The notes below the pieces were generated by a model. That model did no database searches and was not told the DNA's origin. It was given only the letters and a program-made list of their open reading frames with translations. This document shows positions 1 through 64,000 of a DNA stretch of 64,000 nucleotides, piece by piece. Made by a program: the position numbers and the translations under genes. Positions within the stretch are counted from its first letter, which is position 1. Each line of letters starts with the position of its first letter. Origin of the DNA: Linanthus parryae (Eukaryota; Streptophyta; Magnoliopsida; Ericales; Polemoniaceae); the NCBI GenBank assembly GCA_023055425.1, contig JALGPY010000003.1:56653891-56717890 (forward strand), in the 5' to 3' direction.

Positions 1-722
1 TAGACAACTATTTAGCAAAATCCACATTGCATAAACAACTACCTCTAATAATAAACAAGTGTTTAATAAACAACATAAATAATTGTTAATCAACTTTTTT
101 GCAAACAAACAAAATTATACTGGTACAGTTCCTTTATTCTTTGAAAACAAGAAGAAGACAATGTAATCACAAAGGCACTATGACTACTCAACGAAGAAGA
201 CATTATCTGCAACTTCAAATATTCAAATTAATGCCTCAAATCAAACACACATAACAGTGCGAAGTAAAAGTAGAAAAGTATAAAGTGCAAACATACCTCC
301 ATCAGGCCAGATTCCTTCTTTACGACCTCGAATGTGAGCCATCAAACCCTTGTACAAATGCTAAATCTCGAGTTTGAATGATGTAGTGGTTTTTACGTGA
401 AGAGATCGGTGAACCCAACTGAGGATTTTTATAATACCCAATTGGAAACCCTAATCCCTCTTCTCTAACAATGGCTGCGGCCGATTTGGTTGTCAACTTC
501 GGCTTTTATGGCTTCTAAACCCTACTAGACACTAATGCCCCTCGTAAACAGCACATGAGAAGCACATGTCTCTTTTCCATCCAACTTGGCTAACGTCCGT
601 CTCCGTCGGGTACTGTTCATAACGATTTTTAAAGTATGGGTACTAGTGGTGCACGGTTTTAAAAGCGGGGTATTAAATCCACGGTTTGTCCAAAGTTTGG
701 GTACCAGTGGTGCAATTTTGCC
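1..722. other. Unassigned flank, no gene supported
   Basis: No coding region or RNA gene is recognisable. The stretch around 470-520 reads as a very short plus-strand frame opening ATGGCTGCGGCC and stopping after about 15 codons, which is too little to call. One imperfect direct repeat is visible: the phrase TATGGGTACTAGTGGTGCA at 635-653 recurs at 696-714 with two changes, 61 bp apart. This suggests old repeat-derived sequence. At 723 it gives way abruptly to sequence shared with the LTR at 24176 onward. Confidence 0.4.
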
Positions 723-1048
723 TTTTTTGTTTGGTCACGTACATGGGTTGGCAGTGGTGTTACTTGGTGAAGTGGAGTATTGATGTGGCAGACTTGTAGT
801 GAGCCATGATCATTGCATGGGCAACAGTTTGTTTTCAACTTGGAAACAAACTTGGGACAAAGTTTTGGACGGTTTTTTTTTAACTCTTTATTTTTTAGGA
901 AACAAATGTTGAGACGATTGTTTTCTTTGCTTTGGGTCCAAGTTTTTACTAGTATAAATAGGTGATAGGGTAGTAACTTTGTAAGTAGTTCTTGCAATTG
1001 TTTTTTTCGTCTCATCAATAAATTGGGTTTGGTTTGGCTGTGGATTAG
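723..1048 (+). repeat. Element D 5' LTR, left part (5'-truncated)
   Basis: From 723 the sequence runs parallel to 24176 onward, for example the shared GGTCACGTACATGGGTTGG. It includes a TATA-like TATAAATAGG near 953 and an AATAAATTGGG motif near 1017 that could serve promoter and polyadenylation roles. It breaks at 1048, the last base of the ATTAG target duplication of element A, and resumes at 23134. Confidence 0.75.
1044..1048. repeat. Target-site duplication of element A, left copy (ATTAG)
   Basis: ATTAG lies immediately left of the element's terminal TG at 1049 and is repeated at 23129-23133 immediately right of the terminal CA. The uninterrupted sister LTR at 24497-24530 carries one ATTAG at the same place, which confirms the insertion point. 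Confidence 0.92.
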
Positions 1049-2443
1049 TGTTCGACGAAAAATAATCCCAAGTATAGGATATCGATACAAGTAGTAATTC
1101 GGAAAGACCGGAGTCGAATCCACAAGGAGAGGAGGGTTAGATAATGACTTACTATACTAGCGATAGAAAGTGACTAAGCTACTAACTAGAGCAATTAAAG
1201 GAAATTTATCAATGGCTTTAAAGCTTGCCAAGCTATCAAATCCACCAAAATCAATTGATGGAGCAAGTTGAGGTTTAAGTTTAAGAACAAAGTAAACGAC
1301 TAGTAGAGCTACGATTCAAGAAACTAAGTGAAATGACAAGTAGAGAGGGGCTAGGGATCATCGGTTTCTCTAGTGACCAATCATCCTATTACATTCAAGC
1401 CCGGTTCTCACATTGCATGTGTCAATCCACAAGACAAGTATCTCAAGAAGTGATTGCTCATGCAATCCAACTCGCGACAAGAGAAGTGTGTAAATCCAAC
1501 ACGCTAATCAAGCACTAAAGAGGCTATTCAAATGAGATTCCTCAAATTTCAAGTGTTTCAAGCATCAACCATATGTAAACACACGTAGGTGTTTCCACAT
1601 GAAAGATCAAGCAACAAATGAGATTTGCAAATTCTCACTCAAATCACCTAACTAGAACTCGATTTCTCAAAGTTAAGATTGACGAGTTCCTCTCACTCAA
1701 GTGCAACTTCAAATCAAACAAGTCGAGAGTATTCGCACATCTACCTATTCAATGCATCAAACACTTCAACTAGAGAAATCCAACCATTGCATTAATCATT
1801 CAAGTGAATCGAATTCAACTCATTCATCCTTGAAGTTCAACTTGAATCAATAGGAAGATTGAGGCACTAGATAGTCCCAAATCACCCAAGCAATTGAATT
1901 AGCAAGACATAATAGAGAATTCAAGAGAGATTGAGAGAAATTTAACTTTCAATAATCAAAAATTGAATTCACACTTTAGAACCTTGCATTTTGGCCCCGA
2001 TTCCGTTAGTTTCTTCTCGAACAACCCCTTGGATGCAACTTTGGCCTTGTAATGTGGCCTCTTGGCTTCAAAATCTTCATTTTTGGCCTATTTCTTTACT
2101 TATCTTCTCACAAAGGCCCTTGAATCTTCACTTTAACTTGCAATTTAGTTGCTTTGTCTTCAACTTTAGCCTCTTTATCACTTGACTTCTTCAAATTAAG
2201 TCCCTTTAACTCCTTCTTCATATTCCTTGGCCCTCCTAAGCTCTTGAAACGCCTCTCAAGTCTTGTGGAATATTTCTTTGAGTCTGAAAGCTCAATATTT
2301 CCAATAAAATAAAGAAATTCCACACAAACTAAAAGAAACAAGCATAAGTCTAGAAATAGGGTTATAATACACAAGTTACACATAAAAGTAAGTTATCAAG
2401 AGTTCAATAACATACTAAAATGTGCAATTTACGATCCTTAACA
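1049..2443 (-). repeat. Element A 3' LTR, with internal deletion
   Basis: It aligns with the right LTR from TGTTCGACG to CCTTAACA but lacks about 0.9 kb. Around 1973-1976 the sequence passes directly from the equivalent of position 6888 to the equivalent of 22659. The four bases ACTT occur at both deletion edges in the full copy, so the loss looks like a microhomology-mediated deletion. The lost part includes the TATA box seen at 7331. Confidence 0.88.
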
Positions 2444-4126
2444 CACACACCAACTAGCCTTTTGCTCGTCCTTGAGCAAAGAGAGCGATACAAGTAGTGA
2501 ACTAGTAAAGAACCAATCATGAGAGACACACACTCAACTAGACAAGGCTTGACTCAATTCAAATCTAGACTCATATATTTACAAAAAAACACACACACAT
2601 TATCTATCCTAAGTTAGAACCCAAAGAAAATAAAATCCTAAAAATTACTAGCTAATTTTAAATTTTTTTGGTGGGGGAAAAAGAAGAATGCATAAATGTC
2701 TCCTCAAAGAAATTCTCATAGTCCAAAAGATTGAGAAAGAAGCATATGGATGTCTAAGCATATACTCATACAAATGTGGGCGGTGTTTGGTAGAAGTTGA
2801 CCCATGCGAACCACAAAACTTGTTAATTAAGTCCAATTTGCGAGAAAGTATGCCTTCAAAAATAAGGATCCCATGAAACTAGACATTCTCATACTTATTC
2901 AAAAGCACCCATGTAGGATGGTCCTCCAAAACTTTGAACAAAAACGAGTTTTAGAATAGGGGATGTGGTTGTGGGTTTGTATGATCCTTTTGTGGATTTT
3001 TGGGAGGTGGTGCAATACATCATAATTTCATTTTTTTTTTCGAGATTTATAGCATTAACATTTTTTTTCACCTCCAATCCAAGGCTCTCCAAGACCCACA
3101 ACAAAAGAGAGGAATAAACAAGCGAGTGGACTTTTTAAGCTAAACCAAGGGAGCTATCTAGGTTGTGACGTAACATTATCCCCGGACACCCCTCTATTTC
3201 TTAGACATCGCATGGGGTGTCATTGGTAACCACCACTCCAATGGGCTACAAGTTTCCACCGCAAGAACGATTAGAATTAAATCCGTTTTGTAGAGTTCAA
3301 ATAGCTTTAGAAATGTACCATTTATCAAAAGTATTAATACGTCAAAGTTTATGTGATCAACTTAGCTTGAAGGACTTAAACATGAAACGTAAATTTAGTG
3401 TGTTGCTTTGTGAGAAAGCATGAGATCGCGGAATGTGAGATATTGGTGTAGATGTATTGAGTATAAGCAAAGAATTTCTTATTAAAATAAAAATAAAAAG
3501 AACATGGACTAAGAGATTTCATTATTTGAAAACATCTAGCTTCTTAAAATTCCCCCTTTTAACTTTTCCTCACTTTTTTTTTTCAAAATAAGTGACTCAA
3601 CTATAACTTCCTAATACTCAATAAAGCTATCAAATAAGAAAATAAAATCTAGACTCAAGATGAAAGGTGAAAATAAATAAAACTACCAAAGAAAGAAGAA
3701 ACAAAATATATGGTTTGACACGGGAAAAGAGTGATGCTTCTCATGAAAGGTTCACACACATTTTTTTCAAAATTTTAAATTTTTTAAATTTTTATGATTT
3801 TTTCAAATTTTTCATTTTTTTGTATTTTTCATGTAAATTACTAATGAAGAAAAATCATGCTAGTAACCATTTAAGCAAGAAATAAAATCTACTCCATCCC
3901 CCAAATAAAATATCCCATTGTCCTCAATGTGTGAGAAAAATGGTGTATCAACAACTTCACATAAGAGACAAGGGATAGAGAAACCTCATTTTCGCTTTCT
4001 TGCCACCAAGCACGAGTCCCCCTCCAAAAGCAACCTACAAAATGGTAATAGAAAGAGAAAAATGCAAGATATGGAGATAAACTAATTTATTTATTTATAA
4101 CTAGGGAGTTGAAAAAATAAATGATG
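2444..4126 (-). other. Element A internal region next to the 3' LTR, non-coding
   Basis: This 1.7-kb stretch shows no convincing reading frame on either strand. Next to the LTR, the minus strand reads through a phrase containing GCTCAAGGACGAGCAAAAGG and then a GT-rich tract (2444-2460). That position is where Athila-like elements carry their polypurine tract, although the tract here is not purely purine. A-rich and T-rich runs are frequent, for example at 3570-3590 and 3770-3830. Confidence 0.5.
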
Positions 4127-5839
4127 CTATCCAACCCCCAATCTTGGAAATTTATTTCCATGCCATGCCCCTACTTCATTCTTAGAAAAGTGCTTCTCCC
4201 TTAAAAAGTTTGATTCATCAATTAGAATAGAAAGGAGAAGTAGGGGCAAGACACAAAAGATGAATATGAGATGAAAGCAAAATCTAACAATGAAGTTAGA
4301 ACAAGTTGTTATATCATGCATCAACTTAAGAAAAGGGTTTGAAATCCTCAAATGAATTGAATCATAGAATGGCTCTTCATAAGTTTCCAATTTTTCAATA
4401 GAAACCACAACTTGAGAGATAGGGGCAACTTGTGAATCCTCAATCTCATCAATTTCATACATAGCACATGGATTTAGGGATGTGGCCTCACAAGAAAGAG
4501 GTAATATCATTGGGAGCATGAAACCACATCCATACCCTTAGGCTCATGATTTGGATCATTGACTTGGTCAATTTGAGCCAATAGTGTCTCCTCTTCATCA
4601 AAGTTAATTGCATCTTCCATGAGAAGAGATGAGTAGGAAGCTTTACTACCATACAAAAATTCTATTTCCTCCCAAGTAAGCTCATCTAATTCTTTAGAAG
4701 ATGTAGTAAAAGAGTCTATATGAATCGGAGTATCAACACATGACCCCCCGCCCCAACTTACTTGAAGGTTCTTCCATAATTTTTAGTGGAGGGGGTTCTC
4801 CTAGAGTATCCTCTAAGTCATCACAAAATAAGTAATGCTCATGATCAATAGAACTTTGGTGAGTATTAGGCTCTTCTTGAGCACAAGACAAGACAACATT
4901 TCCTTCATGAATGGTAGCATCAAATTTGACGTCTAACTCATTACATGAGTGGTTTCCATTTTGTGAATCCTCCTCACATGTGTCACTATGTGAGTCATCC
5001 AAAATGGCTTCACTCATGTCATGGGTTGAGGAGTCACCATCAAAAATATCAATCTCACTACCAATATTACTATCACATGCTTCTTTAGAATGTGAAAATA
5101 AGAAGTGAATACAATCACCTATCCTAGTAGCAACAACTCCATCATCAAACACATCATCGAAAAATTGGTCATGAATAGGCTCGTGATGTGTGTGAATGGG
5201 AACTGGAGACTTTTGTGATGGTGAGTCTTGTGAAAAGTGAGAACTATATGCAAGAGACTCATTATCATGCGATTGTGAATATGAGAATTCCACTCTATCA
5301 ATCAAGTGACAAAACGATCCATCTACTTCTCTAAATGATCCTTAAAGTTCACTTTGTGATTCTCTTAGTTCTCTTATTGAATCTCTTAGTTCTTTTGCGC
5401 CTTCGAGATATTTTTGAAGTGTCTCCTCAAGAGAATCACTTATAGGCCTCTTTAGTTCCTCATTCACACATGATTCCCTATCAAAATGATTCACTCCTCT
5501 TGATTCACAATTCATGTCATTATATCCATAAGTTCAAGAATCATAAGAGTTTGAAAACATATAAGTGTGTGAGGGTGGTGATTGTGCACAAGAAGCATGA
5601 GACGTGTAACCATGTGCTCTACTATCATGCCAAGAGTTATCATCCATAGGAAAACAATTATCATTATAAGTATGCTCATGAATTAAATTCATTGAATCCC
5701 AAGAATGAATGTCATAACTAGTAAATGCATAGTAGTAAGGATGTGAAGGAACGTTAGGCCTTTCACCAAATCCAAAATTTTCATGAGACATATTTTCAAG
5801 CAAGTATATGAGAAGTACTTGATGAGAGGTATGCCTCAC
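4127..5839 (-). pseudogene. Decayed internal ORF of element A, function unknown
   Basis: Three open segments on the minus strand (5839-5534, 5305-4733, 4519-4127) lie in the same reading frame, separated by stops, so they are probably remnants of one protein of about 570 codons. The first segment is rich in His, Ser, Tyr and Asp. The second is strongly acidic, with many Asp, Glu, Ser and His residues. The third contains a hydrophobic run of about 24 residues (around FCFHLIFIFCVLPLLLLSIL) that could span a membrane, followed by a basic tail. No zinc knuckle, protease, reverse transcriptase or integrase motif is present. The frame lies just inside the primer site, where gag would sit, but resemblance to gag is not visible. 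A membrane segment would also fit an env-like remnant. I cannot decide. Confidence 0.45.
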
Positions 5840-5933
5840 ACTTAATCAACCACAAACAACTAGAGAAAATGTCGAAGAACAAACTACTAACTAACTAAGA
5901 AAGTAAAGCAAATCAAATCTAAAGCCTAGCCTC

Positions 5934-5951
5934 TCCCCGGCAAGGGCGCCG
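5934..5951 (-). promoter_or_regulatory. Primer-binding site of element A (tRNA-Asp type)
   Basis: On the minus strand, just downstream of the 5' LTR, the sequence reads TCGGCGCCCTTGCCGGGGA. This matches the Athila-type site TTGGCGCCGTTGCCGGGGA, complementary to the tRNA-Asp 3' end, with about two differences. The same site appears almost perfectly in element E at 61201. Confidence 0.8.
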
Positions 5952-7225
5952 AAAACTTGTTCGACGAAAAATAATCCAAAGTATAGGATATCGATACAAG
6001 TAGTAATCCGGTAAGAACGGAGTCGAATCCACAAGGAGATGAGGGTTAGATAATGACTTACTATACTAGCGATAGAAAGTGACTAAGCTACTAACTAGAG
6101 CAATTAAAGGAAATTTCTCAATGGCTTTAAAGCTTGCCAAACTATCAAATCCACCAAAATCAATTGATGGAGAAAGTTGAGGTTTAATTTTAAGAACAAA
6201 GTAAACGACTACTAGAGCTACGATTCAAGAAACTAAGTGAAATGATATGTAGAGAGGGGCTAGGGATCATTGCTTTCTCTAGTTACCAATCCTCCTATTA
6301 CATTCAAGCCCGGTTCTAACATTGCATGTGTCAATCCCCAAGACAAGTATCTCAAGAAGTGATTGCTCATGCAATCCAACTCGTGACAAGAGAAGTGTGT
6401 AAATCCAACACGCTAATCAATCACTAAAGAGGCTATTCAAACGAGATTCCCCAAATTTCAAGTGTTTCAAGCATCAACCATATGTAAACACACGTAGGTG
6501 TTTCCACATGAAAGATCAAGCAACAAATGAGATTTTCAAATTCTCACTCAAATCACCTAACTAGAACTCGATTTCTCAAATTTAAGATTGACGAGTTCCT
6601 CTCACTCAAGTGCAACTTCAAATCAAACAAGTCGAGTGTATTCGCACATCTACCTATTCAATGCATCAAACACTTCAACTAGAGAAATCCAACCATTGCA
6701 TTAATCATTCAAGTGAACCCAATTCAAGTCATCCATCCTTGAAGTTCAACTTGAATCAATAGGAAGAGGCACTAGATAGTCCCAAATCACCCAAGCAATT
6801 GAATTAGCAAGACATAATAGAGAATTCAAGAGAGATTGAGAGAAATTTAACTTTCAATAATCAAAACTTGAATTCACACTTCAAAGAATCAATACACTTG
6901 CTACTAATTCAATCCCAACAACTTGATTTAACTACACAAATAGAAGAACTAACCAACCACTTTGATTCCAAAACTACAAATTCTAGCAAAACATCACCAA
7001 AACATGATACTGAGCTATCAAAATGACCAGAGTTTGATGAACTCAGCTGCTGCTGCTGCTACAGTGATGAACAGAGCAAAAACACAACAGCAGCAGTGAG
7101 AAAACCCTCAATCAGAGCACTACAGCCTCAAAAATGAATAAAAAACAGACTCCTCTCTCCCCCTCTTCCTCTTTCTCTGTTCTTGGCCTTTAGAGAGCTC
7201 AAGAACAAACCCAAAAGAGGGCAAA

Positions 7226-7228
<3 letters not shown>

Positions 7229-7256
<28 letters not shown>
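7229..7256. repeat. (AG)n microsatellite in the element A LTR
   Basis: About 14 uninterrupted AG dinucleotides. On the minus strand this is a CT-rich tract about 80 bp downstream of the TATA box, a position typical of a transcribed leader. Confidence 0.9.
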
Positions 7257-7260
<4 letters not shown>

Positions 7261-7330
7261 ATCAGGGGACCCGAACAGAGCAATCTCGAACCGAATGGAG
7301 TGAGAGGGCCGCTTCAATTATTTGATTCAG

Positions 7331-7340
7331 CTATATATAG
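7331..7340 (-). promoter_or_regulatory. TATA box of the element A 5' LTR
   Basis: CTATATATAG is a near-perfect plant TATA box and reads as CTATATATAG on the minus strand too. Transcription toward the primer site at 5951 would start near 7300. The equivalent segment is deleted from the 3' LTR. Confidence 0.65.
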
Positions 7341-7653
7341 ACGCTTCTTCTAGGTGACTTGGCCTCCAGGAACTGATCCTAGCCTTCCAATTCATCTCCT
7401 ATCATCTCTGTCGTCGACCTATACTTCGTCCTTAAGAACCCTAGGAATTAGGGCTTTTCTCTTCGCTAAGTTTTGGGCCGAATTGAAGACATGGTTAGGT
7501 AGAGGATGGGTTGGGGAGAAGATTGGTACCGGTATCGTTCGATTTGGTGGAGATTTGATTGGGGTTTGAGGGTGGTCCGAGTCTTCCACGAGCTTCAACG
7601 GTGGTCTGCTCTGTTCTTCCGTGTTTCAGCGTCGGGGAGAGAGAATTGAGAGA

Positions 7654-7658
7654 GCTGG
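7654..7658. repeat. Target-site duplication of element B, left copy (GCTGG)
   Basis: GCTGG directly precedes the terminal TG of element B at 7659 and recurs at 22509-22513 directly after its terminal ACA. Confidence 0.92.
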
Positions 7659-8292
7659 TGTGTACGAGAGAATCCTGCAAGGAGAATTCAATATACACCA
7701 AGAGTAGAGGATAGAAAAGACACAGGAAGTGTGGGGTTGTGTGTAGGGAGAGAGTAAGGCAATAGCACTGTATGAGAGAGAGACAGGATTTTGGCAGAGC
7801 TTTCGCGTGTCTCAGGTGTGTTCTCCCTTGTATGGAAGGGTTAACGATCCTATATATAATGGAGAATGTGACCGTTGCAGTGTGGTTAATGCGCCCATCA
7901 ATGGCGGCTTAATTATCTTAACCACAACGGCACGTTCGTTCGGGTATATAGGGACCGTTACAGCACGTTATCCGCGTATACCGGAACCGTTACGAGGTTG
8001 ACCGGGTTTGACCGGGTTATCCGGGTTTATGGGGCTCGTGCCATAAATCTCTCAAAATCAGTTACTAAGGGTCGCGCGCGGTCTTGGTTGTCGCTCGCGC
8101 GCGACAGGACTTACTCTAGTCTCCAAACCACTAAGTCCCTACAAGTCCCGTGCGGTGGTATGCGAGGGCCCTGTCTCGCAGCCCCCACGTGGATCAGCAC
8201 GGCTGGTGATCCAGTGTGTGTGAAGCACACTATGGTGTGCTGGATGGTCGCCACGTGGCTAAGATCTGCCTGTCCAGAAAGCACTATCTACA
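7659..8292 (-). repeat. Element B 3' LTR
   Basis: 634 bp, from TGTGTACGAG to ATCTACA. It contains a TATA box at 7851-7860 (TATATATAAT) and a perfect 10-bp inverted repeat at 8071-8105 (GTCGCGCGCG and CGCGCGCGAC around a 15-nt loop). It retains the 57 bp missing from the other LTR. Confidence 0.93.
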
Positions 8293-8306
8293 TTAGCCCC
8301 CTTTCT
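8293..8306 (-). promoter_or_regulatory. Polypurine tract of element B
   Basis: On the minus strand AGAAAGGGGGCTAA abuts the 3' LTR. Position and composition are those expected for the plus-strand DNA primer. Confidence 0.8.
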
Positions 8307-8309
8307 GCG

Positions 8310-9082
8310 CGTGAAGACGCATAGCCGGATAGGCTTCCATGCAAAGGAACCAATGTACGCGTCACCGCCACGCACCAATTCAAATACACGCAAATTCACC
8401 CCTCGCACGTGTCATTATGACCTAAAATCCCTAGATTCGTGTCGTCTGGTCTTTTAGGGTTTTAGGCGTGACGTCAGCTTGTCCTGTGATTGCGCGATTC
8501 GACGGTGACGGTTGCGATTCGACTACTGAAAGGACGCAACCCTTCATTGTTTGTAGATAAATACTCTGTGATCTCCATTGTTTCAAAGCATCACTTCTTT
8601 CTCTTAAAGTGAATGATACCCGGAAGCCTTCAAGAGCAGATTCAAATAATCAATCATCAATTCTTTCTTGTCAATCGTCTTCTTCAACTGTCCGCCTCCA
8701 AGCAAGCTTTACCAAAACCAGGTTGGCCTTGTTCAATTTTGTTAATGTATCAATATGTGCTTTGAACTGTATTGGATCTGCAAACCCATGACTATCTGAA
8801 ACATACCATCCATTGGAAACTGCGAAGGAGACCTTGCTCTTTAAACTCAGAATTGATTTAATCCCCAAATTGTAAGAGTTTTAAATGTAGGGTTTATGAA
8901 ATTCCTAGTGATGTAAACGATTCTGAATTTTCGAACTCCAAAATTAACACTGAAGTGTTCATCTTTCTTCTGACAAGGCATCGTTGCTTCAAATTGAACC
9001 GAGATTCAATCTCCAAATTGAACTGAGATTCAAACTAAAGTATGTGTATTTCTCCCTCCTTTTTTCTTGCTTTTCCGCAGGA
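8310..9082 (+). other. Upstream and leader region of the antisense PMD gene
   Basis: No coding sequence is evident. A TATA-like GATAAATA lies at 8556-8563 and is followed by a CT-rich stretch that could be a leader. A good splice acceptor (TTGCTTTTCCGCAG) ends at about 9080, two bases before the probable start codon of the PMD gene, which suggests an intron in the 5' untranslated region. This would give the antisense gene its own promoter, but no start site can be proven. Confidence 0.4.
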
Positions 9083-12000
9083 ATGGCAAAGAAAAAAGGA
9101 ACCAAGCCCGTTAAAGAGGTCGAAGAAATACCTGATCTTCCCCAGACCTTATGGCGGAAAGCCCCCTATCTGGGTGGCAAAGACTTTTACCATGCTAGGG
9201 TTAGAGTGAAGAACCTGCCAACCCCTGTTCCTGCTGAAGAGTTGCAAACACTGACCCCTCCTGTTAACGCGGCCATGCTCGAATTGATCGATTCCAAGGA
9301 TGTGGTTCGATTAGGGGTTGAGAATGGGTTTTTCCCGTACACTGCGATTTCCACTCAGGCGTTTGTTCAAAAACTGGACTTTATGGATGAGTGGATTGAC
9401 CACGTGTTGACCCATCATGCCATCGCTTTGAACGATGCTGGCATATATTTCACAGTCCGTGCTATGAAGGGTGATGCCGTGAAGCTGGACCAGTCCATGC
9501 TTCTAAACCTTTCTCTCGCGCTACTCGCCTGCGACTCACACATTCCACTTTGCTGAGTTCGAGGCTGCTCCCACTCTTGAAGATGTACACATGCTGTAAG
9601 ATCTTTCTCCTGTTGGTGAGGTGGATCCCCTGAGTCCCTTGAGGACTGATTCAGAGCTTGCTTTGTACAAGAAGATGGAGGAATGCTTGTCAGAGGTGAA
9701 GAAAATTTCCACCCGATGGACACCTGCGAAGCTTCTTCCGGACTGGAAACTGGTTGATACGTCTGCAAAGAATACTTGGGGCAAGTGGGTACAGTACTTT
9801 TTCCGCGATTATGCGAATAGTAGTATCACCAAGAAACTTCTGAGCCAGAACCCAAAGGCTAAAAATTATGTGAATGGCAAGGGTTATCATCTGACCCTAT
9901 GTGCTTTTCTCTGCGCCTGGTTGTCGAGGTATTTGATCGATGGCCATCCTCATGATGGGGTTTTCTACCATGTCCTTCCTCTTGCTGTGAAACTGACCCT
10001 CGGTCAGAAGGTCGCACTTGGGCCTCTAGTCTTGGGCACCCTGTACCATAGATTGGACCAACTGGTTGTAGCAACCAAGGACTCGCGCGGTCGCCTCGAT
10101 GTGCTGATCTATGTCAATATTGCATTCCTAACTATGTGGGTCTTCGAGCGATGGCCCTCTTATGCTCCTGTTCCTTATAAGCCCAGTAAGTGGTGTGTCC
10201 CGGGTGCGGAGGAAGAGCGTAACAGTGGCAGGGCTGCGAGATGGTTTGGAACTCACTTTCCTAAGTGTACCTGGAGCCTGATATGCGACGATCGCAGCGA
10301 GTTTACAGCTAGGCCTTATGCCACGCGCGTTGAGAATGTGCGGTGGTTCCCAAAATTGTATCCTTCCAAGGACGTTGCTTTCTCAGAAGATCTCCTTTTC
10401 GAGGGCGAAAAGCATTTCCACGAGCGCTATCGCGAATTCTTCTGCTGGTGTCTAAGAGGCTCTCTTCCTGCTCTTGCGGAGTATGTTCGCGAGCTTACTC
10501 CTAGATACGAGAGGATCACGGTGGATGTTGATCCTACTCGCGTTTCTCCCCAGTTTGGCTTTGATGCGGTGGCACCATCGATCTGGTCGCAGTCCGTCAT
10601 AAGGGGCTGCTACAAGCGACTGCTGTCTGGCGAGTGCAAGACAATCTTAAGGAGCAATCTACCCTTCAAGCAGCCCCCAGGTGACCGCGTGGGTGGCTAC
10701 TCCAAGAATTGGGTTGCCTATTGGAATACCCAGCAAGCAAGGTTTGAGACGCAGTCGACCCCTCGGCCAAGCAGAGCTCCTGTGATCAAGAGAAATTCTT
10801 TCCCTTTACGTCCCAACTGTAGCCTGGACGACACCCAATATGGCTGCTATTCGTTGTTGGACCACGAGAATCACCTGTGTCCCTCTACCATCCTTGATGA
10901 GAAAATGGCTGCAGTTAAGAAAGGTGATTCGCACATAATCAAATACAGCGAAACTTTCGCCAAGGTAAATAATCTATTTTGCACGCATTATGCGTCGAAA
11001 CTTATGCTCCATTTTCTGCTGTAGTGCTATGTGAGGAGGTTCGCATCTGGTGAGCGCTACATGTCGCTGGTCACCACCATTGTTGCCGCGAGAAGGCAGG
11101 GTGAACCAGTTCGGCTAGCAATGAGAATGGCTCCCGCAGTTGAGGCCCGAATTCGCGAGGTCATGGATGTTTTTGCTGACTCGCTGATAGACAATACTCC
11201 AGCTTTGTCTCCACCCAGGAACGATCCATCTCCTCCAGCAACTGCTGCTCCCAGGGCAAAGAGACCAAGGCAGAAGGGTATTACAATCTCTTCCCCTAGG
11301 AGCGCTCCAACTTCCCCTCCTGCGAGGTCCCTCACTTCCAGGGACAAAGGTAAAGGTCGCATGCCAAGTAGGGCGCGGAAAGAGCTCGCAGTGGAGACCT
11401 TTGTTCCATTTGGTCAGGAGGAAGAGGAGGAGGAGAGAAAGGGATGATGATGAATAAGAAGAAAGAGTTGAAGATGTCAGAGAAGGAGAGAGAGATGAGA
11501 TACAAGAGGAAGAATCGGGAGGTATCTCAATCGTACTTCTCTTCTCGTTATCTTAACTTTCGCAATCTTGATTGAACAATTTGTTCCTTTGCAGATGATG
11601 ATGATGAGACCATCAGCGGCCTTTTGGCCAAGAGGCAGAAGAGGGGTTCTCATTATGGTGTTTCCAATGAAACCATAGACAAGGATATCCTTGCGGAGTC
11701 TAGGAGAACAGCTGCGGAGGCTGCTGAAAGAAGAAGAAAGCGAGAAGAAGAGGAGATTGAACGCGTAAAGCAAAGGAGCCTGGAAGAGCAACATGTCGAC
11801 GACTTGGTGCGTCCAACCGATGAGGAAGATGCGGTTCCAGAAGATGCGGCTCCTCAAGTTGATGAGGATGATGCAGCTCAAGAAGAAGATGCGGCTGCTC
11901 TGGAGCAAGTCCAAGCGGACTTCGAAGAGATCGCAGGCGGTAACGAAGGTGAGATTTTTAATCTTGCGGTAACTTACCGATATGTGATTGTTGGTGCATT

Positions 12001-13375
12001 AAAGCATGGCTTACCGAAAGCTGACATTCGCCGCTGGCTAGTAAGCAAGTGTGGTGAACCTTCAGGTAATCATTTGAACAGCATTTGTGAACTAGGCTTA
12101 GTAACCCAATCATCATCATGAGTAGTTTCCTCGCACCCCAGGTGACGCTCACCTTAAGGATATGCTTAACGAAGACACATTAATAGGGCATGGTATCGCG
12201 TCCTTAGCATATGACGAAGATGCTGCAATCCCACCTACGCGTGAAGGTGCTCGCTCTTGGTTTATCAAAATAATGAAATATTGTTTGACACAAGTTACCT
12301 CACATCATCCTGTCTTGTATCGCTGGTAATGCTGGTGAAGCCATGCTGGGACAGAGGAGTCAACCTTCTGCCTCTTATGTCCCGGTGCCAAGTTCTCATA
12401 CCGAGAAGCCCGTCACAGCTGCTGAATATGCGGGAGAGCCCTTCGAGGACATCATTGAAGTTTCTGATGATGCCGAAACTAACGCTGTGCTGATGGAGGA
12501 AGATACTAATGCTGCTGCTGAGGAAACAGAAGCAGATGCTGCTGAGGTTTTTGCATCCGAAGGCATCCCTAATCGAGCAGCAGCTTCTACTGTTGCCATG
12601 CCTCCAGCAAGGATTGAGCCTCCAGTGATTCCTTCTGCATGGAGCTTTTGGAGTTCGCAGGTAGGAGCTGCAATCGCATCTAATGCAGCTTATACCCTTC
12701 CTGCCAACTATGAGGAGCTAGAGCTCGCAGCTGATATGAGAGCAATGGAGCGAGGACAGTCTTCAGCTGCCCCAACAATGCGTATTCCTTCTTTGCACGA
12801 GATCCTTGAAGGAATTGGTATGTTATTACTTTTCCTGCTTGCATTTTTCACTTTTCATTTACAAGCTTCACGTTCTAAACTTGATTTAACATCGCTTAGG
12901 GTTGAAGCAAACTGATGTGGACTGGCTGGTTCAGATGCGTCTCTCCTATTCTCGATCGTTTGCGAGGTCTCTGGAGATAGAGCCTTACGACAGGAGGCTG
13001 TTCTTAACCGAGGCCATCTGGATTTTGGAGCAGCTGTCTGCGGCCACACCTGCGACCATCTCTCCTCAGAGTGCGCAATTTCTTTTCAGCATGTGCCAAG
13101 GCCTTCAAGCCAAGGTTCAGGGTAAGCTGGGCTTCGGGTACCTTGTCAACAGAGTCACCCAGATCCGCGCGGCTGTAAATTTGAAGCGCGGATTCCATAA
13201 CCTCGTAGCTGAGGAGCAGAAGGTGGAGAAGCAAAGGTAGAAAGCTGAAGAGGCTGTGAAGCTCTTCCGTGAGATGAGCGCCAACTACAAGAAGTTGAAG
13301 CGAGAAGTGGAGCAAGTGGCAAATTTGTCACGTCAGTTTACTCCTGATGACTCCCTGGTCAAAGGCTTATTTTGA
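9083..13375 (+). pseudogene. Antisense plant-mobile-domain (PMD, aminotransferase-like) gene inside element B, damaged
   Basis: The first exon starts with a lysine-rich N terminus (MAKKKG). It then carries the PMD signature: a THTFHF-like phrase at about 9534-9551, TLEDVHML at 9573-9596, and further on LGPLVLGTLY and WVFERWPSY. The PMD family occurs in Arabidopsis MAIN and MAIL1 and in many transposons. Splice sites by eye give introns 10965-11024, 11522-11594, 11949-12141, 12247-12340 and 12818-12899; joins at the first, third, fourth and fifth keep frame. Later exons are Ala/Glu-rich and end in a charged coiled-coil-like tail. Damage: a frame change at about 9500-9530, a stop at 9597, a frame break near 11445 and a stop at 13238. 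The gene runs opposite to gag-pol. The PMD call is firm in exon 1; the later exons could belong to a fused partner. Confidence 0.72.
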
Positions 13376-14779
13376 ACAATAACAAATTTGTTTTGAACAA
13401 AATGTTAAAACATTATTGTAATGTTGCTAGGGTTTCTCCCCCCTTTTTTTTGTTCAAGGCTTTGAATGCCTGTTTTGCCCCTTGCCGAGATTTGCTCGAA
13501 TATCTTTGTGCATATCACTTATCACATCAGCTAGCGATATTATACCTTGATTTTTGCACTAATTGCTCATCAGATAAGCACGCTTTCCTTGGGAAGTCCA
13601 TCCGTATCATGACCTTCCGTCATTAATTAAGATACGCAACTGAATCGTCGTAGCCTTTAGTAGGGAAATTAAATGTTACCTTTTTTCAAGGCGTATGTGA
13701 TTGATTCTTAACCCTTTTCCAAGCTTTGCTGACTCAGCTAAGCAACTGAAGGGTCTCAACTGGGTCTATATAAACCCTGCCTTGTACTGCTTGGGTCCTT
13801 CATCCCAAAATGTGGCTTGCCATGAGTCCTTACGACTGCTGGCTTCAACGCTTGTCTTTTGTTGATTCATGGAAACTTCAAGTTTTGAAACCTGAGTTTG
13901 TGCTTTGCGCCATAGAAATAGCTTCCAATATCTTCTTTACGAGGCTTATTGATCTTCATAACCATCATAAAGAAGATGCACATAATATATCATGCTTTCT
14001 CGAAGAATGTTCTTCGTCTATTATGTCTGCAGGTCGTGTTTCCGGCCGCCTCCCGGCGAGGTGCAGCGCCATACTGACCTTCTTACCGATTCGTAATGAA
14101 CGGTGGATTTCTCCTCTAGCTTTCCCGGAGGAGAATTTCTTGCCTCCACGTTCTTGAACTCGGGGTGGCGAGCCATTGTGCTCGTCTCCGTGGACAAGGA
14201 GCCTCTTGCCCTAGGAGTTGCTGCTTGCCTGTTCTTCACCGACACATACGCCGGAACAGGTGGTTCCTCAGGCACATCTCTTGGGCAGAAGACCAGACAG
14301 GGGCCTTGTCAGATCCTGAGATCTTGAAGGTGGCGTCGCATAGCCTTTGTGACGTTTGTAGGACGTTCATTTTATAGAAAGACCCTACTTGCTACAGATC
14401 TTTGGTCGCAGACCACTATGTCGCATAGCCTTTGTTAGGACCAGTAGGCCGATCCTTTTACAGTAAGGATTTCCCTTCTGTGTAACTTTCGCCTGTAAGC
14501 TACTATTTAGATGCATTGTAAGCCATGTTGGCTATGTAACTAGCTCAGTCTGAGCTTTTTGCTTGTAAGCTGCTATCTAGACAGATAAATTTTAAGTCAT
14601 TTTGACTCATAATAATAAATCGCTTTGTATGATTTGCTGTTATTGTCACAACAAATTGCAACATTCGCATGCGTGTTGGCAAACTTCACTTTTTTGTAGT
14701 ATCATATTCGCACTCTGCGTTGTCGCTATGATTTGCTATCCAATAGATAGGTTCGCAAATTATAGTAATCATTAATAAG
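13376..14779 (+). other. Region between the PMD gene and the 54-bp repeat
   Basis: I see no convincing gene. TCTATATAAACC at about 13766 is a good TATA box, and a 115-codon frame follows at 13810-14157 with no recognisable domain. The phrase GTCGCATAGCCTTTGT occurs at about 14334 and 14421. From about 14500, degenerate versions of the 54-bp repeat begin to appear (GTAAGCTGCTATCTAGACAG). It could be the 3' end of the PMD transcript or a decayed extra unit. Confidence 0.35.
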
Positions 14780-15535
14780 AGCTGCTATCTTAGCAGATGA
14801 GCCTTTAGATCGTTTGAGATCGCAACTGCATAATTCTATTATCTCAGCAGATAAGCTTGAGAATCACTCAAGACCAGTGTTAAATATTGCTGCTATCTGG
14901 GCAGATAGACTTTGGATCAATTCAGATCGTGTTTCAAGTATGGTTGCTATCTCGGCAGATAGGCCTGAGATCAATTAAGATCGCGTTTGCTTAATGCTGC
15001 TATCATGGCAGATAGGCTTGAAGATCAGCTATGATCATATTTGCATAGTGCTGCTATCATGGCAGATAGGCTTGAAGATCACTTAAGATCATATTCGCAT
15101 AGTGCTGCTATCATGGAAGATAGGCTTAAAGATCACTTAAGATCATATTCGCATAGTGCTGCTATCATGGCAGATAGGCTTGAAGATCAGCTAGGATCAT
15201 ATTCGCATAGTGCTGCTATCATGGCAGATAGGCTTCAAGATCACTTAATATCATATTCGCATAGTGCTGCTATCATGGCAGATAGGCTTAAAGATCACTT
15301 AAGATCATATTCGCATAGTGCTGCTATCATGGCAGATAGGCTTAAAGATCACTTAAGATCATAGTTGCATGGTGATGCCATCACGGCGGATGGGCTTAAG
15401 GATCACTTAAGATCATATTTGCATAACGCTGCTATTGTGGCAGATAGGCTTAAAGATCACTTAAGATCATATTTGCATAACGCTGCTATCACGGCGGATA
15501 GGCTTTCGCTATTGAGAAATAAAGAAATAAATAAA
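14780..15535. repeat. 54-bp tandem repeat downstream of pol in element B
   Basis: About 14 units. Ten lie at an exact 54-bp spacing, with GCTGCTATC-like starts at 14996, 15050, 15104 and so on to 15482. Four more diverged units precede them. Each unit holds CTATC-N6-GATAG (an imperfect hairpin) and GATCACTTAAGATC, which centres on the palindrome CTTAAG. Because 54 is divisible by three, a plus-strand frame stays open with an 18-residue period; this looks incidental. Tandem repeats between pol and the 3' LTR are a known feature of Tat/Ogre elements and a recognised source of satellite DNA. Confidence 0.92.
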
Positions 15536-15716
15536 GCGATAAAAACAACTGAAATCATAAAGTTCTTCCCATTTGGGAGAAGTCTTTTATTATAGAACAC
15601 TCTCATATGGGAGAGGTGAGATTACAATTCTCTCATATCGGAGAGAAGATGCATGAATCTTTAACAATACGGAGCATAAAGTAAGCATTGTACTCTAATG
15701 CATGTAAAGAGAGGAG
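15536..15716 (-). other. Spacer between pol stop and tandem repeat
   Basis: Short non-coding stretch. The motif CTCTCATATGGGAGAG at 15600-15615 is a palindrome with 6-bp arms, and a similar phrase (TTCTCTCATATCGGAGAGAAG) follows at 15631. They could form small hairpins in the pol 3' untranslated region. Confidence 0.45.
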
Positions 15717-18700
15717 TTAAGGATAATACTTCTTAATCCAGCGCATGTTGACTGAGCTTGGGGTTGAGGCCGTCCCATGTAGCCTTTGTATATTGCAGTA
15801 GCCACTGTCGAAGACTTCTTTGACTTCGAAGGGTCCTTCCCAATTGGCTGCGAATTTTGGGTGAGCCGCCTCCCGCATGCAGTGGTCCGATGCGCGCAAG
15901 ACCAGATCCCCAACTGCGAAATCTCGACGTTGGACTGTTTTGTTGTACGCGCGGGCGATCCTTTCTTGGTATCGTTTGTTAGTCCGTTTAGCTTGTTCCC
16001 GTTTTTCTTCCAACAGGACCAAGTCATGATCGCGTTGATTGTCGTATAGTGCATGGAAGGCCAACCTTGCGGAGTTTACTTTTACCTCCGCAGGTACTAC
16101 AGCTTCAGCACCATAACATAGAAGAAATGGGGAGACTCCTGTGGGAGTCCTTGGAGAAGTCCGATATGCCCATAAGGCTATGTTCAAAGAATCAGCCCAT
16201 TTCTTGTGGTCGTCCGCCACCATCTTGCTCAAGATTCTTAACAACGTCTTGTTTGTTGCCTCTGCTTGGCCATTCCCTTTCGGATAATAGGGGGTAGAAC
16301 ATATCTGCCTTATGTTGTACTCCGCTAGCTTCGCAGCTACCTGGCGATTGACGAAGGGGGTACCATTATCCGAGAGAATTGTGTTAGGAATTCCGAACCT
16401 GCATATGATGTTCTCTTGGATGAAATGAACTACAGCGAGAGCATTTGCTGTATTCAGTGGAATTGCTTCTAGCCACTTAGTGAACAATTCGGTCGCGGTG
16501 AGAATGAACTGGTTCCCGTGCGAGGTTGGTCGGATGAGGCCAACAAAATCCAAAGCCCAAGTATGGAACGGCCATGGCGTTCCCAGCGCATGTAGATCTA
16601 CGGCAGGAGCATGTACTAGGTTGCCTTTGAATTGACACTCCTGGCACCTTCTTACTTTAGCGCGGCAATCTGCTTCCATGGTGGGCCTGAAGTAACCGAC
16701 TGTGAGGAGTTGTCTGCATAACTTCGCACCTCCCTGATGTTCCACTTGATGAGAGAGGTCCATCACCTCTTGTGCTTCCTTGCTGTCTAAGCATCGCAGC
16801 AGGTTACACTCGTGGCCTCTTTGCCAGAGTATATTTTCTTGCACCACGTACCGTGCTGCTTTTCTCTTTAGTTTCTCGGCTTCTTTCCTCGACTCAGGCT
16901 CAATCCCCTGCGTGAGAAATTCAAAGAGTGGCTTCCTCCAATCCACGTCATCATCGACCAGAGCAATTGATAAAGAGTCCTTAATCAGTGTGCAACTATC
17001 GCAACTTCCTTGAATCAATGCCGCGGCCGTTGACATGTCCGGCCAGTGAATCCCATACCTCTGGGATTTTCGATAGATTGACACCTCACTTTCCCCACAA
17101 GTATGTTGGTGAATCTTTTCTAACAGTGCTTGTCCCTCCTGCTGGGAGACACATCGCATGAGTATCCCGCCTGGGCCTTTATAGTAGAGGGTGTTGTCGT
17201 GTATGCAATACCCCTTGGTGAACGCCCAGTTTTCGTTGCTCGTTCCTTCTGCGATGGCGCGCAATATTGACTTTCTCCAGTATGCATCATCCATGTATTC
17301 GTCGTCGCACGCGTCCTCTGTCAACGCCGAGGACGTTCGCACTTCAATCGAGATTCTCGCGGGACACTTATCTGCACTAACCTTGGGTCCCAAGGTAGCC
17401 AAATCATCATTATGCCTATTGTCTGCTCTGGGTTTGTGCTCGTACCTGACATCGCAGAACTTCTGCACCAGCTTCTGTACCAAGCTCCGGTAGGGCAATA
17501 GGTTTATCTCCTTCAAACCGTACTCGCCCGAGGCTTGTTTGACGATTAGCTTGGAATCCCCCATAACCGTCAAGTTGCTTACTTCTAGTGCCCTTGCTGC
17601 GCGAAGACCTGCAATGAGAGCTTCATACTCTGCTTCTTTGTTGGTGACTGCGAAGTCAAGCTTTGCGGACATCTGTATGACCTCTCCATCGGGTTTGGTC
17701 AGAACTATTCCGATTCCTCCACCTTTCCTTGTAGATGACCCGTCGAAATGGAGCGTCCAATAAGGGAACTCAACTGCATAGATCTCAGGACCCTCCAGTT
17801 CCTCCTCAATTACAGGCCTATGACTATTATCGGGGAACTGTGCTAGCAAATCCGCCACCGCTTGCGATTTGATTGCCCGGGGTCGAACGCATGTGATGTC
17901 GTATTGGGAAATTGTCATATACCATTTTGCCATTCTTCCCCCAGGAGTAGTGTGAGTCAAAAGATACCGTATAGGATCACTCTTTGTAACCACCACCACT
18001 TTGTGTGAAGCAAAATAGTGCTTTAACTTCTCTATTACAAAGACTAGGGCAAGGCAATGACGCTCGATGTCCATGTACCTTGATTCTGCTCGCTGCACTA
18101 TGCGAGAAATGTAGTAGATCGGCCTTTCTTGTCCCTCATACTCCTGATCCAAGAGTGCCCCTATAGACCTCTTCGTCGACGTTAGATACAGCAAGAGCGG
18201 TGATCCGAGCTGGGGTGCGATCATTACCTTTGACGATGTCAACAGGTCCTTTAGCTTTCCAAACGCAGCTTCGTGCTCTTTAGTCCAGTCATACACAACA
18301 TCCTTCTTGAGGAGATCGCTGAAACAGAATGTAATTTCGGCGATCGTCGGGAAGAACCTTCGCAGGTGGGATAGCTTCCCCAAGAAAGTCTTCAAGGCAC
18401 TTTGGTTGTGCGGCGCCGTCATGCTAGTGATGGCCGATACTTTCGCGGGATCAGGCTCTATTCCTTGACGATGTACTACACATCCCAAGAACTTCCCCGA
18501 TGTCACTCCGAATGCGCACTTCATGGGGTTCATATTTAACTGGAAGCTTCTGCATCTGTTGAATACTTTCCGCAAATCCCCCAAGTGATCTGCCTCTTCT
18601 TTGGACTTGACAACCAAGTCGTCAACGTAGAATTCTACTTCTTTGTGCATCATATCGTGGAACAGGGCCATCATGGCTCGCTGATAAGTTGCGCCTGCGT

Positions 18701-19442
18701 TCTTGAGACCAAAAGGCATAACTGTGTAATTGAAGACTCCCACCGGAGTGATGAACGCGGTTTTCCGTGCATCTTCAGGGTCCATCTTGATCTGGTTGTA
18801 CCCACTAAAGCCATCCATGAAGCTGAACATGCGATGACCGGCGGTTGAATCGATAAGTAGATCGATGTTGGGAAGCGGAAAATCATCTTTGGGACAGAAA
18901 CGATTAAGGTCTCAGAAGTTCACACAAATATGAAGCTGCCCGTTCTTTTTCACCACAGGCACGATGTTAGCTAACCATGTAGGATGGTGATTTGGCTCGA
19001 TGAATTTGGCATTCAAAAGTTTGACAATTTCTTGCTTGATCTTCACATTGATCTTCGGCCTAAAGCTTCTTGTGCTCTGCTTTACCGGTTTGGATCCTGG
19101 GATTACATCCAACCGGTGCATGGTGATGCTCGTGTCCAGACCGGGCATCTCATCGTACTCCCATGCGAATACGTCCTTATACTCGGTCAGAAGCTGCAGT
19201 AATCTTTCTTCTTCCTCTCTCGTGAGGTCTGCACTCAGAAAGACTGGCCTCTTCTTTTCTTCGCTTGGGCTTAGGAATACCTCCTTCAGTTCCTGCTTTT
19301 GCGGTTTGGGCTTGTCCTCCATGGATTCGGGTGCTTCTTTTAGCTTCTCATATGGAGCGTCTGGTATTGGTTTGTCCCGTTCCATAACCTGCTCAATTTG
19401 ATTGATTTGCTCAGGGACGCCCCCATGCTCGCGTGGGGACAC
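15717..19442 (-). pseudogene. pol: Element B pol: reverse transcriptase, RNase H, second RNase H, integrase; one internal stop
   Basis: One frame runs from 19442 to 15717, broken by a TGA at 18914-18912, where the family has an Arg (VNF, stop, DLNR). A CGA to TGA change would explain it. In the 1037-residue part after the stop: reverse transcriptase with YVDD at 68-71, first RNase H at about 205-290, second RNase H at about 358-475 (D363, E399/E401, D425, D475), integrase zinc motif H694, H698, C729, C732, and catalytic D761, D821, E857 with the classical 35-residue D-to-E spacing. Residues 517-613 look like a diverged tandem copy of 630-735, the linker plus zinc region. The part before the stop holds the N-terminal reverse transcriptase. 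The dual RNase H places it in the Tat lineage. Confidence 0.92.
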
Positions 19443-19515
19443 CCCCGCGCACCTTCATATGCAGTAACATTTCTTCCCTTTGGCGTAGAAGCTCTCTATC
19501 TCTTGGCCTTCGGGA

Positions 19516-20458
19516 TCATGCTTTGCTATCCTTTTCAGGGTGTAAACGTTCTTTCGCGGGTAGGCAATCCGTGGTGCCTCTTCTCGCGTAGGCGGTTTTT
19601 TCTTTGGACTCCTCTCTTGTCACCATCACTCCTGCAGGTGACTGATCTTTGATGTCCCCCCAATGAGGAAAAGGAGTGGGGTTGCACGGCCCCGGCGTCT
19701 GCTCATCTACCATCTCAGTGAACCATACCGCCTCAGTGAGGTGCGCCTCATCCAGGTTGAAAGGGTTTATCGAGGCTGGTATCTCTACTTTTCTGTCATT
19801 CCAGATAGCTTTCATCACTTGGTGAGCTGTTGAAGGGACCGCATCGAAGTGATGAATCCAGGCCCGAACTATAATCATGTGATACGTAGTGTTCGCATCA
19901 ATGACATAGAATTTAGCTGAACACTTGATTTTGCCAATCTGGACACCCAGACGGATCCATCCTGTCGCTTCCGAATCCCATCAGCGGGGATGGATGCCTT
20001 ACGATCTTGTGCTCTGGGATTCCTGCTAGATTTAAAGTGTTGAGCGAGACAACGTTAACTGCTGCTCGTCCGTCGACGAACGCTCTTTTGAACTCCACAC
20101 CATTGATGACTACCGTTACGTACAGAGGCTTCTGTTGGCTCGCATCCGTCTTCTTGTCGCTTGCGGAGAAGGTTATGACCTTTTCTGTAGAGCGAGATGC
20201 CCTGACAACCTTTCCGTTGAACACCACGATATCCTCCTCGTAATCTTCCGCTATTCTCAGGACCGCCTTTGTCATTTCCTTCCGGCATTTATTCGAGAAG
20301 TTCATTTCGTCGAAGAACCTGCTGAACCCATGTGACCCCTTCATCCGATCGGCACGTTCGTCCTCCGTGTCTATGTTGTATTCGTCGTCATTGTGGATTT
20401 CGGCAACGATGGGTAGACCATCCTCTGCAATCTCTTCAAGGTCCATAATCGAGATCAT
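19516..20458 (-). pseudogene. Element B protease region, frameshifted
   Basis: The segment 20458-19913 contains the aspartic-protease-like phrase AFVDGRAAVNVVSLNTL, in which the usual DTG or DGG is DGR. A one-base frame change near 19960 carries the reading into 19878-19516, which contains a phrase of the type HMIIVRAWIHHFDAVPSTAHQ, typical of the end of the Tat protease region. Another frame change lies between 19516 and 19443, before pol. The DGR sequence and the frame changes argue that the protease is inactive. Confidence 0.75.
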
Positions 20459-20473
20459 GGCGACCTCTTTTCC

Positions 20474-21891
20474 CTACGGCTCCTGCTCTGCGTGGGCAGG
20501 CAGTGGATTGTTTCGCACATCCTGCCTCTGGTCGCTGACAATCAGCTCGCCATTTTTCATCTTTTGGCTTACCATGATTCTGAGCTTCTTGTCGTCAGCC
20601 GTGGGGTGCATGACCTTTTCGTGACATTCGCACCACTTTGGGTCCCTCACCATATCCTTGGAGGGTGTTCTTTCGAGCGGCGGCAAGATACCATCCTTAC
20701 GCCATTGTCTGCACAAGTCACTCGCTTCCTCCAACGAACATGGCAGAGGTGGCGCATCGAGTTTGCGACCTTAGGCTGCTTTTGGGGCGAGACCTCATTC
20801 ACTTCGGCCTCACGTCCCCTCTTGTAGCTGAATCTCCCAATTTTAAAGGTAGTCCCGCTCGGGGATCTCTCATAGGCGTGCCTCTTTTTCTGCCTCTCCA
20901 CTATAGGCTCTATGTTCTTTGTGCATTCTATCAGCTTCGAAAATGTAGGAGTTTGCAAGTTGATAAGCATACCTTTGTACTCGTCTCGCATGAATTGCAG
21001 GCATATCTCCACGAGTCTTCTCTCAAGTATCACATCTTTGCATTCCAAGGACTTGGCCCTGAACTTCTTGATGAATGTCACTCCATCCTCCTCGCGCTTC
21101 TGGTACATCCGTGAGAGATGAATCATTGTCACCTTTTCTTCCATCTGGAAGAATTTGGTATAAAATTTCTGTACCATATCGTCCCAAGTCTTCACGGATC
21201 CGGCCTCCAGTGTCCTATACCACTTGTAGGCCACGTTCCCCAGGGATTTCGGGAACTCGTGCATCAGCAGCTTTGGGATGATGGTGTCCCCGAACGGTTG
21301 ATTAGCCAGGATGGTTTCTATGCGCCGCTGCAGCGACGTCATACACTCCGGCGCACTTCCCCCAGCAGCAGGAGGAGGGGTTGTTGCAGTTGGAGGTGAC
21401 ACATATACCGCGGAAGGACTAGGAACGTACTGTGGATTCGCATTACCCCACGCCGCCGGCGGAGGGGGCAAAGGATATTGTGAAGATGGGTTAGATGCCA
21501 GGATTGGCGGTTGAGGCACGTGAGCGGTAAGGGGCAACATTTGAGCTGTTTCCCCCTGAACTGAGGGTAACTACGTCGTTGCCGGTGGAGTTTGAAGGTT
21601 AGGATTAGTTGGTGTGGTTGATACTCCCAATCCTTGAGTGGTGGGAGCTCCTCCTCCCTGAGAGACGGTGGTGGCTGATGGGGGATTTGTGGCGAGAGTC
21701 CCCAGGATAGCCATTATCCGTTCCAGTTGCGCAGATTGAGCTTTGAGAGCCTTTGCCTGGTTCTGGATGGTAGCGTCCAAGGCCTCTAACGTCGGAGCTT
21801 CACCGGCGGCTGTAGGAGTACGGCGGGCATCCTCTCCCGAGGTGGTCTCCGTGGAAGGCGATCTGTTACTGACATCATCTTCATGAGACAT
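20474..21891 (-). pseudogene. gag: Element B gag, broken
   Basis: The start codon is probably the ATG at 21891-21889; the frame can be extended upstream only with a GTG. Segment 21891-21571 is Thr/Pro/Ala-rich and contains a short coiled-coil-like stretch. It ends at an in-frame TAG, and the same frame continues as 21540-20647 with the gag core (WYRTLEAGSVKTWDD, then YTKFFQ and FIKKFR). A frame change near 20720 leads into 20734-20474, which holds a degenerate zinc-knuckle-like CECHEKVMHPTADD motif. The core is the retrotransposon gag domain that packages the RNA. Confidence 0.85.
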
Positions 21892-21911
21892 GGTTGCTTG
21901 CAATGGTAAGT

Positions 21912-21930
21912 TCACGTCGGGTTCACCAAA
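21912..21930 (-). promoter_or_regulatory. Primer-binding site of element B, tRNA not identified
   Basis: On the minus strand, TGGTGAACCCGACGTGAA follows the 5' LTR after a few T residues. The leading TGG complements a tRNA CCA end. I do not recognise the tRNA. Confidence 0.6.
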
Positions 21931-21931
21931 A

Positions 21932-22508
21932 TGTGTATGAGAGAATCCTGCAGAGAGAATTCAATATACACCAAGAGTAGAGGATAGAAAAGACACAGGA
22001 AGTGTAGGGTTGTGTGTAGGGAGAGAGTAAGGCAATAGCACTTTATGAGAGAGAGACATGATTTTGGCAGAGCTTTCGCGTATCTCAGGTGTGTTCTCCC
22101 TTGTATGGAAGGGTTAACGATCCTATATATAACGGAGAATGTAACCGTTGCAGTGTGGTTAATGCGCCCATCAATGGCGGCTTAATTAGCTTAACCACAA
22201 CGGCACGTTCGTCCGGGTATATAGGGACCGCGTTATCCAGGTTTATGGGGCTCGTGCCGTAAATCTCTCAAAAGCAGTTACTAAGGGCCGCGCGCGGGCT
22301 TGGTTGTCGCTCGCGCGCGACAGGACTTACTCTAGCCTCCAAACCACTAAGTCCCTACAAGTCCCGTGCGGTGGTATGCGAGAGCCCTGTCTCGCAGCCC
22401 CCACGTGGATCAGCGCGGCTGGTGATCCAGTGTGTGTGAAGCACAGTATGGTGTGCTAGATGGTCGCCACGTGGCTAAGATATGCCTGTCCAGAAAGCAC
22501 TATCTACA
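21932..22508 (-). repeat. Element B 5' LTR
   Basis: 577 bp, from TGTGTATGAG to ATCTACA, matching 7659-8292 except for a 57-bp deletion after TATAGGGACCG (near 22230) and scattered substitutions. TATA box at 22124-22132 (TATATATAA). The GC-rich inverted repeat of the other LTR is present near 22287-22322, but one arm is altered. Confidence 0.93.
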
Positions 22509-22513
22509 GCTGG
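22509..22513. repeat. Target-site duplication of element B, right copy (GCTGG)
   Basis: Second GCTGG, directly after the terminal ACA at 22508. Confidence 0.92.
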
Positions 22514-23128
22514 CGTGAGATGTTTCGCCTAATTTGCAAAAAGGCCCCCTCTAGTTTGCTGGGGCTTTAAAAGGCCCCCAACCTTTCTTAAAAAGTTTGG
22601 AAAATTACAACTCCACCCCCAATCCGTTAAGAAGTCATCTTTTTAGTCCTTAGAAACTTTAGAACCTTGCATTTTGGCCCCGATTCCGTTAGTTTCTTCT
22701 CAAACAACCCCTTGGATGCAACTTTGGCCTTGTAATGTGGCCTCTTGGCTTCTAAATCTTCATTTTTGGCCGATTTCTTTACATATCTTCTCATAAAGGC
22801 CCTTGAATCTTCACTTTAACTTGCAATTTAGTTGCTTTGTCTTCAACTTTAGCCTCTTTATCACTTGAATTCTTCAAATTAAGTCCCTTTAACTCCTTCT
22901 TCTTATTCCTTGGCCCTCCTAAGCTCACTTGAACCGCCTCTTAAGTCTTGTGGAATATTTCTTTGAGTCTCAAAGCGCAATATTTCCTATAAAATAAAGA
23001 AATTCCACACAAACTAAAAGAAACAAGCATAAGTTTAGAAATAGGGTTATAATACACAAGTAACACATAAAAGTAAGTTATCAAGAGTTCAATAACATAC
23101 TAAAATGTGCAATTTACGATCCTTAACA
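22514..23128 (-). repeat. Element A 5' LTR, portion right of element B
   Basis: From about 22660 it aligns with 1974-2443 of the 3' LTR (CTTTAGAACCTTGCATTTTGG onward) and ends CCTTAACA. The stretch 22514-22659 is the part that, with 6889-7658, is missing from the 3' LTR. Confidence 0.88.
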
Positions 23129-23230
23129 ATTAGCTAGTCCCAAAACTAATGAACCACATAAATTCTTGTGTTCTTGATCTTGCTTTTGTTTCTTGTTTTC
23201 TCTTGTTTCTCGCGTATTGGATTCCTAACA
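23129..23230 (+). repeat. Element D 5' LTR, right part, beginning with the second ATTAG
   Basis: 23129-23133 is the right copy of the ATTAG duplication. The LTR then resumes with CTAGTCCCAAAACTAATG and ends at ATTCCTAACA, matching the 3' LTR end at 24599. Confidence 0.88.
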
Positions 23231-24036
23231 AGTGGTATCAGATCCAGGTTACGTTCTTAAGAGGATCTTGGCGAGTTCGTGATCAAGATCTGTCGGGTTT
23301 GATGGGGAGATTGGGTTTCCGCTGGTTGGCCTCTAAAACAGGGGGTGCAAGTACACCAAGCCTTTGTTGGGAGGCTATCGGATTCCTTGTTGGGGGAGCT
23401 ATCGGGCTCTTGTTGTGGAGCATTGGAATTGTGGATCTAGTTTTAGTACATCCGGCACGCTTTCGGTTCCGGCATGCGTCAATCGATATGGCGTGCTCAA
23501 CCCGGCGAGTGATCTGGATCTATATTTGGATTTGGCGACTTGAATCAATTAGATTATTTAGGGAGAAACGTCATTGGAAGATGGAGTGTCCCAATAATCG
23601 TGCACCTGGAGATTTTGCTTCAGGTGGAGGAGGACGCTCAAGGACGATGTAGCTCTCTAGGCCCCTTGCGGGCGGATCGGGCTCCAGATATGGAGCATGG
23701 GTGCGTGTTATTTGACACGCGGATTGGTGGCGTGTTATTGTGCACACATCGGTTGGTGGCGCGATTGGATATTTGATTGGCGCGCTCCGGTTATTGGTTT
23801 TGCGCATTGGTGCGGTTGGCGGCGCAAATTGGCATGACATCGTTTGATAGGCCCTTTTGTCACTAAGTGTCATTGGAGTGACGTTGGGGTGTGCATTAGT
23901 CATGGTGCATTGAAGAGGCGTTTGTTGGGACGCATTGGGAGTGTTCAATTCCGCAAATTGGGAATACACTCGGGTTGAGTTTGTTGATGAGAATAATTGG
24001 TTTGGTTGCTATGGGGTTTGAATCAAGGGGGAGGTT
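23231..24036 (+). other. Element D internal region, no retrotransposon proteins
   Basis: About 0.8 kb with a 167-codon frame at 23149-23652 that starts inside the LTR and shows no recognisable domain. GT-rich phrases such as TTGGTGGCGCGATTGG recur between 23720 and 23830. A purine tract AAGGGGGAGG at 24025-24034, just before the TGTTGGG start of the 3' LTR, is the probable polypurine tract. Confidence 0.6.
23233..23245 (+). promoter_or_regulatory. Primer-binding site of element D (initiator-Met type)
   Basis: TGGTATCAGATCC differs at one or two bases from the usual TGGTATCAGAGC site complementary to initiator tRNA-Met. It lies two bases after the LTR end. Confidence 0.8.
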
Positions 24037-24599
24037 TGTTGGGTTTCTTTTAAGTTGATTCAAACAAATAAACAAAAAAAAGAATCGGAACAAAACAAAA
24101 TAGTGAGTACGTAGTACATGTGCGTGTGTGCATATGTATTGTAGTTGGAGAAGGACTGTTTTGTCCGGTAGTTAATTTTTTGTATGGTCACGTACATGGG
24201 TTGGCAGTGGTATTACTTGGTGAAGTGGAGTATTGATGTGGCAGAATTGTAGTGAGCTGTGATCATTGCATGGGCAACAGTTTGTTTTCAACTTGGAAAC
24301 AAACTTTGGACAAAGTTGTGGACGGCTTTTTTTGGAACTCTTTATTTGTTTAGGAAACAAATATTGAGACGATTGTTTTCTTTGCTTTGGGTCCAAGTTT
24401 GTACTAGTATAAATCAATGATAGGGTAGTAACTTTGTAAGTAGTGCTTGCAATTTTTTTGGCTTCTCATCAATAAATTGAGTTTGGTTTGGCCGTGGATT
24501 AGCTAGTCTCAAAACTAGTGAACCACGTAAATTCTTGTGTTCTCTATCTTGCTTTTGTTTCTTGTTTTCTCTTGTTTCTCGCGTATTTGATTCCTAACA
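24037..24599 (+). repeat. Element D 3' LTR, complete
   Basis: 563 bp, from TGTTGGGTTTC to GATTCCTAACA. It contains a TATA-like TATAAATCAATG near 24409 and the single uninterrupted ATTAG near 24506, the site where element A entered the sister LTR. Confidence 0.82.
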
Positions 24600-26112
24600 G
24601 GTTTTTGACAAAATCAATTCTGTAGGCAGCTAAAAGTCAGCGAGACAATACTGCATGGGATTTTTTTTGTCAAAGGTCAAATCATTATATTGCACCAAAC
24701 TTTGGAATTTTAAAACGAAAAGATACTCTTTTAAAACGAAATTCATTGAACTAAGACGAAAAGATAACTCTTTTAAAACGAAATTCACTGAACTAAGCAG
24801 TACTGTTTGTAGTACATCGACAAACAAAAATATGATAGAAATACTAAAACATTGTAGTATTGTCGATTAATCGCGTAACTAGTTACATAAAATTTTGTGT
24901 CGACAAAAACACTGTCAACAAATGTCATATTTGTTGTAGTGAGTGAAAAATCTAAAACTTTTGAAATTTTAAGTTGTCAATATATTGAGTTTCCTCTAGT
25001 GTTCTAATCCATTATAGCTGAAGGAGAAAACATACACACACACAAAGAATTGCACCCGAAGAAACAAAAGATCGTACTTATGCACCAAAAATAAAGGAAA
25101 CATAAAAATAGTTTTGTAAATACGTATTTTTTGTACTTCTCTTTTATTTTACTTAGAAACGTTTTTCCTTTTTTATGAACTATTGTTTTCTCATTTTTAT
25201 ATGAGAAGACTGTACTCATTTTTGTGTAATAAGTGAACGACAAAAATGTTATGCAAATGCATAAGTTGGTTATATATTTTCAATGCACATTATTTTAATT
25301 CTTTAAATGTCTGTTTGCTCCTATATAAATTGCAAATGAATACATGATAAGGCAAGAAGTTTGATGAACGTTGGCATGGTCTTAATGTTTTTTGGAATGG
25401 TTGTATGCTCATTGTAAGCATGTTTATTTTCATTCAAAGGTAAATAAAAAAAAGGATAACTATACGTAAATGATTATGTTTTCTCCAATTGATTACAAAA
25501 CAAATTATTGAAAAGTCTTAGTGCATGTGTGGTAATGGTTGACATGTAATTAAAAATATAGTTAGGAAAAAATGCAATAGACGTTGGTGTAGTCAAAAAG
25601 TATAAGTTTGGGTTGTAAATTAAAAACATGTTTTAAATTTGTCTAACAGTTGTTTAATTAGAACATCTTTTAATAAATTGTAAAAAATCAATATATTGAA
25701 GAAAAAATATAAACTGCATTTTGAAGTTCTTTGAAAGTTGTTTAGCACATCTTTTAATAAATAGTAAAATCAATACATTGAAAAAAATGTAGTAAATGAA
25801 AAGTCAAAAGACATCTCTTTTGAAATGAAATTCATTGAACAAAGCATTGAAAACTTTAAAATTGGGACTTTTAAATTGTCAATGCATAGAGAAATTATTA
25901 TTTTTACTCAAATGCCAATGCAAAATTTTAGTAGTTTCAATGTATTAGATGTAGTTGAATTTAAGTTGGCAAATTATAATTGGATCTTTCATTTGACATG
26001 TCAATTGAAATTAAGGTGTAAAGAAATAATTGACTTATTATGCCACATAAAACAACATATGGCATACATATAATTTTTCTAAAATCCTATGTGTCATGAG
26101 GAGGATGAACCT
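24600..26112. other. AT-rich spacer, no gene seen
   Basis: No coding or RNA gene is supported. A phrase of about 40 bp containing CTTTTAAAACGAAATTCA is repeated at about 24727 and 24770, and a looser relative (CTCTTTTGAAATGAAATTCA) occurs at about 25815. CTTATTATGCCACATAA occurs at 26035-26051 and again at 26157-26173, bracketing the left edge of the array. Confidence 0.5.
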
Positions 26113-26217
26113 CTCTCACAGCAAACAATAATTACCATCATTTTTATTCAACTTGGCTTATTATGCCACATAATAATCTATATAGATATAGATTATAATT
26201 ATTATTATTATTATTAC

Positions 26218-26262
<45 letters not shown>

Positions 26263-26729
26263 CATCATCATTTTTATTCATCTTGACTCTTGCGGTTCCT
26301 TAGCGTTACCTATAAATTTTTAAGATCAATGAAACAAAAACAAATGCTACAATTTAGTTCCTTTTATATTTTTCTAGAAGTGAACAAAGAATCCAATTTT
26401 GCAATAGAGTAAATGGTGTGGTCTTGCTCTAACCATACAGCACAGAACACATATTAAATAAAAAGAATGAGCGACAGACAAAAAGAAGTGGATTTTCTGG
26501 ATATTCTGACATGTCATGTGATGTATTGATTAGAATACCATGTCAACAGTGATACACTACCAGAGATACACTTTTTTGAGTGTGTCAATTGACAAACCCT
26601 AAGTTTAGCAAAAACGCATCAAATTTGTATTTGTTCTTTTCAGTTCAATAAATCTGATATATGAGCCTCTTGGCTTACACAATACTAAATTATTTTTTTC
26701 AAGGGAGGGTTTCACTACAGTAGCTTGTA

Positions 26730-26792
<63 letters not shown>

Positions 26793-27524
26793 CATCATCA
26801 TCATCATCATCATCATCATTTTTATTCCACTTGACCCTTGCTGTGCCTTGGTTTCCTATCAATTTCTTAGATCAACAAAACAAAAACAAATGCTACAATT
26901 TAGATCCTTTTATATTTTTCTAGAAGTGAACAACAATTCAATTTTGCTATAGAGTAAATGATGTGGCATTTCCCCAACCATACAGCAAAGAACACATATT
27001 AAAGAAAAAGAATGAGCGGCAGACAAAAGAAATTTGATATCCTGACATGTCATGTGATATATTGATTAGAATACCGTGTCAAACTTGCTCTTGGAGCAAA
27101 CAATAATTACCCTCTCAATTGGCCACCAAAAGCTAATATAAAGCTAATTAGTTGTTCTTTTATATCCTTTTTCAACATCTTTATCTTGACGGGTTTCATA
27201 TCTGGAAGCCAGGCAGCCTTCTTTCTTGGTTTTCATATTCTCATGAGAGTACCCCTGCAACAAAAGAGTCCTCTCTGGTCTCTAGCTTTGCTTGAGGCAA
27301 ATTGTTTTTGAGTCGGAGCAATCATCCTGTTTCAACCCACGCTTGTTGATTATTTAGTAGAGAATGTTAGGACGGCGGAGGCGCAATTAGCTCTTCTTGT
27401 ATAGAATCTAGACCTCTTGCTTGTTCTGAAACCCTTCTAGGATCCCAGCTTCTTAGTACTTTATAACAGAGTGGGGGCTCCAGTGGAACTCTGGCACCAA
27501 ACACACTCAAATATTGCTTTTGCC
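26113..27524 (+). repeat. Left end of the array: partial units before the first U1
   Basis: Two short partial units. The first has an (ATT)n run at about 26190-26262 and continues to about 26545. It then jumps at CAACAGTGATACACTACC to the sequence that precedes the next (ATT)n run (26726-26795, followed by an ATC run), so about 2.4 kb including a U1 gene is missing between them. From 26820 on the sequence is a normal unit end leading into the promoter at 27506. The minus-strand frame conserved in other units is interrupted by a stop here. Confidence 0.85.
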
Positions 27525-27653
27525 TCCCACATCGAGCAATTGGCGACACTATGAAAAAACTCAAATATTGCTTTTGCCTCCCACATCGAGCAATTGGCGA
27601 CACTATGAAAAAGAGACGAGTACATAAATAAAAAGTATTGTGCACTGGACAAC
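27506..27653 (+). promoter_or_regulatory. snRNA promoter, copy 1: duplicated USE and TATA-like box
   Basis: A 54-bp block occurs twice in tandem (27506-27559, 27560-27613), each with TCCCACATCG, the plant snRNA upstream sequence element (USE), at 27525-27534 and 27579-27588. ATAAATA at 27624-27630 lies 30 bp before the RNA start, and the proximal USE starts at -75. About 36 bp separate the proximal USE from the TATA-like box, the wider spacing known for RNA polymerase II snRNA genes in plants, rather than the about 10 bp shorter spacing of polymerase III genes. Confidence 0.88.
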
Positions 27654-27801
27654 ATACTTACCTGGACGGGGTCAATGGGTATCCAAGAAAACCCATGGCC
27701 TAGGGTGGTGAACTCCATTGCACATAGGAGTGGTACCGGTCTAAGACGTGGAGTCTACGTCATAATTTGTGGCTTAGGGGGCCTGCGTCTGCGCAGCCCC
27801 T
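27654..27801 (+). ncRNA. U1 snRNA-like gene, copy 1
   Basis: 148 nt beginning ATACTTACCTGG, the U1 5' end that pairs with 5' splice sites. Offsets within the RNA: stem-loop I TGGGT/ACCCA at 23-27 and 38-42; stem-loop II ACTCC/GGAGT around loop ATTGCACATA at 59-78, keeping the ATTGCAC core bound by U1A; a short stem-loop III AGAC/GTCT at 91-103; Sm site AATTTGTG at 111-118; GC-rich terminal stem at 122-148. Usual plant U1 is about 160 nt or more; the shortfall is in stem-loop III. The stem-loop I loop (ATCCAAGAAA) departs from the usual GATCAAGAAG recognised by U1-70K. Copy-specific changes: TTAGGGGG before the last stem and GCGCAGCCCC in it. U1 identity is firm; activity is not proven. Confidence 0.9.
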
Positions 27802-29539
27802 ACGAAGTTATTAGTTCAGAATTATAATTTAATTTTTGGCGTTCCATTTTTTCTGAGAATTTGTAGTTAGCAGCCATGTTAGTTTAATAAAATACGGTTT
27901 GGCTGGCTATAGGCAAATTACACAGTCGGCCTCTATGTACTTGGTGCAGTGCAACGGGATTTCAGCTAACACCATTACATGAAACTAAAGCATTAATTGT
28001 CACTCTAATACACTTAGAAAAATTAATTTGGGTTCTGGATGGACAACAAATTTTGTATCTTTGTGAAGACAACTACAGCTTCATCTTGTCCAAATTGAAG
28101 CTCAAGCCCAACAACATATATATGAAGCTGTCTTCTCGGTCACTGCTGTCCAAAGCTCAATGGGGTTGTCTCTTTGTGTGATTCAAAAAGAGTTGGTTGG
28201 TTGGAATCAGTTAAAAAACAATATCATCCGATGATTCAAGTGAAATCCGGCCTGCCCGGCGAGCATCTAATGATATTTTGATGCTCTCAATGTTACTACA
28301 ATGTCGCGAACAAACACAACCAAATAATTTCATCATATCCAGTCTTAGCTGAAGCTTTCAGTCTGTAAATTGCCGTACTATACTGGTGATTATAACAAAA
28401 GTCCGTGATTGAAGTTGATTATGTTTTCAGTTAGACAAATGTAAGTCCGTGATTGAAGTTGATTATGTTTTCAGTTAGACAAATGTTTTTATTTACATAC
28501 GCAGTGTATAAAAAAGGATTAGTTACCCAAAGAGGGTAACAGCATGACAAGTCACATTCCCTAAGTTTAACATTAACGCATCAAATAAGTACGGTTCGAG
28601 CAATGCGGGACTTTGTTATGAACGTAATTTAAAAGAAGGATATAATCGATTGATTTAGATTCGATTTAAAAGGCCTAAAGAAGAAAATTATCCAGCAATG
28701 ACAAGGAAACTACATACATGACTGCGAAAGAAAGGAATTACGGGAGGTGAAAAGGCTTGGAGCTTCCCTATGGAGAAAAGTTTTGACTGCAAGCCCTAAT
28801 ACACTAGAAAAATTAACGATTTGGTTTCTTGAGGGGCAAAAATTGAGCACGCCATAACCAGTTTTTGTATCTTTGTGAAGACAACTACACCTTCATCTTG
28901 TCCAAATTGAAGCTCAAGCCCAACAACATATATATGAAGCTGTCTTCTCGGTAACTGCTGCCCAAATCTTAATGGGAAGAGTTGGTTGGTTGGAATCGGT
29001 TAAAAACAATATCATGAGATGATTCAAGTGAAACTGGCCTGAGCGGGCAAGCATCTAGTGATATTTTGATGCTCACAAAGTTACTACCATATCACGAACA
29101 AACACAACTAAATAGTTTAATCATATCCAGTCTAAGTTGACATTTTCATTCTGTAACTTGTCCTACCAAACTAGTGATTATACAAAAAATTGATTTATTT
29201 TCAGATAGACACAAATGTTTTATGCGGTGTATAAAAAGGATTAGTTACCGAAAGAGGGTAACACCAACATTACTGTTGGGGCACTGTCACAATCTGTCTA
29301 GAGGATTCGTGTGTTTAATGCCCAAACACCAATAGGTGGTGCGTTAACTTATTCGACAGTGATACACTACCAGAGATACACTTTTTTGAGTGTGACAATT
29401 GACAAACCCTAATTTTAACAACAACGCATCAAATTTGTATTTGTTCTTTTCAGTTCAATAAATCTGGTATATGAGTCTCTTGGCTTACACAATACTAAAT
29501 TATTTTTTTCAAGGGAGGGTTTCACTACAGTAGATTGTA

Positions 29540-29617
<78 letters not shown>

Positions 29618-30327
29618 CATCATCATCATTTTTATTCAACTTGACTCTTGCTGTTCCTTAGCGTTTTCTATCAATTTCTTTGATCAACAAAACAAAAACA
29701 AATGCTAAAATTTAGTTTCTTTCATATTTTTCCTGAAGTGAACAAAGAATCCAATTTTGCTGTAGAGTAAATGATGTGGCGTTGCTCTAACCATACAGTA
29801 CAAAACACATATTAAAGAAAAGGAATGAGCGGCAGACAAAAGAAAGTTGATATCCTGGATATCCCGACATGTCATGTGATGTATTGATTAGAATACCGTG
29901 TCAAACTCGCTCTTGGAGCAAACAATAATTACCCTCTCAATTGGCCACCAAAAGCTAATATAAAGCTAATTAGTTGTTCTTTTATATCCTTTTTCAACAT
30001 CTTTATCTTGACGGATTTCTTATCTGGAAGCCAGGCAGCCTTCTTTCTTGGTTTTCTTATTCTCATGAGAGTACCCCTGCAACAAAAGAGTCCTCTCTGG
30101 TCTCTAGCTTTGCTTGAGGCAAATTGTTTTTGAGTCGGAGCAATCATCCTGTTTCAACCCACGCTTGTTGATTATTTAGTAGAGAATGTTAGGACGGCGG
30201 AGGCGCAATTAGCTCTTCTTTTATAGAATCTAGACTTGTTGCTTATTCTGAAATCCTTCTAGGATCCCAGGTTCTTAGTACTTTATAACAGAGTGGGGGA
30301 TCCAGTGGAACTCTGGCACCAAACACA
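27802..30327 (+). repeat. Array spacer 1
   Basis: Contains segment A (about 28015-28600), shortened because it lacks the inverted-repeat stretch present in later units, then segment B (about 28800-29440), an (ATT)n run at 29540-29617 and a conserved 72-codon minus-strand frame at 30147-29929. The absence of TCTATTGGT/ACCAATAGA and of the GGCTGGCTTCTTAAAGAAG phrase makes this unit about 150 bp shorter than the rest. Confidence 0.85.
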
Positions 30328-30475
30328 CTCAAATATTGCTTTTGCCTCCCACATCGAGCAATTGGCGACACTATGAAAAAACTCAAATATTGCTTTTGCC
30401 TCCCACATCGAGCAATTGGCGACACTATGAAAAAGAGACGAGTACATAAATAAAAAGTATTGTGCACTGGACAAC
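30328..30475 (+). promoter_or_regulatory. snRNA promoter, copy 2
   Basis: USE at 30347-30356 and 30401-30410 within a tandem 54-bp block; TATA-like ATAAATA at 30446-30452, 30 bp before U1. Confidence 0.88.
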
Positions 30476-30623
30476 ATACTTACCTGGACGGGGTCAATGG
30501 GTATCCAAGAAAACCCATGGCCTAGGTTGGTGAACTCCATTGCACATAGGAGTGGTACCGGTCTAAGACGTGGAGTCTACGTCATAATTTGTGGCTGAGG
30601 GGGCCTGCGTCCGCGCGGCCCCT
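30476..30623 (+). ncRNA. U1 snRNA-like gene, copy 2
   Basis: 148 nt with the same architecture as copy 1: ATACTTACCTGG 5' end, stem-loops I to III, AATTTGTG Sm site and GC-rich terminal stem ending GCGCGGCCCCT. It has CTAGGTTGG where copy 1 has CTAGGGTGG, a group difference shared with copies 3, 4 and 7. Downstream, AGTTATTAGTTCAGAA lies 4 bases past the end and resembles the plant snRNA 3'-end box. Confidence 0.9.
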
Positions 30624-32505
30624 ACCAAGTTATTAGTTCAGAATTATAATTTAATTTTTGGCGTTTTTTCTGAGAATTTGTAGTTAGCAGCCATGTTAGT
30701 TTCAAAAAATACGGTTTGGCTGGCTATAGGCAAATTACACAGTCGGGCTGGCTTCTTAAAGAAGTGTTTCAGTAGGCTATGTACTTGGTGCAGTGCAACG
30801 GGATTTCAGCTAACACCATTACATGAAACTAAAGCATTAATTGTCACTCTAATACACTTAGAAAAATTAACAAATTTGGGTTCTGGATGGACAACAAATT
30901 TTTATCTTTGTGAAGACAACTACAGCTTCATCTTGTCCAAATTGAAGCTCAAGCCCAACAACATATATATGAAGCTGTCTTCTCGGTCACTGTTGTCCAA
31001 AGCTCAATGGGGTTGTCTCTTTGTGTGATTCAAAAAGAGTTGGTTGGTTGGAATCAGTTACAAAACAATATCATCCGATGATTCAAGTGAAATCCGGCCT
31101 GCCCGGCGAGCATCTAATGATATTTTGATGCTCTCAATGTTACTACAATGTCGCGAACAAACACAACCAAATAATTTCATCATATCCAGTCTTAGCTGAA
31201 GCTTTCAGTCTGTAAATTGCCGTACTATACTGGTGATTATAACAAAAGTCCATGATTGAAGTTGATTATGTTTTCAGTTAGACAAATGTAAGTCCGTGAT
31301 TGAATTTGATTATGTTTTCAGTTAGACAAATGTTTTTATTTACATATGCAGTGTATAAAAAAGAATTAGTTACCCAAAGAGGGTAACAACATCATTACTG
31401 TTGGGGCATTGTCGAAATCTGTGTCTATTGGTCGAGTTTAATGCCCAAACACCAATAGATGGTGCGTTGACTCAGTCATCACTGATACACTATGAGAGAT
31501 ACACTTTGAGTGTGACAAGTCACATTCCCTAAGTTTAACATTAACGCATCAAATAAGTACGGTTCGAGCAATGCGGGACTTTGTTATGAACGTAATTTAA
31601 AAGAAGGATATAATCGATTGATTTAGATTCGATTTAAAAGGCCTAAAGAAGAAAATTATCCAGCAATGACGAGGAAACTACATACATGACTGCGAAAGAA
31701 AGGAATTACGGGAGGTGAAAACGCTTGGAGCTTCCCTATGGAGAAAAGTTTTGACTGCAAGCCCTAATACTCTAGAAAAATTAACGAATTTGGTTTCTTG
31801 AGGGGCAAAAATTGAGCACGCCATAACCAGTTTTTGTATCTTTGTGAAGACAACTACACCTTCATCTTGTCCAAATTGAAGCTCAAGCCCAACAACATAT
31901 ATATGAAGCTGTCTTCTCGGTAACTGCTGCCCAAATCTTAATGGGAAGAGTTGGTTGGTTGGAATCGGTTAAAAACAATATCATGAGATGATTCAAGTGA
32001 AACTGGCCTGCGCGGGCAAGCATCTAGTGATATTTTGATGCTCACAAAGTTACTACTATATCACGAACAAACACAACTAAATAGTTTAATCATATCCAGT
32101 CTAAGTTGACATTTTCATTCTGTAACTTGTCCTACCAAACTAGTGATTATACAAAAAATTGATTTATTTTCAGATAGACACAAACGTTTTATGCGGTATG
32201 TAAAAAGGATTAGTTACCCAAAGAGGGTAACACCAACATTACTGTTGGGGCACTGCCACAATCTGTCTAGAGGATTCGTGTGTTTAATGCCCAAACACCA
32301 ATAGGTGGTGCGTTAACTTATTCGACAGTGATACACTACCAGAGATACACTTTTTTGAGTGTGACAAATGACAAACCCTAAGTTTAACAACAACACATCA
32401 AATTTATATTTGTTCTTTTCAGTTCAATAAATCTGGTATATGAGCCTCTTGGCTTACACAATACTAAATTATTTTTTTCAAGGGAGGGTTTCACTACAGT
32501 AGATT

Positions 32506-32563
<58 letters not shown>

Positions 32564-33297
32564 TACTACTACTATTATTATTATTATCATCATCATCATT
32601 TTTATTCAACTTGACTCTTGCTGTTCCTTAGCGTTTTCTATCAATTTCTTTGATCAACAAAACAAAAACAAATGCTAAAATTTAGTTTCTTTTATATTTT
32701 TCCAGAAGTGAACAAAGAATCCAATTTTGCTGTAGAGTAAATGATGTGGCGTTGCTCTAACCATACAGCACAAAACACATATTAAAGAAAAAGAATGAGC
32801 GGCAGACATAAGAAAGTTGATATCCTGGATATCCCGACATGTCATGTGATGTATTGATTAGAATACCGTGTCAAACTTGCTCTTGGAGCAAACAATAATT
32901 ACCCTCTCAATTGGCCACCAAAAGCTAATATAAAGCTAATTAGTTGTTCTTTTATATCCTTTTTCAACATCTTTATCTTGACGGATTTCTTATCTGGAAG
33001 CCAGGCAGCCTTCTTTCTTGGTTTTCTTATTCTCATGAGAGTACCCCTGCAACAAAAGAGTCCTCTCTGGTCTCTAGCTTTGCTTGAGGCAAATTGTTTT
33101 TGAGTCGGAGCAATCATCCTGTTTCAACCCACGCTTGTTGATTATTTAGTAGAGAATGTTAGGACGGCGGAGGCGCAATTAGCTCTTCTTGTATAGAATC
33201 TAGACTTGTTGCTTGTTCTGAAATCCTTCTAGGATCCCAGCTTCTTAGTACTTTATAACAGAGTGGGGGATCCAGTGGAACTCTGGCACCAAACACA
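30624..33297 (+). repeat. Array spacer 2
   Basis: Segment A at about 30860-31560, segment B at about 31778-32410, an (ATT)n run interrupted by ACT triplets at 32509-32588, and the 72-codon minus-strand frame at 33117-32899. It is the first full-length spacer in the array. Confidence 0.88.
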
Positions 33298-33445
33298 CTC
33301 AAATATTGCTTTTGCCTCCCACATCGAGCAATTGGCGACACTATGAAAAAACTCAAATATTGCTTTTGCCTCCCACATCGAGCAATTGGCGACACTATGA
33401 AAAAGAGACGAGTACATAAATAAAAAGTATTGTGCACTGGACAAC
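33298..33445 (+). promoter_or_regulatory. snRNA promoter, copy 3
   Basis: USE at 33317-33326 and 33371-33380; TATA-like ATAAATA at 33416-33422, 30 bp before U1. Confidence 0.88.
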
Positions 33446-33593
33446 ATACTTACCTGGACGGGGTCAATGGGTATCCAAGAAAACCCATGGCCTAGGTTGG
33501 TGAACTCCATTGCACATAGGAGTGGTACCGGTCTAAGACGTGGAGTTTACGTCATAATTTGTGGCTGAGGGGGCCTGCGTCCGCGCGGCCCCT
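33446..33593 (+). ncRNA. U1 snRNA-like gene, copy 3
   Basis: 148 nt, ATACTTACCTGG 5' end intact. Stem-loop III reads AGAC/GTTT, so one C-to-T change turns a G-C pair into a G-U pair and the short stem survives. Sm site and terminal stem are as in copy 2. Confidence 0.9.
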
Positions 33594-35481
33594 ACCAAGT
33601 TATTAGTTCAGAATTATAATTTAATTTTTGGCGTGCCATTTTTTCTGAGAATTTGTACTTAGCAGCCATGTTAGTTTCATAAAATACGGTTTGGCTGGCT
33701 ATAGGCAAATTACACAGTCGGGCTGGCTTCTTAAAGAAGTGTTTCAGTAGGCTATGTACTTGGTGCAGTGCAACGGGATTTCAGCTAACACCATTACATG
33801 AAACTAAAGCATTAATTGTCACTCTAACACACTTAGAAAAATTAACAAATTTGGGTTCTGGATGGACAACAAATTTGTATCTTTGTGAAGACAACTACAG
33901 CTTCATCTTGTCCAAATTGAAGCTCAAGCCCAACAACATATATATGAAGCTGTCTTCTCGGTCACTGCTGTCCAAAGCTCAATGGGGTTGTCTCTTTGTG
34001 TGATTCAAAAAGAGTTGGTTGGTTGGAATCAGTTACAAAACAATATCATCCGATGATTCAAGTGAAATCCGGCATGCCCGGCGAGCATCTAATGATATTT
34101 TGATGCTCTCAATGTTACTACAATGTCGCGAACAAACACAACCAAATAATTTCATCATATCCAGTCTTAGCTGAAGCTTTCAGTCTGTAAATAGCCGTAC
34201 TATACTGGTGATTATAACAAAAGTCCGTGATTGAAGTTGATTATGTTTTCAGTTAGACAAATGTAAATTCGTGATTGAAGTTGATTATGTTTTCAGTTAG
34301 ACAAATGTTTTTATTAACATACGCAGTGTATAAAAAAGGATTAGTTACCCAAAGAGGGTAACAACATCATTACTGTTGGGGCATTGTCGCAATCCGTGTC
34401 TATTGGTCGAGTTTAATGCCCAAACACCAATAGATGGTGCGTTGACTCAGTCATCACTGATACACTATGAGAGATACACTTTGAGTGTGACAAGTCACAT
34501 TCCCTAAGTTTAACATTAACGCATCAAATAAGTACGGTTCGAGCAATGCGGGACTTTGTTATGAACGTAATTTAAAAGAAGGATATAATCGATTGATTTA
34601 GATTCGTTTTAAAAGGCCAAAAGAAGAAAATTATCCAGCAATGACGAGGAAACTACATACATGACTGCGAAAGAAAGGAATTACGGGAGGTGAAAAGGCT
34701 TGGAGCTTCCCTATGGAGAAAAGTTTTGACTGCAAGCCCTAATACACTAGAAAAATTAACGAATTTGGTTTCTTGAGGGGCAAAAATTGAGCACGCCATA
34801 ACCAGTTTTTGTATCTTTGTGAAGACAACTACACCTTCATCTCGTCCAAATTGAAGCTCAAGCCCAACAACATATATATGAAGTTGTCTTCTCGGTAACT
34901 GCTGCCCAAATCTTAATGGGAAGAGTTGGTTGGTTGGAATCGGTTAAAAACAATATCATGAGATGATTCAAGTGAAACTGGCCTGCGCGGGCAAGCATCT
35001 AGTGATATTTTGATGCTCACAAAGTTACTACCATATCACGAACAAACACAACTAAATAGTTTAATCATATCCAGTCTAAGTTGACATTTTCATTCTGTAA
35101 CTTGTCCTACCAAACTAGTGATTATACAAAAAATTGATTTATTTTCAGATAGACACAAATGTTTTATGCGGTATATAAAAAGGATTAGTTACCCAAAGAG
35201 GGTAACACCAACATTACTGTTGGGGCACTGTCACAATCTGTCTAGAGGATTCGTGTGTTTAATGCCCAAACACCAATAGGTGGTGCGTTAACTTATTCGA
35301 CAGTGATACACTACCAGAGATACACTTTTTTGAGTGTGACAATTGACAAACCCTAAGTTTAACAACAACGCATCAAATTTGTATTTGTTCTTTTCAGTTC
35401 AATAAATCTGGTATATGAGCCTCTTGGCTTACACAATACTAAATTTTTTTTTTCAAGGGAGGGTCACTACAGTAGATTGTA

Positions 35482-35565
<84 letters not shown>

Positions 35566-36254
35566 ACTTGACTCTTGCTGTTCCTTAGCGTTTTCTATCA
35601 ATTTCTTTGATCAACAAAACAAAAACAAATGCTAAAATTTAGTTTCTTTTATATTTTTCCAGAAGTGAACAAAGAATCCAATTTTGCTGTAGAGTAAATG
35701 ATGTGGCGTTGCTCTAACCATACAGTACAAAACACATATTAAAGAAAAGGAATGAGCGGCAGACAAAAGAAAGTTGATATCCTGGATATCCCGACATGTC
35801 ATGTGATGTATTGATTAGAATACCGTGTCAAACTCGCTCTTGGAGCAAACAATAATTACCCTCTCAATTGGCCACCAAAAGCTAATATAAAGCTAATTAG
35901 TTGTTCTTTTATATCCTTTTTCAACATCTTTATCTTGACGGATTTCTTATCTGGAAGCCAGGCAGCCTTCTTTCTTGGTTTTCTTATTCTCATGAGAGTA
36001 CCCCTGCAACAAAAGAGTCCTCTCTGGTCTCTAGCTTTGCTTGAGGCAAATTGTTTTTGAGTCAGAGCAATCATCCTGTTTCAACCCACGCTTGTTGATT
36101 ATTTAGTAGAGAATGTTAGGACGGCGGAGGCGCAATTAGCTCTTCTTTTATAGAATCTAGACTTGTTGCTTATTCTGAAATCCTTCTAGGATCCCAGCTT
36201 CTTAGTACTTTATAACAGAGTGGGGGATCCAGTGGAACTCTGGCACCAAACACA
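33594..36254 (+). repeat. Array spacer 3 (reference unit)
   Basis: Segment A about 33834-34525 and segment B about 34748-35385 are alignable throughout and differ by many substitutions and small indels. Both carry a long stem (33887-33957 in A) and the hairpin GTTACCC-AAAGA-GGGTAAC (34344-34362 in A, 35188-35206 in B). Only A carries TCTATTGGT/ACCAATAGA (34399-34434). An (ATT)n run follows at 35482-35565 and the 72-codon minus-strand frame at 36074-35856. Confidence 0.88.
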
Positions 36255-36402
36255 CTCAAATATTGCTTTTGCCTCCCACATCGAGCAATTGGCGACACTA
36301 TGAAAAAACTCAAATATTGCTTTTGCCTCCCACATCGAGCAATTGGCGACACTATGAAAAAGAGACGAGTACATAAATAAAAAGTATTATGCACTGGACA
36401 AC
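36255..36402 (+). promoter_or_regulatory. snRNA promoter, copy 4
   Basis: USE at 36274-36283 and 36328-36337; TATA-like ATAAATA at 36373-36379. The initiator side reads AAGTATTATGCACTGG, with one G-to-A change from the other copies. Confidence 0.88.
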
Positions 36403-36550
36403 ATACTTACCTGGACGGGGTCAATGGGTATCCAAGAAAACCCATGGCCTAGGTTGGTGAACTCCATTGCACATAGGAGTGGTACCGGTCTAAGACGTGG
36501 AGTCTACGTCATAATTTGTGGCTGAGGGGGCATGCGTCCGCGTGGCCCCT
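36403..36550 (+). ncRNA. U1 snRNA-like gene, copy 4
   Basis: 148 nt, 5' end, stem-loops I to III and Sm site as in copy 2. Two substitutions fall in the terminal stem (GGGGGCATGCG and CGCGTGGCCCC), one on each arm. Confidence 0.9.
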
Positions 36551-38438
36551 ACCAAGTTATTAGTTCAGAATTATAATTTAATTTTTGGCGTGCCATTTTT
36601 TCTGAGAATTTGTAGTTAGCAGCCATGTTAGTTTCATAAAATACGGTTTGGCTGGCTATTGGCAAATTACACAGTCGGGCTGGCTTCTTAAAGAAGTGTT
36701 TCAGTAGGCTATGTACTTGGTGCAGTGCAACGGGATTTCAGCTAACACCATTACATGAAACTAAAGGATTAATTGTCACTCTAACACACTTAGAAAAATT
36801 AACAAATTTGGGTTCTGGATGGACAACAAATTTGTATCTTTGTGAAGACAACTACAGCTTCATCTTGTCCAAATTGAAGCTCAAGCCCAACAACATATAT
36901 ATGAAGCTGTCTTCTCGGTCACTGCTGTCCAAAGCTCAATGGGGTTGTCTCTTTGTGTGATTCAAAAAGAGTTGGTTGGTTGGAATCAGTTACAAAACAA
37001 TATCATCCGATGATTCAAGTGAAATCCGGCCTGCCCGGCGAGCATCTAATGATATTTTGATGCTCTCAATGTTACTACAATGTCGCGAACAAACACAACC
37101 AAATAATTTCATCATATCCAGTCTTAGCTGAAGCTTTCAGTCTGTAAATTGCCGTACTATACTGGTGATTATAACAAAAGTCCGTGATTGAAGTTGATTA
37201 TGTTTTCAGTTAGACAAATGTAAGTCCGTGATTGAAAATGATTATGTTTTCAGTTAGACAAATGTTTTTATTAACATACGCAGTGTATAAAAAAGGATTA
37301 GTTACCCAAAGAGGGTAACAACATCATTACTGTTGGGGCATTGTCGCAATCTGTGTGTATTGGTCGAGTTTAATGCCCAAACACCAATAGATGGTGCGTT
37401 GACTCAGTCATCACTGATACACTATGAGAGATACACTTTGAGTGTGACAAGTCACATTCCCTAAGTTTAACATTAACGCATCAAATAAGTACGGTTCGAG
37501 CAATGCGGGACTTTGTTATGAACGTAATTTAAAAGAAGGATATAATCGATTGATTTAGATTCGATTTAAAAGGCCAAAAGAAGAAAATTATCCAGCAATG
37601 ACGAGGAAACTACATACATGACTGCGAAAGAAAGGAATTACGGGAGGTGAAAAGGCTTGGAGCTTCCCTATGGAGAAAAGTTTTGACTGCAAGCCCTAAT
37701 ACACTAGAAAAATTAACGAATTTGGTTTCTTGAGGGGCAAAAATTGAGCACGCCATAACCAGTTTTTGTATCTTTGTGAAGACAACTACACCTTCATCTC
37801 GTCCAAATTGAAGCTCAAGCCCAACAACATATATATGAAGCTGTCTTCTCGGTAACTGCTGCCCAAATCTTAATGGGAAGAGTTGGTTGGTTGGAATCGG
37901 TTAAAAACAATATCATGAGATGATTCAAGTGAAACTGGCCTGCGCGGGCAAGCATCTAGTGATATTTTGATGCTCACAAAGTTACTACCATATCACGAAC
38001 AAACACAACTAAATAGTTTAATCATATCCAGTCTAAGTTGACATTTTCATTCTGTAACTTGTCCTACCAAACTAGTGATTATACAAAAAATTGATTTATT
38101 TTCAGATAGACACAAATGTTTTATGCGGTATATAAAAAGGATTAGTTACCCAAAGAGGGTAACACCAACATTACTGTTGGGGCACTGTCACAATCTGTCT
38201 AGAGGATTCGTGTGTTTAATGCCCAAACACCAATAGGTGGTGCGTTAACTTATTCGACAGTGATACACTACCAGAGATACACTTTTTTGAGTGTGACAAT
38301 TGACAAACCCTAAGTTTAACAACAACGCATCAAATTTGTATTTGTTCTTTTCAGTTCAATAAATCTGGTATATGAGTCTCTTGGCTTACACAATACTAAA
38401 TTTTGTTTTTCAAGGGAGGGTCACTACAGTAGATTGTA

Positions 38439-38495
<57 letters not shown>

Positions 38496-39196
38496 CATTT
38501 TTATTCAACTTGACTCTTGCTGTTCCTTAGCGTTTTCTATCAATTTCTTTGATCAACAAAACAAACACAAATGCTAAAATTTAGTTTCTTTTATATTTTT
38601 CCAGAAGTGAACAAAGAATCCAATTTTGCTGTAGAGTAAATGATGTGGCGTTGCTCTAACCATACAGCACAAAACACATATTAAAGAAAAGGAATGAGCG
38701 GCAGACAAAAGAAAGTTGATATCCTGGATATCCCGACATGTCATGTGATGTATTGATTAGAATACCGTGTCAAACTCGCTCTTGGAGCAAACAATAATTA
38801 CCCTCTCAATTGGCCACCAAAAGCTAATATAAAGCTAATTAGTTGTTCTTTTATATCCTTTTTCAACATCTTTATCTTGACGGATTTCTTATCTGGAAGC
38901 CAGGCAGCCTTCTTTCTTGGTTTTCTTATTCTCATGAGAGTACCCCTGCAACAAGAGAGTCCTCTCTGGTCTCTAGCTTTGCTTGAGGCAAATTGTTTTT
39001 GAGTCGGAGCAATCATCCTGTTTCAACTCACGCTTGTTGATTATTTAGTAGAGAATGTTAGGACGGCGGAGGCGCAATTAGCTCTTCTTGTATAGAATCT
39101 AGACTTGTTGCTTATTCTGAAATCCTTCTAGGATCCCAGCTTCTTAGTACTTTATAACAGAGTGGGGGATCCAGTGGAACTCTGGCACCAAACACA
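36551..39196 (+). repeat. Array spacer 4
   Basis: Segment A about 36792-37480, segment B about 37706-38340, a shorter (ATT)n run at 38440-38494 and the 72-codon minus-strand frame at 39016-38798, with one residue change. Otherwise it follows spacer 3. Confidence 0.88.
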
Positions 39197-39344
39197 CTCA
39201 AATATTGCTTTTGCCTCCCACATCGAGCAATTGGCGACACTATGAAAAAACTCAAATATTGCTTTTGCCTCCCACATCGAGCAATTGGCGACACTATGAA
39301 AAAGAGACGAGTACATAAATAAAAAGTATTGTGCACTGGACAAC
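39197..39344 (+). promoter_or_regulatory. snRNA promoter, copy 5
   Basis: USE at 39216-39225 and 39270-39279; TATA-like ATAAATA at 39315-39321, 30 bp before U1. Confidence 0.88.
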
Positions 39345-39488
39345 ATACTTACGTGGACGGGGTCAATGGGTATCCAAGAAAACCCATGGCCTAGGGTGGT
39401 GAACTCCATTGCACATAGGAGTGGTACCGGTCTAAGACGTGGAGTTTACGTCATAATTTGTGGCTGAGGGGGCCTACGTGCGGCCCCT
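39345..39488 (+). ncRNA. U1 snRNA-like gene, copy 5, altered 5' end and shortened last stem
   Basis: 144 nt. The 5' end reads ATACTTACGTGG: nucleotide 9 is G instead of C. In U1 that base pairs with the last exon base (-1) of a 5' splice site, so this copy would prefer C rather than G there. The terminal stem-loop is shortened by four bases (CCTACGTGCGGCCCC), and stem-loop III has the GTTT form. It is the most altered copy, and could be decaying or a variant. Downstream sequence is also shorter than in its neighbours, lacking the TTAGCAGCCATGTTAG stretch. Confidence 0.88.
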
Positions 39489-41356
39489 ACCAAGTTATTA
39501 GTTTAGAATTATAATTTAATTTTTGGCGTGCCATTTTTTCTGAGAATTTGTAGTATGAAACACGGTTTGGCTGGCTATTGGCAAATTACACAGTCGGGCT
39601 GGCTTCTTAAAGAAGTGTTTCAGTAGGCTATGTACTTGGTGCAGTGCAACGGGATTTCAGCTAACACCATTACATGAAACTAAAGCATTAATTGTCACTC
39701 TAACACACTTAGAAAAATTAACAAATTTGGGTTCTGGATGGACAACAAATTTGTATCTTTGTGAAGACAACTACAGCTTCATCTTGTCCAAATTGAAGCT
39801 CAAGCCCAACAACATATATATGAAGCTGTCTTCTCGGTCACTGCTGTCCAAAGCTCAATGGGGTTGTCTCTTTGTGTGATTCAAAAAGAGTTGGTTGGTT
39901 GGAATCAGTTACAAAACAATATCATCCGATGATTCAAGTGAAATCCGGCCTGCCCGGCGAGCATCTAATGATATTTTGATGCTCTCAATGTTACTACAAT
40001 GTCGCGAACAAACACAACCAAATAATTTCATCATATCCAGTCTTAGCTGAAGCTTTCAGTCTGTAAATTGCCGTACTATACTGGTGATTATAACAAAAGT
40101 CCGTGATTGAAGTTGATTATGTTTTCAGTTAGACAAATGTAAATTCGTGATTGAAGTTGATTATGTTTTCAGTTAGACAAATGTTTTTATTAACATACGC
40201 AGTGTATAAAAAAGGATTAGTTACCCAAAGAGGGTAACAACATCATTACTGTTGGGGCATTGTCGCAATCTGTGTCTATTGGTCGAGTTTAATGCCCAAA
40301 CACCAATAGATGGTGCGTTGATTCAGTCATCACTGATACACTATGAGAGATACACTTTGAGTGTGACAAGTCACATTCCCTAAGTTTAACATTAACGCAT
40401 CAAATAAGTACGGTTCGAGCAATGCGGGACTTTGTTATGAACGTAATTTAAAAGAAGGATATAATCGATTGATTTAGATTCGATTTAAAAGGCCTAAAGA
40501 AGAAAATTATCCAGCAATGACGAGGAAACTACATACATGACTGCGAAAGAAAGGAATTACGGGAGGTGAAAAGGCTTGGAGCTTCCCTATGGAGAAAAGT
40601 TTTGACTGCAAGCCCTAATACACTAGAAAAATTAACGAATTTGGTTTCTTGAGGGGCAAAAATTGAGCACGCCATAACCAGTTTTTGTATCTTTGTGAAG
40701 ACAACTACACCTTCATCTCGTCCAAATTGAAGCTCAAGCCCAACAACATATATATGAAGCTGTCTTCTCGGTAACTGCTGCCCAAATCTTAATGGGAAGA
40801 GTTGGTTGGTTGGAATCGGTTAAAAACAATATCATGAGATGATTAAAGTGAAACTGGCCTGCGCGGGCAAGCATCTAGTGATATTTTGATGCTCACAAAG
40901 TTACTACCATATCACGAACAAACACAACTAAATAGTTTAATCATATCCAGTCTAAGTTGACATTTTCATTCTGTAACTTGTCCTACCAAACTAGTGATTA
41001 TACAAAAAATTGATTTATTTTCAGATAGACACAAATGTTTTATGTGGTATATAAAAAGGATTAGTTACCCAAAGAGGGTAACACCAACATTACTGTTGGG
41101 GCACTGTCACAATCTGTCTAGAGGATTCGTGTGTTTAATGCCCAAACACCAATAGGTGGTGCGTTAACTTATTCGACAGTGATACACTACCAGAGATACA
41201 CTTTTTTAAGTGTGACAATTGACAAACCCTAAGTTTAACAACAACGCATCAAATTTGTATTTGTTCTTTTCAGTTCAATAAATCTGGTATATGAGCCTCT
41301 TGGCTTACGCAATACTAAATTATTTTTTTCAAGGGAGGGTTTCACTACAGTAGATT

Positions 41357-41435
<79 letters not shown>

Positions 41436-42145
41436 CATCATCATCATTTTTATTCAACTTGACTCTTGCTGTTCCTTAGCGTTTTCTATCAATTTCTTTG
41501 ATCAACAAAACAAAAACAAATGCTAAAATTTAGTTTCTTTTATATTTTTCCAGAAGTGAACAAAGAATCCAATTTTGCTGTAGAGTAAATGATGTGGCGT
41601 TGCTCTAACCATACAGCACAAAACACATATTAAAGAAAAAGAATGAGTGGCAAACAAAAGAAAGTTGATATCCTGGATATCCCGACATGTCATGTGATGT
41701 ATTGATTAGAATACCGTGTCAAACTTGCTCTTGGAGCAAACAATAATTACCCTCTCAATTGGCCACCAAAAGCTAATATAAAGCTAATTAGTTGTTCTTT
41801 TATATCCTTTTTCAACATCTTTATCTTGACGGATTTCTTATCTGGAAGCCAGGCAGCCTTCTTTCTTGGTTTTCTTATTCTCATGAGAGTACCCCTGCAA
41901 CAAGAGAGTCCTCTCTGGTCTCTAGCTTTGCTTGAGGCAAATTGTTTTTGAGTCGGAGCAATCATCCTGTTTCAACCCACGCTTGTTGATTATTTAGTAG
42001 AGAATGTTAGGACGGCGGAGGCGCAATTAGCTCTTCTTGTATAGAATCTAGACTTGTTGCTTATTCTGAAATCCTTCTAGGATCCCAGCTTCTTAGTACT
42101 TTATAACAGAGTGGGGGATCCAGTGGAACTCTGGCACCAAACACA
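39489..42145 (+). repeat. Array spacer 5
   Basis: Segment A about 39710-40400, segment B about 40622-41260, an (ATT)n run at 41359-41435 and the 72-codon minus-strand frame at 41965-41747. A small deletion lies at about 39553, just after the U1 gene. Confidence 0.88.
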
Positions 42146-42293
42146 CTCAAATATTGCTTTTGCCTCCCACATCGAGCAATTGGCGACACTATGAAAAAAC
42201 TCAAATATTGCTTTTGCCTCCCACATCGAGCAATTGGCGACACTATGAAAAAGAGACGAGTACATAAATAAAAAGTATTGTGCACTGGACAAC
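42146..42293 (+). promoter_or_regulatory. snRNA promoter, copy 6
   Basis: USE at 42165-42174 and 42219-42228; TATA-like ATAAATA at 42264-42270. Confidence 0.88.
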
Positions 42294-42441
42294 ATACTTA
42301 CCTGGACGGGGTCAATGGGTATCCAAGAAAACCCATGGCCTAGGGTGGTGAACTCCATTGCACATAGGAGTGGTACCGGTCTAAGACGTGGAGTTTACGT
42401 CATAATTTGTGGCTGAGGGGGCCTACGTCCGCGCGGCCCCT
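42294..42441 (+). ncRNA. U1 snRNA-like gene, copy 6
   Basis: 148 nt, intact ATACTTACCTGG. It shares CTAGGGTGG and GTTTACG with copy 5, and GCCTACG in the terminal stem, so copies 5 and 6 are the closest pair. This copy retains the normal 5' end and full terminal stem length. Confidence 0.9.
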
Positions 42442-44328
42442 ACCAAGTTATTAGTTTAGAATTATAATTTAATTTTTGGCGTGCCATTTTTTCTGAGAAT
42501 TTGTAGTTAGCAGCCATGTTAGTTTCATAAAATACGGTTTGGCTGGCTATTGGCAAATTACACAGTCGGGCTGGCTTCTTAAAGAAGTGTTTCAGTAGGC
42601 TATGTACTTGGTGCAGTGCAACGGGATTTCAGCTAACACCATTACATGAAACTAAAGCATTAATTGTCACTCTAACACACTTAGAAAAATTAACAAATTT
42701 GGGTTCTGGATGGACAACAAATTTGTATCTTTGTGAAGACAACTACAGCTTCATCTTGTCCAAATTGAAGCTCAAGCCCAACAACATATATATGAAGCTG
42801 TCTTCTCGGTCACTGCTGTCCAAAGCTCAATGGGGTTGTCTCTTTGTGTGATTCAAAAAGAGTTGGTTGGTTGGAATCAGTTACAAAACAATATCATCCG
42901 ATGATTCAAGTGAAATCCGGCCTGCCCGGCGAGCATCTAATGATATTTTGATGCTCTCAATGTTACTACAATGTCGCGAACAAACACAACCAAATAATTT
43001 CATCATATCCAGTCTTAGCTGAAGCTTTCAGTCTGTAAATTGCCGTACTATACTGGTGATTATAACAAAAGTCCGTGATTGAAGTTGATTATGTTTTCAG
43101 TTAGACAAATGTAAATTCGTGATTGAAGTTGATTATGTTTTCAGTTAGACAAATGTTTTTATTAACATACGCAGTGTATAAAAAAGGATTAGTTACCCAA
43201 AGAGGGTAACAACATCATTACTGTTGGGGCATTGTCGCAATCTGTGTCTATTGGTCGAGTTTAATGCCCAAACACCAATAGATGGTGCGTTGATTCAGTC
43301 ATCACTGATACACTATGAGAGATACACTTTGAGTGTGACAAGTCACATTCCCTAAGTTTAACATTAACGCATCAAATAAGTACGGTTCGAGCAATGCGGG
43401 ACTTTGTTATGAACGTAATTTAAAAGAAGGATATAATCGATTGATTTAGATTCGATTTAAAAGGCCTAAAGAAGAAAATTATCCAGCAATGACGAGGAAA
43501 CTACATACATGACTGCGAAAGAAAGGAATTACGGGAGGTGAAAAGGCTTGGAGCTTCCCTATGGAGAAAAGTTTTGACTGCAAGCCCTAATACACTAGAA
43601 AAATTAACGAATTTGGTTTCTTGAGGGGCAAAAATTGAGCACGCCATAACCAGTTTTTGTATCTTTGTGAAGACAACTACACCTTCATCTCGTCCAAATT
43701 GAAGCTCAAGCCCAACAACATATATATGAAGCTGTCTTCTCGGTAACTGCTGCCCAAATCTTAATGGGAAGAGTTGGTTGGTTGGAATCGGTTAAAAACA
43801 ATATCATGAGATGATTAAAGTGAAACTGGCCTGCGCGGGCAAGCATCTAGTGATATTTTGATGCTCACAAAGTTACTACCGTATCACGAACAAACACAAC
43901 TAAATAGTTTAATCATATCCAGTCTAAGTTGACATTTTCATTCTGTAACTTGTCCTACCAAACTAGTGATTATACAAAAAATTGATTTATTTTCAGATAG
44001 ACACAAATGTTTTATGTGGTATATAAAAAGGATTAGTTACCCAAAGAGGGTAACACCAACATTACTGTTGGGGCACTGTCACAATCTGTCTAGAGGATTC
44101 GTGTGTTTAATGCCCAAACACCAATAGGTGGTGCGTTAACTTATTCGACAGTGATACACTACCAGAGATACACTTTTTTAAGTGTGACAATTGACAAACC
44201 CTAAGTTTAACAACAACGCATCAAATTTGTATTTGTTCTTTTCAGTTCAATAAATCTGGTATATGAGCCTCTTGGCTTACGCAATACTAAATTATTTTTT
44301 TCAAGGGAGGGTTTCACTACAGTAGATT

Positions 44329-44368
<40 letters not shown>

Positions 44369-45078
44369 CATCATCATCATTTTTATTCAACTTGACTCTT
44401 GCTGTTCCTTAGCGTTTTCTATCAATTTCTTTGATCAACAAAACAAAAACAAATGCTAAAATTTAGTTTCTTTTATATTTTTCCAGAAGTGAACAAAGAA
44501 TCCAATTTTGCTGTAGAGTAAATGATGTGGCGTTGCTCTAACCATACAGCACAAAACACATATTAAAGAAAAAGAATGAGCGGCAGACATAAGAAAGTTG
44601 ATATTCTGGATATCCCGACATGTCATGTGATGTATTGATTAGAATACCGTGTCAAACTTGCTCTTGGAGCAAACAATAATTACCCTCTCAATTGGCCACC
44701 AAAAGCTAATATAAAGCTAATTAGTTGTTCTTTTATATCCTTTTTCAACATCTTTATCTTGACGGATTTCTTATCTGGAAGCCAGGCAGCCTTCTTTCTT
44801 GGTTTTCTTATTCTCATGAGAGTACCCCTGCAACAAAAGAGTCCTCTCTGGTCTCTAGCTTTGCTTGAGGCAAATTGTTTTTGAGTCGGAGCAATCATCC
44901 TGTTTCAACCCACGCTTGTTGATTATTTAGTAGAGAATGTTAGGACGGCGGAGGCGCAATTAGCTCTTCTTGTATAGAATCTAGACTTGTTGCTTATTCT
45001 GAAATCCTTCTAGGATCCCAGCTTCTTAGTACTTTATAACAGAGTGGGGGATCCAGTGGAACTCTGGCACCAAACACA
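42442..45078 (+). repeat. Array spacer 6
   Basis: Segments A (about 42660-43360) and B (about 43570-44225) nearly match spacer 5 base for base. The (ATT)n run is the shortest of the complete units (44328-44368). The 72-codon minus-strand frame is at 44898-44680. Confidence 0.88.
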
Positions 45079-45226
45079 CTCAAATATTGCTTTTACCTCC
45101 CACATCGAGCAATTGGCGACACTATGAAAAAACTCAAATATTGCTTTTGCCTCCCACATCGAGCAATTGGCGACACTATGAAAAAGAGACGAGTACATAA
45201 AATTAAAGTATTGTGCACTGGACAGC
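45079..45226 (+). promoter_or_regulatory. snRNA promoter, copy 7, altered TATA-like box
   Basis: USE at 45098-45107 and 45152-45161 are intact. The TATA-like box reads ATAAAATTAAAG (45197-45208) instead of ATAAATAAAAAG, and the start region has GACAGCATACTT. This copy may be transcribed less well. Confidence 0.82.
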
Positions 45227-45374
45227 ATACTTACCTGGACGGGGTCAATGGGTATCCAAGAAAACCCATGGCCTAGGTTGGTGAACTCCATTGCACATAG
45301 GAGTGGTACCGGTCTAAGACGTGGAGTCTACGTCATAATTTGTGGCTGAGGGGGCCCGCGTCCGCGCGGCCCCT
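45227..45374 (+). ncRNA. U1 snRNA-like gene, copy 7
   Basis: 148 nt, intact ATACTTACCTGG, stem-loops I to III and Sm site. The terminal stem reads GGGGGCCCGCG, with one T-to-C change. The RNA is normal for the family, but its promoter is the only one with a changed TATA-like box. Confidence 0.9.
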
Positions 45375-47413
45375 ACCAAGTTATTAGTTCAGAATTATAA
45401 TTTAATTTTTGGCGTGCCATTTTTTCTGAGAATTTGTAGTTAGCAGCCATGTTAGTTTCATAAAATACGGTTTGGCTGGCTATAGGCAAATTACACAGTC
45501 GGGCTGGCTTCTTAAAGAAGTGTTTCAGTAGGCTTGCCATTTTTTCTGAGAATTTGTAGTTAGCAGCCATGTTAGTTTCATAAAATACGGTTTGGCTGGC
45601 TATAGGCAAATTACACAGTCGGGCTGGCTTCTTAAAGAAGTGTTTCAGTAGGCTATGTACTTGGTGCAGTGCAACGGGATTTCAGCTAACACCATTACAT
45701 GAAACTAAAGCATTAATTGTCACTCTAACACACTTAGAAAAATTAACAAATTTGGGTTCTGGATGGACAACAAATTTGTATCTTTGTGAAGACAACTACA
45801 GCTTCATCTTGTCCAAATTGAAGCTCAAGCCCAACAACATATATATGAAGCTGTCTTCTCGGTCACTGCTGTCCAAAGCTCAATGGGGTTGTCTCTTTGT
45901 GTGATTCAAAAAGAGTTGGTTGGTTGGAATCAGTTACAAAACAATATCATCCGATGATTCAAGTGAAATCCGGCCTGCCCGGCGAGCATCTAATGATATT
46001 TTGATGCTCTCAATGTTACTACAATGTCGCGAACAAACACAACCAAATAATTTCATCATATCCAGTCTTAGCTGAAGCTTTCTGTCTGTAAATTGCCGTA
46101 CTATACTGGTGATTATAACAAAAGTCCGTGATTGAAGTTGATTATGTTTTCAGTTAGAACAAAATGTAAGTCCGTGATTGAAGTTGATTATGTTTTCAGT
46201 TAGACAAATGTTTTTATTTACATACGCAGTGTATAAAAAAGGATTAGTTACACAAAGAGGGTAACAGCATCATTACTATTGGGGCATTGTCGCAATCTGT
46301 GTCTATTGGTCGAGTTTAATGCCCAAACACCAATAGATGGTGCGTTGACTCAGTCATCACTGATACACTATGAGAGATACACTTTGAGTGTGACAAGTCA
46401 CATTCCCTAAGTTTAACATTAACGCATCAAATAAGTACGGTTCGAGCAATGCGGGACTTTGTTATGAACGTAATTTAAAAGAAGGATATAATCGATTGAT
46501 TTAGATTCGATTTAAAAGGCCAAAAGAAGAAAATTATCCAGCAATGACGAGGAAACTACATACATGACTGCGAAAGAAAGGAATTACGGGAGGTGAAAAG
46601 GCTTGGAGCTTCCCTATGGAGAAAAGTTTTGACTGCAAGCCCTAATACACTAGAAAAATTAACGAATTTGGTTTCTTGAGGGGCAAAAATTGAGCACGCC
46701 ATAACCAGTTTTTGTATCTTTGTGAAGACAACTACACCTTCATCTTGTCCAAATTGAAGCTCAAGCCCAACAACATATATATGAAGCTGTCTTCTCGGTA
46801 ACTGCTGCCCAAATCTTAATGGGAAGAGTTGGTTGGTTGGAATCGGTTAAAAACAATATCATGAGATGATTCAAGTGAAACTGGCCTGCACGGGCAAGCA
46901 TCTAATGATATTTTGATGCTCACAAAGTTACTACCATATCACGAACAAACACAACTAAATAGTTTAATCATATCCAGTCTAAGTTGACATTTTCATTCTG
47001 TAACTTGTCCTACCAAACTAGTGATTATACAAAAAATTGATTTATTTTCAGATAGACACAAATGTTTTATGCGGTATATAAAAAGGATTAGTTCCCCAAA
47101 GAGGGTAACACCAACATTACTGTTGGGGCACTGTCACAATCTGTCTAGAGGATTCGTGTGTTTAATGCCCAAACACCAATAGGTGGTGCGTTAACTTATT
47201 CGACAGTGATACACTACCAGAGATACACTTTTTTGAGTGTGACAATTGACAAACCCTAAGTTTAACAACAACGCATCAAATTTGTATTTGTTCTTTTCAG
47301 TTCAATAAATCTGGTATATGAGCCTCTTGGCTTACACAATACTAAATTATTTTTTTCAAGGGAGGGTCACTACAGTAGATTGTATATTATTATTATTATT
47401 ATTATTATTATTA

Positions 47414-47480
<67 letters not shown>

Positions 47481-48169
47481 ACTTGAATCTTGCTGTTCCT
47501 TAGCGTTTTCTATCAATTTCTTTGATCAACAAAACAAAAACAAATGCTAAAATTTAGTTTCTTTTATATTTTTCCAGAAGTGAACAAAGAATCCAATTTT
47601 GCTGTAGAGTAAATGATGTGGCGTTGCTCTAACCATACAGCACAAAACACATATTAAAGAAAAAGAATGAGCGGCAGACAAAAGAAAGTTGATATCCTGG
47701 ATATCCCGACATGTCATGTGATGTATTGATTAGAATACCGTGTCAAACTCACTCTTGGAGCAAACAATAATTACCCTCTCAATTGGCCACCAAAAGCTAA
47801 TATAAAGCTAATTAGTTGTTCTTTTATATCCTTTTTCAACATCTTTATCTTGACGGATTTCATATCTGGAAGCCAGGCAGCCTTCTTTCTTGGTTTTCTT
47901 ATTCTCATGAGAGTACCCCTGCAACAAAAGAGTCCTCTCTGGTCTCTAGCTTTGCTTGAGGCAAATTGTTTTTGAGTCGGAGCAATCATCCTGTTTCAAC
48001 CCACGCTTGTTGATTATTTAGTAGAGAATGTTAGGACGGCGGAGGCGCAATTAGCTCTTCTTGTATAGAATCTAGACTTGTTGCTTATTCTGAAATCCTT
48101 CTAGGATCCCAGCTTCTTAGTACTTTATAACAGAGTGGGGGATCCAGTGGAACTCTGGCACCAAACACA
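45375..48169 (+). repeat. Array spacer 7, with a 120-bp tandem duplication
   Basis: The block 45415-45534 is repeated at 45535-45654 with essentially no change, which explains the longer spacing (3091 bp) of this unit. Segment A about 45735-46425, segment B about 46650-47280, an (ATT)n run at 47384-47478 containing one ATC, and the 72-codon minus-strand frame at 47989-47771. Confidence 0.9.
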
Positions 48170-48317
48170 CTCAAATATTGCTTTTGCCTCCCACATCGAA
48201 CAATTGGCGACACTATGAAAAAACTCAAATATTGCTTTTGCCTCCCACATCGAGCAATTGGCGACACTATGAAAAAGAGACGAATACATAAATAAAAAGT
48301 ATTGTGCACTGGACAAC
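48170..48317 (+). promoter_or_regulatory. snRNA promoter, copy 8
   Basis: USE at 48189-48198 and 48243-48252. The distal one is followed by AA rather than AG. TATA-like ATAAATA at 48288-48294. Confidence 0.88.
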
Positions 48318-48465
48318 ATACTTACCTGGACGGGGTCAATGGGTATCCAAGAAAACCCATGGCCTAGGGTGGTGAACTCCATTGCACATAGGAGTGGTAC
48401 CGGTCTAAGACGTGGAGTCTACGTCATAATTTGTGGCTGAGGGGGCCTGCGTCCGCGCGGCCCCT
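48318..48465 (+). ncRNA. U1 snRNA-like gene, copy 8
   Basis: 148 nt, the last copy. Intact 5' end, CTAGGGTGG, AGAC/GTCT stem-loop III, AATTTGTG Sm site and terminal stem ending GCGCGGCCCCT. With copies 2 and 6 it is among the least altered relative to the family majority. Confidence 0.9.
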
Positions 48466-50745
48466 ACCAAGTTATTAGTTCAGAATTATAATTTAATTTT
48501 TGGCGTGCCATTTTTTCTGAGAATTTGTAGTTAGCAGCCATGTTAGTTTCATAAAATACGGTTTGGCTGGCTATAGGCAAATTACACAGTCGGGCTGGCT
48601 TCTTAAAGAAGTGTTTCAGTAGGCTATGTACTTGGTGCAGTGCAACGGGATTTCAGCTAACACCATTACATGAAACTAAAGCATTAATTGTCACTCTAAC
48701 ACACTTTGAAAAATTAACAAATTTGGGTTCTGGATGGACAACAAATTTGTATCTTTGTGAAGACAACTACAGCTTCATCTTGTCCAAATTGAAGCTCAAG
48801 CCCAACAACATATATATGAAGCTGTCTTCTCGGTCACTGCTTTCCAAAGCTCAATGGGGTTGTCTCTTTGTGTGATTCAAAAAGAGTTGGTTGGTTGGAA
48901 TCAGTTACAAAACAATATCATCCGATGATTCAAGTGAAATCCGGCCTGCCCGGCGAGCATCTAATGATATTTTGATGCTCTCAATGTTACTACAATGTCG
49001 CGAACAAACACAACCAAGTAATTTCATCATATCCAGTCTTAGCTGAAACTTTCAGTCTGTAAATTGCCGTACTATACTGGTGATTATAACAAAAGTCCGT
49101 GATTGAAGTTGATTATGTTTTCAGTTAGACAAATGTAAGTCCGTGATTGAAGTTGATTATGTTTTCAGTTAGACAAATGTTTTTATTTACACACGCAGTG
49201 TATAAAAAAGGATTAGTTACCCAAAGAGGGTAACAACATCATTACTGTTGGGGCATTGTCGCAATCTGTGTCTATTGGTCGAGTTTAATGCCCAAACACC
49301 AATAGATGGTGCGTTGACTCAGTCATCACTGATACACTATGAGAGATACACTTTTAGTGTGACAAGTCACATTCCCTAAGTTTAACATTAACGCATCAAA
49401 TAAGTACGGTTCGAGCAATGCGGGACTTTGTTATGAACGTAATTTAAAATAAGTATATAATCGATTGATTTAGATTCGATTTAAAAGGCCTAAAGAAGAA
49501 AATTATCCAGCAATGACGAGGAAACTACATACATGACTGCGAAAGAAAGGAATTATGGGAGGTGAAAAGGCTTGGAGCTTCCCTATGGAGAAAAGTTTTG
49601 ACTGCAAGCCCTAATACACTAGAAAAATAAACGAATTTGGTTTCATGAGGGGCAAAAATTGAGCACGACATAACCAGTTTTTGTATCTTTGTGAAGACAA
49701 CTACACCTTCATCTTGTCCAAATTGAAGCTCAAGCCCAACAACATATATATGAAGCTGTCTTCTCGGTAACTGCTGCCCAAAGCTTAATGGGAAGAGTTG
49801 GTTGGTTGGAATCGGTTAAAAACAATATCATGAGATGATTCAAGTGAAACAGGCCTGCGCGGGCAAGCATCTAGTGATATTTTGATGCTCACAAAGTTAC
49901 TACAATATCACGAACAAACACAACTAAATAGTTTAATCATATCCAGTCTAAGTTGACATTTTCAGTCTGTAACTTGTCCTACCAAACTAATGATTATACA
50001 AAAAAATTGATTTATTTTCAGATAGACACAAGTGTTTTATGCGGTGTATAAAAAGGATTAGTTACCCAAATAGGGTAACACCAACATTACTGTTGGGGCA
50101 CTGTCACAATCAGTCTAGAGGATTCGTGTGTTTAATGCCCAAACACCAATAGGTGGTGCGTTAACTTATTCGACAGTGATACACTACCAGAGATACACTT
50201 TTTTGAGTGTGACAATTGACAAACCCTAAGTTTAACAACAACGCATCAAATTTGTATTTGTTCTTTTCAGTTCAATAAATCTGGTATATGAGCCTCTTGG
50301 CTTATACAATACTAAATTATTTTTTTCAAGGGAGGGTTTCACTACAGTAGCTTGTATATTATTATTAATATTATTATTATTACTACTATTATTATTATTA
50401 TTATCATCATCATCATTTTTATTCAACTTGACTCTTGTTGTTCCTTAGCGTTTCCTATCAATTTCTTAGATCAACAAAACAAAAACAAATGCTACAATTT
50501 AGTTTCTTTTATATTGTTCCAGAAGTGAACAAAGAATCCAATTTTGCTGTAGAGTAAATGATGTGGCGTTGCTCTAACCATACAGCACAGAACACATATT
50601 AAAGAAAAGAATGTGCGGCAGACAAAATAAGGTTGATATCCTGGATATCCCGACATGTCATGTGATGTATTGATTAGACTTTGTTATGAACGTAATTTAC
50701 AAGGTTACTACAATATCACGAACAAACACAACTAAATATCACGAA
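48466..50745 (+). repeat. Right end of the array, truncated unit with shuffled fragments
   Basis: Segment A about 48705-49400, segment B about 49620-50245, and a short mixed (ATT)n run at 50357-50403. The unit then stops at about 50676, before the next promoter and U1. Two short out-of-order unit fragments follow: CTTTGTTATGAACGTAATTTA (50679-50699) and a piece with ATCACGAACAAACACAACTAAATA (50711-50735). Copia sequence begins at about 50745. This end is somewhat more diverged than the middle of the array. Confidence 0.82.
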
Positions 50746-50753
50746 CAAATCAT

Positions 50754-51840
50754 CTAATGACTTTCCTTATGATCTACTTGAAACATTGCACACATACAGA
50801 CACTAAACATAATATATTGTCTACTAGCAGTTAGATACAATAGTGAACCAATCATACCTCTGTAATCATTTTGATTCACACTCTTACCACTTGTATCCTT
50901 GTCTAAGGATAATGATGGACTCATATGGGTCTTTGCTACCTTGGACTCAGACATATTGTACTTGCTTAACAAGTCCTTGGTATATTTCCCTTGATGCATA
51001 AATATTCCTTTCTTGATTTGGTGTACATGAATTTCACGAAAGAAATTCAATTCTCCAATTAAGCTCATCTCAAAATCCCTACACATTAGACTTTAAAACT
51101 CTTTTGAAAGAGCATCATTAGTAACAACAAAGAGTATATCATCAACATAAGTTTGTACTACTAACAAATCCTTTTTATGATTCTTAATAAAAAAGAGTTT
51201 TGTCAACCAGTCCTCTCTTAAAACCATTGTCAAGTAAAAACTTTGAGAGTCTGTCATACCAAGCCCTTGGATCTTGCTTAAGGCCATAAAAAGCTTTGTC
51301 TAATTTGTAAACATGATCGGGGAAAATGTCATCTTCAAAACCAGGTGGTTGAGCAACATATACTTCTTCTTGTAAATAACCATTTAAGAAAGCACATTTG
51401 ACATCTATTTGAAAAATCTTTATGTGTTTATGGGATGCAAATGAAAGAAGTATTCGGATAGCTTCTAACCTAGCAGCAGGAGCAAATGTCTCCTCATAAT
51501 CAATTCCTACTTCTTGATTATACCCATGTGCCACAAGTGTGGCTTTGTTTCTCACAACCTTACCATTTTCATCAAGTTTGTTTCTGAACACCCATCTATT
51601 TCTAATCACTGATTGTGTTTTTGGCCTATGAACCAAGTTCCAAACCTTGTTCTTTTCAAACTCATTCAGCTCATTCTGCATTGCAATGATCCAATTTGCA
51701 TCTTCTAATGTCTCATTTGCACTTTTAGGTTCAATCATGGATAAGAAGGCACTGAATGCACAAAGGTTTGTTAATTGTCCTCTGGTCTGTGTACCAGTTG
51801 TTGGATTAGAGATTATATTGTCTGTTGGATAAGCTGACAA
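50754..51840 (-). pseudogene. Copia reverse transcriptase and start of RNase H
   Basis: Segment 51840-51184 has the canonical start of copia reverse transcriptase ([13 protein letters not shown], then [27 protein letters not shown] and [13 protein letters not shown]). The reading shifts frame to 51287-51093, which carries the catalytic TYVDDILF phrase, and again to 51086-50754, which ends with GSLLYLTASR at the junction with RNase H. Both frame changes make it inactive. Confidence 0.9.
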
Positions 51841-52008
51841 GTACTTGAACCTCTTCCTTGATGTCCAAGGTTCTGGTTCTCCATAGATCTTTTCAATACT
51901 TTGAGAACTTGATGCAGTAGCTGGAGCACTCTGTGTTCTGTCAATTCCAGGCTCAAGGCTTTGAGATTTTGGCTCAGCAGGATGTTCAAGGCCTTGAGAT
52001 TCTTTAGA

Positions 52009-52970
52009 CTATTCCTGCAAGTTAGTTTTGCTTCTTTTCTCTTTCTCATAATCATCATCTGTCTCATACTTATTCAAGTTGAGATCTGCAAAACTTTCAG
52101 TCAAGGAATCATCAGTACTTTCATCAAATATCACATGAATACTCTCCTCTACAATCTTAGTTCTCTTATTGAAAACTCTATATGTTTTGCTAGTTTGAGA
52201 ATAACCAAGAAATACACTTTCATCACTTCTAGCATCAAATTTGCCAAGATTATCCTTGTCATTATTATGCACATAACAAGTATTACCAAAAGGATTAAAA
52301 TAAGAAACACTTGGCTTTCTACCTTTGAAAAGGTCATAAGGAGTTTTCTTCAAAATAGGTCTAATCAAACATATATTCAGCACATAGTTGGCAGTGTTAA
52401 CAGCTTCTTCCCGCAAATACTTTGGCAAATTACTTTCAAGTAGTATGGTTCTAGACATGTCTTCAAGTTTCCAATTCTTCCTCTCAACTACTCCATTCTG
52501 CTGAGGAGTTCTAGGTGCAGAAAAGTTGTATTAGATGCCATGATTTGCATAAAGTAAATCAAATCAAGCTGATCAAATTCTCTACCATGATCGCTTGTAA
52601 TGATGCAACAGGTAAGTTTTTCAAAGTTTGAAGCTCTTTATAAAGCTTTGAGAATTCAGATAATGCTTCAGATTTGTCTCTAATGAACATAACCCATGTA
52701 AATCTTGAATATTCATCTACTACAACAAGCATATATCTTTCCTTTGGGTGTCTTAACCCTCATAGGACCACACAAGTCCATATGCATCAATTCTAAGGGT
52801 CTAGAGGTACTTACAAAGTTCTTTGGCTTGAATGAGATCTTGTTCTATTTACCTTGGGTACATGCCATGCAAATCTCATCATCTTTGAATTTCAGGGTTG
52901 GTAAACCTCCTACCAAGTCTTTTGAGATGAGCTTGTTCATTGTATGCATGCTAATATTCCCAAGCTTTCT
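52009..52970 (-). pseudogene. Copia integrase, broken
   Basis: Catalytic-core phrases are visible despite stops: MHMDLCGPM (first Asp) near 52770-52790, TSDHGREF (second Asp) near 52590, and QQNGVVERKN (Glu) near 52490-52520. The stretch 52458-52009 is an open C-terminal part with YDLFKGRKPSVSYFNPFG and VFLGYSQTSKTYRVFN phrases typical of copia integrase. A stop replaces the Trp expected before HRKLG in the zinc-binding region near 52970. Confidence 0.88.
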
Positions 52971-52973
52971 ATG

Positions 52974-53339
52974 CTAAAGCTTAGAGTCTTCCTTCAAAGC
53001 TGTGAGACACTTCAGACTTTCACCTGATTTCTCATCTTGCACCACACATTTCTCCTTTTCAAAAACTACTTTGTCACCTCTATCACATAACTGAGATATA
53101 CTAAGAAGATTATTCTTTAAACCTTCAACCAAATAAACATTAGAAATTGAACTTGCAGAATCATTATCAATACTGTCTATACCAATAATATTGCATTTGG
53201 CTTTGTCACCAAGAGTGATTGTTCCTCGTGATTGCTCTTTAATATCAGTGGATAAATATTTCTTTCCACTCATATGCCTGGAACAACCATTGTCCAATAT
53301 CCATTTTTTATCCTTCAAAGTTTTGGTGACAGCCTGCAA
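52974..53339 (-). pseudogene. Copia protease end and pre-integrase region
   Basis: WILDNGCSRHMSG appears at residues 13-25 of this segment. The active-site DSG of copia protease is DNG here. It is followed by the conserved GTITLGD and the pre-integrase phrase NVYLVEGLKNNLLSISQLCDRG. The Ser-to-Asn change in the active-site loop, if not an old polymorphism of the family, would impair cleavage. The plus-strand sister near 57549 has DSG. Confidence 0.88.
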
Positions 53340-53436
53340 AATGCAATCAATGCCTTAACAGGCTATTAGACCAAGTGTAGAATTTGTATTCATACTCAGA
53401 ATCAACCATGTTGGGTGGTCTGATTCCTTTTGGAAC

Positions 53437-54377
53437 TCAAATCTGTCTCACTTGTCCATTTAGCTGATAAGGATAGGTATTCCTCAAGATGTGAGGTTTT
53501 GTCCTTCTAAAGGGGCAAGCCAACTTAATATGTCCAATTTTTCCACAGTAATGAAATTTTGGAGAATGTTTGCTTCTTGATTTTACAAATGTGGTTTGGT
53601 TTCTTTTTGGAAAATTTGGATTATAACCAATTCCACTTTTGTTGAAAGAATGCATGCTTCCTCCAAGCATGAGATTAAGCTTGTTTTCTGAGCCAGCAAA
53701 GGTTGATAAGATCTTCTTAGATTCTTGAAACTTCTCAGTCAACGAAGTTTTCTGTTATTCTAAATCATTGGAATGATTCTTTAGATCAACATAATTATCA
53801 TTTAAAAGAGAGTTTTGATCAACAACTTATTTGACTTGTACCTTCAAAGCTTTGAATCTACTGGCCAAGGCTTTGAAGTCACTATCAATTTTCAACTTAG
53901 TAGCTTCAAGACACTTATTTTGAAAGATCAAATCTAAATTTTCCTTGGCCTGCTCATGAACCTTTATTTTCAAAGAATAAATCTCATTCCTATAACTTTC
54001 CTCATTTAAAAACATACTTTTGAGGATTTCAGACAAAACACCATAAGGAATAGCAAGAATATTCTTTACCATTTCTTCAATATGCTTGTCTGAGCCTTTT
54101 TCTTCTTCATGCTCAGCCATTAATCAAAGATTGGCCTGCTCATCATCAGAATCTGAGTCTGTTGAAGAATCATAATCACTCTATGAAGACACCATTTCTT
54201 TCTTCCTTCTGCTGTCATTTTCCTTTTTAGGTAATTGTCTGCTTTTCTTCTTTTGTGGACAATCTCTTACCAAATGATTTGCATCTCCACATTCAAAGCA
54301 ATTCATTAATTTAGGTTTATATGAATGTGAAGAAGATTTATCTCTGATCCTTTCTACTTGAGGATCTGGATTTGCCT
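53437..54377 (-). pseudogene. Copia gag, C-terminal part, minus strand
   Basis: Segments 54120-53827 and 53742-53437 hold a coiled-coil-like stretch (KEN.DLIFQNKCLEATKLKID) and the phrase SGIGYNPNFP. Then comes a zinc-knuckle-like FHYCGKIGHIKLACPFR. Upstream, around 54300-54240, a second knuckle reads CFECGDANHLVRDCPQKK. The N-terminal gag is missing. The same order occurs in the plus-strand copy at 56835-57350. Confidence 0.85.
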
Positions 54378-54480
54378 ATGTAAGTTCATTTGTTTCAAAT
54401 ATTGAAACAGCTTGCAAGTTTCAAGGCCTTGAAACTGCTTTCAAGGGTTTGAAACAAACACTGCAAAATACAGCATGAAC

Positions 54481-54491
54481 TTAGGGGGAGC
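54481..54491 (+). promoter_or_regulatory. Polypurine tract left of the copia LTR
   Basis: TTAGGGGGAGC stands three bases before the LTR start. A polypurine tract belongs upstream of a 3' LTR, yet a primer site follows this same LTR, so the LTR is shared between two elements or is the product of recombination. Confidence 0.65.
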
Positions 54492-54494
54492 TTT

Positions 54495-55608
54495 TGATTC
54501 TATTCTAACTCCTGATATCCTATGATTGGTTGTATGTTATTTGATGATGAAATACAAAACATTCTACTACTCTAAGATGTGTTTAATCCATCCTTTTGAC
54601 TATGTTTTTACAGGGATATTCAGTTACCTATTTTGCTGGACTTTGTTCCTAAAGTAAATGTTGCAGAAAAGGAAACTGGGTTGTTGATCTAATTTTATGC
54701 TCGCTTAATCTGACCTGGACCTTCCTAACACCTTCATAAATAAGATCAAAGACAATATCTTTGAAGATACTAAGCAACTAGCCGTTGGAAGAAATGTTAG
54801 AAGAGTCAAGATTTGAAGCTACTTTTTAGGAAAGTTTGTTAAGAAGATCCTGAAGATCTTCAATTCAAACAGGCTGCTTTAAAGAGGGAATTGCAGAGGA
54901 AATTCGATGCAGCAATACACAGGGACATTCAAACACTGCAGATGATTGACAAGCAACCAAGAAGCAGATCTACATCACTCAATCCAATCATCTGAAGAGC
55001 ACTACATTCTCCCTAAGACTTAGTTCTTAGTGTTCTTCTTTTCTGATCATTATTGTATATCATTAAGATACTACTTCTAGTTCTTATTCTCGTGGATTGT
55101 TCAAGGTGAACAATAGATAATTCTTGGTTAATCAGTTAGCTAGATAAGGTACTAGATAGGTTAGTGAGAACCACAAGCTGTAACAGAGTAAGGCATCTCT
55201 CTATGCTTGAAATCTAGGGCTTACCTTTTGATAATAAGATTGAGTTGAAAATTCTGCAGGGATTAAATTCCTGAGGTAGAGATGTAGGTCCAAGTGGACT
55301 GAACTCTGTGTCTCTTTCATTTACTTTTTTGTTCTTTACTTTGCTTGTTTACTGCATAAAACATGTTTTAGTTCAAGGGTTTGAAAGCCATTTCAAGGCC
55401 TTAAAACTATCATATTTCTCTGTACTTTCTGTTTTGATTCCAAGGACTTGAATCTCATTTCAAGGCCTTGAAATATTTACTGATTTTCATAAATATCTTT
55501 GAACCACTCTTTTAGCAAAAGTTGCAAAAGTTGTCATACTCAATTCAAACCCCCCCCCCCCCTTCTAGATTATTGATCTCGTAATTATTCATACATTACT
55601 GTCTTTCA
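54495..55608 (+). repeat. Copia LTR
   Basis: About 1.1 kb, from TGATTCTATTC to GTCTTTCA. The phrase TTTGATGATGAAATACAAAAC near its start is typical of SIRE/Maximus LTRs. A run of 13 C residues lies at 55550-55562. The 18-bp palindrome ATTTCAAGGCCTTGAAAT lies at 55457-55474. Confidence 0.78.
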
Positions 55609-55610
55609 AT

Positions 55611-55622
55611 TGGTATCAGAGC
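55611..55622 (+). promoter_or_regulatory. Primer-binding site, initiator-Met type
   Basis: TGGTATCAGAGC, a perfect copy of the site complementary to initiator tRNA-Met, two bases after the LTR end. Confidence 0.92.
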
Positions 55623-55657
55623 TTGTATCACTGCATAGATCTAACAATCTTGTGATT

Positions 55658-57510
55658 ATGAGTACTATAGGAGATGGTGGTTTCTCACAGGGAAGAGATG
55701 CTAATAGACCTCCCTTGTTCTGTGGTGACAATTTTGTGCACTGGAAACCCTTGATGAAAATGTTTATCATTGATCGGGATGTAGAGCTATGGACTATCGT
55801 TCAGAAGGGTACTCATATATTCTACACTGAAAAAGATGGGATCAGGACTCCCAAAACTGAGGATTCACTTTCTGCTTATGAATTAGAGCAATTTTCCAAA
55901 AATTACAGAGCTATGAATCTCTGATAATATGCTTTGAGTGCAGATGAATTTAACAGGATTTCAGGATGCAAGACTGCCAAGGAAATATGGGATAAGCTTG
56001 TGGTTACCTTTGAAGGAACTAGCCAAGTCAAGCAAACCAAGATCAACATATTTCTTAGGCAATATGAGTTGTTCAAGATGAAAGGAGATGAATCCATCAG
56101 AGACATGTTCAAAAGATTCATTGATATTGTCAACAACCATGATTCATTAGGAAAACACATTTCCAATGAAGAAAAGGTTAGAAAGATTCTGATAAGTCTT
56201 CCTAAAGCAAAATGGGAACCAAAGACTACCTCCATTGAAGAAACTCAATATATATCGTCTCTTCAACTTGATGACCTGCAAGGAAAGCTGCTCACACATG
56301 AGATCTTTATGAATGAAGTTGATGTAGATTTACCAGAGAGTGTCAAGAACGTAGCTCTCAAGGCCAATGAGAGTGAACCATCTCAAAGCCTTGAACCAGA
56401 ATAAGATGATGATGAATATCCTTTTTCTCTCATTTCCAAAGCGTTGACCAGGATTCTAAAGATGAAGAAGAACTTTGGAAACAAATACTTCAGCAAGGAC
56501 AAACACATATCCTCCAGTAGCAGAGACTACAAAGGTAAATCTATCTCTCATGGTAATAAACCTAAGGAAATGAATTGATTTGATGGTGATGCAGGACAAT
56601 TAATCAGAGACTGTCCACACAAGAAAAGCAAACAATTTCAGATAAAAACCATGACAGAAGAAAGAAAGCTATGGTAGCTTCCTGGAATGATTCTGATTCA
56701 TCTAGTGATTCTGAATCTGAAGAAGAACAAGTCAACCTCTGCCTTATGGCCAAGCATGATGAAAGTTTTAAAAAGAAAATTGAGGTAATGGTAAACCTAA
56801 AGCAACGGATTTCCTCACTGATTATCTTAAAACAATGTTTTTGAATGAGGAGGACTATCTAAAAGAAATGAGAACTTTGAAAGAAAAGGTACATGAAAAA
56901 TCAAAAGAAAACTTGGAACTTTTTTGTCAAAATCAAAGACTTGAAATTTCTCTGAAAAATGACAGAGATTTCAAAGCCTTGAAAACCAGTTTCAAGGCTT
57001 TGAAAACTCAAGTCAGGGAAGTAGTCACTGAGAACTCTCTTTTGAGTGACACCATTGTTGCTCTAAGACATCATTGTGATGAATTGGAAGAACAAAAGAC
57101 AACTCTAACTGAGAAAATTCAAGATGCTAAGAAGGCTATAACAAAGCTTGCTGGCTTAGAACACAATATGAACTTGATTCTTGGAGGAAGCTTACAGTCT
57201 GCTCACAAAACTGGTATTGGCTACAATCCAAATTTTCCTAGAAAAAGCAACACCAGATTTGTGAAGGTTGGTAACAGAACTTCTCCTAATTTCCATTACT
57301 GCAACTGAATTGGTCATGTTAAAATGACTTGTCCTTTTAGAAGGACAGACCCTCAAATAATGAGGAACAATTTTCCAGTTCAACTTAAAGGACAAGTTAG
57401 ACAGATATGCGTTCCTAAAGGGGTTAGACCACCTAACATGGTTGACCATGAATGTGAATATAAGTTCCACACTTGGTCTAACAGCTGGGTAAGACAGTGA
57501 ATGGTGTTTG
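55658..57510 (+). pseudogene. Copia gag, plus strand, broken
   Basis: Starts with MSTIGDGG at 55658, after the primer site. The gag core follows (FCGDNFVHWKPLMKMFI, then in-frame stops at about 55922, then AKEIWDKLVVTFEGTSQVKQTK and NHDSLGKHISNEEKVRKIL) to a stop at about 56402. After a degraded first zinc knuckle (near 56590-56620), segment 56835-57308 holds a coiled coil rich in Lys, Glu and Leu, including a doubled FKALKT phrase, then TGIGYNPNFPRK and a second knuckle with a stop inside it (YCN, stop, IGHVKMTCPFRR). Confidence 0.85.
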
Positions 57511-57540
57511 CAGGATGTCACCAAGAGCAATGATCAAAGA

Positions 57541-57795
57541 TGGTATATGGACAGTGGTTGCTCCAGACATATGAGTGGAAAGAGATCCTTATTCTCATAG
57601 ATGAAAGAGAAATATGAAGGATCAATCACACTTGGTGACAAAGGAAAATGCAACATTTTAGGTATTGGTAAAGTTGGTACATATTTTAAAAATTATATTT
57701 CTAATGTCTATTTAGTTGATGGCTTGAAATTCAATCTGCTTAGTGTATCTCGGCTTTGTGATCATGGTAACGAGGTTATATTTGAAAGAAGATAA
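57541..57795 (+). pseudogene. Copia protease and pre-integrase start, truncated
   Basis: WYMDSGCSRHMSGK around 57541-57583 is the copia protease active site with DSG intact. After an in-frame stop at 57598, the reading continues with GSITLGDKGKC and NVYLVDGLKFNLLSVSRLCDHG, then ends at the LINE junction. Integrase and everything downstream are missing. Confidence 0.85.
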
Positions 57796-59767
57796 AAGCA
57801 CGGCTAAAAGAAGATAAGACAGTCGTTCGCGAAGAAAAGATGAGAAATCTTTAGCCCCCAATACCAAGAAAAATTCATGGGCATGCCCCCGATGCATTAA
57901 GGTGAGAGAGATAGACAGAGAGGGCTTCGAGAAAAATGATGAAGAGGTAGGGGGAGAGGGTCTCCTCGTCTCAACCCCCGCTTTAGGAAAGATTCTTCTG
58001 TCGGGTTGACCATTCACAAGAGCGGAGAAGGAGACCGTTGTGACACAGTGGAAAATCAAGCCAGCCTAGAAGTATGGGAAACCCACTCTTCTAAGGACTT
58101 TCTCAAGAAAATACTAGTTGACCCTGTCAAAGGCTTTTCTCATATCGAGCTTGAGAGTACCTAGATAAGCAGGGCCTTGGTTGTTGTTCTTCATCTTGGC
58201 GAAGAATGTGTTTGCTAAGACGGTGCTATCAGAGATAAGGCGTCCCAGAACAAACGTGGTATAATGGAGGGAAGAACAAGATTCATCCAATTGATGAGAG
58301 TTTTAGAAATGATCTTGTAAATCGAAGAGCAGAGGCCGATGGGTCTGAGGTCGCTCGGATTTTCCAGAAGATGGGTTTTAGGGATAAGAGCAAGGAAAGA
58401 GAAGTTAAATTCCTTGAGGAGGAAATCCCTACTGAGAAAGGAGTGGACAACCTCCTGCACTGAAGGGTCGATAATGTCCCAATTCTTATGAAATAGCTCA
58501 TTCGGACCATTGTAGGGACCAATAAAGAACATAGCCTCCTTAAATTCATCAGAGGAACATGGATTGTTGAGGATGCAGAGGCACTGATTGTCCAAGGTGG
58601 GGAAAGGAATCTCCCAACCGTCCTAGTTGTCAATGTCCGTCTTGTTGATAGACGAGACTTTTGAGACATATGTATTCAAAGTGGTTTGAGATGAGCTCGG
58701 ATAGGTTATCAGGGTACGAAACCAAGTTTACTGAAAGGTCCGTAAGCCCCTCAAGCCTGTTTCTAGCCAGTCTGTTTTACAGGTTTTATGAAAAAAGCCA
58801 GTGTTTTTATCGCCTTCCTTAAACCATTTTAATTTGGCTCTTTGGTCCCATAGAGTCTCTTCTTGATAGAAGAGATCGTTAAAATGCGATCTAAGAGTCC
58901 TTTGAAGAGAAACTTAGCTAGGGTTATGAAGATGGGATTGGACAGCTTCACGTTTGGATTGTATGGAAGCAATATGTTGGTTAAGCGATCCAACCCCTTT
59001 CTTCCACCAAACATTAATCCTGGGCCTCAAGGATTTGCATTTAGCGTCGAAACACAAGGCAGTAGAACCAAAGTAGGCATCTTTCGAGACCGAGCTAACA
59101 ATAATCCTACATTCCGAGTACCTTAGCCAGAACGCCTCGAAACGGAAACGCCTTGGTGTAGGGCGAGAGAGTTGAATATATGGAAGATGCATGGACCATG
59201 GCCAGACTCCATGATAGGTAAGTTATGCAGAAAGAAGCAATGGAACTTATGAGCCCATTCAGAATTATGAAAGCCTCTATCAAGCCTTTAAAAAGTAGTG
59301 AAAGGGGGAGGGCAGTTATTTGTCCACGTAAAAGGGCCCTTGAAAGTAATTTCACAGAGATCAAGGTTGCCAAGGAAGTTTCGAAAATACTGAATGCCAG
59401 GAATCCAGCGGTCCTTCCTACACCATTTGTCCCTAGGTTGGAGAATCTGGTTAAATCTCTGATGCAGAGTAGGGGGCCGACAGACGGGTGAGGTGAGACT
59501 CAATAGTATTCCAAGTCTCCCTTCTGAGAATGATATAGAGGGAACCATAGATACACACTAGAAAGAAGGTTCCCAGATTGCAGGAGACATCACAGAGAAT
59601 GAGCCTATTGGAGGCCAGCGGTGGAAAAATATAACATGGTTCTTCCAACCCAGAGACCACCCGCTAAACTACGAAATTGACTCCGCATGTGGAATCAAAA
59701 CCCCGAGATTTGAAGAGAACGCCACTCTCCAAATCCGAGCATTTAGTCTCTGACAGGGAAAGGATAG
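57796..59767 (-). mobile_element. L1-type LINE fragment, minus strand
   Basis: Reading right to left, the end of an apurinic endonuclease domain appears (VCIYGSLYIILRRETWN near 59560, FTWTNN near 59315, RLDRGFHNSEW near 59270). The start of reverse transcriptase follows (a GPYNGPNELFHKNWD phrase near 58510, then LIPKT and DLRPIGLCSSIYKIISK near 58310-58390, KAFDRVNW near 58130, and a GDPLSPYLF-like phrase near 57960 in a shifted frame). Many frame changes and stops are present. It lacks the catalytic YADD region and 3' end, cut at 57795, and the 5' end, cut by element E at 59768. Confidence 0.85.
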
Positions 59768-61195
59768 TGATAACTCTCCTTTAGGAGCTATTAATATACT
59801 TCCATATTACTTTTATTATGCTTATTTTACATGATTTAGATGTTATATTTGCACAAATATGTGAATTTGACGATTTATAAGCCTAAGAGTCAAAAGTTGT
59901 GTTTCTAGCTTATTTGAGCATGATTTCTCTCATATTTGCAATGATAATTGCACGGGTAGTATTTTGTTGTGTTTCTCAGGTAAATTAGGTGCAATGGAGC
60001 TTATGAGAGTCTTGGATACACTTGGTATGGAGCTAGATGAAGAGGAGAAAAGAAGACGCAAAGACGAAGAAAAGTTGAAATAGTCACTCCTGACCAGCCT
60101 GTACTATTTTTGATTCTCAGGAAAATCTATACATAATTTGGGAGCAAGGCCAGCGGCATTGGAAAGTAGACATCCGTAGCTTTCCAACGATATATGGTAG
60201 GCCCAAATACGAGTCCGGATGAGGGAGTAATGGCCCGCGCAAAATCAGCTTACAATTCTGTCCGGGAATTACAAACTGGAGGGGCTGAAGTGCAAATTCA
60301 GCCAATGTTCATTAAAAAACGTGCCCAGGCCTTATGAAACGAATTCTCAGACCTAAAACAGAGGGGGGACGCTGCTTTGGAGCTCTGGGAGCTTAGGGAA
60401 CGATGGGAGAAGCTTGGGAGCACTTGGATCATTCGTTTGACTTCTAAAACTCCGTTTCTTCTCTAGTTTTGATTATTGATCATGAAAACTTGTAATTTGA
60501 TCATGTCTAAGCGTAGCTAAGTTTCTATTTGGGATATCTCATAGGGAACTAGGGTTTGAACACCATGTTTTGGTGATTTACGGATTATGCTTCATGCTTA
60601 TTAGCTTAATTGGATGTTTATGCTTAGTTATGCTTGATTCATATGCGTAATCCTATCTTTCATATTGTTTGACGTCACAATAAGATTGATCTAGGCGATA
60701 ATTATTAGAGGAATCAATAGTTATTGCTTGAACTTGAATCTTGCACTAGTCGAATCTAGGGTTGAGGAATCTTGCTAGTTAACTAGAACTAAGAGTTGAT
60801 ATCAAGATCATAATGCATATTTAAACTTAAGTAGGCTAGAGGAATCAGGTACAAGAGTTTAAATATAGACTTTGGTTGAGGAATCTTCAAAGTGAAATTG
60901 CTCGTTTGGCTAAGTAGAAAATATTCGTGTCGCATGAACATAAGTCATAAGTGGTGTGAGATCCCTAGTGAACCCGAAGAGATATCCTGACACTTGTCCC
61001 TCTTATTAATCTCAGTTTTAATAATTAGCTTGTTATTTATTTTTTTAGATTAGTTCAACAAACTCAACGCGCTTTGCCCACATAAGGTTAATAAGTCTTA
61101 ACTAGTTTACAAGAAGTCCTTTGGGTTCGACAAACCCGGATTTACCGGAATTATTACTACACTGACAGCCGTGCACTTGCGGTAGGATTGTGTCA
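59768..61195 (+). repeat. Element E 5' LTR
   Basis: 1428 bp, from TGATAACTCTCC to ATTGTGTCA, directly followed by the primer site. The TGATAAC start is common among Athila-like LTRs. The matching 3' LTR must lie beyond 64000. Confidence 0.75.
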
Positions 61196-61200
61196 AGTTT

Positions 61201-61219
61201 TTGGCGCCGTTGCCGGGGA
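61201..61219 (+). promoter_or_regulatory. Primer-binding site of element E (tRNA-Asp type)
   Basis: TTGGCGCCGTTGCCGGGGA, the Athila-type site complementary to tRNA-Asp, five bases after the LTR. Confidence 0.9.
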
Positions 61220-61339
61220 CTTCGGTTGAATTAGTTAGATTTATTAGCTTTAGGGAATTTTATTTTTTTGTTATTTTATATTCTTATTACCTCACGGTAT
61301 TACTTGAGATTTTATGTGTGCAGGCATTCAACTCTAAGC

Positions 61340-62287
61340 ATGGAGGATGAGAAATATCGCCGTTTTGCGAGCATATTTGAAGCATGCAACCTTGCATATG
61401 AGCAATTCGTGAAGGAGTGCCTTGTGAATGGCATTAGAGAGAGGGTAGCCATGGAAATACAACGCTATACCTATCATCCTAATGACTCAACCCCTCCCAC
61501 AAAGTTAGTCTTCTTCCTTGGTTGCATGCTTGAGGAGATGATTCCTAATGTGGAAGAATGGAGACAAAGAGCAACAAGAATGGGAATGGAGACAACACAT
61601 GTGGACGCACAAATTGTTCTCCATTCAAATCAAGAGGATGCTCCAACCTTCCCAACACTTAAAGAAGAGGATGATGAGCCATTGTGCATTCCAAGTTGTC
61701 CAAACATAGATTCATTGCTTGAGTCAAGTATGAGGGAGAAGCATGATGCGGTTTTTAGTGAGATTGAAAGTCGTCTTCGAGGAATCAATGTTGATGAGCT
61801 TGACACTCCGGTCGCAAATTTGATGGAGCATCTCGAGTTTGAGATCATTGAAGATGAACAAGACGCCGAAATTGAATTTGTTGATGATTCGGGTTCTTCA
61901 AACGAAGGAGATAAAGGTACTCAAGCGTTCATAGTTTATGATTTGTCTCTTGAAACTTCAATTAAACTATCACAAATTGAGAAGATGATCAAAGAGAACA
62001 TTAATCTTTTCTCGCGACATGGGAGGCTTGAGCTTATTTTTGAAATTATTGTGATATATATGCTCATGAATTGGAAGAAGAAGAAGAAGTTTGCGAAAAG
62101 CTTTCACTTTTGTCGCATGGGGTCATCGTTGTTGAGATATGCACTTATGAGAATTTGTTCTTGTTCAATTGAGAAGAGAATGATTGAGAGAAGATGGTGG
62201 AAAAAGAAAAAATGGCGAGAAAAATATAATTTTCAAGCAGCGGGGCTGCTGTTTGCAGTTTCAGAATGTTTCTTAAAATGTCATTGA
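61340..62287 (+). CDS. Internal ORF of element E, unknown function
   Basis: A 315-codon frame from the ATG at 61340 (MEDEKYRRF). The frame is open 24 codons further upstream, but a splice-acceptor-like TTATGTGTGCAG ends at 61323. The N-terminal third has regular charged helices (YEQFVKECLVNGIRERVAMEIQ). The middle is strongly acidic (EEDDEPLCIPSC, EDEQDAEIEFVDD). The end is lysine-rich (WKKKKKFAKS, RRWWKKKKW), although the tail may be read-through of degraded sequence. It lies where gag should be, but I see no zinc knuckle or gag core. Its acidic middle recalls the decayed ORF of element A. It is the only sizeable uninterrupted internal frame among the non-autonomous elements here. Confidence 0.5.
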   Translation: MEDEKYRRFASIFEACNLAYEQFVKECLVNGIRERVAMEIQRYTYHPNDSTPPTKLVFFLGCMLEEMIPNVEEWRQRATRMGMETTHVDAQIVLHSNQEDAPTFPTLKEEDDEPLCIPSCPNIDSLLESSMREKHDAVFSEIESRLRGINVDELDTPVANLMEHLEFEIIEDEQDAEIEFVDDSGSSNEGDKGTQAFIVYDLSLETSIKLSQIEKMIKENINLFSRHGRLELIFEIIVIYMLMNWKKKKKFAKSFHFCRMGSSLLRYALMRICSCSIEKRMIERRWWKKKKWREKYNFQAAGLLFAVSECFLKCH

Positions 62288-63954
62288 AGGCCCGTTTTAA
62301 CTGTTCACCATGCATCAGGGGAGCAATTTGCAATTTTAAAAGTTTCAGAAAAGTCACTGGGTACCCCCAACGTTGCAACACGTTCAATCCCCTTTGCAGT
62401 TTTTTTCACTGCAAGTGTTTCACCTCTTTTGGACCAAAGTGCCACGAAACTTTCTGAAAATACCAAACCATACTCCACCTTCATCGTCTCCCTCCTCTGT
62501 CTTCTGTATCCACAAGCGACCCTCCATCACGAGCCCACCATCTTCCTCCTGTAATCACCGCCATCGCCGACTTCCAACCTCAGCCACCACCTACACGCTG
62601 CAACAACCGACCACCAACACCGCCTCCTCTCTTCTCTCTGACCACCATCTCCTCTGCAATCGACCACCACGGCTGCTGCTCTGTTCAAGTTCTCTTCCAC
62701 CGCCTCAATTGCCGACAGAAACAAGACCCAGGGCACCTGAACCACCCTCTGCCTCAACCTCCTCTGATAACCGAAACCCAACAGCCCCTGAAACCTCCAC
62801 CGTCAGTCCGCCATTAAATCCGGCGGCAAGACCTCAGAACCAGATTCTCCGTTCAAATCTCCACCGTCGAGCCCGAATAGACCCAGCCACCATCAACAAT
62901 TTGAGACCTCAGAACTCCAGCCCATCGCCACCATCTCCCTTCCGCAATCACCGTCGTCCCAATCTCCACCATAGCCGACCTCTGTTCAACCCATCAGCCC
63001 AGAAACTCATCACCGAACCCAATCAATCACACCAAATAGCTCCTGAATCAACCCCGACCACAAAAACCGCGGATGAATGATATCTCACCCTCCAACAATC
63101 AATTCAGCTCTGGAATCTCTACTGCGGCTGTGCTTCACCGACCCCCATACCCTCTCTCTTCGATGTCCAACTCACTGACCATCACCAGTACTAAAAAAAA
63201 AAAAAAAGGAAAAAAAAGAGTTATCAAATATGTATCCAGTGCTATCTGACGGGTGTTGGGATTGAGAAGAAGAAAGAACTTGTAGTTGCAGAACATATTG
63301 ATACATAGATGGGCCACATAAGAAGAGTATTCTGCTGAAGATTGATTCGGATAATTTTGTCTGTCTGAGTTTGACGAATGAGAAGTTTGACGAAGACATC
63401 GACCCCGGTGTGTTACGGCGCATTCGACCATCACGGGAGCTGGCATTGGCGTAGACAATGCGAGCTCGGGGATTCTTCGCTCTATTTTCGTCAGCAGCAA
63501 CTGATCAATCGACCCCGGTGTGTTCCGCACACTCGACCGCAAGGGAGTTTGCATTGATGCGCACAATGTTTGCTTGGGGATTGTTCTTGCTATCTCAGTC
63601 AGCAGCTATCGTATTTCGTCCCCGACCATGTGTCGGTTGTGAGTACTCTTTTCCCTCTCTTTACTTACCGTTTAGGCACATCGTACTTGCTCTAGGATTT
63701 TATTTTGAATACTTTGTCACGGTGCTTAGTCGCCACTGGGTTTAGCTGTTAGAATCCTAGGGAATACTTGAGTACTTGCTTAATTTCGGTAGACACAACT
63801 TATCATGTGCACGTAGTTCGTTTTAGCTCTAAATTTGTTGAACTACCTTCTTGTGCAATGACTTTGACTCCGAGTAGATTCACCGTCCCTTGCATTTGAA
63901 TGCCGAGTCTTCTTGGTTGATCTCTAAATTCGTTGAGGACAACGACGCACTCAA
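62288..63954 (+). other. Element E interior downstream of the ORF, low complexity
   Basis: 62460-63080 is rich in CCACC, TCC and CAACC phrases and gives a long Pro/Ser/Thr frame that I regard as compositional. A run of 15 A residues starts at 63193. An imperfect tandem duplication of about 110 bp lies at about 63397-63616, both halves beginning ATCGACCCCGGTGTGTT. The sequence could be captured host DNA. I recognise no gene. Confidence 0.5.
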
Positions 63955-63965
63955 GTGTGGGGGGA
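63955..63965 (+). promoter_or_regulatory. Probable polypurine tract of element E
   Basis: GTGTGGGGGGA follows a phrase AGGACAACGACGCACTCAA that resembles the stretch before the polypurine tract in Athila-like elements (compare 2444-2490 on the minus strand in element A). The 3' LTR would start shortly after, but a TGATAAC start is not seen before 64000. Confidence 0.55.
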
Positions 63966-64000
63966 TTTTTAGCTATTTGCTAGCCAGTCAGTGTCTGCAT

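Follow-up and report, generated by a model that had tools for sequence, protein, structure and literature searches.

Sea urchin U1 genes lie in arrays. Repeated U1 genes, and paralogous developmental forms beside the main form, are described for both Xenopus and sea urchin in PMC4291461 and PMC10361878. Human variant U1 (vU1) genes are multi-copy, diverged paralogues of one chromosome region with base changes at protein sites; PMC13172311 gives more than 100 annotated copies on chromosome 1, and according to PMC5159530 some vU1 particles are devoid of U1-70K. Canonical plant U1 genes (RF00003) are dispersed or in small groups. For Arabidopsis, PMC545797 reports 14 U1 copies, with seven U1-U4 pairs and not in long arrays. 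Among the open-access literature matches listed, titles and abstracts report no plant U1 array such as that described below, and the variant U1 RNAs found among these matches come from animals.

We analysed a window (the whole 64,000-nucleotide stretch of DNA under study) of the Linanthus parryae genome, located on a contig labelled C46, which harbours a tandem array of U1 genes. These genes resemble canonical plant U1 by their 5' splice-site-pairing end, U1A loop, Sm site, stem-loop IV and USE/TATA promoter. They differ from it by their organization in long tandem arrays, their doubled upstream element (USE), the changed loop of stem-loop I and a stem-loop III shorter by 11 nt. In contrast with human vU1, the Linanthus family is of independent plant origin, has one loop change common to all and is arranged in tidy ~2.9-kb tandem units. 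It differs from the Xenopus and sea urchin genes by its changed U1-70K loop.

The tandem array and its promoters

A cmscan analysis of the window identified eight U1 genes, all on the + strand, as RF00003 matches of 145-150 nt with scores between 81.2 and 102.2 bits, and all eight exceed the gathering threshold of this Rfam model (69.5 bits). Their start-to-start spacings are 2822, 2970, 2957, 2942, 2949, 2933 and 3091 bp, in agreement with an earlier, sequence-only reading of this DNA that had proposed eight U1-like genes on the + strand every 2.8-3.1 kb. Beyond these genes, no Rfam family scored above its cut-off in the window. Sub-threshold matches are far under their cut-offs and lie outside the array, and neither tRNAs nor further Rfam families were found inside the array unit.

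Using self-BLAST and alignment, we delimited a tandem array of ~2.95-kb units on the + strand at positions 26192..50678, composed of eight gene-bearing units and a partial unit at each end, with a small tail of homology reaching 50738. Remains of retroelements flank the array on both sides. As had been noted in the earlier reading, the eight units are nearly identical (97.1-99.4% identity in the alignment). They carry private substitutions and indels, and one of them has a private 120-bp duplication (45411-45654), all of which argue against an assembly artefact in which a single unit was repeated by the assembler. Such an artefact is hardly credible, given also the differences of 0.6-2.9% between units and the presence of the same unit, of roughly 2.9 kb, with other shared differences in sequences fetched from two further places on C46, kinship with a third place being based on gene and flank similarity.

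The genes of copies 1, 2, 3 and 8 are found at 27654..27803 (97.4 bits), 30476..30625 (100.9 bits), 33446..33595 (98.2 bits) and 48318..48467 (100.1 bits), respectively. Copy 4 (36403..36551, 96.8 bits) has a changed stem-loop IV, re-registered with equal predicted energy; copy 6 (42294..42442, 92.0 bits) harbours a G132 to A change in the same stem-loop, and copy 7 (45227..45376, 102.2 bits) differs by 3 bases in the TATA region. Copy 5 (39345..39489, 81.2 bits) is damaged: its stem-loop IV is shortened by a 4-nt deletion, and a C9 to G change affects its 5' end, which reads ATACTTACG. The other seven copies begin with the exact 5' start ATACTTACC, for which 0.45 occurrences are expected by chance in the window, and their 5' splice-site complementarity is exact. 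The U1A loop ATTGCAC (AUUGCAC in the RNA) and the Sm site AATTTGTGG (AAUUUGUGG in the RNA) are present in all eight copies, as had been claimed. The 5' splice-site-pairing end and the full set of U1 features had also been attributed to every copy, which is correct for seven of them but not for copy 5.

The prediction of a plant snRNA promoter in front of each gene proved right. In front of gene 1 (27505..27612, + strand), a 54-bp promoter segment occurs twice in tandem, with one upstream element CCCACATCG per segment, and this duplication is found in all eight copies, the pairs of the other seven genes starting at 30327, 33297, 36254, 39196, 42145, 45078 and 48169 on the same strand. The upstream elements are located at -128 and -74 in 8/8 copies. 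A TATA-like box (27623..27630 for gene 1, + strand) is found at -31, a position identical in all eight; it reads CATAAATA in seven copies and CATAAAAT in copy 7. The USE-TATA spacing separates Pol II from Pol III plant snRNA genes, a spacing of about 34 bp, with the TATA box near -30, corresponding to the Pol II class. The proximal upstream element and the TATA-like box are 34 bp apart in 8/8 copies, and the window genes thus have Pol II-type plant snRNA promoters. The presence of such promoters with a doubled USE in all copies makes some transcription likely.

Directly 3' of the gene, five of the eight copies harbour CA-N7-AGTTCAG, one base off the plant snRNA 3' signal consensus CAN3-10AGTNNAA given in PMC545797. 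Copies 5 and 6 have AGTTTAG, and copy 1 has GA in place of CA. At a canonical U1 locus of the plant (L001), the 3' signal is likewise one base off the consensus.

Divergence from the canonical U1 genes of the plant

A U1 search of the 1.51-Gb genome, in which 42 loci were scored of 21347 candidates, revealed at least 42 other U1 loci of 160-161 nt by coordinates, all above the cut-off with scores of 140.9-154 bits. The sequences of eight of these high-scoring loci were read, and all eight are canonical U1 genes. We aligned the window genes with canonical genes (six rows, five of them distinct), which share 5' end, U1A loop and Sm site with them. Stem-loop III is shorter by 11 nt in all eight window copies. 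The loop of stem-loop I, which is GAUCAAGAAG in canonical U1 and constitutes the U1-70K site, is AUCCAAGAAA in 8/8 window copies. The U1-70K loop typical of U1 snRNA is GAUCANGAAG; in the window copies, four of the ten loop positions differ from the canonical sequence of the host: positions 28, 29, 30 and 37 are changed, and C31, A32, G34, A35 and A36 are kept. In the human U1-70K structure, as described in PMC4383343, G28 is located between Arg172 and Tyr112, U30 lies against Leu175 and is bonded to Asp177, and a pair is formed by A29 and A36. The changes in the loop include positions contacted by the human protein.

The window genes are a divergent paralogue, distinct from the ordinary U1 of the plant. 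The ordinary plant U1 identity implied by the sequence-only reading does not fit with their lower scores, their altered U1-70K loop and their short stem-loop III. As diverged paralogues found alongside a canonical set, with changed protein-binding sites, they are vU1-like. A tandem, homogeneous and promoter-bearing array might be taken for an ordinary bulk U1 supply locus, as in frogs or sea urchins. This is very unlikely here, since the array is devoid of the canonical U1-70K loop and at least 42 other loci score far better; furthermore, other small-RNA genes are found within about 1.5 kb of five of the eight canonical loci read.

A genome search for U1-70K genes, in which 10 candidates were scored, identified two, on contigs C90 and C1. 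Their existence would be compatible with a changed loop matched by a changed U1-70K, that is, with a fully normal particle having its own protein partner. However, the RRMs of both proteins retain the 11 loop-contact residues defined in the human structure (F106, Y112, K138, F148, R172, L175, D177, R190, R191, L196 and R200; PMC4383343), as judged by alignment for the C90 protein and by eye for the C1 protein. Co-evolution of U1-70K with the variant loop is thus unsupported, and we consider a matched partner highly improbable, with the proviso that more diverged relatives may be missed among 10 scored candidates. Because neither of the two genes found encodes a loop-matched U1-70K, the variant RNA is predicted to bind this protein poorly.

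The variant family elsewhere in the genome

A DNA search with the gene and its promoter, in which 40 matches were scored of 291 candidates, yielded at least 27 matches on C46, at least 1 on C35 and at least 12 on C112, these family counts being lower bounds. The C46 matches form four groups, at 56.68-56.70 Mb in the window (8 matches), 53.94-54.01 Mb (10 matches), 56.62-56.63 Mb (5 matches) and 56.54-56.55 Mb (4 matches, one of which, at 56551452, is partial). The window array is not alone: the variant gene also occurs at three other sites of C46, and a related U1 type is arrayed on C112. The loci read comprise 27 of the 28 C46 and C35 matches, the partial one excepted, and three of the 12 C112 matches. 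All 27 C46 and C35 loci harbour the altered stem-loop I loop, in which L020 lacks one A. In the three C112 loci read, the GAUCAAGAA start of the loop is normal, stem-loop III is full, the score is 138 bits, and a G-U intermediate is found at pair 25-40.

We built a midpoint-rooted tree of gene plus promoter sequences with 33 rows, including 26 of the family loci read (all but L017), five of the eight canonical loci (L003, L006 and L007 omitted) and two of the three C112 loci. The C46 family forms one clade (100/99) that adjoins the C112 sequences (100/99), apart from canonical U1.

Local groups of copies have differences in common, as in concerted arrays, the 54-bp promoter duplication of all eight window copies being one example. 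The U1A loop is CUUGCAC in six of the ten copies at 53.94-54.01 Mb, which are neighbours at 53.94-53.98 Mb; the four others there keep AUUGCAC, and none of the 17 other loci read has CUUGCAC. A changed U1A loop is found in 7 of the 27 family loci, all outside the window. Visible damage affects some copies in each of the four C46 places. The best preserved of these is the window array, in which 6 or 7 of 8 copies look complete. Between the window array and the other C46 groups, the core differs by 2.6-6.0%. The corresponding values for the flank at 150-600 are 4.6-5.4% for three of four groups and 7.7-10.0% for the remaining one, in which the higher values probably stem from inserts that perturb the alignment.

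The C35 copy differs from the window array by 1.7% in its core, and its outer flanks are unrelated. This stray copy (L026) is flanked by a 17-nt inverted pair, and we considered the possibility that it was carried by a transposon with terminal inverted repeats. We dropped this idea because one arm is native unit sequence, with a 14-nt core found at positions 28003 and 30847 of the window.

Constraint on the founder and its later relaxation

In the stems of helices I and II, the variant is separated from canonical U1 by nine substitutions. Each of the 25 base pairs considered is preserved, two of them, 25-40 (A-U to G-C) and 59-78 (C-G to A-U), through changes on both sides. With the ancestor approximated by living canonical copies, which limits the test, random placement of the substitutions on stem positions equalled 25/25 in 1147 of 200000 trials (P about 0.006), and in 949 of 200000 trials when another canonical copy was used. 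In the G52 form, pair 52-86 is broken and 24 of the 25 pairs are kept, a value reached by 1547 of 200000 trials. This conservation of pairing beyond chance indicates that the founder evolved under RNA-structure constraint, which maintained its U1 shape during the loop change.

The explanation that we favour, with roughly even confidence, is that a once-working variant U1 was later amplified into a tandem family with intact promoters. A canonical-like U1 gene would have diverged under selection that kept its RNA structure, changing its stem-loop I loop from the canonical to the variant form and shedding 11 nt of stem-loop III. Unequal exchange would then, most likely, have carried the variant to four or more sites of a single contig. 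Its RNA is expected to recognise 5' splice sites by base pairing as normal U1 does and to take the Sm ring and U1A, and poor binding of U1-70K is predicted to entail poor binding of U1-C. The odd U1 particle would then either be degraded or compete weakly at 5' splice sites.

By analogy with human precedents, the variant RNA may have two fates, namely a U1-70K-free particle, as reported for some vU1 (PMC5159530), or rapid degradation, as for three tested human U1 variants whose half-lives are below 10 minutes according to PMC7328512. We regard as unlikely the more ambitious proposal that the family defines a separate class of plant U1 particles able to recognise 5' splice sites without U1-70K, in which array copy number would set the dose of a natural U1 competitor that influences early polyadenylation or the selection of splice sites. 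The plant family combines a single defined U1-70K-loop change, a constrained origin and tens of near-identical arrayed genes; it would offer a natural test of U1 function without U1-70K, and would also show how snRNA arrays arise and decay.

Among the 27 copies, 13 of the 31 stem substitution events keep pairing, versus 13.01 expected. The amplified copies drift, constraint having been relaxed after amplification. In the window array, variation affects 3 of 120 columns of the core and 70 of 1735 of the flank (P 0.62), and 8 of 156 promoter columns (P 0.53 versus flank), the flank rate being calculated outside regions up1, up2, d1 and the promoter. C to T changes are found at 16 of 132 CG sites (12.1% per site) versus 27 of 808 CHH sites (3.3%; P 9e-5), and at 9 of 169 CHG sites, which is not significantly raised (P 0.26). 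This pattern suggests a footprint of CG methylation with no clear CHG signal, and perhaps silencing.

The neutral-like stem changes, a window core no less variable than the flank and the excess of CpG transitions are consistent with a silenced pseudogene array, whose founder worked but whose methylated copies would be untranscribed, or their RNA quickly destroyed, and would persist in a satellite-like manner. The damaged copies in all four places, the retroelements in the flanks and the short half-lives of the human variants point in the same direction. Plant heterochromatin is expected to bear a high CHG methylation footprint, which does not match the CHG value obtained here, and the promoters are intact in 8/8 window copies. 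Moreover, helices H, I and II of the window array, which is also young, show 0 changes except at column 52, and none of the 54 substitution events in the 27 copies affects the Sm site (P 0.016-0.029). We thus view the silenced array as a serious contender that is nevertheless somewhat doubtful, and we keep the amplified, once-working variant as our preferred reading. The loop of stem-loop I is also free of substitution events (0/54; P 0.016-0.04 for the Sm site and this loop), and the 5' end and the U1A loop account for 3 and 2 of the 54 events, respectively. In the window array, stem-loop IV is more variable than the flank, with 6 variable columns of 26 (P 0.0006).

Variant U1 copies outside the array

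On the contig that carries the array, the U1A-binding loop is altered to CUUGCAC in six adjacent variant U1 copies (loci L041 and L042, C46 53.94-53.98 Mb), and AUUGCAC is retained in four further variant copies of the same region. This pattern looks as if homogenisation had spread the altered loop once constraint had gone.

An isolated variant U1 copy found on another contig (L026, C35:52.50 Mb) keeps approximately 0.4-0.6 kb of the array unit, including a promoter with one upstream element (USE) only. It sits between unrelated flanks, and at its left edge 17 nt of the unit recur in inverted orientation.

Small-RNA genes near other U1 loci

Other small-RNA genes were found close to canonical U1 in five of the eight loci read (L001-L004 and L008). 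These include U5 genes in L001, L002, L003 and L004, joined in L002 by U2 and plant SRP RNA genes, with 3 kb of that locus holding four small-RNA genes, and a U3 gene in L008.

The C112 repeat, with its related U1 type, harbours an additional, degenerate U1-like gene ~1 kb away from the well-preserved U1 gene (L038:2526-2664, 70.6 bits; L036:2526-2668, 66.1 bits).

Retroelements flanking the array

In the window, a Ty3-type LTR element (7659-22508) shows 96% likeness between its terminal repeats. It harbours pol on the minus strand (15717-18830), a plus-strand plant mobile domain ORF (9621-11024) and an array of 54-bp repeats (14884-15505). Minus-strand remnants of a Copia-type retroelement (51184-53339) lie directly right of the U1 array.
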